DNA of 64,000 nucleotides from Prosthecobacter vanneervenii (GTDB lineage: Bacteria > Verrucomicrobiota > Verrucomicrobiia > Verrucomicrobiales > Verrucomicrobiaceae). Under the pieces are notes generated by a model. That model saw only the letters and a program-made list of their open reading frames with translations. It ran no database searches and had not been told where the DNA came from. The position numbers were made by a program, and so were the translations under genes. Below, one piece after another: positions 1-64,000 of the stretch. How positions within the stretch are numbered: position 1 is the stretch's first letter; every line of letters starts with the position of its first letter. The stretch covers positions 248,001 through 312,000 of the forward strand of contig NZ_JACHIG010000007.1 of assembly GCF_014203095.1 (NCBI RefSeq). Reading direction: 5' to 3'.

Positions 1-1992
1 CTGTGCTGGTGGCGGCGTGGCAGCATCCGCTGGCGTGCAGATGTGCTGCCGCTGCTGCCCTTCTTTGCCGTCGCCATCGCATTCGGTCTCGGCATCGCAT
101 GGCTGGAGACCCACACCGTCGGTGCCAGTGGTCCGGACTGGGACTGGTCATGGCCGCAGCGCTTCCTCCTCGCAGGCAGGGCCCTGTGGTTCTACGCTTG
201 CAAGGTCTTCCTGCCGCTCGGGCTCAGCTTCATCTATCCACAGTGGACCCCGGATGCCGGCTCCGTCTTCCACTGGCTCATGCTGGTTTCCGCCGTGGGG
301 GTGTTTGTGGTTCTGTGGCTGGCTCGTGCCCGCCTGGGCCGCGGGCCGCTGGCGGCTGCCTGTCTCTTTGCCGGCACCCTGTTTCCCGTCCTCGGGTTCA
401 TGAATGTGTACGGCATGCGCTTCTCCGTGGTGGCAGACCACTGGGTTTATGTCTCCACCCTGCCCTTGCTGGCATTGATGGCCGCTGGCCTCGTGGCAGT
501 GATGCAGCGGCTCCAGCACCAGGGGCTCCGTCAGGGGCTCTATGGCCTGCTGCTCCTCCTGCTGGCGTTGCAGAGCTGGCGGCAGGCTGGCCAGTATCGC
601 AGCATGGAGACCCTCTGGCGTTCCACGCTGGAGAAAAATCCCGGCTGCTGGATGGCTTGGAACAATCTGGGAAACCTGATCCTCCAGCAGGGCAAGATCG
701 ATGAATCCATCTCCTTCTTCAGCAAAGCGCTGGAGCTCAGGCCTCACTACGCCGAGGCGCATAACAACCTGGGCGAGGCGCTTCTGCGCAAAGGCCTCTT
801 CGCCGACTACCAGAAAGAGCTGGATCGTGTCATCGCTGAATTTCAGAGCGCCGTTGATCTGGAGCCGTGGAATGCCGCAGGCTATTACAATCTCGGCAGC
901 GCCCTGCTTCAGGCCGGTAAATTCGACGAGTCGATTTCCCGCTTTGAAAAAGCACTCAGCCTCAAGGAGGCCTACGACGACGCCCACAACAATCTCGGCG
1001 TGGCGCTGGTGCAGAAGAACCGGGTCGATGACGCCATCAGCCATTACCGCCGCGCCTTGCAGCTCAGGCCTTCCAATGTCGAGGCCATGGTCAATCTCGG
1101 CGCCGCGCTGCTTGGTCGTGGGCAGGTCGATGAAGCGGTCGCTCTTTACGAGCAGGCGCTGAAGCTTCAGCCAGACCACTCCGGCGCGCACAACAATCTG
1201 GGCATGGCCCTCCTGCAAAAGGGCAGGGCGCCGGAGGCTATGCAGCACCTTCAGCGCTCCCTGGAGCTCAGGCCCACCAATGCCGAGGCCCATTGCAACC
1301 TGGCCAAATGCCTCAGCGAAGAGGGTAAATTCGAAGCTGCCATCCAGCATTACGAGAGCGCGCTCAAGGTGCGCCCCGGTTACGGCGATGCACTCTATGG
1401 CCTCGGTGTGGCGCTGAGCCGCACCGGCCATGTCAAAGAGGCCGTACAGCAGTATCAGCTGGCCGTGCAGAGCGAGCCCGCACGCGCCGATGCCCGGATC
1501 AATCTCGGAAACCTGCTGCTGCAGCTGGGAGATGTCACCGCGGCTGTGGACCATCTTGAGCGTGCCGTGGAGCTCGCGCCAGGAGAGCTGCTTTCCCACA
1601 ACAGCCTTGGCAATGCCTACCTTCAGGCTCGCAAAATCTCCGAGGCCGTGCAGCAGTTTGAGCTGGCTCTCAAGAGCAGCCCCGACAATTGGGTGGTTCT
1701 CAACAACCTCGCATGGATCCTCGCCACCTCACAGCAGGCTTCTGTGCGCGATGGAGTCAGGGCAGTGTCTCTGGCCCGGCAGTCCAGCAAAGCCGCAGGC
1801 GAGGAAAACCCATTCGTTCTGCGCACCCTCGCCGCTGCTTATGCCGAGGCCGGACAGTTTGATGAAGCCCTGCAGTCCGCCGCATCGGCCAGGCGCATGG
1901 CTCAGGTGCTCGGAAACACCTCTCTGGCGGAAGCCATTCAGGCGGCCATGCAGCTTTATCAGGCAAAGACCCCGTTCAGGGATGTCCAGTGA
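1..1992 (+). CDS. Membrane-anchored TPR protein, 5' truncated by window edge
   Basis: The reading frame is open from base 1, so the true start lies outside the window; the ATG at 43 is internal. The N-terminal part has several hydrophobic helices and the motif NVYGMRFSVVADHWVY, seen in multi-pass proteins of the TMTC / O-GlcNAc-transferase-like class that carry C-terminal TPRs. From about base 650 to 1740 there are about 11 tetratricopeptide repeats with the NNLGxAL signature. The C-terminus (LAWILAT, VLRTLAAA, PFRDVQ) closely matches the end of the reverse-strand gene at the other edge of the window, so the two are paralogues. A role in glycan or protein-glycosylation processes is inference; the TPRs indicate a protein-interaction scaffold. 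No terminator is obvious after the stop. Confidence 0.85.
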   Translation: MCWWRRGSIRWRADVLPLLPFFAVAIAFGLGIAWLETHTVGASGPDWDWSWPQRFLLAGRALWFYACKVFLPLGLSFIYPQWTPDAGSVFHWLMLVSAVGVFVVLWLARARLGRGPLAAACLFAGTLFPVLGFMNVYGMRFSVVADHWVYVSTLPLLALMAAGLVAVMQRLQHQGLRQGLYGLLLLLLALQSWRQAGQYRSMETLWRSTLEKNPGCWMAWNNLGNLILQQGKIDESISFFSKALELRPHYAEAHNNLGEALLRKGLFADYQKELDRVIAEFQSAVDLEPWNAAGYYNLGSALLQAGKFDESISRFEKALSLKEAYDDAHNNLGVALVQKNRVDDAISHYRRALQLRPSNVEAMVNLGAALLGRGQVDEAVALYEQALKLQPDHSGAHNNLGMALLQKGRAPEAMQHLQRSLELRPTNAEAHCNLAKCLSEEGKFEAAIQHYESALKVRPGYGDALYGLGVALSRTGHVKEAVQQYQLAVQSEPARADARINLGNLLLQLGDVTAAVDHLERAVELAPGELLSHNSLGNAYLQARKISEAVQQFELALKSSPDNWVVLNNLAWILATSQQASVRDGVRAVSLARQSSKAAGEENPFVLRTLAAAYAEAGQFDEALQSAASARRMAQVLGNTSLAEAIQAAMQLYQAKTPFRDVQ

Positions 1993-2344
1993 GCTGTCGA
2001 AAACAGGCGTTAGGCCTACTTGTGAATAAGAGGGGCATCATTGTCGGTCATCCCCTTCAAAAAAGCTGCCAAATCAGCTCAAAAATAAGCTTTATATTTA
2101 TGGTTTGCTCATTTTTCTTTCGGGGTAAAGAGAGCGGTACGTAAACATTTATTTTAGCAAATGTTCTTATTTTTCTGAATTTCTCCTGCGTTAACTTTCA
2201 CAGGGCCCCGAATATTTCAAAAATCGTCAAAATATGCAGCCAACTTTTTTCTTGTTCTGAAATAATGCCGTCCCTCATACTGGAGCGCCGAAGCTTTATT
2301 CGCTGAATGGCTCATTCGTGCTTCAGCGTACTTTAGAACTCTCT
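1993..2344 (+). promoter_or_regulatory. AT-rich leader/promoter region of the giant surface-protein gene
   Basis: These 352 bases contain no ORF and are much richer in A/T than anything around them, with runs such as TTATATTTATGG, ATTTATTTTAG and ATAATGC. This is the expected place for the promoter of the 25-kb gene. I could not pick out a convincing -35/-10 pair, and no strong Shine-Dalgarno precedes either the ATG at 2345 or the in-frame GTG at 2318. A long untranslated leader is possible. Confidence 0.5.
2144..2165. promoter_or_regulatory. Inverted repeat, candidate operator
   Basis: AACATTT and AAATGTT form a perfect 7-bp inverted repeat separated by 8 bases (ATTTTAGC), about 180 bases before the start of the giant gene. 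The AT-rich, dyad-symmetric form fits a regulator-binding site better than a terminator, as there is no GC stem or T-run. Which protein would bind is unknown. Confidence 0.35.
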
Positions 2345-5300
2345 ATGATTAAGTCACTACGTACCCATCGCAAATCCATCAGCTCAGTAATGATTGGGCT
2401 TATGGCCTTTTGGCAGATTGGACAGCCCGTGTGGGCTGCGACGCTATACTGGGACAGTGATCTTTCAGCCACAGGCAATGCAACAACGGGCACTGGCTTG
2501 GGTGGAACGGGCACCTGGAACAACATCGGCAACGCTGGCTGGTGGAATGGTGTGTCAATCAATGACCAGACTTGGAGCAATTCACTCAACGCTGGCGATA
2601 CGGCAGTATTCACAGGTACAGCAGGCACCGTCACGCTTGGATCTGCCATCACCGCAGGTGGCCTCACCTTCGGTGTCGGCGGCTACACACTGGCAGGAGG
2701 AGGAAACTCCCTGACTTTGAGCGGGACCGGCGGCCTCGTTCCGGTCGTCAATGTCACCACGGCTTCAACGCTGGCCACCATCACCTCCAATGTAGTGCTC
2801 GGTAACAACGTGCTGCTCGGTGGCCTTGGCAATCTCACCCTCAGTTCAGGTGTGGTCAGCGACGGTGGTTCAAACTTTGGTTTTACCAAATTTGGATCCG
2901 GAACCCTCACGCTCGGCGGTGCCAACACCTTTGGCGGTCTGGTGACCCTCGCAGGCGGAACAACGGTCATCTCTGCGGCCAGCAATCTCGGCGGCAGCGG
3001 TGCTTCAAACACTCTCAGGTTCAACGGCGGCACGCTCCAGGCTGCGGGCTCCTTCAGTCTTGGGTCCACTCGCTCGGTCGCCATCGGCATCGGCGGTGCA
3101 GTCATGGACGTCACCAGCACCAACTCTCTGACGGTTGCCGGGGCTCTTTCTGCCATCGGCATTACAGGGAGTGCCACAGCAGCAGGCACGGTCAATCTCA
3201 TCAAAAACAACACCGGCACGCTTGTCCTCTCCAGCACCAGCAACAGCTCGGCACTCGTTAACACCATCGTCAATGCCGGCACGGTCAGCTTCGGCCTCAG
3301 CACCACTCTCGGCGGTGGCTACGTCTTGCTTAATGGCGGCGCCCTGCTCAACACCGCCACCACCTCGACGGTTGCCGGCCAGATCATCAGTCTGGGTGCC
3401 TCAGGGGGGACGATTGCTGCTGCTGCGGGCCAGACCCTGACCGACACCACCGCCATCAACGGTCCTGGTTCACTCACAGTGGGTTCGTCCGGCAACACCG
3501 GCACGGTCAAGCTCAATATCGCTTCCACCTACGCAGGCTCCACCACCGTCGCCTTTGGCACCCTCCAAAACGGGGTCGCAGGCTCGCTCCCCGCCAGCAC
3601 TGCTCTCACGGTTAATTCAGGCGCCACTTTTGACATCAATGCCCTCGCCGTCACCGTCGCTTCCATCAGCGGTTCGGGTATCATCAACAACAGCAGTACC
3701 ACCACCAACGTGCTGACCCTCGGCAACTCAGCCGGGCCCCAGAACACCACTTGGTCCGGAACCTTCAACTCGGCCACGGCTGGCAATATGACCTTGGTCA
3801 AAAACTCAGGCGGCACCCTCACCATCGCTACTCCCACGGCCAGCGTGGGCACCAACAACGGTGCCTGGACGCTCAATGCCGGCACCGTGGACATCAACTA
3901 CACCGTCAACGGCTCTGCCACTGGCAGCATGACCACCGCCCGCGCCATAACCCTGGGCGGCGGCACGCTCAAGGTCACCGGCCGCAGCGGGGCTAGCGTG
4001 ACAGAAACCCTTGGCAACATCACCCTCGGCGCACGCGGCGGACAAATGGTCGTGGCTCCCAGCGGCGGCACGCTCACCACCCTTCAGCTTGGCAGCCTGG
4101 GCGCAGTCACCACGGCAGGCGCATCCTTGCTCATCAATGCCCCTGCATCCACCACGGCGGTTCTGACCTCCACTACCACGCTCGCCCAAAACATCTTGAG
4201 CTTCCGTTCCGTCTACACCAGCGACGGCGTCGCCTTCGACTGGGCCACCAACGGAGGCGTGGCCACCAATCCCATCACAGGTCTTGCTGCGGGCTCCTAC
4301 ACCACGCTGAGCGCCACTCCGGCCGCCGGTACAGACACCAACAACTCCCTGGCAACAGGCACGGTCACCCCCGCAGGGACCATCACCACCAACACCCTGA
4401 AGATCGCCCCTTCGGGTGCCGGCCAGTCCTACATTCTCGGGGCCAATAATCTGGCCCTCACCGCCGGTGGTTTGCTTTTCACCGGTTCCAATGCCTATAG
4501 CATCACCGGCACCACAGGTACCCTTTCCAGCAACTCCGCCACCACGGGAGATCTGGTCATCCATCAATACAGCACAGCCGATCTGACCATCAGTGCCATC
4601 ATTGCCGACGGCACTACTGGAGCCACCGCACTGACCAAGGCGGGCACGGGCCGTCTGATTCTCTCAGGCGCCAATACCTTCACCGGCGCGATCTCCATCA
4701 ACAACGGCACGCTCAGCGTCAGCAACAACAACCAGCTCGGCAACGCCACCTCCGCCACGGTCATCACCCTCAACGACGGCGCCACCTTCCAGACGACTTC
4801 GTCGCTCTCCATCGCCGGCAGTGGTGCGGCTTCGCACACCTTCGCGCTCACAGGCGGCACCGCCACCTTTGACATCGTCGGCAGTGGCACCACTCTCTCC
4901 ATCGCCAGTGCCGTCGGTGGAACCGCAGGCGGTCTCTCACTCATCAACTCCGGAACCGCAGGCTCCATCTACTCCCCCAGTGTCGCCGCCACCTACACCG
5001 GTCAGACGACCATTGGCACCGGCGTCACTTACAAGCCCACGGTGGCCACTTCCCTGGTCGCTTCCGGCGGCACGGTCATCGTCAATGGCTCGCTGGACAT
5101 GAACAACCTCGCGCTCAGCGCCGGTGGCATCTCAGGCGCGGGCAGCATCTTCAACAGCGGGGCGACAGCAGGCGTCATCCTGACCGTGGGTGGCAACAAC
5201 ATGTCCACCACCTACTCTGGCGTGCTGCAGGGAAGCGGCACAGCCGCAAACTTGGCGCTCACCAAAAACGGCTCCGGAGTACTCACCCTCGGGGCTGTCA

Positions 5301-8300
5301 GCCTTTACACCGGCGCCACGATCATCAACAACGGCTACATCCAGCTCGGAGTGGACAATGCCTTGTCCTCATCCTCCACGATCAGCATCATTCCCACCGT
5401 GGCGGGCACAGTTTCTGGCCTTGATTTGAACGGTCGTGCTTTCACCACCGCTCAAACGATCACCTTGGGCGGTACCGGTGCTTCGACCACGGCCACACCT
5501 GTCATCAATCTCAATGGCGGCACCCTGACCTTTTCAGGAGCCAAGGGCATTGCTTTCTCCGCCACCACCAACGTCCTGGGCGGCCAGGTCAACGGCGGCA
5601 CGATCAATCTGACGACTGCGGCGTCTCCCTTCAGCATCGCCAACAGCACCAGCGCTTCGGCAGATTTGACCATCACCTCCAACATCTCCGGTGCCGGCGG
5701 CATCACCGCCACAGGTGCGGGCACACTGGTGCTGACTGGCAGCATTACGGCTACAGGGGCGATGACCTTGAACGGTGCCACAGCAGTCGCAAACGGCACC
5801 TACGCCACCTCCATCAATGGTACAGTCAATACCGGCACTACGAACGGATGGACCTTGGGTGGTGTGGCTGGCAATTCCGTTCTTAATTTGAACCCGGGCT
5901 CCAGCATGACGAGCAACAGCATCACTGTGGGCAACTTCTCTGGTGCCAACGCCGCTTTGAACATTCTTCCGGGCGCCACGGCGGTCATCAATCCAGCTTC
6001 GACGGCTGACGCCAACTTCGCGTTTGGCGCCGTCTCGTCTTCCTACGGCTATTTGAACATGTCAGGCGGCAATGTGAGTGTGGGCCGGTTCCAGCCGGGG
6101 AATGCAGGGACGGGCGTCGTGATGATGTCGGGAGGCACCTTGACAGTGGCAGAATATTTAATCTTCGGACGCTCAACTGGTGCCGGCGCTTCGGTGTCCA
6201 TCACCGGCGGCACGATTGATCACTCTGCCGGGACTCAAAATCTGGCCATCGGATTTGGTGCCACCACAGGCACCTATACTCTCAATGTGTTGGGCGGCAC
6301 CATCATGAACGGCACGGTTCGTTCGGTTTCCTTTGGACAGAACAACGCCTCTGGCGCAACCAACATTGCCAATCTCAACAGCGGAACCCTGCAAACCTTC
6401 AACATCGTCAAAGGCGCGACTGGCAGTTCGACGGCCACCTTCAATTTCAATGGCGGCATTTTGCAGGCGACCGCCAGCACCACGTCATTCATGGACCTGA
6501 CGACCGGTATGACCTTGGCAGGCAATGCCTATGTCAACGCTGCCTTTGGCTCCTACAGTGGTGGGGCCGTCATCGACACCAATGGCTATAATATCACCAT
6601 CAATCAGCCGCTGATCGCCCCCACTGGCAATGGTGTTGTCAGCATCGGCGCACCCGCCACGCAGGGCACTGGTTACATCGGCGCCCCGCTCGTTCTCATC
6701 ACCGGCGGCGGCGGCACTGGTGCCACGGCTATCGCCAACATGGTCGATGACGGCACCGGCTCTGGCACTTTCAAAGTCGCAGGCTTCACCATCACCAATC
6801 CCGGTGTGGGCTACACCAGCACCCCGACCTATACCCTCACCGGTGGTGGAGCAGTCACAGCGGCCAGCACGGATGGCGCCGTCGCTACCGGTGCCAACAT
6901 CGGCGGCGGTCTCACCAAGACCGGCGATGGTACGCTCACCTTGGGCGGGGCCAATACCTACACGGGTGCCACCACGGCAAACTCCGGCACCCTTTTTGTT
7001 TCTGGCTCCATCACTGGCTCTTCATCCCTTACAGCCAATGCCGGTGGCAGGATCAGGGTTCTCGGCAGCGGCTCTATCAGCAACGTGCCAGCCCTGAATG
7101 CAACAGGTGGCACCATCATCATCAGTGGTGCGATCAGCACCCCCTCTTCGATTACGGGTGTCACCGTGAATGGTGGCAGCACGTTGAACATCCTCACCGG
7201 CGCAGGCACAGCTCTCTCCAGTCTCACCACACTCAATCTCGGCAGCGGCGTCGGTCCCGCCAATCTCGGCCTTGAGGCAGGCACCTCCACCGGCACTCTC
7301 ACCTCCAGCAACGCCGCCATCACCACCGGAACAATCAATCTCAATGTCACCCCGATCGCGGGCTTCACACTGGGCAATACCTACAATCTTCTCGCCGCTC
7401 CCAGCGGCCTCAACTCCGCGACCTACAAACTCCTTCTCGGTGGCTACACCTTCACCAGCAGCGTTACCGGTTCCCTGGTCAGCATCACTCCCACCGCAGC
7501 CGTCAATGGCAGCTTCTACTGGAAAGGCGGCCTGGATTCCTCATGGACCACCTTCAGCGGTGCAAACACCAACTGGACCACCGATCTCTCCGGTCTCACC
7601 AATGCCCAGACCACACCAGGATCGGCCAATACCGTGGTCTTCAGCGCCAATGGCCTGAGCGCCACCTCGCTCACCACCACGCTGGACGCTAACGTCTCGA
7701 TCAATGATCTGGTCATCAACAGCAACAGGGGCTCAGGTCCTCTCAATTCGCTCACCATCGCCTCAGGCACTGGCTCAAACACCCTCACCATCGCGCCTGC
7801 CTCCGCCACAGATGGCATCAATGTTCAGACTGGCGCTCCTGCCAGCGTCAGCATCTCCGCACCCGTCTCACTGGGTTCCACTCAGACCTGGACGGTGGCC
7901 GACAGCGCTTCCACGCTCAATGTTAGCGGCCTGATCAGCGGCCTTGCCGGTGTCAGCCTCACCAAAGCCGGATCAGGCACACTGGTGCTCAGCGGGAATG
8001 TTAGCAATGTCTTCGGTGGCAGCGGCACCAGCATCAATGTCCAGGCAGGAACTCTGCAGTTCAGCGCGGACGGTCAGTTGGGCAATTTCCAAAACACCCT
8101 CACCCTCGGCACATCATCAGGTGTCGCCACACTTTCCTACATCGGCGCAAATGCCAGCACCTCCCGCGCCATCGCGCTTGGCACGCTTGCGGGCAGTGCC
8201 AGAGGCGAGACGTTTTCTGTCGCATCCGGAAGTAACCTGACGCTCACCGGCGTCATCAGCGGCGGACCTGCGGCCGGAGCTGCGAATACCGCGTTCACTG

Positions 8301-11300
8301 TCAATGGCGGTGGCACTCTGACCGTCGCGGGCACGAACACCTTTACCGGAAACGTGGTTGTTGACGGCGCAGGCTCCATCTTTTCGTTCAACACCACCGC
8401 TCTCAACAACGCCGATGCCAATTCCACCCTGGGTGCCGCAGGGTCTCATTCCTACACCGTGCAAAACGGTGGCACCATCAGCCTCAGCGGCGCCAGTACG
8501 GTGAATATCACCTCGGGTAGCGGCAAAAGTTTTGTGGTGGGTGTGGGCGGCGGCACCTTCGATGTCGCCTCAGGAGGCACTCTGCAGATGGATGATGCCG
8601 GCCAGTTCGGCATGGCCAGCAATTTGACCAAGACGGGTGCCGGGGTCTTCTGGGTCGGCAATGACTACAGCGCTTCTGTGGCAGCCGGAACCAGCGTTTT
8701 TGTGAACGCAGGCACTCTGCGCGTGGGCAATATCTCCGCTCTGGGTGGAACGGGTGCCAAGGCTGCCATCGTCATGGCTGGAGGCACCACACTTGACCTG
8801 CGTATCAACTCAGGTGGTGTCGTTGGCAACAACGTGACCCTCAATGGAGACATCACACTCAGCTCCGGCCGTGTCACAGCCGCGGCCACAAACATCACCA
8901 TTACGATGGGCGCCCTCTCGATGGGCGGCAATACCATCACAACCTCCAACGGCAATGGCAACACCTCCCCGGCCGTCGCCAACGTTGCCTTCACTTCCAC
9001 CACACTCAGTGGAAACCCCACCTTCAACCTCAACAACGTCAACGGCGTCGGCATCAGCACCCTGGGTCTTGGAGTCTTGAATGATGGCGGTACCGCCAGG
9101 ACCATGACCCTCACCACGACAGGCACCGCCTCGGCGCTTTCCATTGGCGGCGCCACAGCCGGCACCTACACCGGCACTATCAACGTCACCAACGGCACCT
9201 ACCTCGTCCTCGCCGGCACAGGTGCTGCGGGCACTGGCACAGTGAATGTTACCAACGGCACCGTGGTTTACACGGCCGCAAATGCAGCCTCAGGAGCTAC
9301 TATCAACGTCGGGGATACCTCCGGCAGCAGCGCTGCCACTCTCGCTGTCGGCGCTGATGGCACGATCGTCTCAAATCCGTTCGTCATTCGTGATGGCAGC
9401 ACAGGCACCACCACCATCACCACGGTCACCACGGGTACTCTCTCAGTGGCCAATGCAGGCGGTTTCGGCATGGCCCTGGGTGGTATTGGCACCATTTCCA
9501 CACCGATCACCATTGCCAAATCCACCGGCACGGTAAATTTCGGCGCGGCTGCAAACACCACGCTCGTCATCACTGGCGCCGTGGGAGAATCCGGTGGCGC
9601 TAAAACCTTCAATGCCACAGGTCCAGGCGTCGTTTACCTCCTGGGAGACAAGACCTTCACAGGCGGCATCAATGTCACCGGCGGTGCGCTCATCCTTGGC
9701 CCGTCCACCGCCAACTTCACCGGTGCCACAACCATCAATGGTGGTGTCCTCGGCCTGCTGACCACCTACGCACTTCCCGGTGCCATCACCATCGGTTCGG
9801 CCGCTGGCAGCAGCCTGCTCTACACCGGAACGGTGACTACAGATTACAGTTCATCGCTCACCCTCACCAATGGTGGCAACTTCCTGCTCGATGTCATGAC
9901 CAGCGGCAATACGGTCAATTACGCCACCGCTTTTGGCAATGCCTCCACCTCCGGTCTGACCAAGGTCGGCGCGGGTATTCTTGGGCTCAGACCCGCCACT
10001 GGCAGCGAAACCTACACCGGTGCCACCACTCTGGGCGCCGGCACGCTGGCGCTCACTTTTGTCAACGGCGGCACCACCAGCAATATCATCAGCCCCTCCA
10101 GCACACTGCAGCTTCAGGGCGGCATCTTCAGCCTGAATGGCAGCACAGTGGCAGGTACGCCATCGCAGACCTTTGCCAATACCGTTCTTTCCGGTGGTGC
10201 CACCACTCTGACCCTGGTGAAAAATACCTCCACCACGCTCACGCTCAACACCGGCACCCTCACTCGCACCGGCACCGGCACCATCAATTTCTCTACCGTT
10301 CCCGCGAGCACCTCGGTCAATGTAGGCGCGGGCACCACGCTGAATGCCTCGGGCATCCTCGGCGGTTGGGCCACCTACAATGGCACGGACTGGGCCACCA
10401 AGGACGGCTCCAACAACATCATCGCCCTGGCCTCCGGCAGCTATCTGACCATGAATGCGGGCAATGCCAACACAGGCACATCGGCCACAAACTTCACTAT
10501 TGGCGCTGGCACCATTACCCCCACAACCAACAGCGCCATGGCCCCGGGCTCTCTGAGGCTCACAGCCAACACTGCTGCTCTGGCCCTCGGCACGGCCAAC
10601 AGCCTCACCATCAATAGTGTCACTGGCGGCGGCATCCTTTACAGCGCCACCACCGGCACAGGTAGCATCACCGGCACTGCCGCCTTGGCCACCGGTCTCG
10701 GCATGGTCAGCGCAGGCACGTCCACTGGCGGTGAGCTCGCCATCTATGTCAACAGCGGCGGCACCCTCACCATCAGCGCTGGCGTAGGCGGCATCGCAGG
10801 CAGCACGGACGGCTTTGGTATCACCAAGTCGGGTGGCGGTACCTTGAACCTCAGCAATGGAACCACCAGCAACGCCAACAACTACACCGGTGCCACGGTG
10901 ATCAACGGCGGCACCATTTCCATCGACGCAGGCAACCGCCTCGGGGCCGGCACTTCTCTCGTCCTCAATGGTGGCAACCTCACCTCCACCTCCAACTCCA
11001 ACGTCACTCAAAACCTGACCTTGGGACTCAATGGCGGCACCCTGACCTATAACAGTACTGCCAACAACATGAGCCACAGCTCCACCACACCCGTGGCCTT
11101 CCTCGGGCTCGGCAGTCGCACCCTCACCTTGGCGGGTAGCCACTCGGGCCGTATCATGACCTTTGCCTCTCCGCTCGGCGATGGCGGCGGCCCCACCTCT
11201 CTGGTGATCAGTGGTGGCACTGACCAGTCGATCTTCCAGCTCTCCGCAGCCAACTCCTACTCTGGCACCACCAGCATCAATCGTGGCGTTCTCATTGCCA

Positions 11301-14300
11301 ACAACATCAGTGCCTTGGGGGAAAGTAATCTGACCTTCAATGCGGGTGCCAACCTCGGCGAACTGGAGCTCAACACCAACGGAGGCACCACCTTCACCAG
11401 GAGCCTTGGCACCCTGCCTGGCCAGGTGCAATGGCTTGGCAATGGTGGCTTCAGCGCTGGTGCTGGCACCGCTACGGCCACGGGTTCTGTCATCGTCAAT
11501 CTTGGCGGGGCCGGAGCCACCGTCACATGGGGCGCAGGCGGCTTTGTGCCCACAGGCTCGGCGCTTCAGTTGAACCAGGGCGCTGGCACCACTGCAGGCA
11601 CGGGTTTCAATCCTTCCATCGGCGTGGTCGATTTCCAGAATCCGATCGACTTCGGTGCGCTCACCACCAGAACCATTCAGGTGGAAAACAGCACCTACGC
11701 CTTTACCACCGCCGGCGTGGCTTCCAACAACGCAGCCTATGACGCCAGGCTCTCCGGCCAGCTCACCAGCACCAGCGCTGGCGGCTTCAATAAGACCGGC
11801 GCTGGCACGCTTTGGATCACGGGCAGCAACAATGCCTCCTTCCTCGGTACCTTGACGATCTCCAACGGCAATGTGCTCTTCAAAGACAGCACCGCGCTGC
11901 CAGTGGATGCAGCCGGCAGGCTGGTCCTTTCCGCCTCTGCCTCCGGCGTGGGTGGCATTGTGCTGCAGGGCGCCACTAATTTCAGCGGCCTCTATTCGCG
12001 CGTTTCCTCCAGTTCCAGTGGTGCTTTCAATCTCGATGTCAGTTCCACGGACAACATCAATTTCCAGTCCGCAGGATTCGCCTCGGCTCGCTTCGGTGCC
12101 TTCGGCACCATTGTTTACCAGGGTGTTTTCACCCCGGGTACCGCAGGTGCTTATAAGTTCAATGGATCAGCCGGCAACAACATCGCTGGTGGTACGGGCT
12201 TGAATACACTGGTGCTTCCGCGCTTGAACTACCTCTCCGGCTCTTCCTCCACACTGGATGTCGGCGCAGGAACTCTCCTGCTTGGCTCATCCAACAATTT
12301 TGGCGATGCCACTCATGGGGTGAACATCCAGAGCAGCACACCGCAGGTCAATGCCAGCGGCGGTTCCAATGCCATGGTGTTTATCGCCAGTGACGCTGCG
12401 CTCGGCTCCGGCACCATTACCCTGAAAAATGCGCAGTCCGCCAATGCCGTGAACGTCGCTGCGGGCATCGCCTCCATCTACGGAGATGCCACCCTCAGCA
12501 ACAACCTCGTTATCGACAACACCGGTGGCCTCAGCAACTTCCCCTTCGTGCTGAGCGGGGATTCCACAACGGACGCTGCTCCCCAGGCCGGTCGCATCAC
12601 TTATACCGGATCGCTTTCCATTGTGACGGGCAGCGTGGCAAACATCGCCCTCACTCCGCGCACCACGGGTTTCACCCTCAATGGAAAGCTCAGCGGCAGC
12701 ACCGTGATCAATATTACGGGTGGCGCGTCCTTGGTCCAGTTGAACAATCTCAACAACTCCGTGGCTCCCAATGACTACAACGGCGCCACCATTTTCCTTT
12801 CCAGTGCTGTTACGCTCCTCATCGGTCATGACCGTGATCTCGGGGATACCGTAACGGCAGGCCGCACGGTCAATTTCAACGGCAGCGCCGTCTTCGGTAT
12901 TCTTCCCGGGGCAGGGGATGTCACCACCTCTGCCAACATCACCATCACGGAAAATACCAATAACGCTAACCGCACGATGGACGTTCCCGTCGGCCAGACG
13001 CTCAAGATCACTTCCGGCTTTGCAGGAGCTTCCGCTCGCCTTGGCCAGCTATACACGAAGACCGGCGGTGGTACATTGGATATTGGTGCCATCCTGAATC
13101 CAGGCTCAGGTGCCTCCACCTATGGCAACGCTGGCATCAACATCGCCCAGGGCACGCTCAAGGCGGACTTTAACAACGCCGCTGCCGCCACCAACATCAT
13201 CGGGCTGGCAAACTCCGTTGGCGCTCCTCTGACGCTCTCGGGCGGCACGCTCCTTCTGGTTGGCAAGAGCTCCACCGTCAACAGCCAGGCCTTCGCTGCA
13301 CTTACGGTGAATCAGGGAGCCAGCGCCATCACTCTTAATTCCGCGGGTGCCACTCTCAGCACCACCTTCACCTCCATGGGCACTCGCGCTGCCGGTGGCA
13401 CAGTGGCTCTGACCCTGCCCTCGGACGGACCCTCCTCAGTCACGGTCAGCAGCGGTTTGGTGTCTCAGAACGGCCTGCTCGTGGATGCCGCAGGCACAAA
13501 ATCCGCCTTCATGGTCGTCGGTTCTCAAGGTGGTTCCATCACGGATTGGGCGGCGGTTTCAGGCACGACCATTGTCACTCTCTCCAGCTACACGCCCACC
13601 ACCGGCACCACCATTTCCGGCAGCGCCACCGTTGCCTCGGGTGTGGACACCACCCTGGCGGCCAATGCCACCGCAGACAGTCTGCGCTTTAACCTGGCCG
13701 AAGCACGCACCCTGACGCTTGGTTCCAACACTCTGAATGTCGGCGGTATCCTCGTCACCTCGTCAGTGGGGGCCAGTCTCTCCAAGATTTCCGGCGGCAC
13801 TCTCACCACCGCTTCCGGTGCGGCCGCAGGTGCGGACCTCGTCATCTATCAGGATAACACCCTCAGCACCCTCAACATCAGCTCCAGCATCACCGACAAT
13901 GCTGGCAATGCCGTCGCGCTGACCAAGAGCGGTGCAGGGGAGCTCGTCCTGTCCGCTGCCAACACCTTCAGCGGCAATCTGTTCCTGAACGCAGGCATGG
14001 TCACTTTTGACGCCGTCAATCGCCTTGGCTCGGGCGCTGGCAATATCAGTCTTAATGGAGCCGTCCTTCATTACACAGGCGCGGGAGATGTCTCCAACAC
14101 CGGGGCTCTGACCAACGGCAGCGTCAACGTGCTGCGGGCCAGCACCATAACAGTGGACACCGGCGCCACCTTGTCTCTCAGCGGCACGGTCACCAGCACT
14201 CTCCTCAGCCCCAATTACCAGCAGCTCACCATCAATGGCGGTGGCACGGTCTCCTTGGATGGCAGCTCAAACAATGTGCTCTCCGTGGATGTCGTTCAGG

Positions 14301-17300
14301 GCACTCTGGTTCTCAATAAATCCGGCGGCAATGTCAACGCCGTCGGCATCAACGCCATCAACGTCCTCTCCAATGTCGGCCTCACCGTCGAAGACGGTGC
14401 CAGGGTCAGGCTCGGCGGCGACACCGCCAGCGGCGATCAGATTCTTAACACGACGAGTGTGCAGCTCAATGGCTCCGCCATCTTCGATCTCGCAGGCCAC
14501 AGTGAGACCATCGACGGCCTGGGAGGCTCTTCCAGCAGCGTGATTACAAACTCCAGCGCAGCCGGTGCTGTCATCACTGTTGGCAACTCCTCCATGGCTC
14601 TTGGCGGCTCCGTTCAGTTCGACGGTGTTTTGCAGGACGGTGTGGGCACACTCGGCTTCTCCATGATCGGCGGTAATATCTTCACCCTGACTGGCTTCAA
14701 CACCTACTCCGGCAGGACGACCATCACCGGACAGCAGTTCCAGACATCAGGTGTTTACTTCGGCGGTATCAGCATCTCCTCTGAAAATAATCTCGGCGGA
14801 AATCCAGCCAGCTTCACCGCCGACCAATGGACGCTCAATGGCGGCCGGCTTGTCATGACAGACAACGTCACCCTTGATGCCTCCCGCAACAATGTTGGCA
14901 TTACGCTCGGCGCGGCTGGTGGCATTTTTGAAGTGGCCTCCGGCAAGACATTCTCCATTGCCTCTGCCAACGTGATCGCTGGCACGGGTGGCTTCACCAA
15001 GGAAGGAGCCGGCACGGTGGTTATGCTGGGTGGTGCCAATTCCTACACGGGCAAGACCATCCTGAATCTGGGTGCCCTCTCCATTTCGGCCCAGGGCGCA
15101 TTGGGTGCCAACCCCGCCACCGCCGCCGCTGACCAGCTCACCTTCAACGGCGGCCAGCTGATCACGACTGCCACCCTTTCTCTCAGCGACTCCAATCGCG
15201 GCATCAGTATCGCCGGATTTGGCGGCACCCTCACACCCGCTGCTGGCACCACGCTGACTCTGCCAAACGTTATCACCGGCGCCGGAGATCTCACCATCAA
15301 TGGCGCAGGCACGGTGGTCCTTGGCGGCACCAACACACCATGGACTGGCAAGACCATCCTCTCCGGTGGCGAACTTCAGATCAGCAGCAATGTGAACCTC
15401 GGTTCTCCTCCCTCCACCGTCGTTGCCGATCAGCTCCAGATCAGCAACAATGCCATCCTCCGCCTCACGGCGGACATGTCTTTCAACGCCAACCGTGGCG
15501 TCACCATCGGCACCGGCGGAGCCACCATCAATGTGGACGCCTCCAAGCTCGCCACCCTGGCAGGAAACATCACCCTCAATGCTGGCACGCTTGCCAAGTC
15601 CGGTTCGGGTGTGCTGGTGCTCACCGGCACCAACACCGCAGTCAGCGGCACTCAGGTGGCTCTCACGGCAGGTGTACTGCGGCTCGGTTCAGCAGGTGCC
15701 TTGTCCGTCAACTCCAACCTCAGCCTCAGCGGCTCGGGCGTGATCGAGCTCGGTAATGCCGACTTCACACGCGCGCTCGGCACGGGCAGCAATCAGGTGC
15801 AGTGGACCGGCAGCGGCGGCTTCGGAGCCAGCGGCGCGGCCCGCAATGTGAACCTCGGCGGGGCAGGGGCCACCGTCACTTGGAACAGCAGCAGCTTTGT
15901 CCCCACCGGCAGCGCTCTGGTGCTCTCCAGCTCCACCTCCGACAACACCGTCACTTTCCAGAACGGCATCGACACCAATGGTGCTGTCCGCACCGTTCAG
16001 GTGAATGATGGCTCGGCGTCCACAGATGCCGTGCTCTCCGGTTCCTTGAGTGACAGCGGCACGGGCGGCGGCATCGTCAAGACGGGGGCAGGCACGCTTT
16101 CCCTCACGGGCTCCAGCACCTATGGTGGCGCTACCCAGGTCAGTGGTGGCAGGCTGCTTGCAGGCGCAGCCAATGTGTTCTCCAGCTCTTCCGCATTCAC
16201 GCTGGATAACACCAGCGGCGTCGTGCTCGACCTCAATGGCAGCAACCAGTCCATCGGCTCTCTCGCTGGCGGCGGCACTACGGGCGGAAACGTTTCCCTT
16301 GGCTCAGCCACGCTCACTGTTGGTGGCAACAACAGCATCACCAGCTATGACGGGGTCATTGCTGGAACCTCCGGCAGTCTGACCAAGGTGGGCACGGGCA
16401 GCATGTCTCTCAACAGCGCGCAGACCTACACGGGAGCCACCTCCGCCAACGGCGGCACGCTCTTCGTCAACAGCACTCTGGCCACCTCCGCTGTCTCCGT
16501 CGGATCCACGGGCACTCTGGGCGGCAGCGGCTTCATCGCGGCTCTCACCACGGTGTCCGCTGGTGGCACCATCCAGGCCGGCGACGTCAATGGAAGCGGC
16601 TCTTTGACTCTGACAGGAGGTCTCACATTTGCAGGCGCTGGCGCCATCAATGTGGGCCGGATCGCTGAGGCCACGCCAAACATCCTGAACATCGGCGCAC
16701 TCACCGTGGGTGCGGCCGCTGGATCCATCACCATCAATGTCATCGCCAATTCCCCCTCCGGCTACAGCAATGCCACTCCATACACTCTCTTCACCTACAC
16801 TGGCGGCTCCATCCTCGGCTCGGCTGGTTTTAGCGCCTTCACCCTTGGCACAATTGCCGGCACCAATTCACGCACCACGGGTCTTCTTGCAGACACTGGC
16901 AGTGCAGTCACGCTGACCCTCTCTGCTGACAATCCCAAATGGACTGGCTTCGACACAACCTCGGGTCTGAGCAGTTCACGCTGGGCCGCCAATGACACGC
17001 TGCTGGGCAGTCCGGTCACGAACTGGAAACTCATCGGTGCTGGCACCGCCACCTCCTACATCGAGGGAGACGTGGTGCTGTTTGACGACTCCGCCACCGG
17101 CTCCACCACGGTGGACATCTCCGACGGCAATGTCTCGCCCTCATCCGTCACCTTCAACAACAGCTCCGCTTTCACATACACCCTCACAGGCATCAACGGC
17201 ATTGCAGGCACGGCCAACCTTACCAAGTCGAACACTGGCACCGTGGTCATCAACAACACCAACACCTTCAATGGCGGTGTTATCCTCAATGGCGGTGTCA

Positions 17301-20300
17301 TCCGCCTCGGTTCCTCAGGCGCGCTCGGCACCACCAATGGACTTCTGTTCGGCGCCAACGTGGCCGCTGGCACAAAGCTCCAGATCAATTCCAACAGCAT
17401 CACCCTCGCCGGTTTGAACACCAATGCCACTCCCGGCTCTGCTGTCGTGGAGAACGGCGGCGCTTCTGACGCCACCCTCACTCTGAATCTTCAGACCACT
17501 GGCGGCCCGCCTAGCGGAGATGCTACCAGCAACTTTGCAGGCGTCTTGCAGGATGGCGCCACTGGCAAGCTGGGGCTCACCCTGACGGGCAATGGCAGCC
17601 TTGCTTTGACGGGCTCCAACACCTACACCGGGCTCACCACCATCAGTGGCGGCACGCTTCAGATCGGTGCTGGCGGCGCTGGGGGTTCCCTCGTCGGAGA
17701 TGGTGGCATCACCAACAATGCAGTGCTCATCTTCAACCGCACAGGTTCTTATGGCTACACCGGAAATATCACTGGTTCCGGCACCACCCAGGTCACTGGT
17801 GGCGGCACACTGACACTGACCGGCTCTCTTGGCAGCACGGGCGGTACCACGATCGACTCCACCAATACCCTCAATGTGGGCAACGGCGGCGCGGGCGGTT
17901 CCATCTCTGGCAACATCATCAATAACGGTGCCCTCAAGTTCAACACCACCAGCACCGGTCTCCTTGTTTCGGGTGATATCACCGGCTCCGGTACTTTTGA
18001 AAACATCTCGGGCGTCACCATTCTGGCAGGCACCAACAGCTTCGGCACCGGCTCTTCCACCACCATCACCGGCGGCACGCTCCAGATCGGTAATGGCGGC
18101 ACCACCGGGTCCATCACCGGAAACATTCTCGACAATGGCGTGCTTGCCTTCAGCCGCTCTGACAGTTCCACCTTCGCCGGCAACATCAGCGGCTCGGGAT
18201 CTGTCTTCATCAACATGTCTTCTCCCACGGCCGTCAAGACCCTCTCCGGTTCCAACAGCTACAGCGGCGGTGTCACCGTCGCCCAGGGCGTGCTTGCTCT
18301 CGGCAGCGCCACGGCTGTGCCCTCCGGCTCGGCGGTTGTCGTAGGTGCCGCTGGCACCAGCGGTACTTTTGACCTCAATGGTTTCAATCTCACCGTGAGC
18401 TCTCTGGCCACCGCAGGCAACGCCCCGGACCAGACCATCACCAACAACAGCAGCACCACCAACTCCACCCTCACCTACAATTCTGCCGGCACCAGCACCT
18501 TTGGTGGTCTTGTTTCCAATGGCGCTTCGAGGAGCGTTGCCATCAGCATCACGGGTGGGGGCACCTTGGTCCTTGCAGACACCAACACCTACTCCGGCGG
18601 CACCACCGTCAGCCAGGGCACGGTTCAGCTGGGCGCCAATGGCGGCCTCGGTATCGGTTCGCTGACCCTCGGCCTCGGCGCCACCAATGGTGTCCTCGAC
18701 CTTTCCGGCTTCAATCAGACGGTGGCGTCCATTGCTGTCGGAGCGGGTGCCAACGCAGCCAGCCAGACCGTCGGCAACAGCAGCACCACCTCGGACTCCA
18801 TCTTCAGCATCAATGGCACCTCTCAGTTTGGCGGTGTCATCCAGGATGTTTTGGGTTCTGGCACCAGAACCACCGGGCTCACCATCGTTGCAGGCACCAC
18901 CACACTGACCAACGCCAATACCTACACCGGCGTCACGCAGATCAATTCGGGCGCTACACTGCAGCTCGGCAGCGGCGGCACCACCGGCAGCCTCAGCAAC
19001 GGCACCACCATCACCGACAACGGCTCTCTCTCCTTCAACCGCAGCGACACCGTCTCCTTTGGCGCCGTGGTCTCTGGCAGCGGTGGACTGCAGCATCTGG
19101 GCTCAGGTCTGTTGGAACTCACAGGAGCCAACAGCTATGATGGTGTCACACTGGTCAACAACGCCTCCGGCACGTTGAAAGCCTCCGGCACCAACACCAG
19201 CGACATTGGTGGCACCACCCTTAATGCCGGCACCTTGCTCCTCAACAACACCGGAGCCAGCAATGGCGGCCTCGCAGGTGGTACCATCATCATCAATAGC
19301 GGCACCATCGACAACATCACGGGCGCTGCCCTGACTCTTAGCCAGAACAACGTCGTCACCCTCGGCGGCAGCTTCACCTTCACCGGCAGCAACGACCTCA
19401 ACTTTGGCACCGGCGCAGTAAATAACAGCGTTGCTGCTGAAACCATCACCATCGGCGGCACCGCCAGGACTCTCACCCTGGGGGCCATGACCAACACCAC
19501 CGGCAACAACACCAACACCATCACGGTCAACGGCGCTGGAAACACTCTCGTCCTCGGCAGCTACGCGCTGAGCAACAATGCCACCAGCCGCGTCGATGTG
19601 ATCAACGGCTCGGCAAACGTCATCATCAATGGTCCCGTGACCAATGGCGGCACCTCCACGGCCGGCGGCCTCACCTACAGTGGTACGGGCACCATCACGC
19701 TCAATGGCGCCAGCAACTACGGCGGCACCACCACTCTCACCACTGGCAACATCATATTCAATGGCAGCAACAGCGGCACCGGTGCCACCACCCTCACCGC
19801 AGGCACCATGCAGTTCGGCGGTGCGGTCAATGGCGGTATCGCCACCACAGGCACTCTCACGCTCACTGCGGGTACCATCTCCGCAGTTGGCGGAGCACGC
19901 ACCATCTCCAATCCCACCCTCTTCACCGCAGTCACGGTCGCGGGTTCCCAGAGCCTGACCATGAGCGGCAACTTTACGATCGTGAATGCTGCCGTGCGCA
20001 CCATCACCAACAACATCTCCGGCGGCGGCACCCTCACCATCGGCCAGGCGGGTTCCAGTGTCTTCCTTTCCAATTCCCTCACCGTGAACGGCGGCCTGAC
20101 CATTGCAGGCACCGCCAGCACCACCATCCTTGGAGACATCAAGGACGCCAACGGTGCAGGTCTCTCCAGCGCGGTCACGATTTCCACCACCGGCGCTGGT
20201 GCCACCACCACCCTCGCAGGGGCCAGCACATACACCGGCCTCACCACGATGAATGCTTCCACCGGCATTCTCGTCCTCTCCGGCAGCAACAGCAGCTCCG

Positions 20301-23300
20301 GCGCCATCACCCTCACCACCGGCACCATTCAGTTCAATGGCAGCTCCAATGGCGGCGCCGCCAGCGGTCTGCTGACTCTCACCGCCGGCACCATCCAGGC
20401 CCTGAACGCCACCCGCAGCCTCTCCAATGCCATCCTTCTGACCGCAGTCACCGTCAGCGGCACGCAGAGCCTCAATCTCAACGGCAAGCTCACCGGTGTC
20501 TCCGCCGCCAGTCGCACGCTCACCAACAACATCGGCGCAGGCAGCACCCTCACGATTGGCAGCATTGATATCAGCAATGACACCACCACTGCCCGCACCC
20601 TGACCATCGCAGGTTCTGGCAATACCACCGTCAGCGGCGTCATCGCCAATGGCGTCGGCACCACCACCAACAACGCGCTGACCATCACCAACACCGGCGT
20701 CACCACCCTCAGCGGTGCCAATACCTACACCGGTACCACCACCATCTCGGCCGGCACGGTCAAAATGGGGGCCAGCTCAGTCATGCCAAACGGCACCGGC
20801 AAAGGCAATGTCTCGATCAACCCCGGCACTGCCGTCACTGCCACGCTCGATCTCAATGGCACCAGCCAGTCCGTCAATGGCTTTGCCAGCAGCGGCGCAG
20901 GCACCACCATTCTCGACAACACCGCCGCTGGCGCCGCCAGCCTCAGCATGGGGGGCAATGACCAGACCAGCACCTTTGCCGGGGTGATCCAAAACACCGC
21001 TGGTGCCATCTCCTTGATTAAAACCGGCACCGGCACCCAGACCCTCAGCAATGCCACCCTCAGCTATTCTGGCACCACCACCGTCAGCGCGGGTGTCCTG
21101 AGCATCACTGGCTCCGCCGGAGCAGCCCTCCAGACCACTGGCATCACCGTTGCAGGCGGTGCCACCTTCAACACCCTGAACACCGTCGGTCAGTCCATCA
21201 ATCTCGGCGCTGGCACACTCAACCTCGGGGCTGGCTCCGGCACCGCCATCCTCGGTATGGAACTGGGCTCCTTCAGCGCCTACGACCGCTACATCACTTC
21301 CGCCGCGGCCACCACGGCCAACACCGTTCAGTTAAACCTCAACTTCCTCGCCGGTCAGGGTGTGGGTACTTATGACCTCCTCACCGCGTCCGGCGGTGGT
21401 CTCAGCAATGCCACCTACACACTCGGCACCATCACGGGTGTCGCAGGTCTCAAAGTCGCCCTCGTTCCCACCACCTCCACCGTCGTGCAGCTCTCCACCA
21501 CGGCCGCCACTGGGGACTTCTACTGGAAGGGAGGCGTCAGCACCAGCTGGTCCGGCGTCGCTTCTGGCACTGGCAATACCAACTTCGCTTCCGACAGCGC
21601 CGGCACTCAGGGCACCATTTCCGCCAATGGCACTCCCGGCGCCAGCACCAGCGTCTATTTCAGCGCCACCGGCATCACCGGCACCACGCTCACTACCACC
21701 TTGGATGCCGCCTTCAGCATCAAGGACCTTACCTTCAACAACATCGTCGGCTCCGGTCCGCTCGGCACCATCAACGTGAATGCCGGCACCGGCGGCTCTC
21801 TCACGCTGACTCCCACCGTGGCCACCTCTGGCATCAATGTGCAGACTGGTGCCCCCGCTGCTCTCGCCATCGGCGCACCCGTCATCCTCGGCGCGGATCA
21901 GACCTGGACCGTCACGGACACGGCCACTACCCTCACCGTCAGTGGTGCCATCAGCCAGTCGGGCAGCGCCTATGCTCTCACAAAGGCAGGCTCCGGCCAG
22001 CTCACGCTGAGCGGCGCCAATACCTACGACGGCGTCACCACCGTCTCCAGCGGTGTGCTGGCTCTCAGCGGCGCTGCGGCCACTCTGGGTTCCACCGTAG
22101 GCGGCACCATCGTCCAGAGCGGTGCCGCCCTGCGCTTGCAGAGCAGCCTGACAGTCGCCGAGAATCTCACCCTCAGCGGCACCGGTGTGGGCTCGGCGGC
22201 AAACTCCTACGGTTCCGTGTTGATGAATGCAAATACCGGCACCTGGACCTTCAGCGGCCTCATCACTCTTTCTGGGGGCGCGTCCTTCGACACCTATCAG
22301 GCCGGTCTCGCCACCATCAACATCGCCCAGGGCATCGTTGGCACAGGAGACTTGACCCTCGCTGGCGGTGCGGCCAACAACGGCTCCACCCTCTACGTGC
22401 TCCAGGGCCAGTCTTCCTACACGGGAGACACCTACCTCACCACCTTCACCTCCCAGGGCATAACCGTTCAAAACGCTGTCAACAACGCCCTCCCCATCAC
22501 CACCATCCTCAGGCTGCAGGCCACCTCCGGCACCACCACCTTTGGCAAATACAAGCTGAATGGCTTCAATCAGGAAGTGGCTGGCATCCAGGGCAGCGTC
22601 GCTGCCAACACGCTCAACAGCATCGTCGGCGGTTCTCCCACCCTCTCCACCCTCACGGTCAACACTAGCTCCAATTCAACCTTCGACGGCCAGCTCGGCA
22701 ACACCGGCACCGACGAAAACAATCTGGGCCTGACCAAGTCCGGCACGGGCACGCTCACGCTTACTGCTGCAAACACCTTTGCCGGTCCCTTGACGGTCAA
22801 AGGCGGCTTCATCGCCTTCAGCAGTGCCCCTGCCACCAGTGGGCCTCTTGGAAACACCACCTCGGTCACTCTCGATGGCGGCGGCATCAGCTACACCGCC
22901 TCCACCACCACCTCCCTGAACCGTTCGGTCGCTGTTGGCACCAGTTCTGGCACCGTGGATGTCGCCAATGCCACTGGCGTCCTCACCATCCCCAGCGTCA
23001 CCAGCACCGGCGGCAGCTTCATCAAGTCCGGTCTGGGCACTGTCCAGATCTCCGGTACCACCACCCTGAACGGCGGCGCTGCAGGCGTCATCGTAAACAA
23101 CGGCACCCTGAAGGCCACCTTCAGCCCCTCCGGCATCAGCACGCTGACCGTCGCAGGCACGGGCAGCATGAACTTCAACAACTCGGTCATCGACACCCTC
23201 ACTCTCGGCAGCGCAGCCTCAGCGCTCACACTTCATGACGGTGCGCACCTTGGCCTTGAGCTCACCAGCCTCGGTACCAACGACAGCATCACCCTCGGTG

Positions 23301-26300
23301 CAGGTGGCACGGCGTCCGTGGATGGCACCATCACCCTCGACTTCTTCGGTTCGGTGGCCGGACTGACCACCTACAACCTCCTCCAATCTGCCAATGGCGG
23401 CCTGAATCCCGGTGGCACCGTCAACTACGTGCTTGGCAACGCACCCAGCGGCTTCAATTATATCATCAATGCCACGGACACCCTCGTCTCCGTCAGCACC
23501 TACATCCTCAGCAATCGCTACTGGACCGGCCAGATCGCGGGTGGCTCCTGGGCTCCGACGGGCTCCACCAACTGGTCCAGCACGGCCGATGGCCTCACAG
23601 ATCCGGGCACAGCACCGGGCAGTGCAGACGCGGTCATCTTCAGTGCCGCCAATGCCCCCTTCACCTCCGCCACCACCATCGCCACCACCCTGGACCAGGC
23701 CTTCGCCATCGACAGCCTCCAGTTCACCAGCGTGCCTGCCTCCATCACCTCCGTCACCATCAGCTCCGGCACTGGCGGTGCCTCCAGCACGCTCACCCTT
23801 GCTCCTGTGAGCTCGACCAACGGCATTGCCGTGGCGGCCAATGGCGGCGCGGTCACCATCAGCGCCCCAGTCATTGCCGCCACCTCGCAGACTTGGTCCG
23901 TGAACGGCACCGGCGCTTCCTCCCTCACCCTCTCCAGCCCGGTCACCTTCACCGGCAGCGTCACCAAGACCGGAGCGGGCGTCCTGACCTTGAATGGCCT
24001 TGGCAGCTCCGGCGCTGGCAGTTTCACCTTCTCCGCTGGAACGCTCAACCTCAACAGCGACGGCGCGCTCGGCACCGGCACCTTCACCATCGGTGCTGGC
24101 ACCACGCTCAACAACACCGGCGCGGCGCTCGCCACGCTTTCCAATAGCGCCCTCAACTTCAATGGCGACTTCACCTTTACGGGAACGCAAAGCCTCAATC
24201 TGGGCACCGGCACCGTGGCTTTGGGAGCCAGCCTCACCGTCACCACTGCTGCGCAGAATCTCACCGTCGGTGGCAATATGAGCGACGGCGGAAACAACCG
24301 CTCCCTCACCAAATCCGGCGCGGGTACCCTTACCCTCGCTGGCGCGAATACCTACGCGGGGCTGACCACGGTCACCGCCGGTGTTCTCAATATCCGCAAC
24401 AATACCGCTCTGGGCACCACAGCCGCCGGCACCACGGTCGCCTCTGGCGCGGCTTTGGAAATCCAGGGCGGCATCACCGTCGGGGCCGAGGCTCTCACCA
24501 TCACCGGCACCGGCATCAGCAACGGTGGTGTCCTGCGCAACATCTCTGGCACTAATGCCTTCGGCGGTCTTGTGACCCTCGCCGGCGCCACTCGTATCAA
24601 TTCCGATTCAGGCACCCTGACCCTCAGCAACGCAGGCAGCATCACCGGGGCCACCTTTGGCCTCACCGTCGGCGGCTCGGGGAATGTCACCATCAACAGC
24701 CGCATCGCCACTACCACCGGCACCCTGAACAAAGACGGCACCGGCACCCTCACCCTCGCAGGACTGAGCTCCACCGCGTCCAGCAACTACACCGGCCTGA
24801 CCACCTTGGACGGCGGCACCACTGCCATCACCACCGCAGCGGCTCTCACCGGCGGCCTCACCATGGGTGCCACGGCTGGCTCTGCCAATCTGAGCTCGCT
24901 CAATCTCGACAATGGCAGCGCCACCTTCACCGGTGCCTTCTTGGTCCAGACCAATGCGGCACTCCCGGCTGCCAACACCATCAGCATCGGCAGCGGCCAG
25001 ACCCTCCGCTTCAACAACGCTGTCACCATCGGCTACAATTCTACCTCCACCTCCACCACCAATCTGACCGTCACCGGAGCGGGCACCCTCACCATCGGTG
25101 CCGCTGGTGCCCCCACCAATCAAAGCGTCCTCATCGGCAATGGCACCACCACCAATATCAGCAACGCCGGTACCTTCGACATGAGCGGCCTCGCCACCTT
25201 CTATGCCAACCTCGGCACCGGCACCTTCCGTGTCGGCCAGGGCACCAATGCGGGCGGCACCGGCACGGCGGGTTCCACGCTCATTCTGGCGGCCAGCTCC
25301 ACCATCATTGCCACCACCATCACTTCAGACTCAGCAGACGGCAACTTCACTCAGACCATCAAGCTTGGCAGTGGCACCAATGAATTCAATGCCAACACCG
25401 TCACCATCGGCGGCTCGGCCAACCGTGCTGTCGGCACTCTCGACTTCAGCGGCTCCACGGGTACGCTTAAGATTCGCAACCTCGCCGGCACCGGGCGTGC
25501 AGACATGAATGTTCAAAGCGGCAACGCCGGCACGGGCTTCAGCATCAGCGGCGCGGTCGATCTCTCTTCCCATGGCGCTGACCTGCTCCTGGGCACCCTC
25601 GGCATTGGCACCCGCAGCGCTGGCAGCGGTGGCAATGGCACGGGTTCCTTCGTTTTCGACACCGGTGTTTTCGATGCCACCACGGTCAATCTCGCCATCC
25701 GCAGCGGCACCACTCTCACTTCCTCTGCCGTCACAGGCACGCTCACCCTGGGTGGCACGACGGTCGGCACCTCCGCCACCATCGGCACCCTTACCATGGG
25801 CTTCAATTCGGCCGGCACCGTGGTCACCACAGGTGCCACCACCGCCACGCTGAATATCAGCGGCTTCGGCACCACCTCCATCACCACCCTGAACATGGGC
25901 AGCAACGCGGGCAGCGGAGCTGCTGGCTCCACCAGCGGCGCTACGGCCACCGTGAATGTCACGGGCAGCACCACCACCATCGGTACGCTCAACATGGCCG
26001 TCAATTCCAACCAGGCCTCCGCTGGCGTCGCCACCACGGCCGCCGCCACGCTGAACATCAGCGCCGGTTCAGTGACCGTCACCAATGACATCAGCATGGG
26101 CAGCACCTCGCTCTTTGCCCAGAACGCCATCAATAATGCGATCAACATCACCGGCACCGGCTCCCTCAGTGTCGGCGGAAACATCGCTTATACCAACGGC
26201 GTCGGCACCGAGACGGTGACCATCACTTTGAATGGCGGTACGCTCGACATGACCAATGGCACCATTGGCAGCTCCTCAACCCCCATCACCTTCAATGCCC

Positions 26301-27757
26301 AGGCCGGCATTCTCAGAAACCTGCTGGAACTCAACGGTGGCGGCACGCTGAACAAGACCACCTCCGGCACCCTGGCTCTCGACACTGCCAACAGCTACAC
26401 CGGTGCCACGACCGTCTCGGCGGGCGTCCTTGCCATCTCCAACGGTGGCGCTCTCGGCGGCACCACCAACGGCACCAGTGTCGCCGCCGGCGGCGCGCTG
26501 CAGCTTTCCAACAGCATCACCGTCACAGGTGAAACGCTCTCCCTTGCAGCTGGCGCGGCAGGAGATGCCGTCCTCAGCAATGCCGACGGTGCCAACACCT
26601 GGACCGGCAGCCTCACCGTCAATACGGGCACAGACGCCTCCAACCGCGTCCGCATCCTCTCCGCCTCGGGCTCCAGCCTGCTGGTTTCCGGCCCTGTCAG
26701 CCTCAGCTCAGGCACCCAGGATTTCGTCATCGGCGGCGCGGGTAATGGCGAGATCAGCGGCCAGATCACCGGCTCTCAGCGCCTCTTCAAGAGCTCTGTC
26801 GGTGCCGGCACCTGGATTCTCAGCGGCGACAACAGCAGCACCTTCACCGGCAAGACCACCGTCAGCAATGGAGCCCTCCAGGTCTCCTCGGAAGCAAACT
26901 TGGGCACCACTCCGGGCGCTTATGTCTCCGACCAGCTCACCCTCGGCGGTGGCAGCACCACCGGCAGCTTGAAGACCACCGCCACCATGTCCCTCAGTGC
27001 CAGCCGGGGCGTCACCGTGGGCGCTGGCGGCGGCACCTTTGAGACTGCTGCTTCCACCACCCTGACGGTCAGCGGTGTCGTCACAGGCGGCGGCACTCTT
27101 GCCAAGGAGGGCGCAGGCACACTGGTCTTCACCGCTGTCAACACCAACACCGGAGCCACCAATGTCAACAACGGCACCCTCGCCGGCACCGGCGCCATCG
27201 GCGCAGATCTCAACGTAAACGCCGGTGGCACAGTCGCTCCTGGCATCACGGCGGAAGGCAGGCTCACGGTCGGCGGCAATCTCACCATCAGCTCCGGCGG
27301 CACCCTCCTCATGCAGCTTGGCGGCGCCACCACCAACGACGCCTCCACGGTTCTGGCGCAGATGAACGCCAGCAACAATCTCACCGGTCTCGTTGGCAGC
27401 GTGCCTTCCTCTTGGACCACCTACGTTCCAGGCACCAACCTTCACGACAATATCCTGGTCAGCGGCTCCTCCACACCCACCATCAATGGTACGATCAAGA
27501 TCGACTCCCTCCTCTACGGCTACACCCCGGTCTATGGCGATGTCTTCAAGCTCGTCGACTGGACGGCTGTCGGCACCATTGGCGGCACGCCGTCGTTCGA
27601 TTACACCTCGGCGGTTCTGGCCGGCGGCCTCTCCTTCAATACTGACCTCTTTGCCAGCAGCGGCGTCATCGTCGTCGTTCCTGAACCCTCCCGCCTTCTC
27701 TTCCTCATGCTCGGCCTCTTCGGCCTCTGCTTCCGCCGCCGTCGCTCGATCCGTTGA
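2345..27757 (+). CDS. Giant exported beta-strand-repeat (PATR) protein with PEP-CTERM sorting signal
   Basis: The predicted product has 8,470 residues, beginning at ATG 2345. An in-frame GTG at 2318 would add nine residues, but the ATG places a clean signal peptide at the N-terminus (basic KSLRTHRKS, hydrophobic core, probable cleavage after VWA at residue 31). The body is very rich in Gly, Thr, Ser, Ala and Asn. It consists of autotransporter-associated beta-strand repeats (TIGR02601-like; e.g. LTKSGAGTLTLAGANTYAG); I count more than 35 by eye, so a long parallel beta-helix is expected. Five W-containing modules (YWDSD, FYWKGG, PKWTG, FYWKGG, RYWTG) lie near residues 35, 1723, 4863, 6392 and 7058. 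The C-terminus has PEP at 8446-8448, a hydrophobic stretch and RRRR, i.e. a PEP-CTERM tail; there is no autotransporter beta-barrel. By eye the only cysteine is in that tail. A surface adhesin or stalk/matrix role is inference. Confidence 0.93.
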   Translation: MIKSLRTHRKSISSVMIGLMAFWQIGQPVWAATLYWDSDLSATGNATTGTGLGGTGTWNNIGNAGWWNGVSINDQTWSNSLNAGDTAVFTGTAGTVTLGSAITAGGLTFGVGGYTLAGGGNSLTLSGTGGLVPVVNVTTASTLATITSNVVLGNNVLLGGLGNLTLSSGVVSDGGSNFGFTKFGSGTLTLGGANTFGGLVTLAGGTTVISAASNLGGSGASNTLRFNGGTLQAAGSFSLGSTRSVAIGIGGAVMDVTSTNSLTVAGALSAIGITGSATAAGTVNLIKNNTGTLVLSSTSNSSALVNTIVNAGTVSFGLSTTLGGGYVLLNGGALLNTATTSTVAGQIISLGASGGTIAAAAGQTLTDTTAINGPGSLTVGSSGNTGTVKLNIASTYAGSTTVAFGTLQNGVAGSLPASTALTVNSGATFDINALAVTVASISGSGIINNSSTTTNVLTLGNSAGPQNTTWSGTFNSATAGNMTLVKNSGGTLTIATPTASVGTNNGAWTLNAGTVDINYTVNGSATGSMTTARAITLGGGTLKVTGRSGASVTETLGNITLGARGGQMVVAPSGGTLTTLQLGSLGAVTTAGASLLINAPASTTAVLTSTTTLAQNILSFRSVYTSDGVAFDWATNGGVATNPITGLAAGSYTTLSATPAAGTDTNNSLATGTVTPAGTITTNTLKIAPSGAGQSYILGANNLALTAGGLLFTGSNAYSITGTTGTLSSNSATTGDLVIHQYSTADLTISAIIADGTTGATALTKAGTGRLILSGANTFTGAISINNGTLSVSNNNQLGNATSATVITLNDGATFQTTSSLSIAGSGAASHTFALTGGTATFDIVGSGTTLSIASAVGGTAGGLSLINSGTAGSIYSPSVAATYTGQTTIGTGVTYKPTVATSLVASGGTVIVNGSLDMNNLALSAGGISGAGSIFNSGATAGVILTVGGNNMSTTYSGVLQGSGTAANLALTKNGSGVLTLGAVSLYTGATIINNGYIQLGVDNALSSSSTISIIPTVAGTVSGLDLNGRAFTTAQTITLGGTGASTTATPVINLNGGTLTFSGAKGIAFSATTNVLGGQVNGGTINLTTAASPFSIANSTSASADLTITSNISGAGGITATGAGTLVLTGSITATGAMTLNGATAVANGTYATSINGTVNTGTTNGWTLGGVAGNSVLNLNPGSSMTSNSITVGNFSGANAALNILPGATAVINPASTADANFAFGAVSSSYGYLNMSGGNVSVGRFQPGNAGTGVVMMSGGTLTVAEYLIFGRSTGAGASVSITGGTIDHSAGTQNLAIGFGATTGTYTLNVLGGTIMNGTVRSVSFGQNNASGATNIANLNSGTLQTFNIVKGATGSSTATFNFNGGILQATASTTSFMDLTTGMTLAGNAYVNAAFGSYSGGAVIDTNGYNITINQPLIAPTGNGVVSIGAPATQGTGYIGAPLVLITGGGGTGATAIANMVDDGTGSGTFKVAGFTITNPGVGYTSTPTYTLTGGGAVTAASTDGAVATGANIGGGLTKTGDGTLTLGGANTYTGATTANSGTLFVSGSITGSSSLTANAGGRIRVLGSGSISNVPALNATGGTIIISGAISTPSSITGVTVNGGSTLNILTGAGTALSSLTTLNLGSGVGPANLGLEAGTSTGTLTSSNAAITTGTINLNVTPIAGFTLGNTYNLLAAPSGLNSATYKLLLGGYTFTSSVTGSLVSITPTAAVNGSFYWKGGLDSSWTTFSGANTNWTTDLSGLTNAQTTPGSANTVVFSANGLSATSLTTTLDANVSINDLVINSNRGSGPLNSLTIASGTGSNTLTIAPASATDGINVQTGAPASVSISAPVSLGSTQTWTVADSASTLNVSGLISGLAGVSLTKAGSGTLVLSGNVSNVFGGSGTSINVQAGTLQFSADGQLGNFQNTLTLGTSSGVATLSYIGANASTSRAIALGTLAGSARGETFSVASGSNLTLTGVISGGPAAGAANTAFTVNGGGTLTVAGTNTFTGNVVVDGAGSIFSFNTTALNNADANSTLGAAGSHSYTVQNGGTISLSGASTVNITSGSGKSFVVGVGGGTFDVASGGTLQMDDAGQFGMASNLTKTGAGVFWVGNDYSASVAAGTSVFVNAGTLRVGNISALGGTGAKAAIVMAGGTTLDLRINSGGVVGNNVTLNGDITLSSGRVTAAATNITITMGALSMGGNTITTSNGNGNTSPAVANVAFTSTTLSGNPTFNLNNVNGVGISTLGLGVLNDGGTARTMTLTTTGTASALSIGGATAGTYTGTINVTNGTYLVLAGTGAAGTGTVNVTNGTVVYTAANAASGATINVGDTSGSSAATLAVGADGTIVSNPFVIRDGSTGTTTITTVTTGTLSVANAGGFGMALGGIGTISTPITIAKSTGTVNFGAAANTTLVITGAVGESGGAKTFNATGPGVVYLLGDKTFTGGINVTGGALILGPSTANFTGATTINGGVLGLLTTYALPGAITIGSAAGSSLLYTGTVTTDYSSSLTLTNGGNFLLDVMTSGNTVNYATAFGNASTSGLTKVGAGILGLRPATGSETYTGATTLGAGTLALTFVNGGTTSNIISPSSTLQLQGGIFSLNGSTVAGTPSQTFANTVLSGGATTLTLVKNTSTTLTLNTGTLTRTGTGTINFSTVPASTSVNVGAGTTLNASGILGGWATYNGTDWATKDGSNNIIALASGSYLTMNAGNANTGTSATNFTIGAGTITPTTNSAMAPGSLRLTANTAALALGTANSLTINSVTGGGILYSATTGTGSITGTAALATGLGMVSAGTSTGGELAIYVNSGGTLTISAGVGGIAGSTDGFGITKSGGGTLNLSNGTTSNANNYTGATVINGGTISIDAGNRLGAGTSLVLNGGNLTSTSNSNVTQNLTLGLNGGTLTYNSTANNMSHSSTTPVAFLGLGSRTLTLAGSHSGRIMTFASPLGDGGGPTSLVISGGTDQSIFQLSAANSYSGTTSINRGVLIANNISALGESNLTFNAGANLGELELNTNGGTTFTRSLGTLPGQVQWLGNGGFSAGAGTATATGSVIVNLGGAGATVTWGAGGFVPTGSALQLNQGAGTTAGTGFNPSIGVVDFQNPIDFGALTTRTIQVENSTYAFTTAGVASNNAAYDARLSGQLTSTSAGGFNKTGAGTLWITGSNNASFLGTLTISNGNVLFKDSTALPVDAAGRLVLSASASGVGGIVLQGATNFSGLYSRVSSSSSGAFNLDVSSTDNINFQSAGFASARFGAFGTIVYQGVFTPGTAGAYKFNGSAGNNIAGGTGLNTLVLPRLNYLSGSSSTLDVGAGTLLLGSSNNFGDATHGVNIQSSTPQVNASGGSNAMVFIASDAALGSGTITLKNAQSANAVNVAAGIASIYGDATLSNNLVIDNTGGLSNFPFVLSGDSTTDAAPQAGRITYTGSLSIVTGSVANIALTPRTTGFTLNGKLSGSTVINITGGASLVQLNNLNNSVAPNDYNGATIFLSSAVTLLIGHDRDLGDTVTAGRTVNFNGSAVFGILPGAGDVTTSANITITENTNNANRTMDVPVGQTLKITSGFAGASARLGQLYTKTGGGTLDIGAILNPGSGASTYGNAGINIAQGTLKADFNNAAAATNIIGLANSVGAPLTLSGGTLLLVGKSSTVNSQAFAALTVNQGASAITLNSAGATLSTTFTSMGTRAAGGTVALTLPSDGPSSVTVSSGLVSQNGLLVDAAGTKSAFMVVGSQGGSITDWAAVSGTTIVTLSSYTPTTGTTISGSATVASGVDTTLAANATADSLRFNLAEARTLTLGSNTLNVGGILVTSSVGASLSKISGGTLTTASGAAAGADLVIYQDNTLSTLNISSSITDNAGNAVALTKSGAGELVLSAANTFSGNLFLNAGMVTFDAVNRLGSGAGNISLNGAVLHYTGAGDVSNTGALTNGSVNVLRASTITVDTGATLSLSGTVTSTLLSPNYQQLTINGGGTVSLDGSSNNVLSVDVVQGTLVLNKSGGNVNAVGINAINVLSNVGLTVEDGARVRLGGDTASGDQILNTTSVQLNGSAIFDLAGHSETIDGLGGSSSSVITNSSAAGAVITVGNSSMALGGSVQFDGVLQDGVGTLGFSMIGGNIFTLTGFNTYSGRTTITGQQFQTSGVYFGGISISSENNLGGNPASFTADQWTLNGGRLVMTDNVTLDASRNNVGITLGAAGGIFEVASGKTFSIASANVIAGTGGFTKEGAGTVVMLGGANSYTGKTILNLGALSISAQGALGANPATAAADQLTFNGGQLITTATLSLSDSNRGISIAGFGGTLTPAAGTTLTLPNVITGAGDLTINGAGTVVLGGTNTPWTGKTILSGGELQISSNVNLGSPPSTVVADQLQISNNAILRLTADMSFNANRGVTIGTGGATINVDASKLATLAGNITLNAGTLAKSGSGVLVLTGTNTAVSGTQVALTAGVLRLGSAGALSVNSNLSLSGSGVIELGNADFTRALGTGSNQVQWTGSGGFGASGAARNVNLGGAGATVTWNSSSFVPTGSALVLSSSTSDNTVTFQNGIDTNGAVRTVQVNDGSASTDAVLSGSLSDSGTGGGIVKTGAGTLSLTGSSTYGGATQVSGGRLLAGAANVFSSSSAFTLDNTSGVVLDLNGSNQSIGSLAGGGTTGGNVSLGSATLTVGGNNSITSYDGVIAGTSGSLTKVGTGSMSLNSAQTYTGATSANGGTLFVNSTLATSAVSVGSTGTLGGSGFIAALTTVSAGGTIQAGDVNGSGSLTLTGGLTFAGAGAINVGRIAEATPNILNIGALTVGAAAGSITINVIANSPSGYSNATPYTLFTYTGGSILGSAGFSAFTLGTIAGTNSRTTGLLADTGSAVTLTLSADNPKWTGFDTTSGLSSSRWAANDTLLGSPVTNWKLIGAGTATSYIEGDVVLFDDSATGSTTVDISDGNVSPSSVTFNNSSAFTYTLTGINGIAGTANLTKSNTGTVVINNTNTFNGGVILNGGVIRLGSSGALGTTNGLLFGANVAAGTKLQINSNSITLAGLNTNATPGSAVVENGGASDATLTLNLQTTGGPPSGDATSNFAGVLQDGATGKLGLTLTGNGSLALTGSNTYTGLTTISGGTLQIGAGGAGGSLVGDGGITNNAVLIFNRTGSYGYTGNITGSGTTQVTGGGTLTLTGSLGSTGGTTIDSTNTLNVGNGGAGGSISGNIINNGALKFNTTSTGLLVSGDITGSGTFENISGVTILAGTNSFGTGSSTTITGGTLQIGNGGTTGSITGNILDNGVLAFSRSDSSTFAGNISGSGSVFINMSSPTAVKTLSGSNSYSGGVTVAQGVLALGSATAVPSGSAVVVGAAGTSGTFDLNGFNLTVSSLATAGNAPDQTITNNSSTTNSTLTYNSAGTSTFGGLVSNGASRSVAISITGGGTLVLADTNTYSGGTTVSQGTVQLGANGGLGIGSLTLGLGATNGVLDLSGFNQTVASIAVGAGANAASQTVGNSSTTSDSIFSINGTSQFGGVIQDVLGSGTRTTGLTIVAGTTTLTNANTYTGVTQINSGATLQLGSGGTTGSLSNGTTITDNGSLSFNRSDTVSFGAVVSGSGGLQHLGSGLLELTGANSYDGVTLVNNASGTLKASGTNTSDIGGTTLNAGTLLLNNTGASNGGLAGGTIIINSGTIDNITGAALTLSQNNVVTLGGSFTFTGSNDLNFGTGAVNNSVAAETITIGGTARTLTLGAMTNTTGNNTNTITVNGAGNTLVLGSYALSNNATSRVDVINGSANVIINGPVTNGGTSTAGGLTYSGTGTITLNGASNYGGTTTLTTGNIIFNGSNSGTGATTLTAGTMQFGGAVNGGIATTGTLTLTAGTISAVGGARTISNPTLFTAVTVAGSQSLTMSGNFTIVNAAVRTITNNISGGGTLTIGQAGSSVFLSNSLTVNGGLTIAGTASTTILGDIKDANGAGLSSAVTISTTGAGATTTLAGASTYTGLTTMNASTGILVLSGSNSSSGAITLTTGTIQFNGSSNGGAASGLLTLTAGTIQALNATRSLSNAILLTAVTVSGTQSLNLNGKLTGVSAASRTLTNNIGAGSTLTIGSIDISNDTTTARTLTIAGSGNTTVSGVIANGVGTTTNNALTITNTGVTTLSGANTYTGTTTISAGTVKMGASSVMPNGTGKGNVSINPGTAVTATLDLNGTSQSVNGFASSGAGTTILDNTAAGAASLSMGGNDQTSTFAGVIQNTAGAISLIKTGTGTQTLSNATLSYSGTTTVSAGVLSITGSAGAALQTTGITVAGGATFNTLNTVGQSINLGAGTLNLGAGSGTAILGMELGSFSAYDRYITSAAATTANTVQLNLNFLAGQGVGTYDLLTASGGGLSNATYTLGTITGVAGLKVALVPTTSTVVQLSTTAATGDFYWKGGVSTSWSGVASGTGNTNFASDSAGTQGTISANGTPGASTSVYFSATGITGTTLTTTLDAAFSIKDLTFNNIVGSGPLGTINVNAGTGGSLTLTPTVATSGINVQTGAPAALAIGAPVILGADQTWTVTDTATTLTVSGAISQSGSAYALTKAGSGQLTLSGANTYDGVTTVSSGVLALSGAAATLGSTVGGTIVQSGAALRLQSSLTVAENLTLSGTGVGSAANSYGSVLMNANTGTWTFSGLITLSGGASFDTYQAGLATINIAQGIVGTGDLTLAGGAANNGSTLYVLQGQSSYTGDTYLTTFTSQGITVQNAVNNALPITTILRLQATSGTTTFGKYKLNGFNQEVAGIQGSVAANTLNSIVGGSPTLSTLTVNTSSNSTFDGQLGNTGTDENNLGLTKSGTGTLTLTAANTFAGPLTVKGGFIAFSSAPATSGPLGNTTSVTLDGGGISYTASTTTSLNRSVAVGTSSGTVDVANATGVLTIPSVTSTGGSFIKSGLGTVQISGTTTLNGGAAGVIVNNGTLKATFSPSGISTLTVAGTGSMNFNNSVIDTLTLGSAASALTLHDGAHLGLELTSLGTNDSITLGAGGTASVDGTITLDFFGSVAGLTTYNLLQSANGGLNPGGTVNYVLGNAPSGFNYIINATDTLVSVSTYILSNRYWTGQIAGGSWAPTGSTNWSSTADGLTDPGTAPGSADAVIFSAANAPFTSATTIATTLDQAFAIDSLQFTSVPASITSVTISSGTGGASSTLTLAPVSSTNGIAVAANGGAVTISAPVIAATSQTWSVNGTGASSLTLSSPVTFTGSVTKTGAGVLTLNGLGSSGAGSFTFSAGTLNLNSDGALGTGTFTIGAGTTLNNTGAALATLSNSALNFNGDFTFTGTQSLNLGTGTVALGASLTVTTAAQNLTVGGNMSDGGNNRSLTKSGAGTLTLAGANTYAGLTTVTAGVLNIRNNTALGTTAAGTTVASGAALEIQGGITVGAEALTITGTGISNGGVLRNISGTNAFGGLVTLAGATRINSDSGTLTLSNAGSITGATFGLTVGGSGNVTINSRIATTTGTLNKDGTGTLTLAGLSSTASSNYTGLTTLDGGTTAITTAAALTGGLTMGATAGSANLSSLNLDNGSATFTGAFLVQTNAALPAANTISIGSGQTLRFNNAVTIGYNSTSTSTTNLTVTGAGTLTIGAAGAPTNQSVLIGNGTTTNISNAGTFDMSGLATFYANLGTGTFRVGQGTNAGGTGTAGSTLILAASSTIIATTITSDSADGNFTQTIKLGSGTNEFNANTVTIGGSANRAVGTLDFSGSTGTLKIRNLAGTGRADMNVQSGNAGTGFSISGAVDLSSHGADLLLGTLGIGTRSAGSGGNGTGSFVFDTGVFDATTVNLAIRSGTTLTSSAVTGTLTLGGTTVGTSATIGTLTMGFNSAGTVVTTGATTATLNISGFGTTSITTLNMGSNAGSGAAGSTSGATATVNVTGSTTTIGTLNMAVNSNQASAGVATTAAATLNISAGSVTVTNDISMGSTSLFAQNAINNAINITGTGSLSVGGNIAYTNGVGTETVTITLNGGTLDMTNGTIGSSSTPITFNAQAGILRNLLELNGGGTLNKTTSGTLALDTANSYTGATTVSAGVLAISNGGALGGTTNGTSVAAGGALQLSNSITVTGETLSLAAGAAGDAVLSNADGANTWTGSLTVNTGTDASNRVRILSASGSSLLVSGPVSLSSGTQDFVIGGAGNGEISGQITGSQRLFKSSVGAGTWILSGDNSSTFTGKTTVSNGALQVSSEANLGTTPGAYVSDQLTLGGGSTTGSLKTTATMSLSASRGVTVGAGGGTFETAASTTLTVSGVVTGGGTLAKEGAGTLVFTAVNTNTGATNVNNGTLAGTGAIGADLNVNAGGTVAPGITAEGRLTVGGNLTISSGGTLLMQLGGATTNDASTVLAQMNASNNLTGLVGSVPSSWTTYVPGTNLHDNILVSGSSTPTINGTIKIDSLLYGYTPVYGDVFKLVDWTAVGTIGGTPSFDYTSAVLAGGLSFNTDLFASSGVIVVVPEPSRLLFLMLGLFGLCFRRRRSIR
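11340..11700 (+). repeat. Intragenic module copy 1 (QVQW / GAGATVTW unit)
   Basis: Within the giant gene this segment encodes RSLGTLPGQVQWLGNGGF followed by VNLGGAGATVTW and FVPTGSAL. The same order of motifs recurs about 4.4 kb downstream at 15731-16005. The copies agree in spacing and key residues, which indicates duplication inside the gene rather than generic repeat similarity. Confidence 0.75.
14767..15620 (+). repeat. Three tandem ~100-residue units within the giant gene
   Basis: Units begin near 14767, 15076 and 15373, about 103 and 98 codons apart. Each follows the order S-x-LG-(A/G)NP-A-DQ, then a Gly/Thr strand block with NRG(I/V)(S/T)I, then a KEGAGTVV-type repeat and TGKTIL. A fourth, isolated copy lies near the 3' end (about 26878-27130, with DQLTLGGGSTTG and SRGVTVGAGGG). 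Confidence 0.75.
15731..16005 (+). repeat. Intragenic module copy 2 (QVQW / GAGATVTW unit)
   Basis: This is the partner of the module at 11340-11700. It encodes RALGTGSNQVQWTGSGGF, then VNLGGAGATVTW and FVPTGSAL, followed by a FQNGID segment that matches FQNPID in copy 1. Confidence 0.75.
19729..20565 (+). repeat. Pair of related ~90-residue units within the giant gene
   Basis: The unit at about 19729-20046 (IIFNGSNSG, TLTLTAGTI, FTAVTVAGSQSL, TNNISGGGTLTIG) is repeated at about 20303-20565 (IQFNGSSNGG, LLTLTAGTI, LTAVTVSGTQSL, TNNIGAGSTLTIG). They are separated by an unrelated stretch of roughly 85 codons. Confidence 0.75.
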
Positions 27758-27780
27758 TCCTCGTGCCGGGCGCGCGCATG

Positions 27781-27820
27781 CCCAGCGCAGGTAGGGCTGG
27801 CTGTCCCCAGCCAGCCGCCG
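27781..27820. repeat. Intergenic hairpin repeat with TCCC loop
   Basis: GGCTGGCTG (27795-27803) pairs perfectly with CAGCCAGCC (27808-27816) around the loop TCCC. The flanks CCCAGCGCAGGTAGG and CGCCG recur at 34767-34806 around a different stem. It starts 23 bases after the giant gene's stop and could act as a transcript end or stabiliser, although no T-run follows. Confidence 0.75.
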
Positions 27821-27884
27821 TCGGAGCCCATAAATTTCTCGCCACGAGAGTCCGCTAAAACGGAAATGAGTTTGGCGAATGGCT

Positions 27885-28056
27885 ATAGACCTGTTCTCGA
27901 AAAGAATGTCCGATTGAACCGGCGAGCGCAGCGGCCCCAGTGGCAAGGCGGGAGCGACGCCTGCTATTTGAAAATAACAGGCAAGCGACCAACGCAGCCA
28001 ATGGGGCCGCACCGCCGCCCGGGCAATGTGACAGGCTTTTCGAGAACTGGTCTAAA
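27885..28056. repeat. ~172-bp imperfect palindrome, MITE-like element
   Basis: The outer arms are AGACCTGTTCTCGAAAAG (left) and the reverse complement of AGACCAGTTCTCGAAAAG (right), one mismatch in 18. Inside, complementarity continues at roughly 70%, including GCGGCCCCAGTGG against GCGGCCCCATTGG, and ends at a tip hairpin (CCTGCTATTT / AAATAACAGG). TAT and ATA flank the ends. There is no ORF. The structure fits a non-autonomous, transposon-derived miniature element or a long folded RNA; no related transposase is in the window. Confidence 0.65.
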
Positions 28057-28157
28057 TAGGGTGGGCATGCAAGCACTGGCTGCCTGATTTGCCTTGAAAT
28101 CTCCACCTCAACACAAAGTCTTTTCTTCAGAACCGAGTTTTCACTGGCTTCGAAATC

Positions 28158-28210
28158 GACCCGTTTTCAATGGAGTGTGGTATTATACCACAACCCATTG
28201 AAAACAGGTC
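28158..28210. repeat. 53-bp near-perfect palindrome
   Basis: The 26-bp arms (28158-28183 and 28185-28210) are complementary with three mismatches around a single central base; the core is GTGGTAT-T-ATACCAC. The ends, GACCCGTTTTCA and the complement of GACCTGTTTTCA, resemble the tips of the larger palindrome at 27885-28056 (GACCNGTTYTCRA). It adjoins the dispersed repeat that starts at 28214. Confidence 0.75.
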
Positions 28211-28213
28211 TGT

Positions 28214-28399
28214 TCTCTTTTCGTCACTCAGCCCCGCTTTACGCCAACCCCAAAGGGGTTGCGTAATTGAGCCCAGGGTCAGCCGAGCCTCAGCGAGGCG
28301 ACCCTGGGTCTGCAAGCCACCGGCTGGGAAGCAAACCCAAGACTTTCTACATCACACCGCGTTCACCAGCAGCGTCTGCCTTGCGCTCCGCCGCACATC
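28214..28399. repeat. Dispersed structured repeat, copy A
   Basis: This ~186-bp segment matches 46084-46268 along its length. It contains CCCC-AAA-GGGG, then a compound hairpin with CCCAGGGTC (28272-28280) pairing to GACCCTGGG (28300-28308) and an inner GCCT/AGGC stem, then a conserved GGGAAGCAAACCCA block and CAGCAGCGTCTGC near the 3' end. It has no coding potential. Confidence 0.75.
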
Positions 28400-28475
28400 G
28401 GCCCCCGCTTTCAGAACGCGCTTCAATACGACTCCGCCCCCCAAGTCTTCCGCAGCAAACTCTCCCTCTGAGACA

Positions 28476-28503
28476 GACCCGTTTTCAACAGATGGTGGTA
28501 TAA
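28476..28503. repeat. Solo arm of the 53-bp palindrome
   Basis: GACCCGTTTTCAA followed by GTGGTATAAT repeats the left arm found at 28158-28184 (GACCCGTTTTCAA...GTGGTATTAT) in the same orientation, without its inverted partner. Confidence 0.5.
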
Positions 28504-28815
28504 TCCAAGCACGCACACAGCCATCCTTGCCATCCAAGATAAGCGCCTGCCGCACGGCCGGTAGGGAACCGCTGTGCGGGTCCGAAGATTCGGGTCTGTG
28601 GCTGCGCAGGCGCTCAAATAGGTGCGCCGTCATTGGAGCGTGGAAAAGCCTGAGCCCTTGAGGCATTGAGCGCCATGACGAGTTAGAGCGGTGCCATGTC
28701 CCCATCCCATGAAGCAACCTCTGTCCGACAGCCACCTGCCTGGAGACTTCTTCACAGCTGCGGCGGATATGAGGCGCGCGGTCACCCCGTCTGGACTTCG
28801 CGCTTTTTTCTCACC

Positions 28816-29877
28816 TCACCGCCCCACTTCCAGCAGCGTCGGCAGCTTGTGCAGCGGCGTAATCTCATTCGCACCAGCCGCACTCGCCGCCGGTTTCACC
28901 GCCTTCGGATCACTCGACTTCAAAAAGCGGAACAGCTCGCTCTCCGTCGTGAAGACCATCGTCGTGTCCGCCGTGATCAGCGTCTTGTACGTCTCCATCG
29001 TTTTCAGAAACTCAAACAGCTGCGCCGCTTCCGGCGTCTGGTTGTACGCCTTCGCGTAGATCTCCGTTGCCTTCGCATCTGCCGCACCTTCCAGCTCCTG
29101 CACCTTCCGGTACGCTTCAGACTCGATCGTCGCCAGATCACGCTCCCGCTCACCATTGATCTTTGCCGCCTCACCCTCGCCTTCCGCTCGGTGCAGCTTT
29201 GCGATCTGCTCACGTTCGGAAATCATGCGCTGATGAATCGACTGGCTCACCGAAGGATCGTAGTCGATCCGTTTGAACCTCACATCCAGCAGCTTGATCC
29301 CATAGCCCTCGATCTTCGGGATCGCATTCTTGAGCACTTCCGCCTCCAGCTCCACCCGGCCATGCGAGATCGGCGGCAGCACCCCGATCCGCAGGTCCGC
29401 CGTGGACGGCACCGTCCCGCTGCCGCTGCTCGTGTTCGACACATCACGCACCGCCTTGCGGTCCTTCGTCGTCCGCACTGCCTCAATGAAATCATGCTTC
29501 GCAATCACGATGCGCGTCTCGCTCGCCAGGATGTCATCCAGTCGCGAGAGCGCACGTCGCTCATCCGTCAGCTGGCGGAAAAACACCAGCGGATCACTGA
29601 TCTCCCACCGGCCAAACACATCCACCACCACGATCACCTTGTCCTTCGTCGTCATGTTGGCCGAGGGGCCGTCCCACTCCAGCACCCGCTTGTCCAGCCG
29701 GTTCACCGTCTGGATAAAAGGCGTCTTCCAGTGCAGCCCGGCTTTCTTCACCGGTTCGCCCACCGGCATGCCAAACTGCGTGATCACCACCTGCTCCGTC
29801 TCGCTCACGGTGTACAAGCCCGAGCCCAGCACAATCGTCAGCGACAGGACAACAATCAGTAAAAGAGAGGCTTTCAT
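28816..29877 (-). CDS. hflC: HflC, SPFH/band-7 membrane protein
   Basis: The 353-residue product begins with a single N-terminal membrane anchor (about residues 4-22), followed by an SPFH/prohibitin-type domain (TEQVVITQFGMPVG, GLHWKTPFIQTV, LEWDGPSANMTTKDK) and a long charged helix rich in Glu, Lys and Arg. Length and order fit HflC. In other bacteria HflC assembles with HflK into a membrane cage around the FtsH protease and modulates proteolysis of membrane proteins. Its ATG overlaps the hflK stop as ATGA, so the two are translationally coupled in the order hflK-hflC. No ftsH gene lies in the window. Confidence 0.92.
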   Translation of the reverse strand: MKASLLLIVVLSLTIVLGSGLYTVSETEQVVITQFGMPVGEPVKKAGLHWKTPFIQTVNRLDKRVLEWDGPSANMTTKDKVIVVVDVFGRWEISDPLVFFRQLTDERRALSRLDDILASETRIVIAKHDFIEAVRTTKDRKAVRDVSNTSSGSGTVPSTADLRIGVLPPISHGRVELEAEVLKNAIPKIEGYGIKLLDVRFKRIDYDPSVSQSIHQRMISEREQIAKLHRAEGEGEAAKINGERERDLATIESEAYRKVQELEGAADAKATEIYAKAYNQTPEAAQLFEFLKTMETYKTLITADTTMVFTTESELFRFLKSSDPKAVKPAASAAGANEITPLHKLPTLLEVGR

Positions 29878-30863
29878 CGTGTGGCAGGGGCAGGGGTGGT
29901 TTGGCGCAGATTCATCAGCGGCAGGAAGGACGAGGCCTTGTCATCCAGGATCACCTTGCCCGGCACCTGGGACAGCACATCGCTCATCGTCTCCAGATAC
30001 AGGCGCTTCTTCGTCACCTCCGGTGCTTTCAGGTATTCCGTCAGCACCGCCTGGAATCGCGCTGCATCACCCTCCGCCTCATTCACGCGCTTGGCCGCAT
30101 AGCCCTCAGCACCCTTGATCTTCTGCTCCGCTTCACCGCGCGCCTTCGGAATGATCTGGTTGTAGTTCCCGCTCGCCGTGTTGATCGCAGACTCCTTCTC
30201 CTGCTTCGCGCGGTTCACATCGCTGAAGCTCGCCTGCACATCCGCAGGCGGGTTGATGTTGCCCAGCTGGATCTGATCAATGTGCACACCCATGCTCAGC
30301 GCTGCCACCAGCTCCCGCAGCCGCTCGGCACACTTCGCCTCCATCTCCTGCCTGCCAATAGTGAGCACCTCATCCACCGTGCGGTCGCCCACCACCTCGC
30401 GCATCACCGCCTGGGAGAGATCCCGCAGCGTCGGCAGCGGCTCGCGGAAGTTGAACACATACGCCACCGGATCGCTGATATGGTATTGCACCACCCACTC
30501 CACCAGCGCTGTGTTCAGGTCCCCCGTCACCATCGTCTTCTCACCCTCCTGCTCGCGGTAGTCCGCATACTGGTAGGGGTTCGTCGCACCGCGGGTGGCA
30601 AAGCCAAACTCCAGCTTCTGCTGCCGCAAAATCTCCACCAGCGTCACGCTGTCGATCCCCCACGGCAGCTTGAAGTGCAGCCCCGGATTCTCCGTCTTCA
30701 GATACCCGCCAAAACGCTGCACCACCGCCACCGACTCCGCCGGCACTTGATACACGCCCGAGAAAACACCGACCGCCACAAACAGTCCGATCAGCGCCGT
30801 GAGGATCAGGCGCGGATTAAAGCTGATCTGTGGCGCATTGGGAAAAGGTCGTACCTCGCTCAT
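29874..30863 (-). CDS. hflK: HflK, SPFH/band-7 membrane protein
   Basis: The 329-residue product has one transmembrane segment at about residues 18-38 and then a band-7 domain with PAESVAVVQRFGGYL, NPGLHFKLPWGID and the HflK-typical region around EKTMVTGDLNTALVEWVVQY. The C-terminal half is an Ala/Glu/Lys-rich coiled helix (RGEAEQKIKGAEGYAAKRVN). It is the HflC partner and first gene of the two-gene unit. The long Gly/Pro-rich N-terminal extension of enterobacterial HflK is missing, as is common outside proteobacteria. The start is 38 bases from the 3' end of denD. Confidence 0.92.
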   Translation of the reverse strand: MSEVRPFPNAPQISFNPRLILTALIGLFVAVGVFSGVYQVPAESVAVVQRFGGYLKTENPGLHFKLPWGIDSVTLVEILRQQKLEFGFATRGATNPYQYADYREQEGEKTMVTGDLNTALVEWVVQYHISDPVAYVFNFREPLPTLRDLSQAVMREVVGDRTVDEVLTIGRQEMEAKCAERLRELVAALSMGVHIDQIQLGNINPPADVQASFSDVNRAKQEKESAINTASGNYNQIIPKARGEAEQKIKGAEGYAAKRVNEAEGDAARFQAVLTEYLKAPEVTKKRLYLETMSDVLSQVPGKVILDDKASSFLPLMNLRQTTPAPATR

Positions 30864-30901
30864 GTCACGAGGCTAGACCATTCCCCCCTCGCGGCAAAGC
30901 C

Positions 30902-31870
30902 CTACTTCATTCCAAAATCCGACACATATTGTTCCACGATCTCCTTCAGCGTCGGCGGCTTCGGCAGCCCGATGGCTTCCGCACGCGAGCCATCCACCTG
31001 CTGCGGCCAGTTGTCCACGATCCCCTGAATCCGCGCATCAAACGCATCCACGATCGGCCCCAGCTTGATGCCTTTCTCCTCTGCCACTTCCTGGATCACC
31101 TTTTCCGCGATGTTCGGCGTCACACGGTGCGCCGGCAGCACATACGCGCGGTCCTTGCCCAGCTTCTCCTCAGGCACCTCGCTCAGGAAGATGAAGGACT
31201 CAATCACCGTCCGGTACCCCGTCATCGGGTGCGGCTGGTCGCGGCGGATCGGCAGCATGCACGGCTCGCCATTCAGCGGCTCACGAAACATCCCGCTCGC
31301 CCAGCTCGACGCCGCCGCATTCGGCTTGCCCGGCCGCACGATCACTGTCGGCAGCCGCACACTGCGCCCGTCAAAGTGGCCTTTGCGTGTGTGATCGTTC
31401 ACCATCATCTCGCACATCGCCTTCGTCATTCCATACGTCGTCTGCGGCAGCTGCTTCGTCAGGTCAGACATCATCTGAGACATGTCCAGCCCGCCATACA
31501 CCGCCACACTGCTCGCGAAAACAACACGCGGTCTTCCCTCCGCCGCACGCGCCGCCTCAAACACATTACGCCCGCCCTCCAGGTTCACCCGCATCGCGTC
31601 ATCAAAGCGCTCCTCGCACTCCCCGCTCACCATCGACGCCAGGTGAAAAATCACGTCAAACTTCGCCCCCGTCGCCGCCAGCACCGTCGCACGGTCGCCG
31701 ATGTCACCTGTGATGTGCTTCACCCGCGCATCCGTCGGCTCGCTGCGGAAAAACGCATCCAGCAGCACCATCTCCGTGATCGCCTTCCCGCACCACGTAC
31801 CGCGTTCCAGGAGTTTCTGTGCCAGCTGTGATCCAAGGAAGCCGCCGCCGCCGGTGATGATGATTTTCAT
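30902..31870 (-). CDS. denD: NAD-dependent epimerase/dehydrogenase, D-erythronate dehydrogenase (DenD) type
   Basis: The start at 31870 (MKIIITGGGGFLG) puts the Rossmann motif at the extreme N-terminus as in extended SDRs; an upstream in-frame ATG would add 43 non-homologous residues and overlap the divergent gene. The 322-residue product shows GGGGFLG for NAD binding, FASSVAVYGG with the catalytic Ser, and YGMTK with the Tyr-Lys pair. The run TVIVRPGKPNAAASSWASG followed by MFREPLNGE is characteristic of the DenD group, which oxidises D-erythronate at C2. It diverges from a beta-hydroxyacid dehydrogenase, a family whose LtnD members act on L-threonate in tetronate pathways; no tetronate kinase is nearby, so the pathway is inference. 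Confidence 0.8.
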   Translation of the reverse strand: MKIIITGGGGFLGSQLAQKLLERGTWCGKAITEMVLLDAFFRSEPTDARVKHITGDIGDRATVLAATGAKFDVIFHLASMVSGECEERFDDAMRVNLEGGRNVFEAARAAEGRPRVVFASSVAVYGGLDMSQMMSDLTKQLPQTTYGMTKAMCEMMVNDHTRKGHFDGRSVRLPTVIVRPGKPNAAASSWASGMFREPLNGEPCMLPIRRDQPHPMTGYRTVIESFIFLSEVPEEKLGKDRAYVLPAHRVTPNIAEKVIQEVAEEKGIKLGPIVDAFDARIQGIVDNWPQQVDGSRAEAIGLPKPPTLKEIVEQYVSDFGMK

Positions 31871-31894
31871 GAGTTGGGTTGGGAAGGAGTTTGC

Positions 31895-31913
31895 CATCAG
31901 GTCCAGCCTGATG
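31895..31913. repeat. Hairpin in the divergent promoter region (loop TCCAG)
   Basis: CATCAGG and CCTGATG form a 7-bp stem around TCCAG in the 59-base gap between the divergent denD and beta-hydroxyacid dehydrogenase genes. It could be an operator for both, or a member of the TCC-loop hairpin set found between other genes here. Confidence 0.55.
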
Positions 31914-31929
31914 TGAGTTCGCCACCGAC

Positions 31930-32802
31930 ATGAGCAAGCCACTCTCAGGATACAAGATCGGATTCGTCGGACTCGGCAATATGGGCCGCGCCAATGCACG
32001 CCACCTCCATGAAGCCGGAGCCGACGTCGTCGTCTGGAACCGCAGCGCCGCCCCCGCCGAGGCCGCCGTCGCCCTCGGCATGCGCCGCGCCGCCTCCCTC
32101 CCAGAGCTCGCCCGCGAGATCGGCCCCGGCATCATCTGCATCAATCTCACCATGACCGACGTCGTCGAAGCCGTCGTCTTCGGCCCCGGCGGCCTCATCG
32201 AAGGCCTGCACCCAGACGCCCTCATTATCGACTTCGGCACCACCGGCGTCCCCGAGACCAAAAAATTCGGCGAACGCGTCCATTGGGTCGACTCCCCCGT
32301 CTCCGGCGGCCAGGTCGGCGCAGAGGCAGGCACCCTCACCATCATGGCCGGCGGCAGCTCGGAAAACTTCCAGCGCGCCCTCCCCATCTTCCAGGCCGTC
32401 GGCAAAAACATCACCCACCTCGGCCCCGTCGGCAGTGGTCAGGTCACCAAGCTCGCCAATCAGCTCATCGTTGCTCAGACCATCGACGCCGTCGCCCAGG
32501 CCCTCCGCCTCGCCGAACTCTCCGGCGTCGATCCCGCCCTCGTTAGGAAGGCCCTTCTCGGCGGCTTCGCCGAAAGCCGTATCCTCGACCTCCACGGCGA
32601 CCGCATGGTCCGCCGCGACTTCGCCCCTGGCGGCCGCGCCACCCTCCAGCTCAAAGACGTCCGCCTCATGTCCCAGCTCGCCGACTCCGTCGGCCTCGAC
32701 TCTCCCACCCTCAAAAACTCCCTCGCCCAGTGGGAAAAATTCGTCCACGAAAAACACCTCGGCGACCTCGACCACTCCGGCCTCTTCAGGTTGTATGAGT
32801 GA
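31930..32802 (+). CDS. NAD(P)-dependent beta-hydroxyacid dehydrogenase (HIBADH family)
   Basis: The 290-residue product has the HIBADH-family layout: N-terminal Rossmann fold with GFVGLGNMG, the substrate-binding DSPVSGG motif in mid-protein, and the catalytic-lysine segment GSGQVTKLANQL at about residues 163-174, followed by an all-helical domain. Related enzymes include 3-hydroxyisobutyrate dehydrogenase, tartronate semialdehyde reductase and L-threonate dehydrogenase; the sequence alone does not settle the substrate. Divergence from denD would favour a sugar-acid substrate. The stop overlaps the start of the next gene (ATG at 32795), suggesting coupling. Confidence 0.88.
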   Translation: MSKPLSGYKIGFVGLGNMGRANARHLHEAGADVVVWNRSAAPAEAAVALGMRRAASLPELAREIGPGIICINLTMTDVVEAVVFGPGGLIEGLHPDALIIDFGTTGVPETKKFGERVHWVDSPVSGGQVGAEAGTLTIMAGGSSENFQRALPIFQAVGKNITHLGPVGSGQVTKLANQLIVAQTIDAVAQALRLAELSGVDPALVRKALLGGFAESRILDLHGDRMVRRDFAPGGRATLQLKDVRLMSQLADSVGLDSPTLKNSLAQWEKFVHEKHLGDLDHSGLFRLYE

Positions 32803-33628
32803 GCCAGGCAAAGAGGATCGTTCAATCACAGTCCTCCTCGGCCCACGCGCTACGGATGACTCCGTCGCCATCTGGCGCGTCTGCGTTGCCAATCAATGGC
32901 CTGTCCACCGCATCCAGGCCTGGCGCGTTCCCGAAGAACTGCGCTCCTGTCCAAACAGCATCATCATCTACGGAGAGCCCCTTTTCGCAGAGGCCGTCGC
33001 CGATCAAATGGACCTCGCCCTCCTGGAACCTTCCATCGACTGGCTCACCACCGTTCCTCAGAAATACCTCTCCCGTCAGATCGAGTTCATGACTCTCGGC
33101 AGCGCGCGCCTCTTGGACTCACCGGCCTTTGTCAAACCCGCCGACGGCAAGATCTTCGAGCCTCGCGTCTATGCTTCTGGCAGCGACCTCCCCTCCGAAG
33201 AGCAGGTAGATCAAGACATCCCCGTCCTCCGTTCCGGCATCATGGACTTCCGGCTCGAAGTCCGCTGCTTCGTTCTGGGACGTCGCATCATGACCATGAG
33301 CCCCTACTGGAGGGAAGGGGAGCTCGCCCGATCCGCAGACGACCAATGGCCGTTCTTCCTCCGGGAAGAAACCGAGGCCCGCACCTTCGCAGAAAGCATC
33401 CTGTCAGACGCAGATGTTCCATTTCCTCCAGCATGCACCCTCGACATTGGTAAAACAACCGACGGCATCTGGGCCATCATCGAATCAAACCCCTGCTGGG
33501 GCGCCGGCCTCTACGGCTGCGATCCTTCCCAGGTCCTGCGCACCATTCGCTCATCCATTGTGCCCACATCAGAAGTCACCGCGGCACATCGACCTTGGAT
33601 CTCAAAACGCAGAAGTGCATCAGCGTAA
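32795..33628 (+). CDS. R2K-clade ATP-grasp domain protein (DUF4343-like)
   Basis: I chose the ATG at 32795 because the ORF upstream of it lies in a shadow frame of the preceding dehydrogenase. The 277-residue protein resembles the R2K ATP-grasp clade (DUF4343-like): FVKPADGKIFEPRVY carries the nucleotide-binding Lys, EVRCFVLGRRI the middle strand, and CTLDIGK...AIIESNPCWGAGLYG the metal-binding Asp and the terminal E-x-N. ATP-grasp enzymes ligate a carboxylate to an amine or thiol through an acyl phosphate; R2K members are thought to modify peptides or proteins, but no substrate is known. It overlaps the upstream dehydrogenase by eight bases, which implies co-expression. Confidence 0.75.
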   Translation: MSEPGKEDRSITVLLGPRATDDSVAIWRVCVANQWPVHRIQAWRVPEELRSCPNSIIIYGEPLFAEAVADQMDLALLEPSIDWLTTVPQKYLSRQIEFMTLGSARLLDSPAFVKPADGKIFEPRVYASGSDLPSEEQVDQDIPVLRSGIMDFRLEVRCFVLGRRIMTMSPYWREGELARSADDQWPFFLREETEARTFAESILSDADVPFPPACTLDIGKTTDGIWAIIESNPCWGAGLYGCDPSQVLRTIRSSIVPTSEVTAAHRPWISKRRSASA

Positions 33629-33950
33629 AGCCCCCCGGTCCACATCGCGGGCCAACGGCCCGCAGGACTCAGCCCAGGGCGCGGCGCAGCAAGCCCTGGG
33701 TTCGCACAGTCCCTGTGCGGCGCTTCGCTATCACCCTGCACTCCGCGCCCTCCTTCCAATTTAAAATTCCCAGTTTTCAGTTCTCAGTTTTCAATCTCCC
33801 CACGCCCACCAGCTTCAGCTCCACTAAAAACCACCCACAAAACGAGATCACCTCATCCGTGCTGGCAGTGTAATCCGTGGTTAAAAAACTCTGCCCCCTC
33901 TGCCCCTCTGCGGCTAAATCGAACGTCCCTTCGATCTACCTTCGCCCCCC
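33629..33950. other. Repeat-filled intergenic stretch
   Basis: There is no gene in these 322 bases. GCGGGCC-AAC-GGCCCGC (33647-33663), CCCAGGGC/GCCCTGGG (33672-33700) and CGCACAG-TCC-CTGTGCG (33703-33719) form consecutive hairpins. Downstream are low-complexity echoes (CCCAGTTTTCAGTTCTCAG; GTAATCCGTGG) and CTCTGCCCCCTCTGCCCCTC, resembling text-like intergenic repeats seen in Verrucomicrobiota. Confidence 0.6.
33671..33719. repeat. Double hairpin: CCCAGGGC stem plus CGCACAG/TCC hairpin
   Basis: AGCCCAGGGC pairs with GCCCTGGGTT across 12 bases. This is a shortened relative of the compound hairpin of the dispersed repeat at 28270 and 46140. The adjacent CGCACAG-TCC-CTGTGCG hairpin is shared with 45364-45383 and 48114-48133. 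Confidence 0.65.
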
Positions 33951-34706
33951 TCACGCATGCATCACCTGCCCCCCATCAATATTGATGGTCTGCCCGGTGA
34001 TGTTCTTCGCATGATCTGACGCCAGAAACGTCGCCATCGCCGCATACTCCTCCGGCATCTGCCAGCGGCCCAGGTGAGACACCTTCTTGATCTTCTCCGC
34101 CGCCCACTCATCAAAGCTCTGCCGCTTCTCCTCCGGCAGCTTCTTCTGCCCCGCCGCCCAGATGCTTTGGTTCAGCTCCGTCTTCACCATCCCCGGCGCC
34201 AGCGCATTCACCCGCACGTTGTGCGGCCCCAGATCCTTCGCCGCGCATTGAGTAAAATTAATCAGCCCCGCCTTCGACGCGCTGTACGGCGGATCCGTCT
34301 GCGACCCCATCTGCCCCGCCACCGACACCAGAAACAGCATCGATCCCCCACCTCGCTCGATCAGCCTCGGCGCAAACGCATGCGCCACATTCACCGCCCC
34401 GATCAGGTTCACCTCCAGCACCCGCGCCCAGTCACCCGGCTCCAGATTCCAAAACGGAAACCCAAACTTCCCCGAGCCAATCCCAACGCAAAACACCACG
34501 TGGTCCACCGCCTCAAACTCCCCCGCAAACGCCTTCACCGCGTCATAGCTCGCCACATCCCCCGCAGTCACAAACTCCGCCGTCTTCTCCCGGTCAAAGC
34601 CACGCACCACGCACCCCTCCGCCACAAACCCCTCCGCAATCGCCCGGCCAATGCCACGCGCCGCTCCAAACACCGCCACCGACTGTCCCGCTAGATTCAA
34701 ATTCAT
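33951..34706 (-). CDS. Classical short-chain dehydrogenase/reductase (SDR)
   Basis: The 251-residue product matches the classical SDR length. The cofactor motif is GAARGIGRA near residues 14-22; the active site has the Ser in FLVSVAG and the YSASKAG Tyr-Lys pair. NVRVNALAPGMVKT and GQTINIDGGQVMHA are typical C-terminal SDR segments. It reduces or oxidises a small alcohol/ketone with NAD(P); the substrate cannot be told from sequence. It stands alone between repeat-rich gaps, transcribed towards the R2K gene. Confidence 0.88.
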   Translation of the reverse strand: MNLNLAGQSVAVFGAARGIGRAIAEGFVAEGCVVRGFDREKTAEFVTAGDVASYDAVKAFAGEFEAVDHVVFCVGIGSGKFGFPFWNLEPGDWARVLEVNLIGAVNVAHAFAPRLIERGGGSMLFLVSVAGQMGSQTDPPYSASKAGLINFTQCAAKDLGPHNVRVNALAPGMVKTELNQSIWAAGQKKLPEEKRQSFDEWAAEKIKKVSHLGRWQMPEEYAAMATFLASDHAKNITGQTINIDGGQVMHA

Positions 34707-34766
34707 CCCTCAATTATGAAGCGCCCGCTTCGCTTATGCAAAGCACACCTCACAGGCACGCGCACT

Positions 34767-34806
34767 CCCAGCGCAGGGTAGGGGGCTGGTCCTCCAGCCT
34801 CCGCCG
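34767..34806. repeat. Intergenic hairpin repeat with TCCT loop
   Basis: GGCTGG (34784-34789) pairs with CCAGCC (34794-34799) around TCCT. The outer sequence CCCAGCGCAGG-GTAGGG ... CCGCCG matches the repeat at 27781-27820, whose stem is longer and partly different. Confidence 0.7.
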
Positions 34807-34864
34807 AGCGTCTCGACGCAAACACTACCGCAAATCAGTTGGCGAAAACGATACAGCCACCTCA

Positions 34865-34899
34865 CAAAAAAGCCCCCTGCGGTCTGCAGGAGGCTCTTT
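34865..34899 (-). terminator. Intrinsic terminator of the small lipoprotein gene
   Basis: Read on the reverse strand, AGCCTCCTGC and GCAGGGGGCT form a stem with one mismatch around a five-base loop, followed directly by TTTTTT. It begins about 40 bases after the stop codon of the lipoprotein gene at 34942. Confidence 0.85.
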
Positions 34900-34941
34900 C
34901 AAAGACTTAAATCGCGTGCCAGCCGCAAAGGCCGGTCACTC

Positions 34942-35220
34942 TTAGTGTTCCCAGCTGTTGCCCACATTCGTCGGCACATCATCATAGGTGAAGTACTCGC
35001 CGTAGTTCAGCGTCGGCTGCGGCCACACGCTGTAGCCGTTGCCATAGCCGCCACCGTGACCGCCAAAGCTCGGCGCTCCGTTGAAATTGCTGTTGTAGTA
35101 CGTACCACCGAGCGGCACGCGCTTGTAGCCGTGGTCGGACCAGGTCCAGCTTTGACCGCAGGAGGTCAGGGAAAGAGCGGAGATGACCGAGAGGAGGACC
35201 AGGGAGTGGACTGCTTTCAT
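34942..35220 (-). CDS. Small Gly/Tyr-rich predicted lipoprotein
   Basis: The 92-residue product starts at 35220, where MKAVHSLVLLSVISALSLTSC forms a signal peptide ending in the lipobox LTSC (Cys21 would be lipidated); the in-frame start at 35280 would spoil it. The mature part has no recognised domain. It is rich in Gly, Tyr, Trp and Asn (NGYSVWPQPTLNYGEYF) and ends in DDVPTNVGNSWEH. The gene has its own intrinsic terminator, so it is probably monocistronic. It is likely a small envelope protein of unknown function. Confidence 0.75.
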   Translation of the reverse strand: MKAVHSLVLLSVISALSLTSCGQSWTWSDHGYKRVPLGGTYYNSNFNGAPSFGGHGGGYGNGYSVWPQPTLNYGEYFTYDDVPTNVGNSWEH

Positions 35221-35419
35221 GAATTCAGATAATTTTATGGCTAATTGACTGAGAATTGGCCAACCCAGGAAAAAAAGCAATCCTATAAATCCAAGCCCCC
35301 ATCTTCATAGGCTCACATCGGCCCACACCTGCGGCCCCGTCCCACCCCCAGCACCCACATTTGAGCCAAAAACAAGAATCTTTCCCCGCCATCCCGCGTT
35401 ACTTCCCCTCCCATACCCC

Positions 35420-36061
35420 ATGAAACGCATCCTTTTCGCCCTCCTCGCCGCCGCCTCCGTCACTTTCGCTGCTGATCACCCCGACACCACCGGCTGGAAG
35501 GACCTCTTCGCCCCCGACCTCTCCAACACCGTCGCCCCCGGCAAATGGGAGCTCAAAGACGGCATCCTCGTTGCCAAAGACCACGACACCCTCTGGACCA
35601 AAGACTCCTACGGCGACTTCATCCTCGACCTCGAATTCAAGGTCGAAAAAGAATCCAACAGCGGCGTCTTCCTCCGCTCCGGCAATATCAAAGACGTCCT
35701 CTCCGCCCTTGAAATCCAGGTCCACGACAGTGCGGACGGCAGCAAATACGGCATGGTCGCCGCCATTTACGACGCCATGCCCCCCAGCCAGAGCGCGGCC
35801 AAGCCCGTAGGCGAGTGGAATCACTACACCATCACCTGCAAAGGCCCCCTCGTCACCGTCCTCTTCAACGGCGTCGAAGTCATCAATGCCAACCTCGACA
35901 ACTGGCCCGAAGTCGGCAAAAACCCCGACGGCACCCCCAACAAATTCAAAAAAGCCCTCAAAGACTTCGCCCGCTCCGGCCCCATCGGCCTCCAAGGCCT
36001 CCACGGCAAAGCCCAGGCCCCCGTCTACTACCGAAATCTGAAGATCAAGGTGCTGGAGTAA
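35420..36061 (+). CDS. Secreted DUF1080 (3-keto-disaccharide hydrolase) domain protein
   Basis: The 213-residue product has a signal peptide (MKRILFALLAAASVTFA) and one DUF1080 domain, a concanavalin-like beta-sandwich: GWKDLFAPDLSNTVAPGKWE, DGILVAKDHDTLWT, DFILDLEFKVEKESNSGVFL, then IGLQGLHGKAQAPVYYRNLK at the end. The conserved NSGVFLR and GLQxHG segments are present. Members are abundant in Planctomycetota and Verrucomicrobiota and some hydrolyse 3-keto-glycosides; they often accompany sugar-oxidising dehydrogenases. The product should act in the periplasm or outside the cell. Confidence 0.9.
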   Translation: MKRILFALLAAASVTFAADHPDTTGWKDLFAPDLSNTVAPGKWELKDGILVAKDHDTLWTKDSYGDFILDLEFKVEKESNSGVFLRSGNIKDVLSALEIQVHDSADGSKYGMVAAIYDAMPPSQSAAKPVGEWNHYTITCKGPLVTVLFNGVEVINANLDNWPEVGKNPDGTPNKFKKALKDFARSGPIGLQGLHGKAQAPVYYRNLKIKVLE

Positions 36062-36082
36062 GCAGGTTCTAGCATTTCACTC

Positions 36083-36670
36083 ATGCCAAAACCCCAAGAC
36101 ATCATCAAGGCGATGGTATCATCGCTGCATAAAGAGCACCTGAAGGGGCTTGGATTTGGTAAAACCGGCACGACTTGGATTCGATCACTCGAGTGGCCTC
36201 AGGTGATCAACATCCAGCTCTCCAGTTTTAACAGTGCTGAAGAAGCGAAATTCACAATCAACATTGGAATCTCGATACCTCCTATGAGATCGGCCTGGGG
36301 CACCCCGGCCGTGGAGGGAGCACTCAAAGAATATGACTGCGAACTGCGGACCAGAATTGGCTCCCTGCTTCCGAACAAGAACGATAAATGGTGGGATGTA
36401 ACCTCTGGTTCCGACCCGGAGGAATTGATGCATGAAGTGTCTGACGACATTTCAGACTACGCCTTGCCTTGGTTGAACAAGCTGAAGACTTGGGAGGAAG
36501 TCGCCGCCGAGTTCGTTCGCAGTAAGATGTTCGCCAAGGCTGCCCTCGCCTATAACTTTGCAGGTGATTTGCAAGCTGCGGAAACAAACATGGCCCTTGC
36601 CATAAGTGAAGCGAATCCGCACGCCCTGCCGAAGTTGAAGAAATTGGCCCAAATATGGCGCATGTCCTAG
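36083..36670 (+). CDS. DUF4304-like protein of unknown function
   Basis: The 195-residue protein has the pattern of DUF4304: KGLGFGKTGTTWIRSLEW, then INIQLSSFNSAEEAKFTINIGI, and a C-terminal helical half. There is no signal peptide. Base composition is noticeably less GC-rich than the neighbours and codon use is more mixed, which hints at recent arrival. It lies 21 bases after the DUF1080 gene and before two toxin-antitoxin pairs. DUF4304 proteins occur scattered near polymorphic-toxin and accessory loci, so an immunity-like role is possible but unproven. Confidence 0.75.
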   Translation: MPKPQDIIKAMVSSLHKEHLKGLGFGKTGTTWIRSLEWPQVINIQLSSFNSAEEAKFTINIGISIPPMRSAWGTPAVEGALKEYDCELRTRIGSLLPNKNDKWWDVTSGSDPEELMHEVSDDISDYALPWLNKLKTWEEVAAEFVRSKMFAKAALAYNFAGDLQAAETNMALAISEANPHALPKLKKLAQIWRMS

Positions 36671-36722
36671 TCACCCGCACACGCCTCCTCGATCTTCTCC
36701 AGCTCCGCCCAGTGCGTACACC
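36667..36722 (-). pseudogene. Relic of an ABC-F (Uup-like) 3' end
   Basis: On the reverse strand this short piece reads HWAELEKIEEACAGD and a TAG stop, against RWAELEEIKAACGG at the end of the intact ABC-F gene. The DNA at 36678-36716 agrees with 37521-37559 at 34 of 39 positions. Nothing upstream of it continues the gene. It looks like the remaining tip of a deleted or displaced copy, with higBA between relic and intact gene. Confidence 0.6.
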
Positions 36723-36828
36723 TCAGGTATTAAAAGCCGTTGGCGAACATAGCCACGGAGCCATCGCGCCAGGCTCTAGCTCTCGGCATTCCCAATGCAT
36801 CCCGGTCTTGCTCCCACCCTCACCATGA

Positions 36829-37125
36829 TCACGCCGCCAGCGCACACGGCTTGATGCGTGCCAGCACAGGCCGCATCTCCGCCTCCACCACCTGACGGTC
36901 ATAGTGCGATTGCAGGTTCAGCCAGACCTCCGCAGGCCATGGGAAATACCGCGCCAGACGCAGGGCCGTGTCCGCCGTGATCGAGCGCCTGCCCTTCACG
37001 ATCTCATTGATGCGCCGCGGCGGCACACCGATGTCCGTCGCCAGACGATATTCAGACAAGCCCAGCGGCAGCAGGAAATCCTCACGCAGAACTTCTCCAG
37101 GATGAATGGGGGCGTGTTTTTTCAT
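36829..37125 (-). CDS. higA: HigA antitoxin, XRE-type DNA-binding
   Basis: The 98-residue protein starts with HPGEVLREDFLLPLGLSEY, the hallmark of HigA/VapI antitoxins, followed by a helix-turn-helix (RLATDIGVPPRRINEIVKGRRSITADTALRLARYF, about residues 26-61). It should neutralise HigB and repress its own promoter. It follows higB by 12 bases, in the toxin-first order usual for higBA. The palindromic operator sits at the start of higB. Confidence 0.93.
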   Translation of the reverse strand: MKKHAPIHPGEVLREDFLLPLGLSEYRLATDIGVPPRRINEIVKGRRSITADTALRLARYFPWPAEVWLNLQSHYDRQVVEAEMRPVLARIKPCALAA

Positions 37126-37137
37126 GTCATGAAAGAG

Positions 37138-37419
37138 TTAATGGTAATCAACGATCTCCACATCATGCGGCCCGTCTGATTCCCAGCGAAAGCAGATGCG
37201 CCATTGGTCATTGATGCGGATGGAGTGTTGGCTTTTGCGGCTGCCCTTCAGCGCTTCCAGGCGGTTGCCGGGAGGCACACGAAGCTGCAACAGTTCAGTG
37301 ACGGCATGAAGCTGAGCCAGCTTGCGCAAAGCCGTGCGCTGAATATCCGGCGGAAAGGCGCGGACCTTCTCCAGATGGAACAGGCGTTCGGTGTTGTCGC
37401 AGGCAAAGGATCGTATCAT
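37138..37419 (-). CDS. higB: HigB toxin, RelE-like ribosome-dependent endoribonuclease
   Basis: The 93-residue product has the RelE/HigB fold signature: IRSFACDNTERLFHLEKVRAF at the start, LRKLAQLHAVTELLQLRVPPGN and QHSIRINDQWRICFRW towards the end. HigB toxins cleave mRNA on the ribosome and halt translation. The size matches the family and the gene is intact. Translation begins inside the perfect palindrome at 37413-37436, leaving little or no leader. Confidence 0.93.
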   Translation of the reverse strand: MIRSFACDNTERLFHLEKVRAFPPDIQRTALRKLAQLHAVTELLQLRVPPGNRLEALKGSRKSQHSIRINDQWRICFRWESDGPHDVEIVDYH

Positions 37420-37436
37420 GCATCAATGCATGATAC
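37413..37436 (-). promoter_or_regulatory. higBA operator palindrome
   Basis: GTATCATGCAT and ATGCATGATAC are perfect 11-bp inverted arms with two bases between them. The site covers the higB start codon (37417-37419) and the expected transcription start, so HigA bound here would block transcription. Confidence 0.8.
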
Positions 37437-37437
37437 A

Positions 37438-37466
37438 GTAATAACGGATGGCGTTATGAGTGGCAA
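37438..37466 (-). promoter_or_regulatory. Predicted higBA promoter
   Basis: On the reverse strand TTGCCA (37466-37461; 5 of 6 to the -35 consensus) is followed after exactly 17 bases by TATTAC (37443-37438; 4 of 6 to the -10). The predicted start of transcription falls inside the operator palindrome. A 6-bp inverted repeat (ATAACG/CGTTAT, 37441-37457) overlaps the -10 and the spacer. Confidence 0.6.
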
Positions 37467-37512
37467 GAAGGAAATGAAAGCATCCCTTTGGAGATGTCCG
37501 CATGCCCACCCC

Positions 37513-39411
37513 TCACCCCCCACACGCCGCCTTGATCTCCTCCAGCTCCGCCCACCGCGCAAACTTCCCCTCCAGCTCCGCCTTCTTCGCCTCCAGCTTC
37601 GCCAGGTAGTCATTCGTTCCCGCGCCCAGCTTCACAAACGTCTCCGGGTTGCTCAGCTCCGTCTCCATCGCCGCGATCTCTCCCTCCAGCGTCGCCATCG
37701 CCGCCTCCACCTCCGCCAGCTCACGCTGCTCCTTCTGCGACATCTTCTTCGGCTTCGCGTTGCCCGCCGCTGCCGGCTTCTCCTTCTTCACCGGCGCTTG
37801 CACCATCGCCAGTTCCGCTGCCGCCTTCGCCGCGCGCTTCTCCTGGTAGTAGCTGTAGTTCCCCGCGCATTCATGGATGCGCCCCTGTCCCTCAAACGCG
37901 ATCAGCCGGTCGCACACCCGGTCCAGGAAATACCGGTCATGGCTCACCACCAGCACGCAGCCTTTAAAAGAAAGAATCGCCTCCTCCAGCACTCGCATCG
38001 TCTGCAGGTCCAGATCATTCGTCGGCTCATCCAAAATCAAAAAGTTCCCGCCGCGTCGCAGGATCTTCGCCAGCAGCACGCGGCTCTGCTCACCGCCGCT
38101 CAGCTCCTTCACCCGCATCGTCGCGCGTTCATCGGTGAAAAGAAACCGCCGCAGATAGGTACGCACATGCAGCTTCTCCGGTCCAAACTGCACAAACTCC
38201 GAGTTCGGCCCCGCCACCTCCTCCATCACACTGTTCTCAGGATTCAGCAGCAGCCTCTGTTGGTCCACATAGTTAAACACCGTCCGCTTGCCGATGACCA
38301 CCTTGCCCTCCGTCGGCTCCTGCTCGCCCATCAGCATCCGCAGCAGCGTCGTCTTGCCCAGCCCGTTGCGGCCGATGATCCCCGTGCACGTCCCCGCTTC
38401 AAAGCTCAGGTTCAGGTGGCTGAAAAGCCACCGGTCATTCACACACGCCCCGATGTCCGTCGCATCGATGATCGTGTTCGCCAGCGGTGCCGCCGGCGGA
38501 ATAATGAGATCCATCACCAGCTCCTCCTCCGGCGCATCCATCGCCGCCACACGTGCATACTCATCCAGACGCGAGCGTTGCTTCGTCCTCCGCGCGCTCA
38601 CACCCGCCCGCACAAACTCCAGCTCATGCCGCAGAAAGCTCTGCCGCCGCCTCTCCGAGTTCGCCTCCACACTCTCGCGGATCGCCTTGCTCTCCAGAAA
38701 GTCGCTGTAGTTCCCCGGATGACTGTAAATCCGGCTGTCATCGATCTCGATGATCCGCGTCGCCACCCGGTCCAAAAAGTACCGGTCATGCGTCACAAAC
38801 AGCACCGCCCCGGTAAACTCACGCAGGAAAATCTCCAGCCACTCGATCGACTCCGCATCCAGATGGTTCGTCGGCTCATCCAGCAGCAGCAGATCCGGCT
38901 GCGCCACCAGCGCACGCGCCAGCGCCACACGCCTCTTCTCACCACCCGAGAGCCCCTTCACAGTCCGGTCCGCCGCCGGCACCCCCAGCTCATTCATCGC
39001 CGTGCTGATCCGCGTCTCCACACCCCAGCCATCATGCAGTTGAATCTGGTGCAGCAGCTCCGCCTCCTGGTCCCCCTTGTAGTCGCCGCTTTCATACCGC
39101 GCCACCATGTCCAGCAGCGCCGCCGCTCCTGAGCGCACGTTGTCCAGCACGCTCGCCTCCTCATCCAGCGTAAACTCCTGCGCCAGATGGCTCACAATGA
39201 TCCCGTTCCTCCGCGAGATCGTCCCGCTGTCCGGCTTCTCCGTCCCCGCCAGGATCCGCATCAGGCTCGTCTTCCCACACCCATTGCGTCCCACCAGCCC
39301 CAGCTTCTCCCCTTCATGGATGCTCATCGTCGCATCATTAAAAACCTGCTGCAGCCCAAATTGCAGGCGCAGGTCTTTGGCAGAAATAACAGCAGGAGTG
39401 ATCGGAGACAT
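37513..39411 (-). CDS. uup: ABC-F ATPase, Uup-like
   Basis: The start at 39411 (MSPITPAVISAKDLRLQFG) gives 632 residues; 22 extra residues upstream are not family-like. There are two ATP-binding cassettes: Walker A GRNGCGKTS (about 41-49) and GRNGLGKTT (about 348-356), signatures LSGGEKRRVALARAL and LSGGEQSRVLLAKIL, and Walker B LLLDEPTNHLD and LILDEPTNDLD. No membrane domain is present. A Lys/Pro/Ala-rich linker leads to a C-terminal coiled coil (LAEVEAAMATLEGEIAAMET to the end), as in Uup. ABC-F proteins act on the ribosome rather than in transport; Uup is linked to ribosome quality and DNA-transposition effects. The gene lies upstream of, and in the same direction as, higBA. Confidence 0.92.
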   Translation of the reverse strand: MSPITPAVISAKDLRLQFGLQQVFNDATMSIHEGEKLGLVGRNGCGKTSLMRILAGTEKPDSGTISRRNGIIVSHLAQEFTLDEEASVLDNVRSGAAALLDMVARYESGDYKGDQEAELLHQIQLHDGWGVETRISTAMNELGVPAADRTVKGLSGGEKRRVALARALVAQPDLLLLDEPTNHLDAESIEWLEIFLREFTGAVLFVTHDRYFLDRVATRIIEIDDSRIYSHPGNYSDFLESKAIRESVEANSERRRQSFLRHELEFVRAGVSARRTKQRSRLDEYARVAAMDAPEEELVMDLIIPPAAPLANTIIDATDIGACVNDRWLFSHLNLSFEAGTCTGIIGRNGLGKTTLLRMLMGEQEPTEGKVVIGKRTVFNYVDQQRLLLNPENSVMEEVAGPNSEFVQFGPEKLHVRTYLRRFLFTDERATMRVKELSGGEQSRVLLAKILRRGGNFLILDEPTNDLDLQTMRVLEEAILSFKGCVLVVSHDRYFLDRVCDRLIAFEGQGRIHECAGNYSYYQEKRAAKAAAELAMVQAPVKKEKPAAAGNAKPKKMSQKEQRELAEVEAAMATLEGEIAAMETELSNPETFVKLGAGTNDYLAKLEAKKAELEGKFARWAELEEIKAACGG

Positions 39412-39534
39412 AAAGGGGGCCGTTGAGATAGCACGATCTTTCCTCCCTGCACCCATTACCTTCCAGTCACCCCACATTCAGACTCACTGCTCATCTCACC
39501 ATCATCACCTTCATACCCACCGCCATTCATCAAA

Positions 39535-39564
39535 ATTCGCGGTTATTCGCGTCCATTCGCGTTT
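39535..39564. repeat. Three tandem 10-bp ATTCGCG repeats
   Basis: ATTCGCGGTT, ATTCGCGTCC and ATTCGCGTTT follow one another directly in the 298-base gap between the ABC-F start and hicB. It resembles decayed text-like intergenic repeats seen in this phylum; a regulatory role is not excluded. Confidence 0.7.
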
Positions 39565-39709
39565 GCATCATCGGCCCACAATCATTCTCTTGCTCATTCC
39601 TCATGTCGATTCCAAAAGAACAGAACAAAGTCCCTCATGGCTTTGCCGGCTAGCATCCGAATGTAGGTCTGGCGTTGAAATGTCCCGCCTTAGCCGTTAT
39701 TCTTACCTC

Positions 39710-39925
39710 ATGAATCTGACCGCCGTGTATGAACCTGCCGCCGAGGGTGGCTTCACCTGCTGGGTGGAGGAAATCCCTGCCGCTATTTCCGAAGGCGAGA
39801 CCATCGAAGAAGCGGAAAGCAATCTCATGGAAGCTTTAAAGCTCGTGCTTGAATGCCAGCGTGAGCTTTCAGATCAAACACGCAGCCCAGCCAGTCTCAA
39901 GCGCTCGCTCGAACTTGCCGCATGA
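39710..39925 (+). CDS. hicB: HicB-family antitoxin
   Basis: The 71-residue product, starting MNLTAVYEPAAEGGFTCWVE, matches the single-domain HicB fold with EEIPAAISEGETIEEAESNL and LMEALKLVLECQREL. An upstream in-frame ATG at 39680 would add ten residues. There is no C-terminal helix-turn-helix or ribbon DNA-binding domain, so autoregulation may depend on other factors. The gene precedes hicA with an ATGA overlap (39922-39925), the reverse of the classical hicA-hicB order. Confidence 0.88.
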   Translation: MNLTAVYEPAAEGGFTCWVEEIPAAISEGETIEEAESNLMEALKLVLECQRELSDQTRSPASLKRSLELAA

Positions 39926-40107
39926 AGCTCGCTGATCTTGAGCGGCATCTGCGCGGGCATGGCTGCCAGTTGTATCGAGAAGGTGGCAGTCATTCCATCT
40001 GGTGGAATCCGACGAACCGGAAGATCACCAGCGTGCCTCGCCACCGTGAAGTGAAGGACAACACTGCTCGCGCCATCTGCAAACAGCTGGAAATCCCCAC
40101 CCCGTAA
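39922..40107 (+). CDS. hicA: HicA-family mRNA interferase toxin
   Basis: The 61-residue product has the dsRBD-like HicA/YcfA fold: KLADLERHLRGHGCQLYREG, the catalytic His in GGSHSIWWN, and ITSVPRHREVKDNTARAICKQL. HicA toxins cleave mRNA independently of the ribosome until bound by HicB. It is translationally coupled to hicB. Its stop is only three bases from the convergent end of the GDPD gene. Confidence 0.9.
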   Translation: MKLADLERHLRGHGCQLYREGGSHSIWWNPTNRKITSVPRHREVKDNTARAICKQLEIPTP

Positions 40108-40110
40108 TTT

Positions 40111-40902
40111 TTAGGGTTCCCCCAGCGCCTCCCTCACCATCACCGGATCATCTGTCGTGATCCCATCCACCCCCAGCGCCGCAAACCGCTTCACATCCGC
40201 AGGCTTGTTCACCGTCCACACATAAAGCCCGAAGCCCGCATCGCGGATCTGCTTCACCATCGCCGCATCCCACGGAAAATCCGCCACTCCCAGGTCCAGC
40301 CCGTCCAGCTTGTCCGCCTTCGTGTCCGCGATCAGCTGCGTCAGATCCGTCGGCTTCTTCTCCTTCGTCTTACCAGACGCCAGCCGGTACACCTTCACCC
40401 ACGGCATCGCCTTCTTCGACTCCGCCGCTGCATCTCGCTTAAACGCAATGATCGCCAGCTGCGCCGCACGGTCCTTCATCGGTTCCAAAATCCGCTTCAG
40501 CTCCGGCACGATCTCCGCCCCGCACTTCACCTCAATGAAGAAACGCTGCTTCCCCTTCGGCATCGTCGCCAGCGCCTGCTCCAGCGTTGGGATCTTCTCA
40601 CTCGCCCACTCCTTGCCCTTCCACGTTCCCGCATCCAGCGCCGTCAGCTCCGCCTGTTTCGTCGTCGCCACATCCAGCTTCACGCCCGTGGTGCGCTTCG
40701 TGTCCTTGTCATGAATCACGGCTGTCTTGCCATCGGCCGTCAGGTACACATCCAGCTCACACGCATCCGTACCGTTCTTCCACGCCAGCTCAAACGCCCC
40801 CAGCGTGTTCTCCGGCGCACGCGCGGAAAACCCGCGATGAGCAACAATTTCGACAGCATGGGCGGACATGGCGGCAAGAAGGAAAAGTACAGCAGACTTC
40901 AT
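40111..40902 (-). CDS. Secreted glycerophosphodiester phosphodiesterase
   Basis: The start at 40902 yields 263 residues with a signal peptide (MKSAVLFLLAAMSAHA); the longer ORF reading through the divergent gene is rejected. The GDPD domain begins immediately: IVAHRGFSARAPENT with the catalytic His-Arg and metal-binding Glu, CELDVYLTADG with the second metal site, and VIHD with the second catalytic His. The end (GFGLYVWTVNKPAD, GVDGITTDDP) is typical. It hydrolyses glycerophosphodiesters to glycerol-3-phosphate and an alcohol, probably in the periplasm. It diverges from a secreted phosphodiesterase gene with 46 bases between starts, suggesting a shared control region for phosphate or lipid scavenging (inference). 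Confidence 0.92.
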   Translation of the reverse strand: MKSAVLFLLAAMSAHAVEIVAHRGFSARAPENTLGAFELAWKNGTDACELDVYLTADGKTAVIHDKDTKRTTGVKLDVATTKQAELTALDAGTWKGKEWASEKIPTLEQALATMPKGKQRFFIEVKCGAEIVPELKRILEPMKDRAAQLAIIAFKRDAAAESKKAMPWVKVYRLASGKTKEKKPTDLTQLIADTKADKLDGLDLGVADFPWDAAMVKQIRDAGFGLYVWTVNKPADVKRFAALGVDGITTDDPVMVREALGEP

Positions 40903-40948
40903 GAGGGAGAAAGCAAACGACACAAGCATCCGTAACCCTTCGCCCCAA

Positions 40949-42334
40949 ATGAAATTTTGTTTCCTGCTCGTCATCAGCATCATCATCGTTCGCACGCTGA
41001 CTTCCTGCTCCAAGTCACCGTCCGCCGATCCCAAAGACCAGCACGTCATCCTCATCAGTCTCGACGGCTTCCCCGCCTGGCTTTGGAACGATGAATCCCT
41101 GCAGATCCCCAATCTCCGCAGGCTAGCCGCCGAAGGTGCCAGCACCAAGGCCATGACCGTCAGCAATCCCTCCATCACCTGGATCAATCACACCACTCTC
41201 GTCACCGGTGTCGAGCCCCGCAAACACGGCGTCCTCTTCAATGGCCTCCTCGTCCGCCAGGGCGACAACAAGCCGCCCAAGATCGAGCAGTGGGCAGACA
41301 AAACCAGGCTCGTTCATGCCCCCACTCTCTATGATGTCGCCCACGATGCCGGACTCACCACCGCCGAGTCAGACTGGGTCGCCGTCACCAAGGCCAAGAC
41401 CATTGACTGGAGCTTCGCCGAGCTCCCCGAGCTCGAAGGCAAAGTCGAAAAAGAAATGATCGCCGCCGGCGAGATCAAGCCTGAGCACATCACCTGGATG
41501 CAGCTCGGCCCCCAGCGCAAAAGCGTCACCTTCCTCGACAACATGTGGACCAAGGCCGCCATCCACATCTTCAAAACCCACAAGCCCAATCTCCTCCTCT
41601 ACCACACCCTGAATACCGACTCCACCCACCACACCTACGGCCCCGGCTCCTCCGCCAGTTACACCGCCCTCGCCTACGCCGACCGCCTTGTGGGAGATCT
41701 CGTCAAAGCCGTCGAAGACAGCGGCCTGCGCGACAGCACCACCTTCATCATCGCCACCGATCACGGCTTCAAAAAAGTTTCGAAAATCATCCTCCCCAAT
41801 GTCGAGCTCAAGAAAGCCGGGCTCGCCCAGGGCCTCGGCCCCACCATTACCACCTGCGATGCCTACTCCATGACCCAGGGCGGCATGGCCTTCGTCTATG
41901 TCACCAATCCCGCCCGCAAGGCCGAGCTCCTGCCCAAGCTCAAAGAAATGTTCGCCAAAGTCGAAGGCGTTGATCGCGTCATCGACGGCACAGACGGCCA
42001 CACCCTCGGCATGCCCACCCCCGAGGAAAACCAGGGCATGGGAGACCTCGTCCTCTACCCCAAAGCCGGCTATGCCTTCAAAAACGACGCTGGCGGAGAC
42101 GCCACCGTCACCCCTTCCGTCAACTACGCCGGCACCCACGGCTACCCCAACACCGACCCCGAGCTCGACGGCATCTTCATCGCCAGCGGCCGCGGCATCA
42201 AAAAAGGCATCGTCCTCGACCGCATGGCCAATCTCGACGTCGCCCCCACCATCGCCAAACTCATGGGCCTCCAGCTCCCCAATCCCGACGGCCGCGTCCT
42301 CGAAGAGATCCTCATCTCCGCCGACAAGAAATAG
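40949..42334 (+). CDS. Lipoprotein, type I phosphodiesterase / nucleotide pyrophosphatase family
   Basis: The start at 40949 gives a lipoprotein signal peptide ending in LTSC (Cys20); the product has 461 residues. Alkaline-phosphatase-superfamily motifs are clear: ILISLDGFPAWLW with the first metal-binding Asp, NPSITWINHTTLVTG with the nucleophilic Thr and NHxT, TDSTHHTYGPGS, and FIIATDHGFKK with the DHG metal site; GTHGYPNTDPELDGIFIASG closes the domain. Family members cleave phosphodiester or pyrophosphate bonds of nucleotides or lipids outside the membrane. It diverges from the GDPD gene. Confidence 0.9.
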   Translation: MKFCFLLVISIIIVRTLTSCSKSPSADPKDQHVILISLDGFPAWLWNDESLQIPNLRRLAAEGASTKAMTVSNPSITWINHTTLVTGVEPRKHGVLFNGLLVRQGDNKPPKIEQWADKTRLVHAPTLYDVAHDAGLTTAESDWVAVTKAKTIDWSFAELPELEGKVEKEMIAAGEIKPEHITWMQLGPQRKSVTFLDNMWTKAAIHIFKTHKPNLLLYHTLNTDSTHHTYGPGSSASYTALAYADRLVGDLVKAVEDSGLRDSTTFIIATDHGFKKVSKIILPNVELKKAGLAQGLGPTITTCDAYSMTQGGMAFVYVTNPARKAELLPKLKEMFAKVEGVDRVIDGTDGHTLGMPTPEENQGMGDLVLYPKAGYAFKNDAGGDATVTPSVNYAGTHGYPNTDPELDGIFIASGRGIKKGIVLDRMANLDVAPTIAKLMGLQLPNPDGRVLEEILISADKK

Positions 42335-42371
42335 CCTATAGATTCCGCAGCGCGCGACAGCGTCCTGGAGT

Positions 42372-42389
42372 GCGCCGGTCCTCCGGCGC
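42372..42389. repeat. Hairpin GCGCCGG, loop TCCT
   Basis: GCGCCGG (42372-42378) and CCGGCGC (42383-42389) form a perfect stem around TCCT in the gap after the phosphodiesterase gene. It belongs to the set of TCC-loop hairpins. Confidence 0.75.
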
Positions 42390-42457
42390 TTTCGCATGTC
42401 CCTGCCACTCTCCCACGCGCCACAGCCGCCTTACGCCACTTGCTCTTTACTGGGAGC

Positions 42458-42475
42458 GCCGATGTCCACATCGGC
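42458..42475. repeat. Hairpin GCCGATG, loop TCCA
   Basis: GCCGATG (42458-42464) and CATCGGC (42469-42475) form a perfect stem around TCCA; GGAGC and TCC extend it imperfectly. The stem is unrelated in sequence to the neighbouring hairpin at 42372 although the downstream tails match. Confidence 0.75.
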
Positions 42476-42753
42476 TCCGGCCGCACGTCCCTGCCGCTCC
42501 CCCACGCCCCCACGCCCCACCGCGTCCTCATCGCCATTTCCAATTCAAGGCCCCGTAAAATGAATCTACCCCCAATCATTTTACCATTCTCGCCCGCTTT
42601 CGGCAGCACCACTCCACCAGGTGCATTTTAGATACATCGTTGTGCGCGTCCTTGCCACACACCCTGACAGATTCCCCCCTCGCGCTTTGTAAACCTCAGC
42701 GCCCCCATTCCCCCATGCCTTCCCCCTGTCTCTGCAGAGCCCAGGCTCGTCCC

Positions 42754-45273
42754 ATGCGTCTTCCGCGCATGCTTGCCGTCCTCATGCTCTCCTCCATCCT
42801 CGCGCACGCCCAAACCGCTCCCACGCAGATCGAGCAGCGCTGCATCGAATGCCACGACAAGGACACCACCAAAGGCGGCCTCGATCTCACCGCTCTCCCC
42901 TTTGATCTCAAAGACTCCTCCACCCGCGACCGCTGGATCCGCATCCACGACCGCGTCGAAAAAGGCGAGATGCCCCCCAAAGCCGAAGACCTCCCACAGT
43001 CCGAGCGCACTGCCCTCGTCCAATCGCTCGCCACCTCCATCACCACCGTCGATCACGCAGACATCCTCGCCCACGGTCGCGGCCCGCTCCGCCGACTCAA
43101 TCGTGATGAGTACGAGCAGAACCTCCGCGACATCCTCCAGCTCCCCGACCTCGATATCCGTGACATCCTCCCCGAAGACCGCGAAGGCCACCGCTTCAAC
43201 AAGACTACCGACATGCTCGACATGTCCCGCGTCCAGCTCGTCGCCTACCTCGACGCCGCAGAGGCTGCGCTGCACGCCGCCATGACCACCGAGCCAGCGC
43301 CACCGCCCATGATCAAATACCGCGCCGTCGGCACAGATCTCTTCCCCGGCACTGGCACCTTCGGCAACCGCGAGGCCATGTTCTTCGCCCGCGACAACAA
43401 GGCCATGGAGTTCAGAGGCAAAAAAGACAAAGACAAAGGCAAAAACGAGCCCACCGAAAAGGACCTCGCTAAAGACGACACCATCGAGATGGCCCTCTTC
43501 CGCTCTGCAAGCTGGCCCTACCTCGGCACTCCCAAACACTTCACCGCCAAACGCACCGGCAACTACAAAGTCCGCTTCTCCGCCCGCGCCGTCCTTCAGC
43601 AGCCCGGCTTCGTCATCACCCCGGCCACGCAGCCCCTGCCCATGACCTTCCGCACCCGCAAACCTGCGGGCGTGGACATCATCAATGAAGTCCACGACTC
43701 CGGCGGCATCATCGACATCCAGCCCGAAAAGCGCGTTTACGAAACCACCGTCCGTCTGCGCGCAGGCGAAGCCATCGAGTACAGCCTCCTTGGCCTCCCC
43801 ATGCCGCTGGCCATGAACCCCAACGGCTCCGCTCCCTCCTACCGCTACCCACCGTTCCCAGAGGGCGGCCAGCCCGGCCTCGCCGTGCAGTGGCTGGAAA
43901 TCGAAGGCCCCATCGAATCCCAAACCTGGCCGCCAGCCTCACATCATGTCCTCTTTGACGACCTCGGCATCCAGCCCAAACCCCAAGATCCACAGCAAGA
44001 AGCCAAACGCCTCCTCCGCCGCTTCGTCACACTCGCCTCCCGCGAGCCCGTCCCCGAAGAAGATTTGAAACTCTTCGACTCCCTCATCCAGGCCCAGCTC
44101 GCCAAAAACGTGCCCTTCGCCGAGGCCATGCTCGCAGGCTACAAAGCCTTCCTCGCCTCCGGAGATTTCATCTACGTGCGCGAGCCCATCAAGGCGGACG
44201 ACCACTTCGCCATCGCCTCCCGCCTCTCTCACTTCCTCACCAACTCACGTCCTGACGCCCAGCTCATGGACCTCGCGCAAAACAAAAAGCTGCGCGATCC
44301 CCAGGTCCTCCGCTCCGAAACCGAACGCCTCATCGCCAGCCCCGGCTTTGACCGCTTCGTCAAAAACTTCACCGACTGCTGGCTCAATCTCCGCCACATC
44401 CGCCGCGACGATCCCGACATCCGCCTCTTCCCTGAATACCGCTTCGACGAATACCTCGTCGAAAGCATGGAGCGCGAGACCCGCACCTTCTTCACCGCCA
44501 TGATCCGCGACAACCTGCCCGCCAGCGTGCTGGTGCAGTCAGATTTCGTCTTCGCCAATGACCGTCTCTCCACCCACTACCAGCTTCCACCACTCACGGG
44601 TTCCGCCATGCGCAAGGTCTCCTTGCCCAAAGACAGCCCCCTCGGCGGCCTCCTCACTCAGGCCGCCGTTTTGAAAGTCAGCGCCAACGGCACCACCACC
44701 TCGCCCGTCGTCCGTGGCGCCTGGGTCATGGAGCGCCTCATCGGCCAGCCACCTCCACCACCACCCGCCAGCGTCCCCGCCGTCGAGCCCGACATTCGCG
44801 GAGCCAAAACCATCCGCGATCTCCTCGCCCTTCACACCAAATCCAAAACCTGCGCCGGATGCCACGCCCGTTTCGATCCCGTCGGCCTCGCCCTTGAAAA
44901 CTTCGACATCCTCGGTGGCTGGCGCACCCACTATCGCGGCCTCGAAGAAGGAGAACGCATCACCGGCATCGACCGCGCTGGCCACACCTTCAGTTACACC
45001 ATCGCCTCCCCCGTGGACACCAATGGAAAGCTCCTCGACGGCCGTACCTTCAAGAACATCAACGACCTCAAAACCCTCCTCGCCGCCAATCCCCGCCAGC
45101 TCGCCCGCAATCTCCTCCACCAGTTCACCCTCTACGCCACCGGCACCCCCGTCCGCTTCTCCGACCGCCCCCAAATCGAATCCCTCCTCAACTCCTGCGC
45201 CAAAAACAACTACCCCATCCGCGACCTCCTCCACGCCCTCATCCAAAGCCCCATCTTCCTTGGCAGTCTTTGA
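42754..45273 (+). CDS. Secreted PSCyt1/DUF1587-DUF1595-DUF1592-DUF1588-DUF1585 protein
   Basis: With the start at 42754 the product has 839 residues and a signal peptide ending near AHAQ; an ATG at 42769 is equally possible. A c-type haem motif CIECH is at about residues 30-34. Then follow DUF1587 (RRLNRDEYEQNLRDIL), DUF1595 (LRRFVTLASREPVPEEDL), DUF1592 (ASRLSHFLTNSRPDAQL), DUF1588 with a second CAGCH near 700 (CHARFDPVGLALENFD), and DUF1585 at the C-terminus. This architecture is typical of Planctomycetota/Verrucomicrobiota, where it is almost always paired with a DUF1552 protein, as here downstream. The function is unknown; it is thought to work outside the cytoplasm, possibly in oxidative breakdown of complex polymers. 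Confidence 0.92.
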   Translation: MRLPRMLAVLMLSSILAHAQTAPTQIEQRCIECHDKDTTKGGLDLTALPFDLKDSSTRDRWIRIHDRVEKGEMPPKAEDLPQSERTALVQSLATSITTVDHADILAHGRGPLRRLNRDEYEQNLRDILQLPDLDIRDILPEDREGHRFNKTTDMLDMSRVQLVAYLDAAEAALHAAMTTEPAPPPMIKYRAVGTDLFPGTGTFGNREAMFFARDNKAMEFRGKKDKDKGKNEPTEKDLAKDDTIEMALFRSASWPYLGTPKHFTAKRTGNYKVRFSARAVLQQPGFVITPATQPLPMTFRTRKPAGVDIINEVHDSGGIIDIQPEKRVYETTVRLRAGEAIEYSLLGLPMPLAMNPNGSAPSYRYPPFPEGGQPGLAVQWLEIEGPIESQTWPPASHHVLFDDLGIQPKPQDPQQEAKRLLRRFVTLASREPVPEEDLKLFDSLIQAQLAKNVPFAEAMLAGYKAFLASGDFIYVREPIKADDHFAIASRLSHFLTNSRPDAQLMDLAQNKKLRDPQVLRSETERLIASPGFDRFVKNFTDCWLNLRHIRRDDPDIRLFPEYRFDEYLVESMERETRTFFTAMIRDNLPASVLVQSDFVFANDRLSTHYQLPPLTGSAMRKVSLPKDSPLGGLLTQAAVLKVSANGTTTSPVVRGAWVMERLIGQPPPPPPASVPAVEPDIRGAKTIRDLLALHTKSKTCAGCHARFDPVGLALENFDILGGWRTHYRGLEEGERITGIDRAGHTFSYTIASPVDTNGKLLDGRTFKNINDLKTLLAANPRQLARNLLHQFTLYATGTPVRFSDRPQIESLLNSCAKNNYPIRDLLHALIQSPIFLGSL

Positions 45274-45363
45274 AAAGATCCCGAGCATCCCCAAAAAGGA
45301 CCACCTTTTTCCACCCCGATGTCAAAAGCTCCAGGATTACCGCAAGTGCGCCAGCATAGTGGT

Positions 45364-45383
45364 CCGCACAGTCCCCTGTGCGG
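45364..45383. repeat. Hairpin CCGCACAG, loop TCCC
   Basis: CCGCACAG and CTGTGCGG form a perfect 8-bp stem around TCCC. The 17 bases in front, TGCGCCAGCATAGTGGT, are identical at 48097-48113, where the same stem has a TCCT loop. Confidence 0.8.
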
Positions 45384-45500
45384 CACTCCGCTATCTCCCT
45401 CCCGCTCCGCTTTTCACTGAAAGCACTCAATGTAACCACAGAGCCGGTTCTCCAACACGTTGCTGAAGCAAGAACACGAATCACTAAACCTCTGCGTCCT

Positions 45501-45890
45501 GTGAAAATCGAAGCTGAACGAGCACCCCCATTTTATCCAGACCATTATCCGCTGATTGCCTTCCAGCTTTCCTATGAAGAAATGGTGACCCGTTTTGGAC
45601 TCCCACACAGGGTGATGGACGAGAACGATAATGAACCTTGCCCATGCGAATACTGGTCATTCCTATTCCCATGCGGGCTCTCCATCTTTATCGCTTTTCA
45701 TTTGCAAGCACCCACAGGCCCCACCGGAAGCGTTTATGCCAGCAGCCGTGATATCGGCCACATCCTCGAACACCTGCCTGTAAACGACTGCGTTTTTTGG
45801 CGCCTCGACATAGCTGAACCAGATCTGTACCGTGAACGCGGCGGAATCCTCTCTTCTACCTGTCCGTGCGGGACCAAACAAAATGCTTAA
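45501..45890 (+). CDS. Hypothetical protein, 129 residues
   Basis: I place the start at the GTG at 45501 because sequence before it is repeat-like; an ATG at 45582 is the next option. No family was recognised. The product has no signal peptide. It includes YPDHYPLIAFQLSYEEMVTRFG, DENDNEPCPCEYWSFLFPCG and, near the end, DCVFWRLDIAEPDLYRERGG. Base composition is less GC-rich than in the flanking DUF1592 and DUF1552 genes, whose usual adjacency it interrupts. It could be an acquired small gene; function unknown. Confidence 0.5.
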   Translation: MKIEAERAPPFYPDHYPLIAFQLSYEEMVTRFGLPHRVMDENDNEPCPCEYWSFLFPCGLSIFIAFHLQAPTGPTGSVYASSRDIGHILEHLPVNDCVFWRLDIAEPDLYRERGGILSSTCPCGTKQNA

Positions 45891-46327
45891 CTCAAGTATG
45901 AACGGTTCACGCATCATCAAATCCTTCTTCCGTCGCCGCGCCTTGGGCCCGTTCGCTGCAATCCAAACGACACCTGTTTGGCAGATACTGTTCTTCGCAA
46001 CAGCGCCTCGCTGTACACCTGTCCCAAAAGAACTGCATGATCGCCTTCTCGCTGCGAATACCATCTCACCCGTCCAGCCCATCTCATTCTTCGCCACAGC
46101 GCCCCGCCCCACACCAGCCCCAAAGGGGCTGCGTAATTCAGCCCAGGGTCAGCCGAGCCTAAGCGAGGCGACCCTGGGTTATGCACCACCCGACCGGGAA
46201 GCAAACCCACCGCTCCGCCGCACCCAACGGATACCAGCAGCGTCTGCAAAGCGCCCCGCCGCACATCTGCGCGCACGTTAACCACCTGTCATCCGACTCC
46301 TTCCCCATCTCTCTTTCTGATCGTCCC
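45891..46327. other. Repeat-filled gap before the DUF1552 gene
   Basis: No gene is visible. The second half is copy B of the dispersed repeat. The part at about 45989-46042 is a decayed third copy: CTTCGCAACAGCGCC ... CCCAAAAGAACTGCATGAT aligns with CTTCGCCACAGCGCC ... CCCAAAGGGGCTGCGTAAT just downstream. Confidence 0.6.
46084..46268. repeat. Dispersed structured repeat, copy B
   Basis: It matches copy A at 28214-28399: CCCC-AAA-GGGG, TGCGTAATT, then CCCAGGGTC and GACCCTGGG as outer stem arms with GCCT/AGGC inside, GGGAAGCAAACCCA, CAGCAGCGTCTGC and GCCGCACATC. Both copies are in the same orientation with respect to the window. Confidence 0.75.
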
Positions 46328-47626
46328 ATGAACGCCCCCTACATCGCCAAACCCCTCTCCCGGCGCCGCTTCCTGCGAAGCGCAGGGGCGACTCTCACCC
46401 TGCCATTGCTCGAATACCTCCACCCCGTCTTCGGCCGCGCCGCTCAGGTCAAACCACCCCAGCGTCTCCTCATCATCTCAAACAACCTCGGCTTCCTCCC
46501 CAAACCCTTCTTCCCCAAAAGCACCGGACGCGACTATGAACTGTCACCAACGCTCGCTCCGCTCAGCGAGGTGAAAAACGAATTCACCCTCTTCAGCGGC
46601 CTCTCCCACCCCGACGTCAACGGCGGCCACAGCGCGGAGAACTGCTTCCTCACCGCCGCACGCGGCCCCACCAAGAGCGGCTTCCGCAATCAAATCTCCC
46701 TCGATCAATACATCGCCGAAAAACTCGGCCAGCAGACTCGCTATCCAACACTCAATCTCGGCGTCAACATCGACAAAGCCAACCGCAGCCTCTCCTGGAC
46801 TCGCGACGGCGTCCTCCTCCCCGCTGAAGACAGCGCCCCCGCCCTCTTCCGCCGCATGTTCGTTCAGGGCGATCCCGCCGCTGTCAAAAAACAACTCCAG
46901 CAGCTCGACGAACGCGGCAGCATTCTCGACACCCTTCTCGATCAAACCAAGCGCCTCAGCCGCGACCTCGGCAGCACCGACCGCGCACGCCTCGATCAAT
47001 ACCTCACCTCCGTCCGCGAAGTCGAAGAGCGCCTCCTCACCGCCCGCGAATGGGAGCTCAAGCCCAAGCCCGTCGCCACCCAGCCCGAGCCCGAAGACAT
47101 CCGCGACAAAAAACTCATCTTCGAAAAGCTCGACCTCATGCTCTCCATGGCACAGCTCGCCTTCGAGTCCGACTCCACCCGCATCGTCACCCTCATGGTC
47201 GATGCCTTCGCCACGCCCGCCTTCCATCTTCCCGGCGCTGACAACACCACAGAAGGCTACCACGGCCTCAGCCATCACGGCCAGGCCGAGGAAAAAGTAC
47301 GCCAGCTCGCCGAAGCCGACCTTGAGCAGATGCGCCTCTTCAAAAAGCTCATCCAAACCCTCGCCTCCAAAAAGGAAGACGACGCCCGCCTCCTCGACCG
47401 CACCATGGTCCTCTTCGGCAGCAACATGGGAGACGCCAACACCCACGACAACACCAACCTCCCCATCCTCCTCGCCGGCGGCGGCTTCAAACACGGCCAG
47501 CACCTCGCCTTCAAACGCGACACCAACCTCCCCCTCAGCAACCTCTTCCTCTCCCTCCTCCACCGCCTCGGCGTCGAGTCCAACCAATTCGGCTCCAGCA
47601 CCGGCACCATCTCAGGCCTGACCTGA
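46328..47626 (+). CDS. Secreted DUF1552 protein, Tat signal
   Basis: The start at 46328 gives 432 residues with a twin-arginine-like signal (LSRRRFLRSAGATLTLPLLE). The body matches DUF1552: RLLIISNNLGFLPKPFFPK, FSGLSHPDVNGGHSAENCFLT, SGFRNQISLDQYIAEKLG, TLMVDAFATPAFHLPG, YHGLSHHGQAEEK and MVLFGSNMGDANTHDNTNLPILLAGG. The family is distantly related to DUF1501 and to the alkaline-phosphatase-like fold. It is the standard partner of the DUF1592 protein upstream and is presumably exported folded with it. The two are 1.05 kb apart here, separated by repeats and an unknown ORF. Confidence 0.92.
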   Translation: MNAPYIAKPLSRRRFLRSAGATLTLPLLEYLHPVFGRAAQVKPPQRLLIISNNLGFLPKPFFPKSTGRDYELSPTLAPLSEVKNEFTLFSGLSHPDVNGGHSAENCFLTAARGPTKSGFRNQISLDQYIAEKLGQQTRYPTLNLGVNIDKANRSLSWTRDGVLLPAEDSAPALFRRMFVQGDPAAVKKQLQQLDERGSILDTLLDQTKRLSRDLGSTDRARLDQYLTSVREVEERLLTAREWELKPKPVATQPEPEDIRDKKLIFEKLDLMLSMAQLAFESDSTRIVTLMVDAFATPAFHLPGADNTTEGYHGLSHHGQAEEKVRQLAEADLEQMRLFKKLIQTLASKKEDDARLLDRTMVLFGSNMGDANTHDNTNLPILLAGGGFKHGQHLAFKRDTNLPLSNLFLSLLHRLGVESNQFGSSTGTISGLT

Positions 47627-47662
47627 CACAGCCATACCCCCCCAGGCCAGCGCATGGAAGTA

Positions 47663-47684
47663 CGACAGACACTCCTGTCTGTCG
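47663..47684. repeat. Hairpin CGACAGACA, loop CTCC
   Basis: CGACAGACA (47663-47671) and TGTCTGTCG (47676-47684) form a perfect 9-bp stem around CTCC, 36 bases after the DUF1552 stop. It is a possible transcript-end hairpin without a T-tract. Confidence 0.8.
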
Positions 47685-47764
47685 GTCAGCGCTCCCCAAT
47701 TCCCCAGCCCTTCAAACAATCTCCATCACACTCCACACAGCCTTCCGAGCTAGGACCAAAGTAG

Positions 47765-47785
47765 CCTTGTTCCTGTGGAACAAGG
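47765..47785. repeat. Hairpin CCTTGTTCC, loop TGT
   Basis: CCTTGTTCC and GGAACAAGG form a perfect 9-bp stem around TGT. Unlike most hairpins in this window its loop lacks TCC. Confidence 0.75.
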
Positions 47786-47915
47786 AACGCTCCGCATCAC
47801 CCTGAAATCTCAGTAATCTACAGCTCGTCGCCTCTGTAACACATGCAACTTACGTGCGTCCAAAAGAGCACCATGAAATACCACGAAGTACTCATGTTAT
47901 CACTATAAACAATGT

Positions 47916-47958
47916 CCGGCGGGCTGCCACAACCATGGCTGTGGGTGCCGGCCCGCGG
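47916..47958. repeat. Two-stage GC-rich hairpin
   Basis: An outer CGGGC/GCCCG pair (47920-47924 and 47951-47955) and an inner CCACA/TGTGG pair (47927-47931 and 47940-47944) enclose the loop ACCATGGC. The pairing is imperfect between the two stems. Confidence 0.45.
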
Positions 47959-48096
47959 TAACTTCATCAAGAGGAAACCGCGTAGCGGTGACATTAAAAC
48001 TTCAGATGCTACCTGTCTCGGCAGATCCCCCGAGGTCCAACGGAATAACAATCTGGCTATTCAAACCGCGTAGCACGTCCATGGGGGCGCCGCCCA

Positions 48097-48133
48097 TGCG
48101 CCAGCATAGTGGTCCGCACAGTCCTCTGTGCGG
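48097..48133. repeat. Hairpin CCGCACAG with TCCT loop and conserved 5' flank
   Basis: It is a second copy of the element at 45347-45383: the same flank TGCGCCAGCATAGTGGT and the same 8-bp stem, with loop TCCT instead of TCCC. The bases 3' of the stem differ. Confidence 0.8.
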
Positions 48134-48343
48134 CTCGCGCAACCCATCACCCTCTCTGCTTCCAAATACTCCGCGCATCTCAACTCTCTGGAGGAGGGGG
48201 TCGTCCAGCTTCCTTACCCCACTGCGTCTTCGCCTGGTCTACTCCGGAAGCCAGGAGAGCTGCTAAAACTACAGTCAGGCAATCCGTTTTTAAATAGACC
48301 CTGTCCCGCCTTCACGTGCCTTGCACTCGTCCCATTGTCAGGA

Positions 48344-50257
48344 ATGGTCACCCCTTTGAAACCAGCCCTGCTCATCCTCGCATCCATTCTCGCCACCGGT
48401 GCTCCATGGTCATGGCTGAATCCCCAGCTCTCCACCCTGGATCACCGCCAGCACGAGCTCCAGACCGCGCTCTCAAAACTCCCCGCTCTTCCCGCCCCCC
48501 AGCCCCTGGAGCACGCTGGCTTCCACAGCGGCCTTGCTCCCCATGCCGATTCCATCCGGTGGGTCCAGATAGACCTCGGGGCCGAATACCCGCTCGACTC
48601 AGTCGTCGTCATCCCCGCCATGCTCGGCGTGGTCGACTCCTACGGCTTCCCCCGCCGCTTCCGTATCGACGCCTCAAACGACCCCCTTTTTGCCGAATCC
48701 GACACATTATTAGACCATTTCTCCGACAATAATCCGCCCTCACCCGCGCCATGGTTCGTGGCAGCTCATGGCATCAAAGCACGCCACATCCGCTTCACCG
48801 CCACCACCCTCGCCGCCCAGCCTCACGGCACCCGCCGCTACATCTTCTGCCTCGGCGAGCTCTTGGTCTTCAGCGGCGGCCGCAACGTTGCCCTCCACGC
48901 CCAGGTCCTCGCCCCCAACTCCGTCGAAACCCTCCCCACCTGGTCCCCCCGTCATCTGGTGGACGGCGCATACTCACTGGGCCTCCCAGTGCATCCCGAT
49001 GAAATCAATGGCAACGGCTGGCACAGCGGCATCTCCACCACCGCAGAGACCACCAAATGGACTCAGGTGGATCTGGGCGCACCACACGCCATCGACGAGA
49101 TCCGCCTCATCCCCGCCCATCCCCGCGACTACCCCGAGCGCTCCGGCTTCGGCTTCCCCCGTCGCTTCAAAGTGGAAGCCGATGGCAAAACCATCTTCGA
49201 CACCACCTCCGCCGACTTCCCCAATCCCGCAGACACCCCCGTTGCTTTTCAGTGCCCCGGCCTGCGTGTTCAGACCATCCGCGTCACCGCCACGCATCTC
49301 TGGGAGCGCAGCGGCGACTTCGTCTTCGCACTCGCAGAGCTGCAGGCTTTTGCCCATGGTAGCAACATCGCGCTCAACTCCGCCGTCACGAGCTCAGACG
49401 ACACCATCACCGCATCCTGGACCCGCACTGGCCTTATCGACGCACGCAGCAGCACCGGCGCGCTGGTGGATGAATCCACCTGGCTCGCAGCGCTTTCTCA
49501 GCGCCGCCAGATCACCGACGAACTCACCGCCTTGGAAACACAGCGCACCCAGGCGCTTGCCATCGCATACCAGCGCACCGCATGGCTTGGCGGCAGCGTC
49601 TTAGGCCTCGCCATTCTTACCGCCTGGCTCGCATGGCTGCGTTCCCGCCGCTCCCGCCAGCAGGAGATGGAATCTCTGCGCCACCGCATCTCCCGCGACC
49701 TCCATGACGAAATCGGCAGCCACCTCGGCAGCATCCGCCTCATGTCAGAGCTGGCGCTGCGAGACGGCCCTCCCTCCGACTCCCTTCAGGAAATCCACCG
49801 CCTCGCCGGAGAGGCCGCCGAGTCCATGCGCGGCATCATCTGGCTCGTCCGCGAGGGCGATCTTCCTCCCCTTGCCAGCCTCGTTGAGGCCATGCGCCAA
49901 AGCGCTGCATCCTTGCTCAAAGACATCGACTGGCAGCTCGATGCACCCAGCAGCAGCGAATCCACCACCGCGTCACTCGAATTCCACCGCCAGGTCTTCC
50001 TCCTCTTCCGTGAAGCCGTGCACAACATCACCCGTCATGCCCATGCTGCAAAAGTGCGCATCGAAGTGAACTGGAAGGCAAAACACTTCCATCTCCGCAT
50101 TGAAGACGACGGCTGCGGCTTCGATTCCGCCGCCATCACCGCAGGAAACGGCCTCGCCAATCTCCACCACCGCGCCACCGTCCTTGGCGGCACCTTGCAG
50201 ATCACCAGCAGTCCCGGCCAAGGCACCTGCATCACCCTGGAGGCCGATTTCTCATGA
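48344..50257 (+). CDS. Sensor histidine kinase with two periplasmic discoidin-like modules
   Basis: The start at ATG 48344 gives 637 residues with an N-terminal hydrophobic segment (PLKPALLILASILATGAPW). Two related beta-sandwich modules follow, anchored on WVQIDLG (W near 72) and WTQVDLG (W near 239), each continuing with GFPRRF and ending in an FxLxEL strand, as in F5/8-type C (discoidin) carbohydrate-binding domains. A transmembrane helix lies at about 412-432. The cytoplasmic part has a NarL-type dimerisation helix with DLHDEIGSHLGSIR (His454 would be phosphorylated), the N-box EAVHNITRHAHAA and the G-box DDGCGFD. It overlaps the response-regulator gene by ATGA. The ligand is probably a glycan or polymer (inference from the fold). 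Confidence 0.88.
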   Translation: MVTPLKPALLILASILATGAPWSWLNPQLSTLDHRQHELQTALSKLPALPAPQPLEHAGFHSGLAPHADSIRWVQIDLGAEYPLDSVVVIPAMLGVVDSYGFPRRFRIDASNDPLFAESDTLLDHFSDNNPPSPAPWFVAAHGIKARHIRFTATTLAAQPHGTRRYIFCLGELLVFSGGRNVALHAQVLAPNSVETLPTWSPRHLVDGAYSLGLPVHPDEINGNGWHSGISTTAETTKWTQVDLGAPHAIDEIRLIPAHPRDYPERSGFGFPRRFKVEADGKTIFDTTSADFPNPADTPVAFQCPGLRVQTIRVTATHLWERSGDFVFALAELQAFAHGSNIALNSAVTSSDDTITASWTRTGLIDARSSTGALVDESTWLAALSQRRQITDELTALETQRTQALAIAYQRTAWLGGSVLGLAILTAWLAWLRSRRSRQQEMESLRHRISRDLHDEIGSHLGSIRLMSELALRDGPPSDSLQEIHRLAGEAAESMRGIIWLVREGDLPPLASLVEAMRQSAASLLKDIDWQLDAPSSSESTTASLEFHRQVFLLFREAVHNITRHAHAAKVRIEVNWKAKHFHLRIEDDGCGFDSAAITAGNGLANLHHRATVLGGTLQITSSPGQGTCITLEADFS

Positions 50258-50886
50258 GCACCCTTTGGATCGTCGAAGACCACGCTTCCTTCAGGCGCAC
50301 TCTCGTGCGTCTCCTTGCCACCGAATCCAACCTGCAGTGCCCCCTCGATTTCGATTCCTGCGAAAAGCTCCTCGCCGCACTTTCTGAATCAAACGCCCCC
50401 GACTTGATCCTCCTCGATGTCGGCCTTCCCGGCATGAGCGGTCTCGATGCCATCCGCCTTATCAAAGAGCGCGCACCCAAGACCCTCGTCGTCATCCTCA
50501 CCGTCTTCGAGGACGACGACAAAGTCTTCCAGGCCATCTGCGCCGGAGCTGCCGGCTACCTGCTCAAGACCAGCAGCGGAGCCGACATCACCCAGGCCGT
50601 GCGCGATGCCCTCGCAGGCGGCTCCCCCATGAATCCCCGCATCGCCCGCCGCGTGCTGGACATGTTTTCCAAACTTGCACCCAAACAGCGCGACTACGGC
50701 CTCAGTGACCGCGAAAAGGAGATCCTGCAGCTCATGACCACAGGACTCATCAAAAAGGAAATCGCCGACAGGTTGAGCCTCAGCGTGCACACCGTGGACA
50801 CCTACCTCCGCCGCATTTACGAGAAGCTGGAGGTCAACACCCGCACCGGCGCCGTGGCCAAGGCTCTCAAAGAGGGGCTGGTCTGA
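50254..50886 (+). CDS. NarL/LuxR-family response regulator
   Basis: The 210-residue product has a receiver domain with the acidic pair ED at 8-9, phospho-acceptor Asp55 (LILLDVGLPG), a Thr in ILTVFEDDD and the conserved Lys in GYLLKTSS. A LuxR-type helix-turn-helix occupies the C-terminus (LSDREKEILQLMTTGLIKKE, LSVHTVDTYLRRIYEKL). It is coupled to the upstream kinase by a four-base overlap, so the two form one two-component system. Likely targets are the codirectional genes that follow 55 bases later, but no binding site was identified. Confidence 0.93.
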   Translation: MSTLWIVEDHASFRRTLVRLLATESNLQCPLDFDSCEKLLAALSESNAPDLILLDVGLPGMSGLDAIRLIKERAPKTLVVILTVFEDDDKVFQAICAGAAGYLLKTSSGADITQAVRDALAGGSPMNPRIARRVLDMFSKLAPKQRDYGLSDREKEILQLMTTGLIKKEIADRLSLSVHTVDTYLRRIYEKLEVNTRTGAVAKALKEGLV

Positions 50887-50941
50887 CTGTCCCGCGCTCG
50901 CGTGGCATGAAAAGCTCCCTCGTGCATCGTATATCCTGCAC

Positions 50942-53884
50942 ATGCGTTTCCTTGCCCTCATCGTCATCTCAGCGGCCGTTCCTGCCAGCGCGGTCGATTT
51001 TGTGCGCGAGGTGCGGCCCATCTTCGAAAAGCACTGCTATGAATGTCATGGCAGCAAAAAGCAAAAGAACGACTACCGGCTCGACATCAGGTCTGTGGCC
51101 CTAACCGGCGGCGAGGAGCACGCCCCCAACATCATTCCCGGCAAAAGCGCTGAGAGCCCGCTTTTTCAATTCGTCAGCGGCATGGATGAAAAGACCACCA
51201 TGCCGCCGAAGGAGAAACTGAGCAGCGCAGAGATCGATCTGCTCAAGCGCTGGATCGACGAAGGTGCGGTGTGGCCCGAGGGTGTGGATGTGGCCCAGGT
51301 GGAGAACCGCCTGGACTGGTGGAGCTTCAAGCCGTTGACAACAAATCACTCTCCTGCATGCATCGACGATTTCATTCGTGCCAAGCTCGACGAACACGGT
51401 TTTAAACAAGCTCCAGAAGCGGATGCTCGCACGCTCATCCGCCGCCTTTACTTTGATCTCACCGGGCTGCCTCCTTCACCCGAGGAGGTGACGCGGTATG
51501 AAACACTGCCCTATGAAAAGCTGGTGGATGATCTGCTGGCATCACCACGCTATGGCGAGCGCTGGGCGCGTCATTGGCTCGATCTCGTGCACTACGGTGA
51601 AACTCATGGCTACGACAAGGATAAGCCGCGTCTGAATGCCTGGCCCTACCGCGATTACGTCATTCGTGCGCTGAACAGCGACAAGCCCTACACCCGGTTC
51701 ATCGAGGAGCAGATCGCCGGAGATGCGCTCTACCCCGGCACCACGGACGGCATCACCGCGCTCGGCTTCATCTCCGCCGGACCATGGGATCTCATCGGTC
51801 ATGCGGAAGTGCCGGAAACGAAACTGGATGGCAAAATCGCGCGCCATCTGGACCGGGATGACATGGTGCAGAATACTCTGGGCACCTTCTGCTCGCTCAC
51901 CGTCGGTTGCGCGCAGTGTCATAATCACAAGTTCGACCCCATCACGCAGGAGGACTATTACTCCCTCCAGGCCGTCTTCGCCGCCATCGACCGCACGGAG
52001 GTGAATTATTATCCCGATGATGACTCCATGCGTCGTTACATGGCTCTGGATGGCAGGCGGCAGAAGATCGTGGCAGACATCAAGGCGCTGGAAGAGCCGC
52101 TCAAACAGAAAGCGGGTGAAGCCTACACCGCACTCTCCAAGCGCATCGACGGCGCGGCTGACAAAGCCTCCAGTGCCAATCCGAATGCCAAGCCGGATTT
52201 TGGATATCACAGCGCCATCGTGAAGGAGCAAAACACCGTCAAGTGGGTGCAGGTGGACCTCGGCAGCAGCATGGAAATTCAGCGCATCGTGCTGAAGCCC
52301 TGCTACGACGACTTCGGCGGCATCGGTGCCGGGTTCGGATTCCCCGTGCGTTTCAAGATTGAGGCCAGCGACGACCCTGAATTCAAAACCGGCGTCACGC
52401 TCATCTGGCGCAGGCACGACGCCACCTTCATGAACGATTTTAAAAACCCCGGCCTCACGCCCTTTGAAACCGGCACGGCGGAAGATGATGGCGCCAAAGG
52501 CAGGTATGTGCGCGTCACAGCCGTGAAGCTGGCCGAGCGCAAGGACGACTACATCTTCGCACTTTCGGAAATGGAGGTCTATGCCGCGAAAAACGGCCCC
52601 AATCTCGCCGCAGGAAAGCAGGTCACGGCATTGGACAGCATCGAGGCCGCGCCGCGCTGGCGTAAGGTCAACCTTACCGATGGCATCGCCCCGCAGGCCC
52701 GCACGCTGGAGGACAAACAACGCCTCATCCGCGAGCGCGATGTCCTGATGCTCGCGCAGGCAGATGCAGCCACACGCCAGCAGTTGCAGGAACTGCGCAA
52801 AGAACGCAGCACTGTAGATGCTGAGATCGCCAAACTTCCCAAGCCAGGCAAGGTCTATGCAGGTGCCATCCACACCGGCACCGGCGCATTCAAAGGCACA
52901 GGTGGCGAAAGTGGAAAGCCCCGCGTCATCCAGGTGCTCAAGCGTGGAGACATCAAGCAGCCTGCCAAGGAGGTCGGGCCGCAGAGCATCGCCGCGCTCA
53001 GCGGAGCTTTTCATGATGCGTATCAGATGGCAGGAGAAGGCGAATCCGCGCGCCGTGCGGCACTGGCGCGCTGGATCAGCAGCAAGAACAACGCGCTGAC
53101 ATGGCGCAGCATCGTGAACCGCGTGTGGCAGCATCACTTCGGTCGTGGTCTCGTTGATACCGCCAATGACTTTGGCCGCATGGGCGGCAGGCCCAGCCAT
53201 CCGGAGCTGCTCGACTGGCTCGCGGTCACTTTCCGCGACGATCTCGGCGGCAGCTTGAAGAAGCTGCACAAGCTCATCGTCATGAGCGCCACTTACCGGC
53301 AGTCTTCGGACAAATCAGAGTCTGCGGATGCAAACAACGTCTTCTTGTCGCACCAAAACCGCCGCAAGTTGGATGCAGAGTCGATTCGTGATTCGATCCT
53401 CTCTGTCAGCGGTAAACTGGATCTCACGATGGGCGGACCAAGCTTTCAGGACTTCATCATCGAAAAGCCGCAGCACAGCCCGCATTACGAGTATCAGCTT
53501 CACGATCCCGAAGACCCGAAGTCCTGGCGGCGCAGCATCTACCGCTTCATCGTGCGCAGCCAGCAGCAGCCCTTCATGACCACGCTGGATTGTGCCGATC
53601 CCTCCATGCGGGTGGAAAAACGCAATGAATCCCTCAGCCCGCTGCAGGCGCTGGCGATGATGAACAACGGGCTCGTCGTCGTCATGGCCAGGCATCTGGC
53701 TGAACGAGTGGCCAAGGAAAGGAATGAGATGGCGGCGCAGGTGGAGCGCGCATTTGTGCTGGCCCTCTCCCGCAGCCCCGCTGCGGATGAGCTCGCGCAG
53801 CTGCTCGAATACTCCCGGCGCGAGGGCCTGGAAAACACCTGCCGCGTCATTTTGAACCTGAACGAATTTAGCTTTGTGGATTGA
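50942..53884 (+). CDS. Secreted PSCyt1-DUF1549-discoidin-DUF1553 protein
   Basis: The 980-residue product has a signal peptide (cleavage near residue 17, PASA) and a haem motif CYECH at 32-36 in a PSCyt1 domain (VDFVREVRPIFEKH). DUF1549 follows (DDFIRAKLDEHGFKQAPEAD, RRLYFDLTGLPPSPEEV) with a second CxxCH at about 323 (CAQCHNHKFDPI). An inserted discoidin-like module begins at WVQVDLG near 435. DUF1553 is C-terminal (TWRSIVNRVWQHHFGRGLVD, ATYRQSS, RRKLDAESIRDSIL, NESLSPLQALAMMNNG). Such proteins are a hallmark of Planctomycetota and Verrucomicrobiota and usually pair with a DUF1501 protein; here a DUF1501 gene lies 6.7 kb downstream. The enzymatic role is unknown; oxidative polymer breakdown has been proposed. 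Confidence 0.92.
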   Translation: MRFLALIVISAAVPASAVDFVREVRPIFEKHCYECHGSKKQKNDYRLDIRSVALTGGEEHAPNIIPGKSAESPLFQFVSGMDEKTTMPPKEKLSSAEIDLLKRWIDEGAVWPEGVDVAQVENRLDWWSFKPLTTNHSPACIDDFIRAKLDEHGFKQAPEADARTLIRRLYFDLTGLPPSPEEVTRYETLPYEKLVDDLLASPRYGERWARHWLDLVHYGETHGYDKDKPRLNAWPYRDYVIRALNSDKPYTRFIEEQIAGDALYPGTTDGITALGFISAGPWDLIGHAEVPETKLDGKIARHLDRDDMVQNTLGTFCSLTVGCAQCHNHKFDPITQEDYYSLQAVFAAIDRTEVNYYPDDDSMRRYMALDGRRQKIVADIKALEEPLKQKAGEAYTALSKRIDGAADKASSANPNAKPDFGYHSAIVKEQNTVKWVQVDLGSSMEIQRIVLKPCYDDFGGIGAGFGFPVRFKIEASDDPEFKTGVTLIWRRHDATFMNDFKNPGLTPFETGTAEDDGAKGRYVRVTAVKLAERKDDYIFALSEMEVYAAKNGPNLAAGKQVTALDSIEAAPRWRKVNLTDGIAPQARTLEDKQRLIRERDVLMLAQADAATRQQLQELRKERSTVDAEIAKLPKPGKVYAGAIHTGTGAFKGTGGESGKPRVIQVLKRGDIKQPAKEVGPQSIAALSGAFHDAYQMAGEGESARRAALARWISSKNNALTWRSIVNRVWQHHFGRGLVDTANDFGRMGGRPSHPELLDWLAVTFRDDLGGSLKKLHKLIVMSATYRQSSDKSESADANNVFLSHQNRRKLDAESIRDSILSVSGKLDLTMGGPSFQDFIIEKPQHSPHYEYQLHDPEDPKSWRRSIYRFIVRSQQQPFMTTLDCADPSMRVEKRNESLSPLQALAMMNNGLVVVMARHLAERVAKERNEMAAQVERAFVLALSRSPAADELAQLLEYSRREGLENTCRVILNLNEFSFVD

Positions 53885-53932
53885 GTCGCTTGATAGGCTG
53901 GTGCGGCGAAGACGTTCCATGCACCCACCGCC

Positions 53933-54904
53933 ATGAGACTGCACCTCCTTGCACTGATTGTCGCTTCCTTTGCCTGTTGTCTGCACGCGCAGCAGCTGGA
54001 TGCCGAAATCCGCCACGTCACCATCTGGAGCGACGGCACCCGCATGGCGGGGGACTTGTATGTGCCGCGTGATCTCAAAGAAGGCGAAAAGCGTGCCACC
54101 GTGCTCTTCTGTGCCGGAACCGGTGGTGTCAAGAAGGGCAACGGAGCCCTCTACGCCAAACGCTTTGTCAAAGAGGGCTTCGTCGTGCTCGCGTTCGACT
54201 ATCGCGGCTGGGGAGAGAGCGACTGCAAGCTCACGCTTCCTGAACCCATGCCCAAAGCGGACGCCGACGGCACGGTCACGGTTAAAGCCCGGCCCGTGCG
54301 CTGGCAGATGGACATGGCAGACCAGACGCTCGACATCCGCTGCGCCATCAGCTTCCTCATGGGCGAGCCCTGTGTGGACAAGGAGCGCATCGGGTTGTTT
54401 GGCACGAGCTATGGCGGTGGTTTGGTGGTCTGGGTGGCAGGAAATGACCCGAGAGTGAAATGTGTCGTCTCCCAGGTGCCCGGCATGGGCGGCGGCCGCC
54501 CGCAGTCAGCTCAGAAGTATGCCAACGACCTCGCGGTGAAACAGGCACGTGGCGAGACGGAGCCCGTGCCGATCGAAACCGGGAAGCTTGGCGGTAAAAT
54601 GGCCGTTTATGCGCAGATGCGCGCCAATCCCGCCAAGGGGCTTGGTTATAATGCGGTTGAAGCCGCTGGAAAAATCAGCGCGCCCACGATGATCATCGTG
54701 GCCGAAAAGGAGGAGCTCATGAGCAATGAGGAAAATGGCCGCCGCGCCTTCCAGCTCCTGCAGAAAAACCTCGTGAAGAGTGAATACCACGTGCTCGAAG
54801 GCATCGGCCATTACGGCGTGTACAAGGAGAAGTTTGAAGAAGCCACCAAGCTGGCATCTGATTGGTTTCATCTGCATCTGGACGCACAGCTCAGAACTCC
54901 GTGA
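53933..54904 (+). CDS. Secreted alpha/beta hydrolase (dienelactone-hydrolase/S9-like)
   Basis: The 323-residue product has a signal peptide (MRLHLLALIVASFACCLHA). The hydrolase core shows RATVLFCAGTGGVKKG (oxyanion region), FDYRGWGESD, and the nucleophile elbow GTSYGGG with Ser159. APTMIIVAEKEEL carries the acidic-residue region, and the active-site His is in EGIGHYGVY. It should cleave an ester or peptide-like bond outside the cytoplasm; the substrate is unknown. It sits 48 bases behind the DUF1549/DUF1553 gene in the same direction and probably belongs to the same transcript. Confidence 0.88.
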   Translation: MRLHLLALIVASFACCLHAQQLDAEIRHVTIWSDGTRMAGDLYVPRDLKEGEKRATVLFCAGTGGVKKGNGALYAKRFVKEGFVVLAFDYRGWGESDCKLTLPEPMPKADADGTVTVKARPVRWQMDMADQTLDIRCAISFLMGEPCVDKERIGLFGTSYGGGLVVWVAGNDPRVKCVVSQVPGMGGGRPQSAQKYANDLAVKQARGETEPVPIETGKLGGKMAVYAQMRANPAKGLGYNAVEAAGKISAPTMIIVAEKEELMSNEENGRRAFQLLQKNLVKSEYHVLEGIGHYGVYKEKFEEATKLASDWFHLHLDAQLRTP

Positions 54905-55044
54905 ATTTCCAGGCAGCCTGCTGATTCCTGAGGCGCTAGATTGTTTGTTTGACTCTGCTGCGCCTGCATCTGAAAAAGCCGCCTTGCTGCATCGAGGTGC
55001 AACATGCGCTCCCGCCGCTCCGTGATTCTCTTTTCTTTCCCTTT

Positions 55045-56694
55045 ATGACCTGGTCTCAAAACTACGACCCTCTTGGCAATCTGGTGCTCTCGTCGCTGGT
55101 GGCCGCATTGCCTGTGGTGACGCTGCTCGGCCTGCTGGCCTTCTGGCATGTGCGGGCGCACATCGCAGCCTTTGCGGGTCTGGTCATGGCATTGCTAGTG
55201 GCGGTCTTTGTCTTTCACATGCCAGCACAGCTGGCGCTCACCGCCAGCGGACTGGGAGCGGTGTTTGGCCTTTTTCCCATTGGCTGGATCGTGCTGAATG
55301 CCATCTTCATCTATCAGATCTCGGTGGAGACGGGGCAGTTTGAGGTGCTGAAAAAGCAGATTGCCGGACTGGCCGGAGACAAGCGCATCCAGGCGCTGCT
55401 GATCGCGTTTGCCTTTGGTGCCTTCGTCGAGGGCTGTGCGGGCTTTGGTGCACCTGTGGCCATCACAGGTGCGATGCTGATCGGTCTGGGCTTCAAACCG
55501 CTGGAGGCGGCCAAGCTCGCGCTCATCGGCAACACCGCCCCGGTGGCGTTTGGCTCTCTCGGCATCCCGCTCACCACGCTCTCGGATGTCACCGGTCTGG
55601 ATCTCCATGTCCTCAGTGCCATCGTGGGTCTGCATTTGACGATCTTTTCCTTCATCGTGCCGTTTTGGCTGGTGGCGGCGCAGGTGGGCTGGCGTGGCAT
55701 GGTGGAGGTCTGGCCCGCCTGTCTGGTCTGTGGCGGCACCTTCGGCACCGTGCAGTTTCTGGTTTCCAACTTCCATGGCCCATGGCTCGTGGACATCGCC
55801 GCAGGGCTGCTTTCGATGGCTGCCATGGTGATCTTGCTGCGTTTCTGGAGGCCGCGCTCTTCTGCATCTGAAAACCAGCAGGTGGTGAAAAGCGAGCGCC
55901 CCTTCCGTGCATGGACACCGTGGATCATGCTTTCCATTTTTGTGGGCTTGTGGACCACGCCGTTCGCAAAAGAGATGCTCAATGGCTACAGGCCAGGCAC
56001 CAAGCCCCACAGCACCTGGCAGGCCCCGATCACGCCAGTGGCGCCGCTGCATCTGTCGGTGCAGAAGATGCCGCCCGTGGTGCCCAAGCCCGAGCCTGAG
56101 AAAGCCGCCTTCACCTTCAACTACCTCTCCGCCACCGGCACTGCACTGCTGCTGGCGGGCACGGTTTCCGGCCTGCTGCTCGGCGTCAGTCTTTCGTCCC
56201 TTGTCGGGATTTATCTTCGTTGCCTGTGGCGCGTGCGCACCTCGCTGCTCACCATCGCACTGATGCTCGCGCTGGGATACACCACGCGGTATTCGGGCAC
56301 AGATACCACGATGGGACTCATGCTGGCTGGCACGGGCGTGCTTTTTCCGTTTTTCTCCCCGCTCATCGGCTGGCTCGGCGTGGCACTCACAGGCAGCGAT
56401 ACGTCCTCCAATGTGCTTTTTGGCAATCTGCAGCAGGTCACCGCACAGCAGCTGCACCTCTCACCTCCGCTCATGGTGGCTGCGAACAGCTCCGGCGGTG
56501 TGATGGGGAAAATGATCGACGCGCAGAGCATCGTGGTGGCCAGCGTGGCCACGGGAGGTCATCCGGGCAGCCCCGATGCAGGCACCGTGCTGCGTGCGGT
56601 CTTCTGGCACAGCATCGCTCTGGCGGTGCTGATGGGCCTGCTGGTCATGGTGCAGTCCTACTGGATGCCATGGACCATCGCAGGGCCCAGATGA
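55045..56694 (+). CDS. lctP: L-lactate/glycolate permease family transporter (LctP-type)
   Basis: The start at 55045 gives [22 protein letters not shown], the typical LctP N-terminus. The 549-residue protein is highly hydrophobic with about 12-14 helices. Family motifs include [56 protein letters not shown] and [19 protein letters not shown]. LctP proteins import L-lactate, D-lactate or glycolate with protons. It follows the secreted hydrolase by 140 bases, so it may take up a hydroxy acid released outside. It ends eight bases from the convergent YHYH gene. Confidence 0.92.
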
Positions 56695-56702
56695 TTTGCG
56701 CG

Positions 56703-58775
56703 TCAGTTGATCGTCAGCGCACCTGTCATCGTGTAGGTCGGATTGGGATTGAATGTGACCACGATGTTCTGCGCTCCAGTGGAGGCGCCGGCTGGTATCA
56801 CAAAGGTGGCGATCACCGTGCCCTGCGCCGGACGGGAGATGCTGGTGCCGCTAATGCTTCCTGCCAGCGTGACACTGGTGGGGATGAGATTGGCGGGCGG
56901 CTGCGGTGGAGTCGTCGGCAGGGTGATGGTCACAGTCACGGTAGTGCCGCGCGTCACCGTGCCACCAGGTGCATTGGCGGTGCCGCTGCCTGAGGCACTG
57001 GTGGTGAAGGTGGTGTCGGCCCCATAGGTGGTGCCCAGGCTGTTCACGCCTTTGACGCGATAATGGTAGGTGGTGCTGTTGCTGAGGCCGCTGATGGCAG
57101 CGCTCACGCTCGTGGCAGTGCTGCCAGTCACGGGCGACTGGGAGGCGGTGGCGGTGCTGCCGTAGCTGGTGTCGAGACCGTATTCAAAGGTCACGGTGGT
57201 GCTGGAGCTGTTGGGATTGACACTGCCATTCAGTGTTGCGGATGTGCTTCCTACTCCTGAGGCGGCGCTGGTTGTCACACTCGGCGCGGAGGGCGGGGCG
57301 GTGTAGTTGAAGCCGGTGCTGTCAAAGCTGGCGAGCGCCGCTGCGCGGGTGATCCGGTAAAAGCGGCGGCCGTTTCCCGCGCCGCCAGTGTCGGTGCTCT
57401 GGCCGTTGGCGCTTCCGTTGAGTGTGCCTGAGGCGACGGTGCTCCAGGTGGTGACGTCCGGGCTGCTCTGCACGGTGTAGTTTCCACCTTCGATGCCGCT
57501 CCAGCTGATGGTGACATCGCTGCCGCTGATGGCGGGCGAATTCAGCGTGTCCGTTTTATTCGGGCCGCCGCGCCAGTAGGTCGTCACGGTTTCGGTGATG
57601 CTCGTGACCGCGCCGCCCGTAGGGCTGCCGTAGTACTGACGCCCGGTGGTGTAGGGGTAGAGGGGCGTGCCGTCGGATTTGATGGTGGTGAAGTAGGCCC
57701 AGGTGCCGGAGGGGTATTCCGGAGTCACACAGAAGCGCACATTCTGCTCATTGAGGTCAAAATCGCGCACGGTCGAGCCCGTGGTCTGCACTTGGCCCAG
57801 ATCGCCACGATAGTCGAAATCCTCGATGTAGTGGCCAAGCGCGTAGGTGGTGTTTACAGCAGGACCGTACTGCGAGCTGGTGAGCGTGGTTTTTCCCTGG
57901 ATGCGTTGGGCCCAGAGAGGCAGGACCTGGCGCACGGTGATGGCGGTGGTGCCATTGGTCCCATCCCTCAAAGTGAAACCGGAAACCATGCGGCGTACTC
58001 CGCTGGCGGCGTTGGTGGGGTCCGAGTAACCGTAGGGACCGTAGATGGGCAGCCCGTCCGCCGCCCAGGAGAGGATGGGCGAGTGTTTGGTCGGCGTGGC
58101 GGCACTCTCGGTGTAGGTGTTGGTGGCGGCATTGTAGTCCACATGGTCGCCGAGCTGATAGCGCAGAGCGATAGGGTGCGCGTGGTAGTGGTAGTTGTTG
58201 CCAGCCTGATGAGCCAGCGCCGGGTCAAAGGTCACGCCTTCATTGAACCAGCCATCGCGGTTCCAAATGCCGTCGCCTGTCAGGCCGTTGGTCGGGGTGG
58301 CATCGGTGGCGCTGGCGTTCACATAGGAGAAAGCATCGCGGGAGTCGAACATGGACACCCCATTGACCATGCGGCCTGTGGCCCCCAGGCCGGTGCTGGT
58401 CTTGGTGCCCGGGATCGTGGGAGAACGTGGAATGCGGTAGATCGTGGCTGTATTGGAGGGAAAATTGGGGAAGTTGGTGGTCTTTGCCGAATCAATGTAC
58501 CATGGCCCCATGATGTGGGAGGCCAGCCCCGTGGTGCGGATGTACACCCAGCTGCTGGAGTAGCTGATCTCACTGACATCGGCGTAGGTCGGGCTGGACT
58601 GCGTGCCCGAGCCGCGGCTCCAGGTGGTGGAGGTGGTGCCTGTGGTCTGATCTGCCGTGCTTTGATAGATGCGGGCGTATTGTCCGGAATTGGCGGTGAA
58701 CCAGGAGGTAAGCTGTGGGTCTGCATGCAGCGGGCTGGCCGAAAGCAGCAGGAGCAGGAGGAGGCGCGTCTTCAT
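56703..58775 (-). CDS. Secreted YHYH-domain protein with fibronectin-III-like C-terminus
   Basis: The start at 58775 (MKTRLLLLLLLSASPLHADP) gives a signal peptide and 690 residues. The central part matches the YHYH domain family: GVTFDPALAHQAGNNYHYH, HPIALRYQLGDHVDY, SPILSWAADGLPIYGPYGY and, later, FCVTPEYPSGTWAYF. A PSPDVTTW-type anchor segment and an FN3-like domain (SVTTSAASGVGSTSATLNGS to YHYRVKGVNSLG) follow, then a beta-rich tail. YHYH proteins are secreted and poorly characterised; the His/Tyr cluster suggests metal binding. No sorting signal was recognised at the C-terminus. Confidence 0.85.
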   Translation of the reverse strand: MKTRLLLLLLLSASPLHADPQLTSWFTANSGQYARIYQSTADQTTGTTSTTWSRGSGTQSSPTYADVSEISYSSSWVYIRTTGLASHIMGPWYIDSAKTTNFPNFPSNTATIYRIPRSPTIPGTKTSTGLGATGRMVNGVSMFDSRDAFSYVNASATDATPTNGLTGDGIWNRDGWFNEGVTFDPALAHQAGNNYHYHAHPIALRYQLGDHVDYNAATNTYTESAATPTKHSPILSWAADGLPIYGPYGYSDPTNAASGVRRMVSGFTLRDGTNGTTAITVRQVLPLWAQRIQGKTTLTSSQYGPAVNTTYALGHYIEDFDYRGDLGQVQTTGSTVRDFDLNEQNVRFCVTPEYPSGTWAYFTTIKSDGTPLYPYTTGRQYYGSPTGGAVTSITETVTTYWRGGPNKTDTLNSPAISGSDVTISWSGIEGGNYTVQSSPDVTTWSTVASGTLNGSANGQSTDTGGAGNGRRFYRITRAAALASFDSTGFNYTAPPSAPSVTTSAASGVGSTSATLNGSVNPNSSSTTVTFEYGLDTSYGSTATASQSPVTGSTATSVSAAISGLSNSTTYHYRVKGVNSLGTTYGADTTFTTSASGSGTANAPGGTVTRGTTVTVTITLPTTPPQPPANLIPTSVTLAGSISGTSISRPAQGTVIATFVIPAGASTGAQNIVVTFNPNPTYTMTGALTIN

Positions 58776-58836
58776 GGCGGGGAGGTGGTTGTCGCCAGAT
58801 TTATGCGGCGGAAGATGAACGAACGAGGAGTGTCGG

Positions 58837-58854
58837 GATAAATTCGCATTTATC
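58837..58854 (-). repeat. Small hairpin with GCGA tetraloop after the MFS gene
   Basis: Read on the reverse strand, GATAAAT and ATTTATC form a perfect stem around GCGA, a GNRA-type loop. It lies 15 bases after the MFS stop codon. The AT stem and absence of a T-tract make it a poor intrinsic terminator. Confidence 0.45.
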
Positions 58855-58869
58855 TGCCCTTGCATGCCT

Positions 58870-60456
58870 CTACGGCTTCATGTCCCGCAGGTTGACCATG
58901 AGGAGGTGCTTCACGCGAGGCGGTTCCGCTCCTTTGTGAAAGCTCTGCACCGCCTGCTCGATCCGCTGATCCTCCATGGTGGCACGTTCATGCTGCCGCA
59001 GATGCTCGGCCCAGGAGCCGACGAGGAAGGTTTCGCGGAAATGCGTGGGATCTTCCAGATCTGCAAAGAGAGAGCAGCGAAAGGCGCCATCGCGCAGCCT
59101 GACCTCGCGCAGATGCAGCATGGCGGCTCGAAAGGCCGGGGCGTCTTTCGGGTCGATATGATACTCGATGGTGATGAGCACCGGGCCGTCGCTGGGGGCG
59201 GGCTCGGTGGTCAAGGCACTGTGAGGCAGCATGTGGTTGGAGGGATTGAGGTCCAGCTTTTCCACGTGGCTGATGGGCAGCAGACGTGCGAGCAGCGCGC
59301 TGATGAGCAGGCAGCCCGCCGCGATGCCGAGGGTGATGGGCGCATTCAGCTGGCTGGTGAGCTGGCCCCAGGTGAGCGCGCCGATGGCAAAGGCACCCTG
59401 CATCACCACCATATAGATGGCGGAGCTGCGCGCGCGCACCCAATTGGGGAAGACGCTTTGGGAGGCGACGCTGAAGGTGTTCATGCCGCTGATCCACGCC
59501 GCGCCTGTGACGACCAGCACGAGCCCCATGGCGATCTTTCCAGGCACCAGCGCCAGGATGCCTGTCATCGCGGCAGACACGATGCTGGCAGCAAAAAGCA
59601 CATGATCGAATGAAAAGCGCTCTCGCAGTCGCGGCAGCCACAGCACGGCCATGAGGATGGCACCGCCGCCGTAGCAGCCCATGAGAATGCCGAAATCTGC
59701 GGCAGCCCACTGGCGCGAATGAACGATGACCGGCAGCAGCACCACGGGCGCGACGGCGGCAAACATGTGGATGCCGCCCCGGCAGAGCACTGCCTGCATG
59801 GCGCGGGCATGGCGGGCGTAGCGGAGGGCGGCAGCCATGGCACCGAGCATCTGCTCCTGCTGCGCACTGCGCGGCGTGGCGATGTAGCTGCCCGTGCACA
59901 TCACCGCGATCACCGCGATGAAGGAGAGCGCATTCAGTGCAAACACGGGTGCCGGGCCCACGGCTGCGAGCAGCAGACCGCCAAGGATGGGCCCCAGAGA
60001 GCGTGCGATGTTGTAGCCCACCCCGTTGAGCGCGATCGCGCCTGAAAGCTGCTCTCTGCCCACCACCTCCGGAATCAGCGCCTGCCATGCGGGCATGGTG
60101 AAGGCGGATGCCACGCCAAGCTGGAATGTGGCCAGCAGCAGCAGGGTCTGCGTCAGCGCGCCATACCATGCCAGCAGCGCCATGCCTGCGGCGGTGAGAA
60201 GAGCGCCTGTCTGCGCGAAGAGAATGAGCCTGCGGCGGTCCACCAGATCTGCCATGGCTCCAGCGGGCAGGGCCAGCAGGAAGAGCGGCAGGCTGGACAT
60301 CGTCTGCATCAAGGAGACGAGGTACGGCGAGCTCGTCATGGTGGTCATCGTCCACACCGCTGCGGTGTCATTCATCGTGGTGCCGATGTTGGACCCCACG
60401 CTGCCCAGCCACATGGCACGAAAGACACGGTTGCGGAGCGGGGACCAGGCGGACAT
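58870..60456 (-). CDS. MFS transporter (MFS_3 type) with C-terminal ABM-like domain
   Basis: The 528-residue product begins SPLRNRVFRAMWLGSVGSNIG, the usual start of the MFS_3 'transmembrane secretion effector' group, and has about 12 membrane helices through residue ~400 (e.g. LVDRRRLILFAQTGALLTAA in the loop 2-3 region). A soluble tail of about 100 residues (LITIEYHIDPKDAPAFRAAM, REVRLRDGAFRCSLFADLED, FLVGSWAEHLRQHER) resembles the antibiotic-biosynthesis-monooxygenase / ferredoxin-like fold. The family is generally associated with export of small molecules. The cargo is unknown, and the tail may be regulatory. It diverges from the DUF1501 gene. Confidence 0.9.
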   Translation of the reverse strand: MSAWSPLRNRVFRAMWLGSVGSNIGTTMNDTAAVWTMTTMTSSPYLVSLMQTMSSLPLFLLALPAGAMADLVDRRRLILFAQTGALLTAAGMALLAWYGALTQTLLLLATFQLGVASAFTMPAWQALIPEVVGREQLSGAIALNGVGYNIARSLGPILGGLLLAAVGPAPVFALNALSFIAVIAVMCTGSYIATPRSAQQEQMLGAMAAALRYARHARAMQAVLCRGGIHMFAAVAPVVLLPVIVHSRQWAAADFGILMGCYGGGAILMAVLWLPRLRERFSFDHVLFAASIVSAAMTGILALVPGKIAMGLVLVVTGAAWISGMNTFSVASQSVFPNWVRARSSAIYMVVMQGAFAIGALTWGQLTSQLNAPITLGIAAGCLLISALLARLLPISHVEKLDLNPSNHMLPHSALTTEPAPSDGPVLITIEYHIDPKDAPAFRAAMLHLREVRLRDGAFRCSLFADLEDPTHFRETFLVGSWAEHLRQHERATMEDQRIEQAVQSFHKGAEPPRVKHLLMVNLRDMKP

Positions 60457-60579
60457 GGATAACTAGGTAACGTTTTGGCGCGGCTGCGCGACTGTGCAAT
60501 CCGCTTCTCGCCACATCTCGCGCGATTGCGTGACAAAGCCACGCTCGTTCCCGCCGTATTCATGGTTACTTTCCACGCC

Positions 60580-62013
60580 ATGATCACCCGCCGCCAGCTG
60601 CTGCAGACCTCCGGTCAGGGATTTGGCGCGCTCGCGTTTCACTCGCTGGCCGCTGCCGAGACCACGCACCGCTCCCAGGTGGTGCCGCCAAAGGCCAAAC
60701 GCGTGGTGCAGCTTTTCATGGCGGGCGCGGCCAGCCATATCGACCTCTTTGATTACAAGCCCGCCCTGATCAAGCACCACGGTGAAGATGCTGACTTTGG
60801 CGAGCAGGTGGAGGCTTTTCAAAACGGTCTCGGCCCCTGGAAAAAGCCGGTGTGGGACTTCAAGCCCTACGGCCAGAGCGGCAAGATGCTGAGCGATGCC
60901 GTGGCCCCTCTCGGTGCCTGTGCCGATGACATGGCCTTTGTGCACAGCATGGTGGGCAAGACCGGCGTGCACTCGCAAGGCACGCTGCTGCAGGCCACGG
61001 GATTCAACCTGCCCGGCTTTCCAGGCGCGGGCTGCTGGGTGAGCTACGCACTGGGGTCTATCAGCGACAACCTTCCCACCTTCGTCGTGCTGCCGGATCA
61101 TCGAGGCTTTGCCTCGAACGGACCGAAGAACTGGGACAGCGCGTTTTTGCCCTCGCAGCATGCTGGCACGATCATTTATCCCGGCGCTGAGACACCCATT
61201 GCAGACCTGTTTCCGCACAAGGCCGGGCGGTATATCAGCGCAAAGTCAGACCGTGAGGGCTTTGCGCTGCTGGAAAAACTCAACCGCAGGCACCTGACAA
61301 TGCACGAGACGGATTCGCGGCTCGAAAGCCGCATTCAGAGCTACGAACTCGCCGCCAAGATGCAGCTGGCTGCACCGGAGGCACTGGACATCTCCAAAGA
61401 GTCCGACGCCATGAAGGCGATGTATGGCATCCAGGAGCATCGCAAAGTCTGGCCCACCGAGATCAACGCTGAAGAAGAAGCCGACTACATGGGCCGCAAG
61501 TGCCTGGCCGCACGCCGCCTGCTGGAGCGCGGGGTGCGTTTCGTGCAGATCTGGAGCGGCAATGACAACGGCTTCCCAAGACGCAACTGGGACAGCCACG
61601 AAGACGTGGAGCGCGATCACGGTCCCCTCGCCTGGGGCATGGCGAAAGCGGTGTCAGCCTTGATCCTCGACCTGAAACAGCGCGGGCTGTTGGATGAGAC
61701 GATCATTCTCTGTACCACCGAGTTTGGCCGCATGCCCAGCACCCAGGGCGGCAAGGGGAGGGACCACAACCCCTACGTCTTCACCAACTGGCTCTGCGGC
61801 GGCGGTATTCAGGGCGGTGTGACCGTCGGCGAAAGTGACCAGTGGGGCTACAAGCCGCTGGATCGCAGCAATCCCACGACTTGCTACGACATTCACGCCA
61901 CGATGATGCATCTGCTGGGGATTGATCACACGCAGCTAACGTTTCGTCATAATGGCATTGATCGACGGCTGACGGATGTGCACGGGCAGGTGATCAAAGG
62001 GCTCATCACATAA
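60580..62013 (+). CDS. Secreted DUF1501 protein, Tat-type N-terminus
   Basis: I chose ATG 60580 (MITRRQLLQTSGQGFGALAF), which places a twin-arginine-like motif at the N-terminus; in-frame starts at 60475 and 60562 add unrelated residues. The 477-residue protein shows DUF1501 features: RVVQLFMAGAASHIDLFDYK, FVHSMVGKTGVHSQGTLLQ, FPGAGCWVSYALGS, VRFVQIWSGNDNG, WDSHEDVERDHG, TTEFGRMPSTQGGKGRDHNP and THQL-like TQLTFRHNGIDRRLT. The fold is related to the sulfatase/alkaline phosphatase superfamily. It is normally encoded beside a DUF1549/DUF1553 protein; here that partner is at 50942, with three reverse or unrelated genes in between. Confidence 0.9.
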   Translation: MITRRQLLQTSGQGFGALAFHSLAAAETTHRSQVVPPKAKRVVQLFMAGAASHIDLFDYKPALIKHHGEDADFGEQVEAFQNGLGPWKKPVWDFKPYGQSGKMLSDAVAPLGACADDMAFVHSMVGKTGVHSQGTLLQATGFNLPGFPGAGCWVSYALGSISDNLPTFVVLPDHRGFASNGPKNWDSAFLPSQHAGTIIYPGAETPIADLFPHKAGRYISAKSDREGFALLEKLNRRHLTMHETDSRLESRIQSYELAAKMQLAAPEALDISKESDAMKAMYGIQEHRKVWPTEINAEEEADYMGRKCLAARRLLERGVRFVQIWSGNDNGFPRRNWDSHEDVERDHGPLAWGMAKAVSALILDLKQRGLLDETIILCTTEFGRMPSTQGGKGRDHNPYVFTNWLCGGGIQGGVTVGESDQWGYKPLDRSNPTTCYDIHATMMHLLGIDHTQLTFRHNGIDRRLTDVHGQVIKGLIT

Positions 62014-62040
62014 ATTGCCGCCAGTGAGAGTTTCGCGATT

Positions 62041-64000
62041 TTAAGGCATCTCTCGGAAAGGCCTTCCAGCCTGATACCACTCGCGCTCACTTTTCAGCGC
62101 TTCGGCCAGACCATGGTTTCCCTGGGATTCCAGCAGATTGATGGCTGTGTTGATGGTTTGCCGGGCTTCCGGGAAGCGGCCGGTTTCCGCCAGTGCTGCA
62201 GCCAGCGTGCGCAATACATCCGGGCTGGCATGCTGGGTGATGTCATCAGCCTTGGACGCGAGCTCCACGGCACGGGTGCCGTTGCGCACCGCAGGGTCGG
62301 GGCATGTGGCGAGGATCCAGGCAAGATTGCTCATAGCAGCCGTCTGCGCCGGATCTGCCTCCAGGGCTGTTTCATACTCACGCACGGCCTCTGCCGGATG
62401 ACCGGTCTTTGACAGCACCACTCCGAGATTTGCGTGGGCGCCGGCCGCTTTGGGCCGCAGGGCCACACAGCTGCGGAAATGATGCAGAGCCTCCTCAGGC
62501 CTGCCCATCTGGAAGAGCAGGGAGCCAAGGTTGTTGTGCGATTCGGCGAACTCAGAATCAATCTGGACTGACTTCTCATACATCGCCACGGCTTCGGCGA
62601 TGCGTCTCATCTGCAGCAGGCTGTTCCCGAGGTTGTAGCAGATCTCGGCGGAGCCCGGCTTGAGCAGCAGCGCTTTTTCAAAGTGCTCCAGCGCCGCCGA
62701 CTGTCTGCCTAGTGCGGCCAGTGCATTGCCCAGGTTGTTTTCCAGATCGGCCAGTTTCGGGTTCAGTTGCAGCGCTTTTTCGAAGTGCGGAACTGCCTCG
62801 TGCACTCGTTTCAGCTCCAGCAGTGCACTGCCCATGCCTGCGTGTGCTTCCAAGGAGTCAGGCACATGCTTCAGCACTTTCTCATAGTTGGCGATGGCGC
62901 GTTCAAATTCTCTCTGCTCGACAAAGTAGCCGCCGAGATTTTGCAGCGTGACCATGCCTTCCGTCTGGCCGGACGTCACGGGCCAGTTCACCAGCACGGC
63001 GGTTGCGAGCAGCACCGCCAGGCCCTTCCATGTTGATGCTGGGACGGGCCGGCGGATATGATCGCGGATCCCGGCGATGCCTCCTGCGGCCAGCAGAATA
63101 GCGACCGGGACAAGCGGCAGCCGGTACCGGGCGAAGACATAAAATGCGGCCACACTGGCGGCATAGGTCAGTGCCACGGCGGGGAAGATCCACAGCTCAC
63201 GGCGGCGCGGCCACAGCCATACGGCACCCAGCGACGCCAGCGGGCAGAGCACACCAAAATGCAGAAACACGGACAGCCATCTCAGCAGTGACGAATGCTC
63301 GGCGTAGGCGCTCTGTTCTTCAGTGTCGCCCAGCTCGTGCGCATTCCAGACGAGAAGCCACTTGCGCGCCATCAGCTTCACCCATGGCCAGGGCTCTGCG
63401 CGGATGAAGTTCAGGCTTTTGGTCATCCAGAAATTTGAGACCTCTCCCGCCGTGAGCTTGCGTCCAGTTTCACGTTCAGCCAGCTCCACGGCATCTGTTT
63501 GCTCATGCTGGGCATGGCCATGCATGGGCACCAGCGGCTGGTAGCCACCGTTGGCATGGGCATTGTTGCCGATGTAAAAGTTCGGCCCCATTTGCGACGT
63601 GGTCAGATGAAACTCCCCTCCCACCAGTTGATTGCGCATCGCCACTGGCAGCAGCACGCACGCCGTGCCTGCCAGCACCAGCAGCAGCGCACGTCTCCGG
63701 GCGTGCTGCCATGCCCAGGCCAGCAGGAGCGGTAGCATCACCAGTGCGTTTTCGCGTGTCAGCGTCAGCAGTCCTATGGATGCTCCCAGACAGAGCCACT
63801 GCAGAGCCTGCTTCTGATGTGCGGCTTTTGCAGCCATCAGCAAAACCACTGACAGAAAGAACACATCCAGCACAGATTTCTGAATCAGGCAGTCGAAAAA
63901 GATCAATGTGGGACATGCTGCCATCAATGCAGCTGCGATGAGGCCCGCCCTGCGTGAGATGAAATGCTCCGCCGCCATTCCCAGAAAAACGCACGAGAAA
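62041..64000 (-). CDS. Membrane-anchored glycosyltransferase-like TPR protein, 5' truncated by window edge
   Basis: The frame is open to base 64000, so the start lies beyond the window; ATG at 63978 is probably internal. The N-terminal half has many hydrophobic helices with ENALVMLPLLLAWAW and FYVFARYRLPLVPVAILLAAGG, like GT-C-fold (PMT/dolichyl-phosphate-mannose) glycosyltransferases. From about base 62950 down to 62290 it encodes about seven TPRs (NNLGNALAALG, YNLGNSLLQM, HNNLGSLLFQMG). The last ~95 residues (LAWILAT, VLRTLAAALAETGRF, AGRPFREMP) match the C-terminus of the gene at 1-1992. The family is inferred to transfer lipid-linked sugars or to scaffold such enzymes. Confidence 0.82.
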   Translation of the reverse strand, partial: FSCVFLGMAAEHFISRRAGLIAAALMAACPTLIFFDCLIQKSVLDVFFLSVVLLMAAKAAHQKQALQWLCLGASIGLLTLTRENALVMLPLLLAWAWQHARRRALLLVLAGTACVLLPVAMRNQLVGGEFHLTTSQMGPNFYIGNNAHANGGYQPLVPMHGHAQHEQTDAVELAERETGRKLTAGEVSNFWMTKSLNFIRAEPWPWVKLMARKWLLVWNAHELGDTEEQSAYAEHSSLLRWLSVFLHFGVLCPLASLGAVWLWPRRRELWIFPAVALTYAASVAAFYVFARYRLPLVPVAILLAAGGIAGIRDHIRRPVPASTWKGLAVLLATAVLVNWPVTSGQTEGMVTLQNLGGYFVEQREFERAIANYEKVLKHVPDSLEAHAGMGSALLELKRVHEAVPHFEKALQLNPKLADLENNLGNALAALGRQSAALEHFEKALLLKPGSAEICYNLGNSLLQMRRIAEAVAMYEKSVQIDSEFAESHNNLGSLLFQMGRPEEALHHFRSCVALRPKAAGAHANLGVVLSKTGHPAEAVREYETALEADPAQTAAMSNLAWILATCPDPAVRNGTRAVELASKADDITQHASPDVLRTLAAALAETGRFPEARQTINTAINLLESQGNHGLAEALKSEREWYQAGRPFREMP

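Follow-up and report, generated by a model that had tools for sequence, protein, structure and literature searches.

The window, which is the whole stretch of 64,000 nucleotides of Prosthecobacter vanneervenii analyzed here, contains one giant gene whose product combines autotransporter-type (PATR) repeats with a PEP-CTERM sorting tag. This locus raises the questions of whether such a long frame is genuine, whether the protein is one of a kind and by which route it might leave the cell.

Integrity of the giant gene

A preliminary description of this DNA had proposed a single uninterrupted frame of about 25.4 kb occupying 40% of the window. Both statements held on reanalysis, as the frame measures 25,413 bp, or 39.7% of the window, and ends at position 27757 of the + strand. 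There are two candidate starts, a GTG at 2318 and an ATG at 2345; the latter coincides in the alignment with the start of the ortholog of a sister species and yields a protein of 8,470 aa. The chance of a stop-free run of 8,470 codons at about 61% GC, calculated from base composition, is ~e^-263. The residues G, T, S, A and N make up 64% of the protein, and its one Cys is located in the tail.

The genome is a draft of 33 contigs and the protein is repetitive, features that would speak for an artifact of assembly, with repeats collapsed or chimeric, or for a functionless gene in decay. We attach very little probability to this explanation. The longest exact direct repeat within the gene is just 22 bp, indicating that collapse of repeats is unlikely; the gene contains no Ns and does not show long units arrayed in tandem. 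Furthermore, the same gene is present end to end in a separate assembly from the sister species of the same genus (G001), where a colinear frame of 8,489 codons aligned one-to-one with the giant in one single alignment (1-8453). Assembly collapse was rejected on the basis of the 22-bp repeat limit and this ortholog. The two proteins exhibited 77.5% identity across 8,429 aligned residues, with 48 indels of up to 22 aa each, while the short noncoding flanks, unlike the gene, had no obvious similarity when compared side by side.

Identities at the three codon positions were 0.83, 0.88 and 0.55. A dN of 0.156 and a dS of 0.956 gave a dN/dS of about 0.16, which is approximate since dS is near 1 and thus close to saturation. 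Flanking genes of the same species pair had ratios of 0.06 to 0.17, indicating that the giant is under purifying selection of an ordinary level for these species. The strong selection that had been deduced from the unbroken frame has, therefore, now been measured over the whole frame, within the approximation of this ratio. The giant gene is intact and under selection.

Gene content downstream of the giant is kept in the sister species (a Band_7 pair, an epimerase, a dehydrogenase and an SDR gene), while the upstream TPR gene had no match within the G001 stretch compared. The two adjoining Band_7 (SPFH) genes, at 28816-30863 of the window on the minus strand, have overlapping start and stop codons and lie beside the giant in both species. 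Elsewhere in the window (42640-53884), PSCyt/PSD and DUF1552 genes of planctomycete type are clustered. This cluster includes a histidine kinase (48128-50257) that carries F5/8 type C domains, next to which lies a LuxR-type response regulator (50254-50886).

Repeats, modules and sorting tag

The features of the gene are as follows (positions in the window).

2345..27757, + strand: giant PATR/PEP-CTERM gene, 8,470 aa; open frame and colinear ortholog in the sister species
2345..2437, + strand: putative signal peptide, aa 1-31 (MIKSLRTHRKSISSVMIGLMAFWQIGQPVWA); inspection and alignment
2438..2992, + strand: N-terminal cap, aa 32-216, W-rich (YWDSDLSATGN..GLGGTGTWN..WWNG); about 40-48% identity among giants of the genus
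2885..27181, + strand: PATR repeat region, aa 181-8279, 38-44 repeats; Pfam, NCBIfam and trained profile
4142..4744, + strand: 'DWA' module D1, aa 600-800; homologous to D2 and D3 (E 2e-13)
7508..7924, + strand: internal W-rich header H2, aa 1722-1860; homology with both H4 (E 3e-30) and H5 (E 1e-21)
10322..10954, + strand: 'DWA' module D2, aa 2660-2870; direct module comparison
13502..14014, + strand: 'DWA' module D3, aa 3720-3890; direct module comparison
16931..17314, + strand: W-rich segment H3, aa 4863-4990, perhaps a header that has diverged; inspection only
21512..21934, + strand: internal W-rich header H4, aa 6390-6530; direct module comparison
23513..23914, + strand: internal W-rich header H5, aa 7057-7190; direct module comparison
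26801..27676, + strand: C-terminal cap ahead of the sorting tag, aa 8153-8444; 32-58% identity among giants
27677..27745, + strand: PEP-CTERM sorting tag (PEP motif, hydrophobic helix, RRRR); TIGR02595 and PF07589, conserved in the ortholog

The putative signal peptide noted previously has typical n, h and c regions by inspection and is conserved in alignments with other giants, which have the pattern MKxLRxYR....LMAxWQ...PLQAAT in common throughout the genus. At the opposite end, the protein is 58% identical to the C-terminal end of an 8,399-aa paralog. Strong stretches matching PF12951 of Pfam were detected in numbers of 6, 8 and 8 (22 in all), and those matching TIGR02601 in numbers of 4, 9 and 8. 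With a PATR profile built solely from other proteins of the same genome, the repeat count was 44 at a threshold of ≥5 bits and 38 at ≥8 bits. Not one repeat was detected in 20 shuffled versions of identical composition, so that an earlier count by eye of more than 35 repeats was correct.

These repeats are located between the W-rich headers and the 'DWA' modules. Direct comparisons of excised modules revealed mutual homology among H2, H4 and H5 (E 1e-15 to 3e-30) and among D1, D2 and D3 (E 8e-6 to 2e-13), while H3 did not match any of these headers significantly. A self-comparison of the whole protein listed no pair at E 1e-12; recent internal duplication was accordingly rejected as the source of the length. 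The absence of such pairs, despite the homology of the modules, indicated an old and diverged expansion.

The tail (VVVPEPSRLLFLMLGLFGLCFRRRRSIR) passed both curated cutoffs for PEP-CTERM, with 24 bits for TIGR02595 (cutoff, 16) and 21.6 bits for PF07589 (cutoff, 20.7), and a helix was predicted at the tag in an AlphaFold tile. No match to the PF03797 barrel was detected anywhere in the protein, and all seven PF03797 barrels of the genome lie outside this gene. An autotransporter with a hidden barrel was rejected on these grounds. The reported combination of repeats with a PEP-CTERM tail and no barrel was thus confirmed and, due to the absence of a C-terminal barrel, the giant is not classed as a type Va autotransporter. 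It has the same repeat family as PATR autotransporters of this type (PF12951/TIGR02601), such as Brucella BmaA, BmaB and BmaC, and presumably the same beta-helical type of passenger, but ends in a PEP-CTERM tag rather than a PF03797 barrel and has about 40 repeats, whereas BmaA and BmaB are reported to have 5-6 (PMC8111173).

Structure prediction, which had been suggested as a check, was applied to two tiles. The tile of aa 7970-8470 (two sequences) had a mean pLDDT of 67 and a pTM of 0.71; short strands follow one another in a solenoid-like manner through its first 340 residues, and its cap is poorly predicted. The tile of aa 7050-7600 (seven sequences) had values of 60 and 0.65. Both were all-beta with solenoid-like spacing, at moderate to low confidence. 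Foldseek detected no significant match to the PDB; the top matches included autotransporter passengers (antigen 43, IgA1 protease and EspC), with a lowest E of 0.015 and TM-scores of ~0.2, and hence the fold is assigned mainly from the repeat family. On these models, a long fiber is a plausible form for the protein.

A genus-wide family of giants

The preliminary description had treated this gene as a singular object, a view that did not survive comparison with the rest of the genome and the genus. Among the best 150 matches in this genome, which set a lower bound, there were 19 PATR frames (sizes measured stop to stop), 15 with PEP-CTERM, 2 with a PF03797 barrel (5,528 and 2,074 aa) and 2 with neither (4,693 and 1,191 aa). 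The listed PEP-CTERM frames were of 11,644, 10,204, 8,722, 8,498, 8,399, 7,942, 3,703 and 3,133 aa, together with smaller ones; six of these, the protein of this locus among them, are giants of 7.9-11.6 kaa, and the first three are larger than the protein studied here. Congeners contain PEP-CTERM frames of up to 14,657 aa. PATR repeats with PEP-CTERM and no barrel are, therefore, usual in this genome and found across the genus, and a singular giant was ruled out.

The barrel-bearing counterpart of the giant is the 5,528-aa PATR protein at G000:C21:20625-37211 (L037 2626-19212), which has a C-terminal PF03797 barrel and PATR matches every ~603 bp along part of its length. The C terminus of the 4,693-aa protein (L038 5740-19821, G000:C1) resembles, by eye, a beta-propeller-type repeat.

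The paralogous giants of the genus (about 8-14.7 kaa) resemble the giant in signal-peptide pattern, N-cap, PATR content, C-cap and PEP-CTERM tag. Only the caps and scattered blocks can be aligned between paralogs, whereas the ortholog aligns in one piece and is the only protein with which the interior of the giant is alignable over long stretches. The giant belongs to a genus-wide expanded family of a known but little-studied kind.

In a sample of the phylum with 115 genomes from 63 genera, 45 genomes and 31 genera had PATR matches at E 1e-9; outside this genome, the frames among the matches listed were mostly shorter than ~3,500 aa. A 3,238-codon frame similar to the giant in an Opitutaceae MAG (L082 1410-11123) has a PEP-CTERM-like tail (APEPSTYGAIMVAGALGLLGYRRWRAARP), indicating that this architecture reaches beyond the Verrucomicrobiaceae. 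In another family of the same class, a genome of 2.3 Mb encodes a PATR frame of 17,232 aa (G127:C2, around 142-23574).

Verrucomicrobium spinosum, the bacterium from which PEP-CTERM was originally described, has 65 such proteins and two genes for EpsH (Haft et al. 2006, PMC1569441). As in PEP-CTERM/exosortase (EpsH) systems (TIGR02595/PF07589), the giant has a putative signal peptide and a C-terminal PEP-hydrophobic-basic tag and its genome encodes exosortases and EPS genes, but it is far longer than the non-PATR PEP-CTERM frames of this genome (61-750 aa). Parts of the PVC superphylum are enriched in huge proteins (PMC11573180), and the giant is similar to the giant genes of PVC bacteria and Omnitrophota in being a single frame of >5,000 codons, probably extracellular, from the same superphylum (PMC11573180, PMC10066038, PMC12057145). 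Two of these reports stress other extracellular domains and mention neither PEP-CTERM nor autotransporter repeats (PMC11573180, PMC12057145). A limited literature search, which is no proof of absence, found nothing on giant PATR/PEP-CTERM proteins, on PEP-CTERM combined with the beta strand repeat or on giant genes with PEP-CTERM.

Exosortases and the route out of the cell

The exosortase route proposed in the preliminary description calls for such an enzyme somewhere in the genome, and three were found. Two exceeded the TIGR02602 cutoff: a 321-aa protein on contig C13, sited in a glycosyltransferase/exopolysaccharide cluster with several GT4 glycosyltransferases, a WecG/TagA/CpsF glycosyltransferase and an EpsI-like gene, and a 623-aa protein fused to an EpsI-like domain (G000:C1:1147656). 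The third, of XrtU type (C2), adjoins a small protein with a PEP-CTERM-like tail. Inspection of all three located Cys, Arg and His, which we take to be the catalytic residues, at the expected places.

Exosortase and PEP-CTERM were both present in 23 of 26 related genomes and both absent from 3, with no exception, although these genomes, being related, do not amount to 26 independent tests. Two of the three relatives lacking an exosortase had no PATR match; the other, G018, had five, and two of its three PATR frames (2,030 and 21,153 aa) combine the repeats with a barrel. The 21,153-aa frame with its PF03797 barrel lies on G018:C1 around 47047-63459, in a genome without exosortase or PEP-CTERM matches. 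In G007, G010 and G014, the sole exosortase listed is of the EpsI-fused length (568-598 aa), and G010 has a 4,655-aa PEP-CTERM frame matching the N terminus of the giant. By elimination, these genomes point to the EpsI-fused form as the enzyme that may process the giant, an argument that is no more than suggestive, given that the three genomes are 93-95% complete.

We consider it probable that the giant is a Sec-exported beta-solenoid fiber that is processed by an exosortase and tied to the cell surface or matrix. The signal peptide would direct Sec export of this non-enzymatic structural protein, and the PEP/hydrophobic/RRRR tail would anchor its C terminus in the inner membrane until cut by an exosortase of that membrane. 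This enzyme, for which the 623-aa EpsI-fused form is the most likely candidate, would then hand the protein to the exopolysaccharide matrix or the cell surface. Delivery outside the cell by an exosortase is plausible. The ~40 PATR repeats, interleaved with W-rich and 'DWA' modules, would form a long rod, of the order of 150-200 nm if all of it were solenoid (20-25 aa per turn, 0.48-nm rise). We infer this fold, and likewise the processing, the crossing of the outer membrane, the surface location and the adhesion, from the features described above; attachment, aggregation or matrix building is a plausible role for such a fiber. In other bacteria, loss of the exosortase abolished biofilm formation and impaired polysaccharide adhesion (Nostoc, PMC12188702), and floc formation involves a PEP-CTERM gene (PMC9850573).

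PATR repeats are usually viewed as helpers of barrel-driven secretion. A separate barrel or two-partner-like translocator might, hence, carry the array across the outer membrane in trans, with PEP-CTERM only delaying release and the exosortase not being the main route; several of the seven PF03797 barrels in the genome are on short proteins of 514-572 aa that could be imagined in this role. We regard this as quite unlikely, as no barrel gene is adjacent to the giant gene and four relatives (G005, G010, G015 and G016) have frames matching the giant, as well as PEP-CTERM tails, but no PF03797 match, indicating that a PF03797 barrel in trans is not required.

We know of no outer-membrane route for a PEP-CTERM protein of such size. 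Retention of the protein, which would then form a structural layer of the periplasm or inner membrane rather than a surface fiber, would avoid this difficulty. In Akkermansia, nine of 23 predicted PEP-CTERM proteins were observed by mass spectrometry, and PEP-CTERM proteins reached higher levels in intracellular fractions than in those of the outer membrane (PMC4960237). A surface location should, therefore, not be assumed. Retention nevertheless appears unlikely: a straight rod of this length would not be expected to fit across the periplasm, and loss of the exosortase in Nostoc altered the exoproteome (PMC12188702).

It is conceivable, although we hold this more in doubt than not, that this lineage has uncoupled the autotransporter-type passenger from its barrel on a large scale, with an expanded family of very large beta-solenoid fibers handed to exosortase, a surface built of exosortase-processed rods and a non-barrel route moving solenoids of 8-15 kaa across the outer membrane. 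The presence in one genome of the same repeat family with two alternative C termini (at least 15 PEP-CTERM and at least 2 barrel frames) is a natural experiment bearing on the separate contributions of the PATR repeat and the exosortase tag, and the family of giants puts to the test how exosortase substrates of such extreme length leave a Gram-negative cell.

Follow-up and report, generated by a model that had tools for sequence, protein, structure and literature searches.

The window analyzed here, a 64,000-nucleotide stretch of the Prosthecobacter vanneervenii genome, contains nine short intergenic hairpins with TCC-containing loops that had been noticed in an earlier sequence-only reading, as well as two exceptions with AAC (33647) and TGT (47765) loops; all of these are present where they had been reported. 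The noted absence of such hairpins beyond 48.4 kb holds as well: among 7-bp hairpins with loops of 3–6 bases in the window, none has a TCC or GGA loop past 48.2 kb. Of the nine, eight are assigned, firmly or as the most likely reading, to several families of REP (repetitive extragenic palindrome) elements, and most of these eight carry a guide-like tetranucleotide (GTAG, GTGG, GGAG or GAAG) 5' of a 7–9 bp stem. The features are as follows:

27791..27816, + strand: class A REP, head GTAG, 9-bp stem GGCTGGCTG, loop TCCC
31895..31913, no strand assigned: dyad CATCAGG-N5-CCTGATG between divergent genes, operator-like, outside the family
33647..33700, no strand assigned: AAC-loop exception, resembling the repeat beside an IS200-like gene (L002)
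33703..33719, + strand: class B REP directly adjoining another repeat; head degenerate, stem CGCACAG, loop TCC
34778..34801, + strand: class A REP, diverged stem GGGGCTGG with one G-T pair, loop TCCT
42367..42389, + strand: minor class, likely REP, head GGAG, then T, stem GCGCCGG, loop TCCT
42453..42475, + strand: class D REP, head GGAG, then C, stem GCCGATG, loop TCCA
45359..45383, + strand: class B REP, head GTGG, then T, stem CCGCACAG, loop TCCC
47657..47684, + strand: class E REP, head GAAG, then TA, stem CGACAGACA, loop CTCC
47761..47785, + strand: TGT-loop exception, head GTAG, stem CCTTGTTCC
48109..48133, + strand: class B REP, head GTGG, then T, stem CCGCACAG, loop TCCT

The stems had been counted as at least six unrelated sequences, which is only partly the case because the hairpins at 27804 and 34790 form one class and those at 33710, 45372 and 48122 another. 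More than 50 nt at the class A copy at 27791..27816 are nearly the same as at a copy on contig C1, itself one half of an inverted doublet. The degenerate head of the class B copy at 33703..33719 is seen just once in the window plus the 80 stretches sampled elsewhere in the genome. The minor class, likely REP, has a second copy (L056:9486), without the GGAG head. The two exceptions resemble repeats that accompany other RAYT or IS200-like genes and have loops of their own: hairpins with the stem CCTTGTTCC and a TGC loop flank a RAYT gene in the sister genome G013 (L211), and the repeat beside L002 consists of a hairpin with an AAC loop and, after it, a CCCAGGG...CCCTGGG dyad, a match to 33647..33700 that was judged by eye. 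The hairpin at 31902, in contrast to the other eight, does not hold up as a family member: it lies between divergent genes, lacks a head, and keeps its arms (CATCAGG..CCTGATG) in the sister genomes G001, G002 and G008 while the loop varies (GCACG, GCACC and GCGCT). It is a putative divergent-promoter dyad, operator-like in appearance, where TCC presumably occurs by chance.

The test proposed earlier, whether TCC is enriched in the genome at large, gives a clear result. Sampling of 80 systematic 20-kb stretches from the rest of the genome, with the window excluded (1.6 Mb, including 223 kb of intergenic DNA delineated with a simple gene finder of our own, a codon-usage script), yields 206 intergenic hairpins with a stem of at least 7 bp and a loop of 3–5 bases, of which 61 have TCC on one strand of the loop; 100 dinucleotide-preserving shuffles give 2.74 on average and never more than 7. 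Among coding hairpins of the same stretches, the count is 22 of 303. All nine hairpins of the window carry TCC on the + strand, but the exact class patterns are split between the strands genome-wide (A 22/22, B 17/23, C 19/28), as expected of mobile elements.

The TCC loop tends to be accompanied by a head on the same strand. When the head is defined as GTAG, GTGG, GGAG or GGGG separated from the 5' end of the stem by no more than 2 nt, it is found on the TCC strand in 31 of the 61 hairpins and on the opposite strand only in one, compared with 19 of the 145 non-TCC intergenic hairpins (either strand) and 3 of the 22 coding TCC hairpins (TCC strand). The 29 TCC hairpins without a head under this rule are in part members of class C (GGCGGA) and class E (GAAG); a small number resemble terminators or chance occurrences. 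When the loop is left free, perfect hairpins located immediately downstream of GGTAG have TCC in 10 of 12 cases (the two others come from one place, four of the 10 from one array, and one is that of the window). The head GT(A/G)G is present in classes A (GTAG), B (GTGG) and F (GTAG), whereas most of class C (GGCG/GGAG), class D (GGAG) and class E (mostly GAAG) fall outside this published rule; the survey of RAYT loci shows that GGAG-headed hairpins do flank RAYT genes. For the cleavage dinucleotide expected ahead of the head there is a trend only: CT occurs within 4 nt before 50 of 111 GGAG heads, and no such feature is seen at GTAG or GTGG heads.

These hairpins are short palindromes, mainly intergenic and present in many genomic copies, as REP elements are. 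The exact patterns of classes A, B and C occur 44, 40 and 47 times in this genome, against zero for the reversed-pattern control, and classes D, E, F and the minor class have 3, 6, 4 and 2 copies, respectively, in the 1.66 Mb where they were counted. In several genomes, class A copies stand in inverted pairs offset by 50 bp, the arrangement of REPINs, and class C adjoins an inverted GGGGATCA hairpin, which is evidence of inverted doublets, although the copies in the window are single.

The proposal that a conserved loop combined with a free stem reflects selection on structure is supported by class A, where both sides have changed at 6 of the 9 stem pairs while 99.0% of the 387 cells are paired and the loop and the 5' head are steady. 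This set consists of the 44 listed copies minus L033:3408 and plus the copy in the window, chosen by head and loop with at most two unpaired positions allowed. Of five measures, two do not exceed shuffles, namely the number of pairs changed on both sides (6 compared with 4.3; 26 of 500 shuffles as high) and the number of pair types (10 compared with 8.9; 140 of 500), whereas the covariation score is 0.491 compared with 0.127, a value not reached in any of the 500 shuffles.

Some of the copies in the window are missing from sister genomes. The class B element at 45359..45383 has an identical stem and loop in G001, and a 210-bp segment is absent from G002; the class B element at 48109..48133 is absent at the same place in both. 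The gap after 42334 cannot be aligned in G001, G002 or G012, with similarity to G002 resuming at 42613; in this gap, G002 has another GGAG/TCCA hairpin, possibly inserted independently.

Several of the classes, though not all, lie beside RAYT genes. Three families flank RAYT genes of this genome, class D at L004, class E at L005 (with CTCC and CTCT loops) and class F at L006, and another flanks RAYTs of sister genomes, with class B on both sides of one in G008 (L249) and within an array beside another in G013 (L234). The window hairpin at 42453..42475 shares its family with those around L004, and the flanks of the one at 47657..47684 match those of the hairpin that immediately follows the RAYT in L005, where the loop is CTCT. 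The class D RAYT at L004 is itself TTT-majority, with three TTT, two TCC and one TTC elements. All five RAYT proteins score over the cut-off for Pfam PF01797 (Y1_Tnp), the HxH and conserved Tyr of RAYTs appear as invariant NHVH and Y-I..NP motifs in the alignment, and the solved TnpA-REP structure 4er8 is the best match of their joint profile; the NCBIfam RAYT model is passed by P0001 only (88.8 bits against a cut-off of 80), the other four scoring 60.8–77.2. For two of the TCC-loop families, classes A and C, no hairpin was found beside a RAYT in the 154 RAYT loci scanned, and comparison by eye of their coordinates with the RAYT locations reveals no adjacency among the copies listed.

Taken together, the loop enrichment, the head on the same strand, the paired stem changes, the flanking of RAYT genes and the variable presence in sister genomes form the basis for the conclusion that the hairpins with TCC loops represent six or more classes of REP elements, some arranged as REPINs, copied by RAYTs that read the head and the loop, to which we assign a probability of about 0.86. 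The elements would be short non-autonomous mobile repeats that fold on single-stranded DNA and are copied by single-strand-specific Y1/HUH transposases (RAYT, TnpA-REP); by analogy with published work on other RAYTs, the RAYTs concerned here probably read TCC, and movement would involve single-strand cleavage. Such an enzyme would recognize the loop bases together with the guide, a 5' tetranucleotide, and would demand a paired stem largely irrespective of its sequence; head and loop would therefore be held constant, whereas the stems would be free to diverge through paired changes and give rise to subfamilies. This fits the biochemistry described for group 3 TnpA-REP, which requires specific loop bases along with a paired stem, the loop bases being essential in the Stenotrophomonas maltophilia and Marinomonas RAYTs (PMC8266576). 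The earlier statement that no named family follows this rule is thus mistaken as to the kind of element, loop reading in REP elements having been described in the same paper.

The TCC loop could, alternatively, be constant by descent only, with all families stemming from one ancestor and the loop having no function. This possibility is unlikely but has some support from a survey of RAYT loci. The sample comprised the best 80 named loci of a longer list, 69 of 114 matches in relatives, and L001–L008; of 157 loci, 154 have a RAYT domain, 152 are distinct, 94 have a headed hairpin and 74 a supported pair (38 named, 33 from relatives and three from this genome), so that 78 distinct loci were dropped. 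Taking the first most common loop, ties included, 36 of the 74 RAYTs are TCC-majority and 38 have another loop; the former number becomes 41 if every tie is counted and 31 if at least two TCC and a clear majority are required. The 74 RAYTs come from several phyla, as labeled by the record titles, nearly all of which denote metagenome-assembled genomes. On a quick RAYT tree, built without bootstraps, the TCC/other label changes 17 times, compared with a shuffled mean of 24.5 and a minimum of 20 in 200 shuffles, so the loops are partly inherited. Against descent alone stand the diversity of the TCC elements, which have 39 different 7-base stem ends around the 74 RAYTs (32 around the 36 TCC-majority ones), and the reading of loop bases by related systems (PMC8266576).

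The sequence-only reading had also suggested templated copying as a way in which the arms are rewritten; in the form considered here, hairpin-templated repair acting in place would keep them complementary. Class A has few unpaired cells (4 of 387), though several of its pair switches need an unpaired intermediate. This rarity is compatible with such a scenario, and so is the L315/L320 element, in which one stem position is T-A in G001 and C-G in G002. However, the latter change could have passed through a G-T pair, the pairing pattern of class A is equally explained by selection of paired stems at copying, and L315/L320 is the only one of seven orthologous elements, a small sample, with a paired change. 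Among the other six, two have identical stems (45.37 kb and L329/L338), two a one-sided C/T difference (47.67 kb and L310/L341) and two have decayed without compensation (L319/L311 and the partner element of L315/L320); three of a set of seven regional alignments (L306/L055, L309/L044 and L317/L017) had no counterpart element or one that could not be judged and were left uncounted. Arm rewriting accordingly finds little support and appears improbable.

An even weaker case, with a very low probability, can be made for hairpins that act in RNA, as terminators, processing sites or stabilizers of mRNA ends, and are conserved for that role rather than for mobility. Side effects of this kind are known for E. 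coli REPs. The TCC hairpins favor convergent gaps and avoid divergent ones (29, compared with 27 in tandem and four in divergent gaps, or 7.3, 2.4 and 0.9 per 10 kb), more so than the other hairpins (39, 70 and 23, or 9.8, 6.1 and 5.4 per 10 kb). As for the strand bias relative to neighboring genes that had been raised earlier, only 16 of the 27 hairpins in tandem gaps have a TCC strand that follows the genes. At least five T within 8 bases after the 3' arm are found in 2 of 60 TCC hairpins, compared with 27 of 132 others with either side allowed, and a terminator scan of 31.7–48.5 kb recovered none of the originally noted hairpins located there (that at 27804 lies outside the scanned part); intrinsic terminators are rejected on these grounds. 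A known RNA family is rejected as well, there being no Rfam match at the gathering threshold in 27–49 kb. An RNA role also leaves the RAYT flanking and the 5' head unexplained. Chance formation in GC-rich intergenic DNA, although it would account for the TCC at 31902, has next to no probability for the group as a whole and is refuted by the shuffles (2.74 compared with 61).

The REP elements described here most closely resemble the group 3 REP/REPIN-RAYT systems of S. maltophilia and Marinomonas (PMC8266576, PMC3686654), with which they share the 5' tetranucleotide, perfect stem and short loop, the mostly intergenic location, inverted doublets, several families per genome and, for part of the classes, cognate REPs flanking RAYT genes, and in which loop bases are required. 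They differ in the TCC loop, the published keys being G13 (Sm) and T13 (Mb), in heads that include GGAG and GAAG, and in the host, a verrucomicrobium. The GTAG families (Di Nocera 2013, PMC3733652) similarly combine a GTAG or GTGG head with short loops, many of which fit the consensus TY, and with stem residues that vary in a complementary manner among members of a family, and GTAG-20 of Opitutus terrae comes from the same phylum, Verrucomicrobia; the string 'TCC' is absent from the main text of that paper, and the comparison with GTAG-20 pertains to the text rather than to the loops in its Figure 1. The ends of IS200/IS605 elements (IS608, ISDra2) likewise involve a Y1/HUH enzyme, with the transposase contacting T bases of the hairpin loop (PMC8266576), but these are whole insertion sequences with guide-cleavage pairing, in contrast to the scattered non-autonomous hairpins seen here.

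What appears to be new, in that it was not found in the literature searched, is the breadth of the TCC loop, common to REP families with different heads and stems, among them two, A and C, for which no neighboring RAYT was found in the loci scanned. These orphan families are present in several genomes of the genus. It can be suggested, tentatively and with considerable doubt, that TCC is a shared key of a broad set of RAYTs from several phyla that read head and loop, demand of the stem only that it be paired, and so could mobilize families with unrelated stems, including those of other RAYTs. Families A and C would in that case depend in trans on RAYTs that are not their cognates. Among bacterial repeats, REP elements are common, and the features that RAYTs read in them have been worked out for three model systems (PMC8266576). 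The REP-like families with GGAG heads lie outside the GTAG/GTGG search rule of a published survey (PMC6006769). The persistence of one loop across many REP families, while stems and heads change, points to the loop as the probable key; the sequence rule thereby becomes a testable recognition code for RAYTs, and the natural variants are suited to tests of cross-mobilization.

All 11 short intergenic hairpins named by the sequence-only reading are present at their positions in the window (positions 248001-312000 of contig C7; the genome comprises 6.66 Mb in 33 contigs), and the loop rule it proposed, a constant TCC on stems of changing sequence, also holds in stretches sampled from the rest of the genome. 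In 80 systematic stretches of 20 kb outside the window, TCC lies within the loop of 61 of the 206 intergenic hairpins (stem of at least 7 bp, loop of 3-5); 100 shuffles average 2.74 such hairpins and never exceed 7; the second commonest intergenic loop, TCT/AGA, occurs 24 times, and TCC is found in 22 of the 303 coding hairpins of the same stretches. When any loop was allowed behind the head (the bases 5' of the stem) GGTAG, 10 of the 12 perfect hairpins counted carry TCC, with both non-TCC cases coming from one place, four of the ten from one array and one being the window's own.

The TCC hairpins lie in convergent (29), tandem (27) and divergent (4) gaps at 7.3, 2.4 and 0.9 per 10 kb, the respective numbers for the other hairpins being 39, 70 and 23 (9.8, 6.1 and 5.4 per 10 kb). 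A T run follows 2 of 60 TCC hairpins, and no Rfam families were detected across 27-49 kb. The constant-loop rule fails for the hairpin at 31902 (window 31895-31913), a dyad in the gap between divergent genes that obeys the opposite rule: the sister genomes G001, G002 and G008 retain both arms exactly around an altered loop, and in further relatives in the same alignment, the dyad is partly kept or lost. This dyad is a putative operator. A single open frame at 2318-27757 on the window's forward strand runs for 8479 codons and far exceeds every other frame listed in the region.

Sorted by head, stem and loop, the TCC hairpins form the following classes, with window members given by position.

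Class A: head GGTAG, stem of 9 bp, loop TCC[CT]; 27804 and 34790
Class B: head GTGGT, stem CCGCACAG, loop TCC[CT]; 33710, 45372 and 48122
Class C: head GGCGGA, stem GAGGGATCG, loop TCC
Class D: head GGGAGC, stem GCCGATG, loop TCC[AT]; 42465
Class E: head GAAGTA or GAAGTGA, stem ending in CA, loop CTCC; 47672
Class F: head GTAG, stem TGCGGGCA, loop ATCC
Minor class: 42379, with one further copy in the sequence examined

Class C often has, close by, an inverted GGGGATCA hairpin whose loop is TCT. A head of the form GTAG, GTGG, GGAG or GGGG, no more than 2 nt upstream of the stem, is present on the TCC strand in 31 of the 61 TCC hairpins, solely on the opposite strand in one and on neither strand in 29; it occurs on either strand in 19 of the 145 non-TCC intergenic hairpins, and on the TCC strand in 3 of the 22 coding TCC hairpins. 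We conclude, with a probability of about 0.86, that the TCC-loop hairpins are repetitive extragenic palindromes (REPs).

The class A stems (44 copies, 43 distinct, from this and sister genomes) are uninformative on loop conservation because they were selected by head and loop, so that loop conservation rests instead on the GGTAG count and the 80-stretch sample. In this set, 99.0% of 387 cells are paired, 72 cells are changed on both sides (23.8 in shuffles, none of 500 as high), and covariation is 0.491 (0.127 in shuffles, none of 500 as high; 0.006-0.087 in slid controls). Both sides changed at 6 of 9 pairs, where shuffles average 4.3 and reach at least 6 in 26 of 500, and there are 10 further pair types vs 8.9 in shuffles (140 of 500 as high). 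Class A also forms tandem arrays, at L033:3410-3890 and at L251 (G000:C1:134600-135400), repeating every 83 and 183 bp.

An alternative is that stem arms are rewritten in place. Among seven orthologous elements compared, two have identical stems, two differ on one side, two have decayed without compensation and one shows a paired change (L315/L320, T-A in G001 and C-G in G002), with the stem foot decayed too; this single case makes rewriting slightly more probable and reduces no other reading. The 45.37 kb element is unchanged in stem and loop in G001, and G002 has 8 bp instead of window bases 45261-45470. Of the three elements at 47.6-48.3 kb, G001 has just the one at 47672, with a C/T difference on one side, and G002 has none; past 42334, G002 carries another hairpin, with a GGAG head and a TCCA loop.

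Turning to the REP assignment, a PF01797 search of the genome yielded 10 places, five of which encode proteins of 200-250 residues, alignable over their length, that resemble RAYTs (TnpA-REP), the Y1 transposases associated with REPs. All five score above the Pfam cut-off and one above the NCBIfam RAYT cut-off; their profile best matches TnpA-REP 4er8 (E 1.2e-6), and the closest named RAYT relative among the matches listed is from a Verrucomicrobiaceae MAG (80% identity). Flanking hairpins are of class D at locus L004 (TCCT, along with TTT and TTCT loops), of class E at L005 (CTCC and CTCT loops) and of class F at L006, and L008 has GTAG hairpins with GCC loops on its flanks. Class B lies on both sides of a RAYT in sister G008, and in sister G013, a class B array adjoins one (L234, G013:C166:69200-72300, 66-bp period). 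No class A or C hairpins were found in the 154 RAYT loci scanned from among the matches listed. As for the two exceptions to the loop rule, the TGT hairpin (47765) shares its stem with hairpins flanking a G013 RAYT (L211), and the AAC hairpin (33647) is similar to repeats next to L002, a small IS200-like gene. Also similar to repeats next to L002 are window stretches 28241-28379 and 46091-46209, which both match the same segment of a sister genome (L325) and carry CAACCCC-AAA-GGGGTTG (28252) and CAGCCCC-AAA-GGGGCTG (46122), then CGTAATT.AGCCCAGGGTCA. A second kind of Y1_Tnp gene, a 388-codon frame not of the short RAYT type (L009, G000:C1:926586-929759), is bordered by class D hairpins on one flank and by a similar element on the opposite flank.

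The use of the TCC loop extends beyond this genome. Among 74 RAYTs with supported flanking REPs, surveyed from among the matches listed, TCC ranks first among the loops, ties included, at 36, and at least two TCC loops with a clear majority are found at 31 (L004 is counted as TTT by its most common loop). The TCC elements around these 74 RAYTs have 39 different 7-base stem ends, with the heads GGAG (58), GTAG (19), GTGG (15) and GGGG (1). Among the matches listed, TCC holds a clear majority at 17 named loci, whose record titles give Verrucomicrobia (with Phragmitibacter, Akkermansia and Opitutus), Acidobacteria (with Pyrinomonadaceae), Alpha- and Gammaproteobacteria, Chloroflexi and Hydrogenedentes. 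On the RAYT tree, the TCC/other label switches 17 times, where 200 shuffles average 24.5 and never fall below 20; the corresponding figures are 11 vs 28.2 for the head, 30 vs 36.9 for the loop trimer and 43 vs 56.5 for the 4-base stem end.

According to PMC8266576, the group 3 TnpA-REP enzymes from S. maltophilia and Marinomonas require particular loop bases. Block changes made to the centre and top of the S. maltophilia REP stem have a non-drastic effect, a mid-stem mismatch affects or almost eliminates cleavage, GTAG guides to the cleavage site, and loop reading is absent from the E. coli enzyme. A constant loop on a varying stem is what these results predict. PMC3733652 covers 24 GTAG families in which stem bases have complementary alternatives and loops are often TY, Opitutus terrae (Verrucomicrobia) being rich in such families. 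PMC2817692 and PMC3686654, which use GT(A/G)G as the defining mark of REPs, report that RAYTs and REPs coevolve and also record orthologous RAYTs with different REPs. Elements of this kind are therefore already known; no report of TCC as a shared loop or of GGAG-headed families was found in the literature searched. Most likely, the constant loop reflects reading by RAYTs, with such reading suggested by analogy to the published enzymes.
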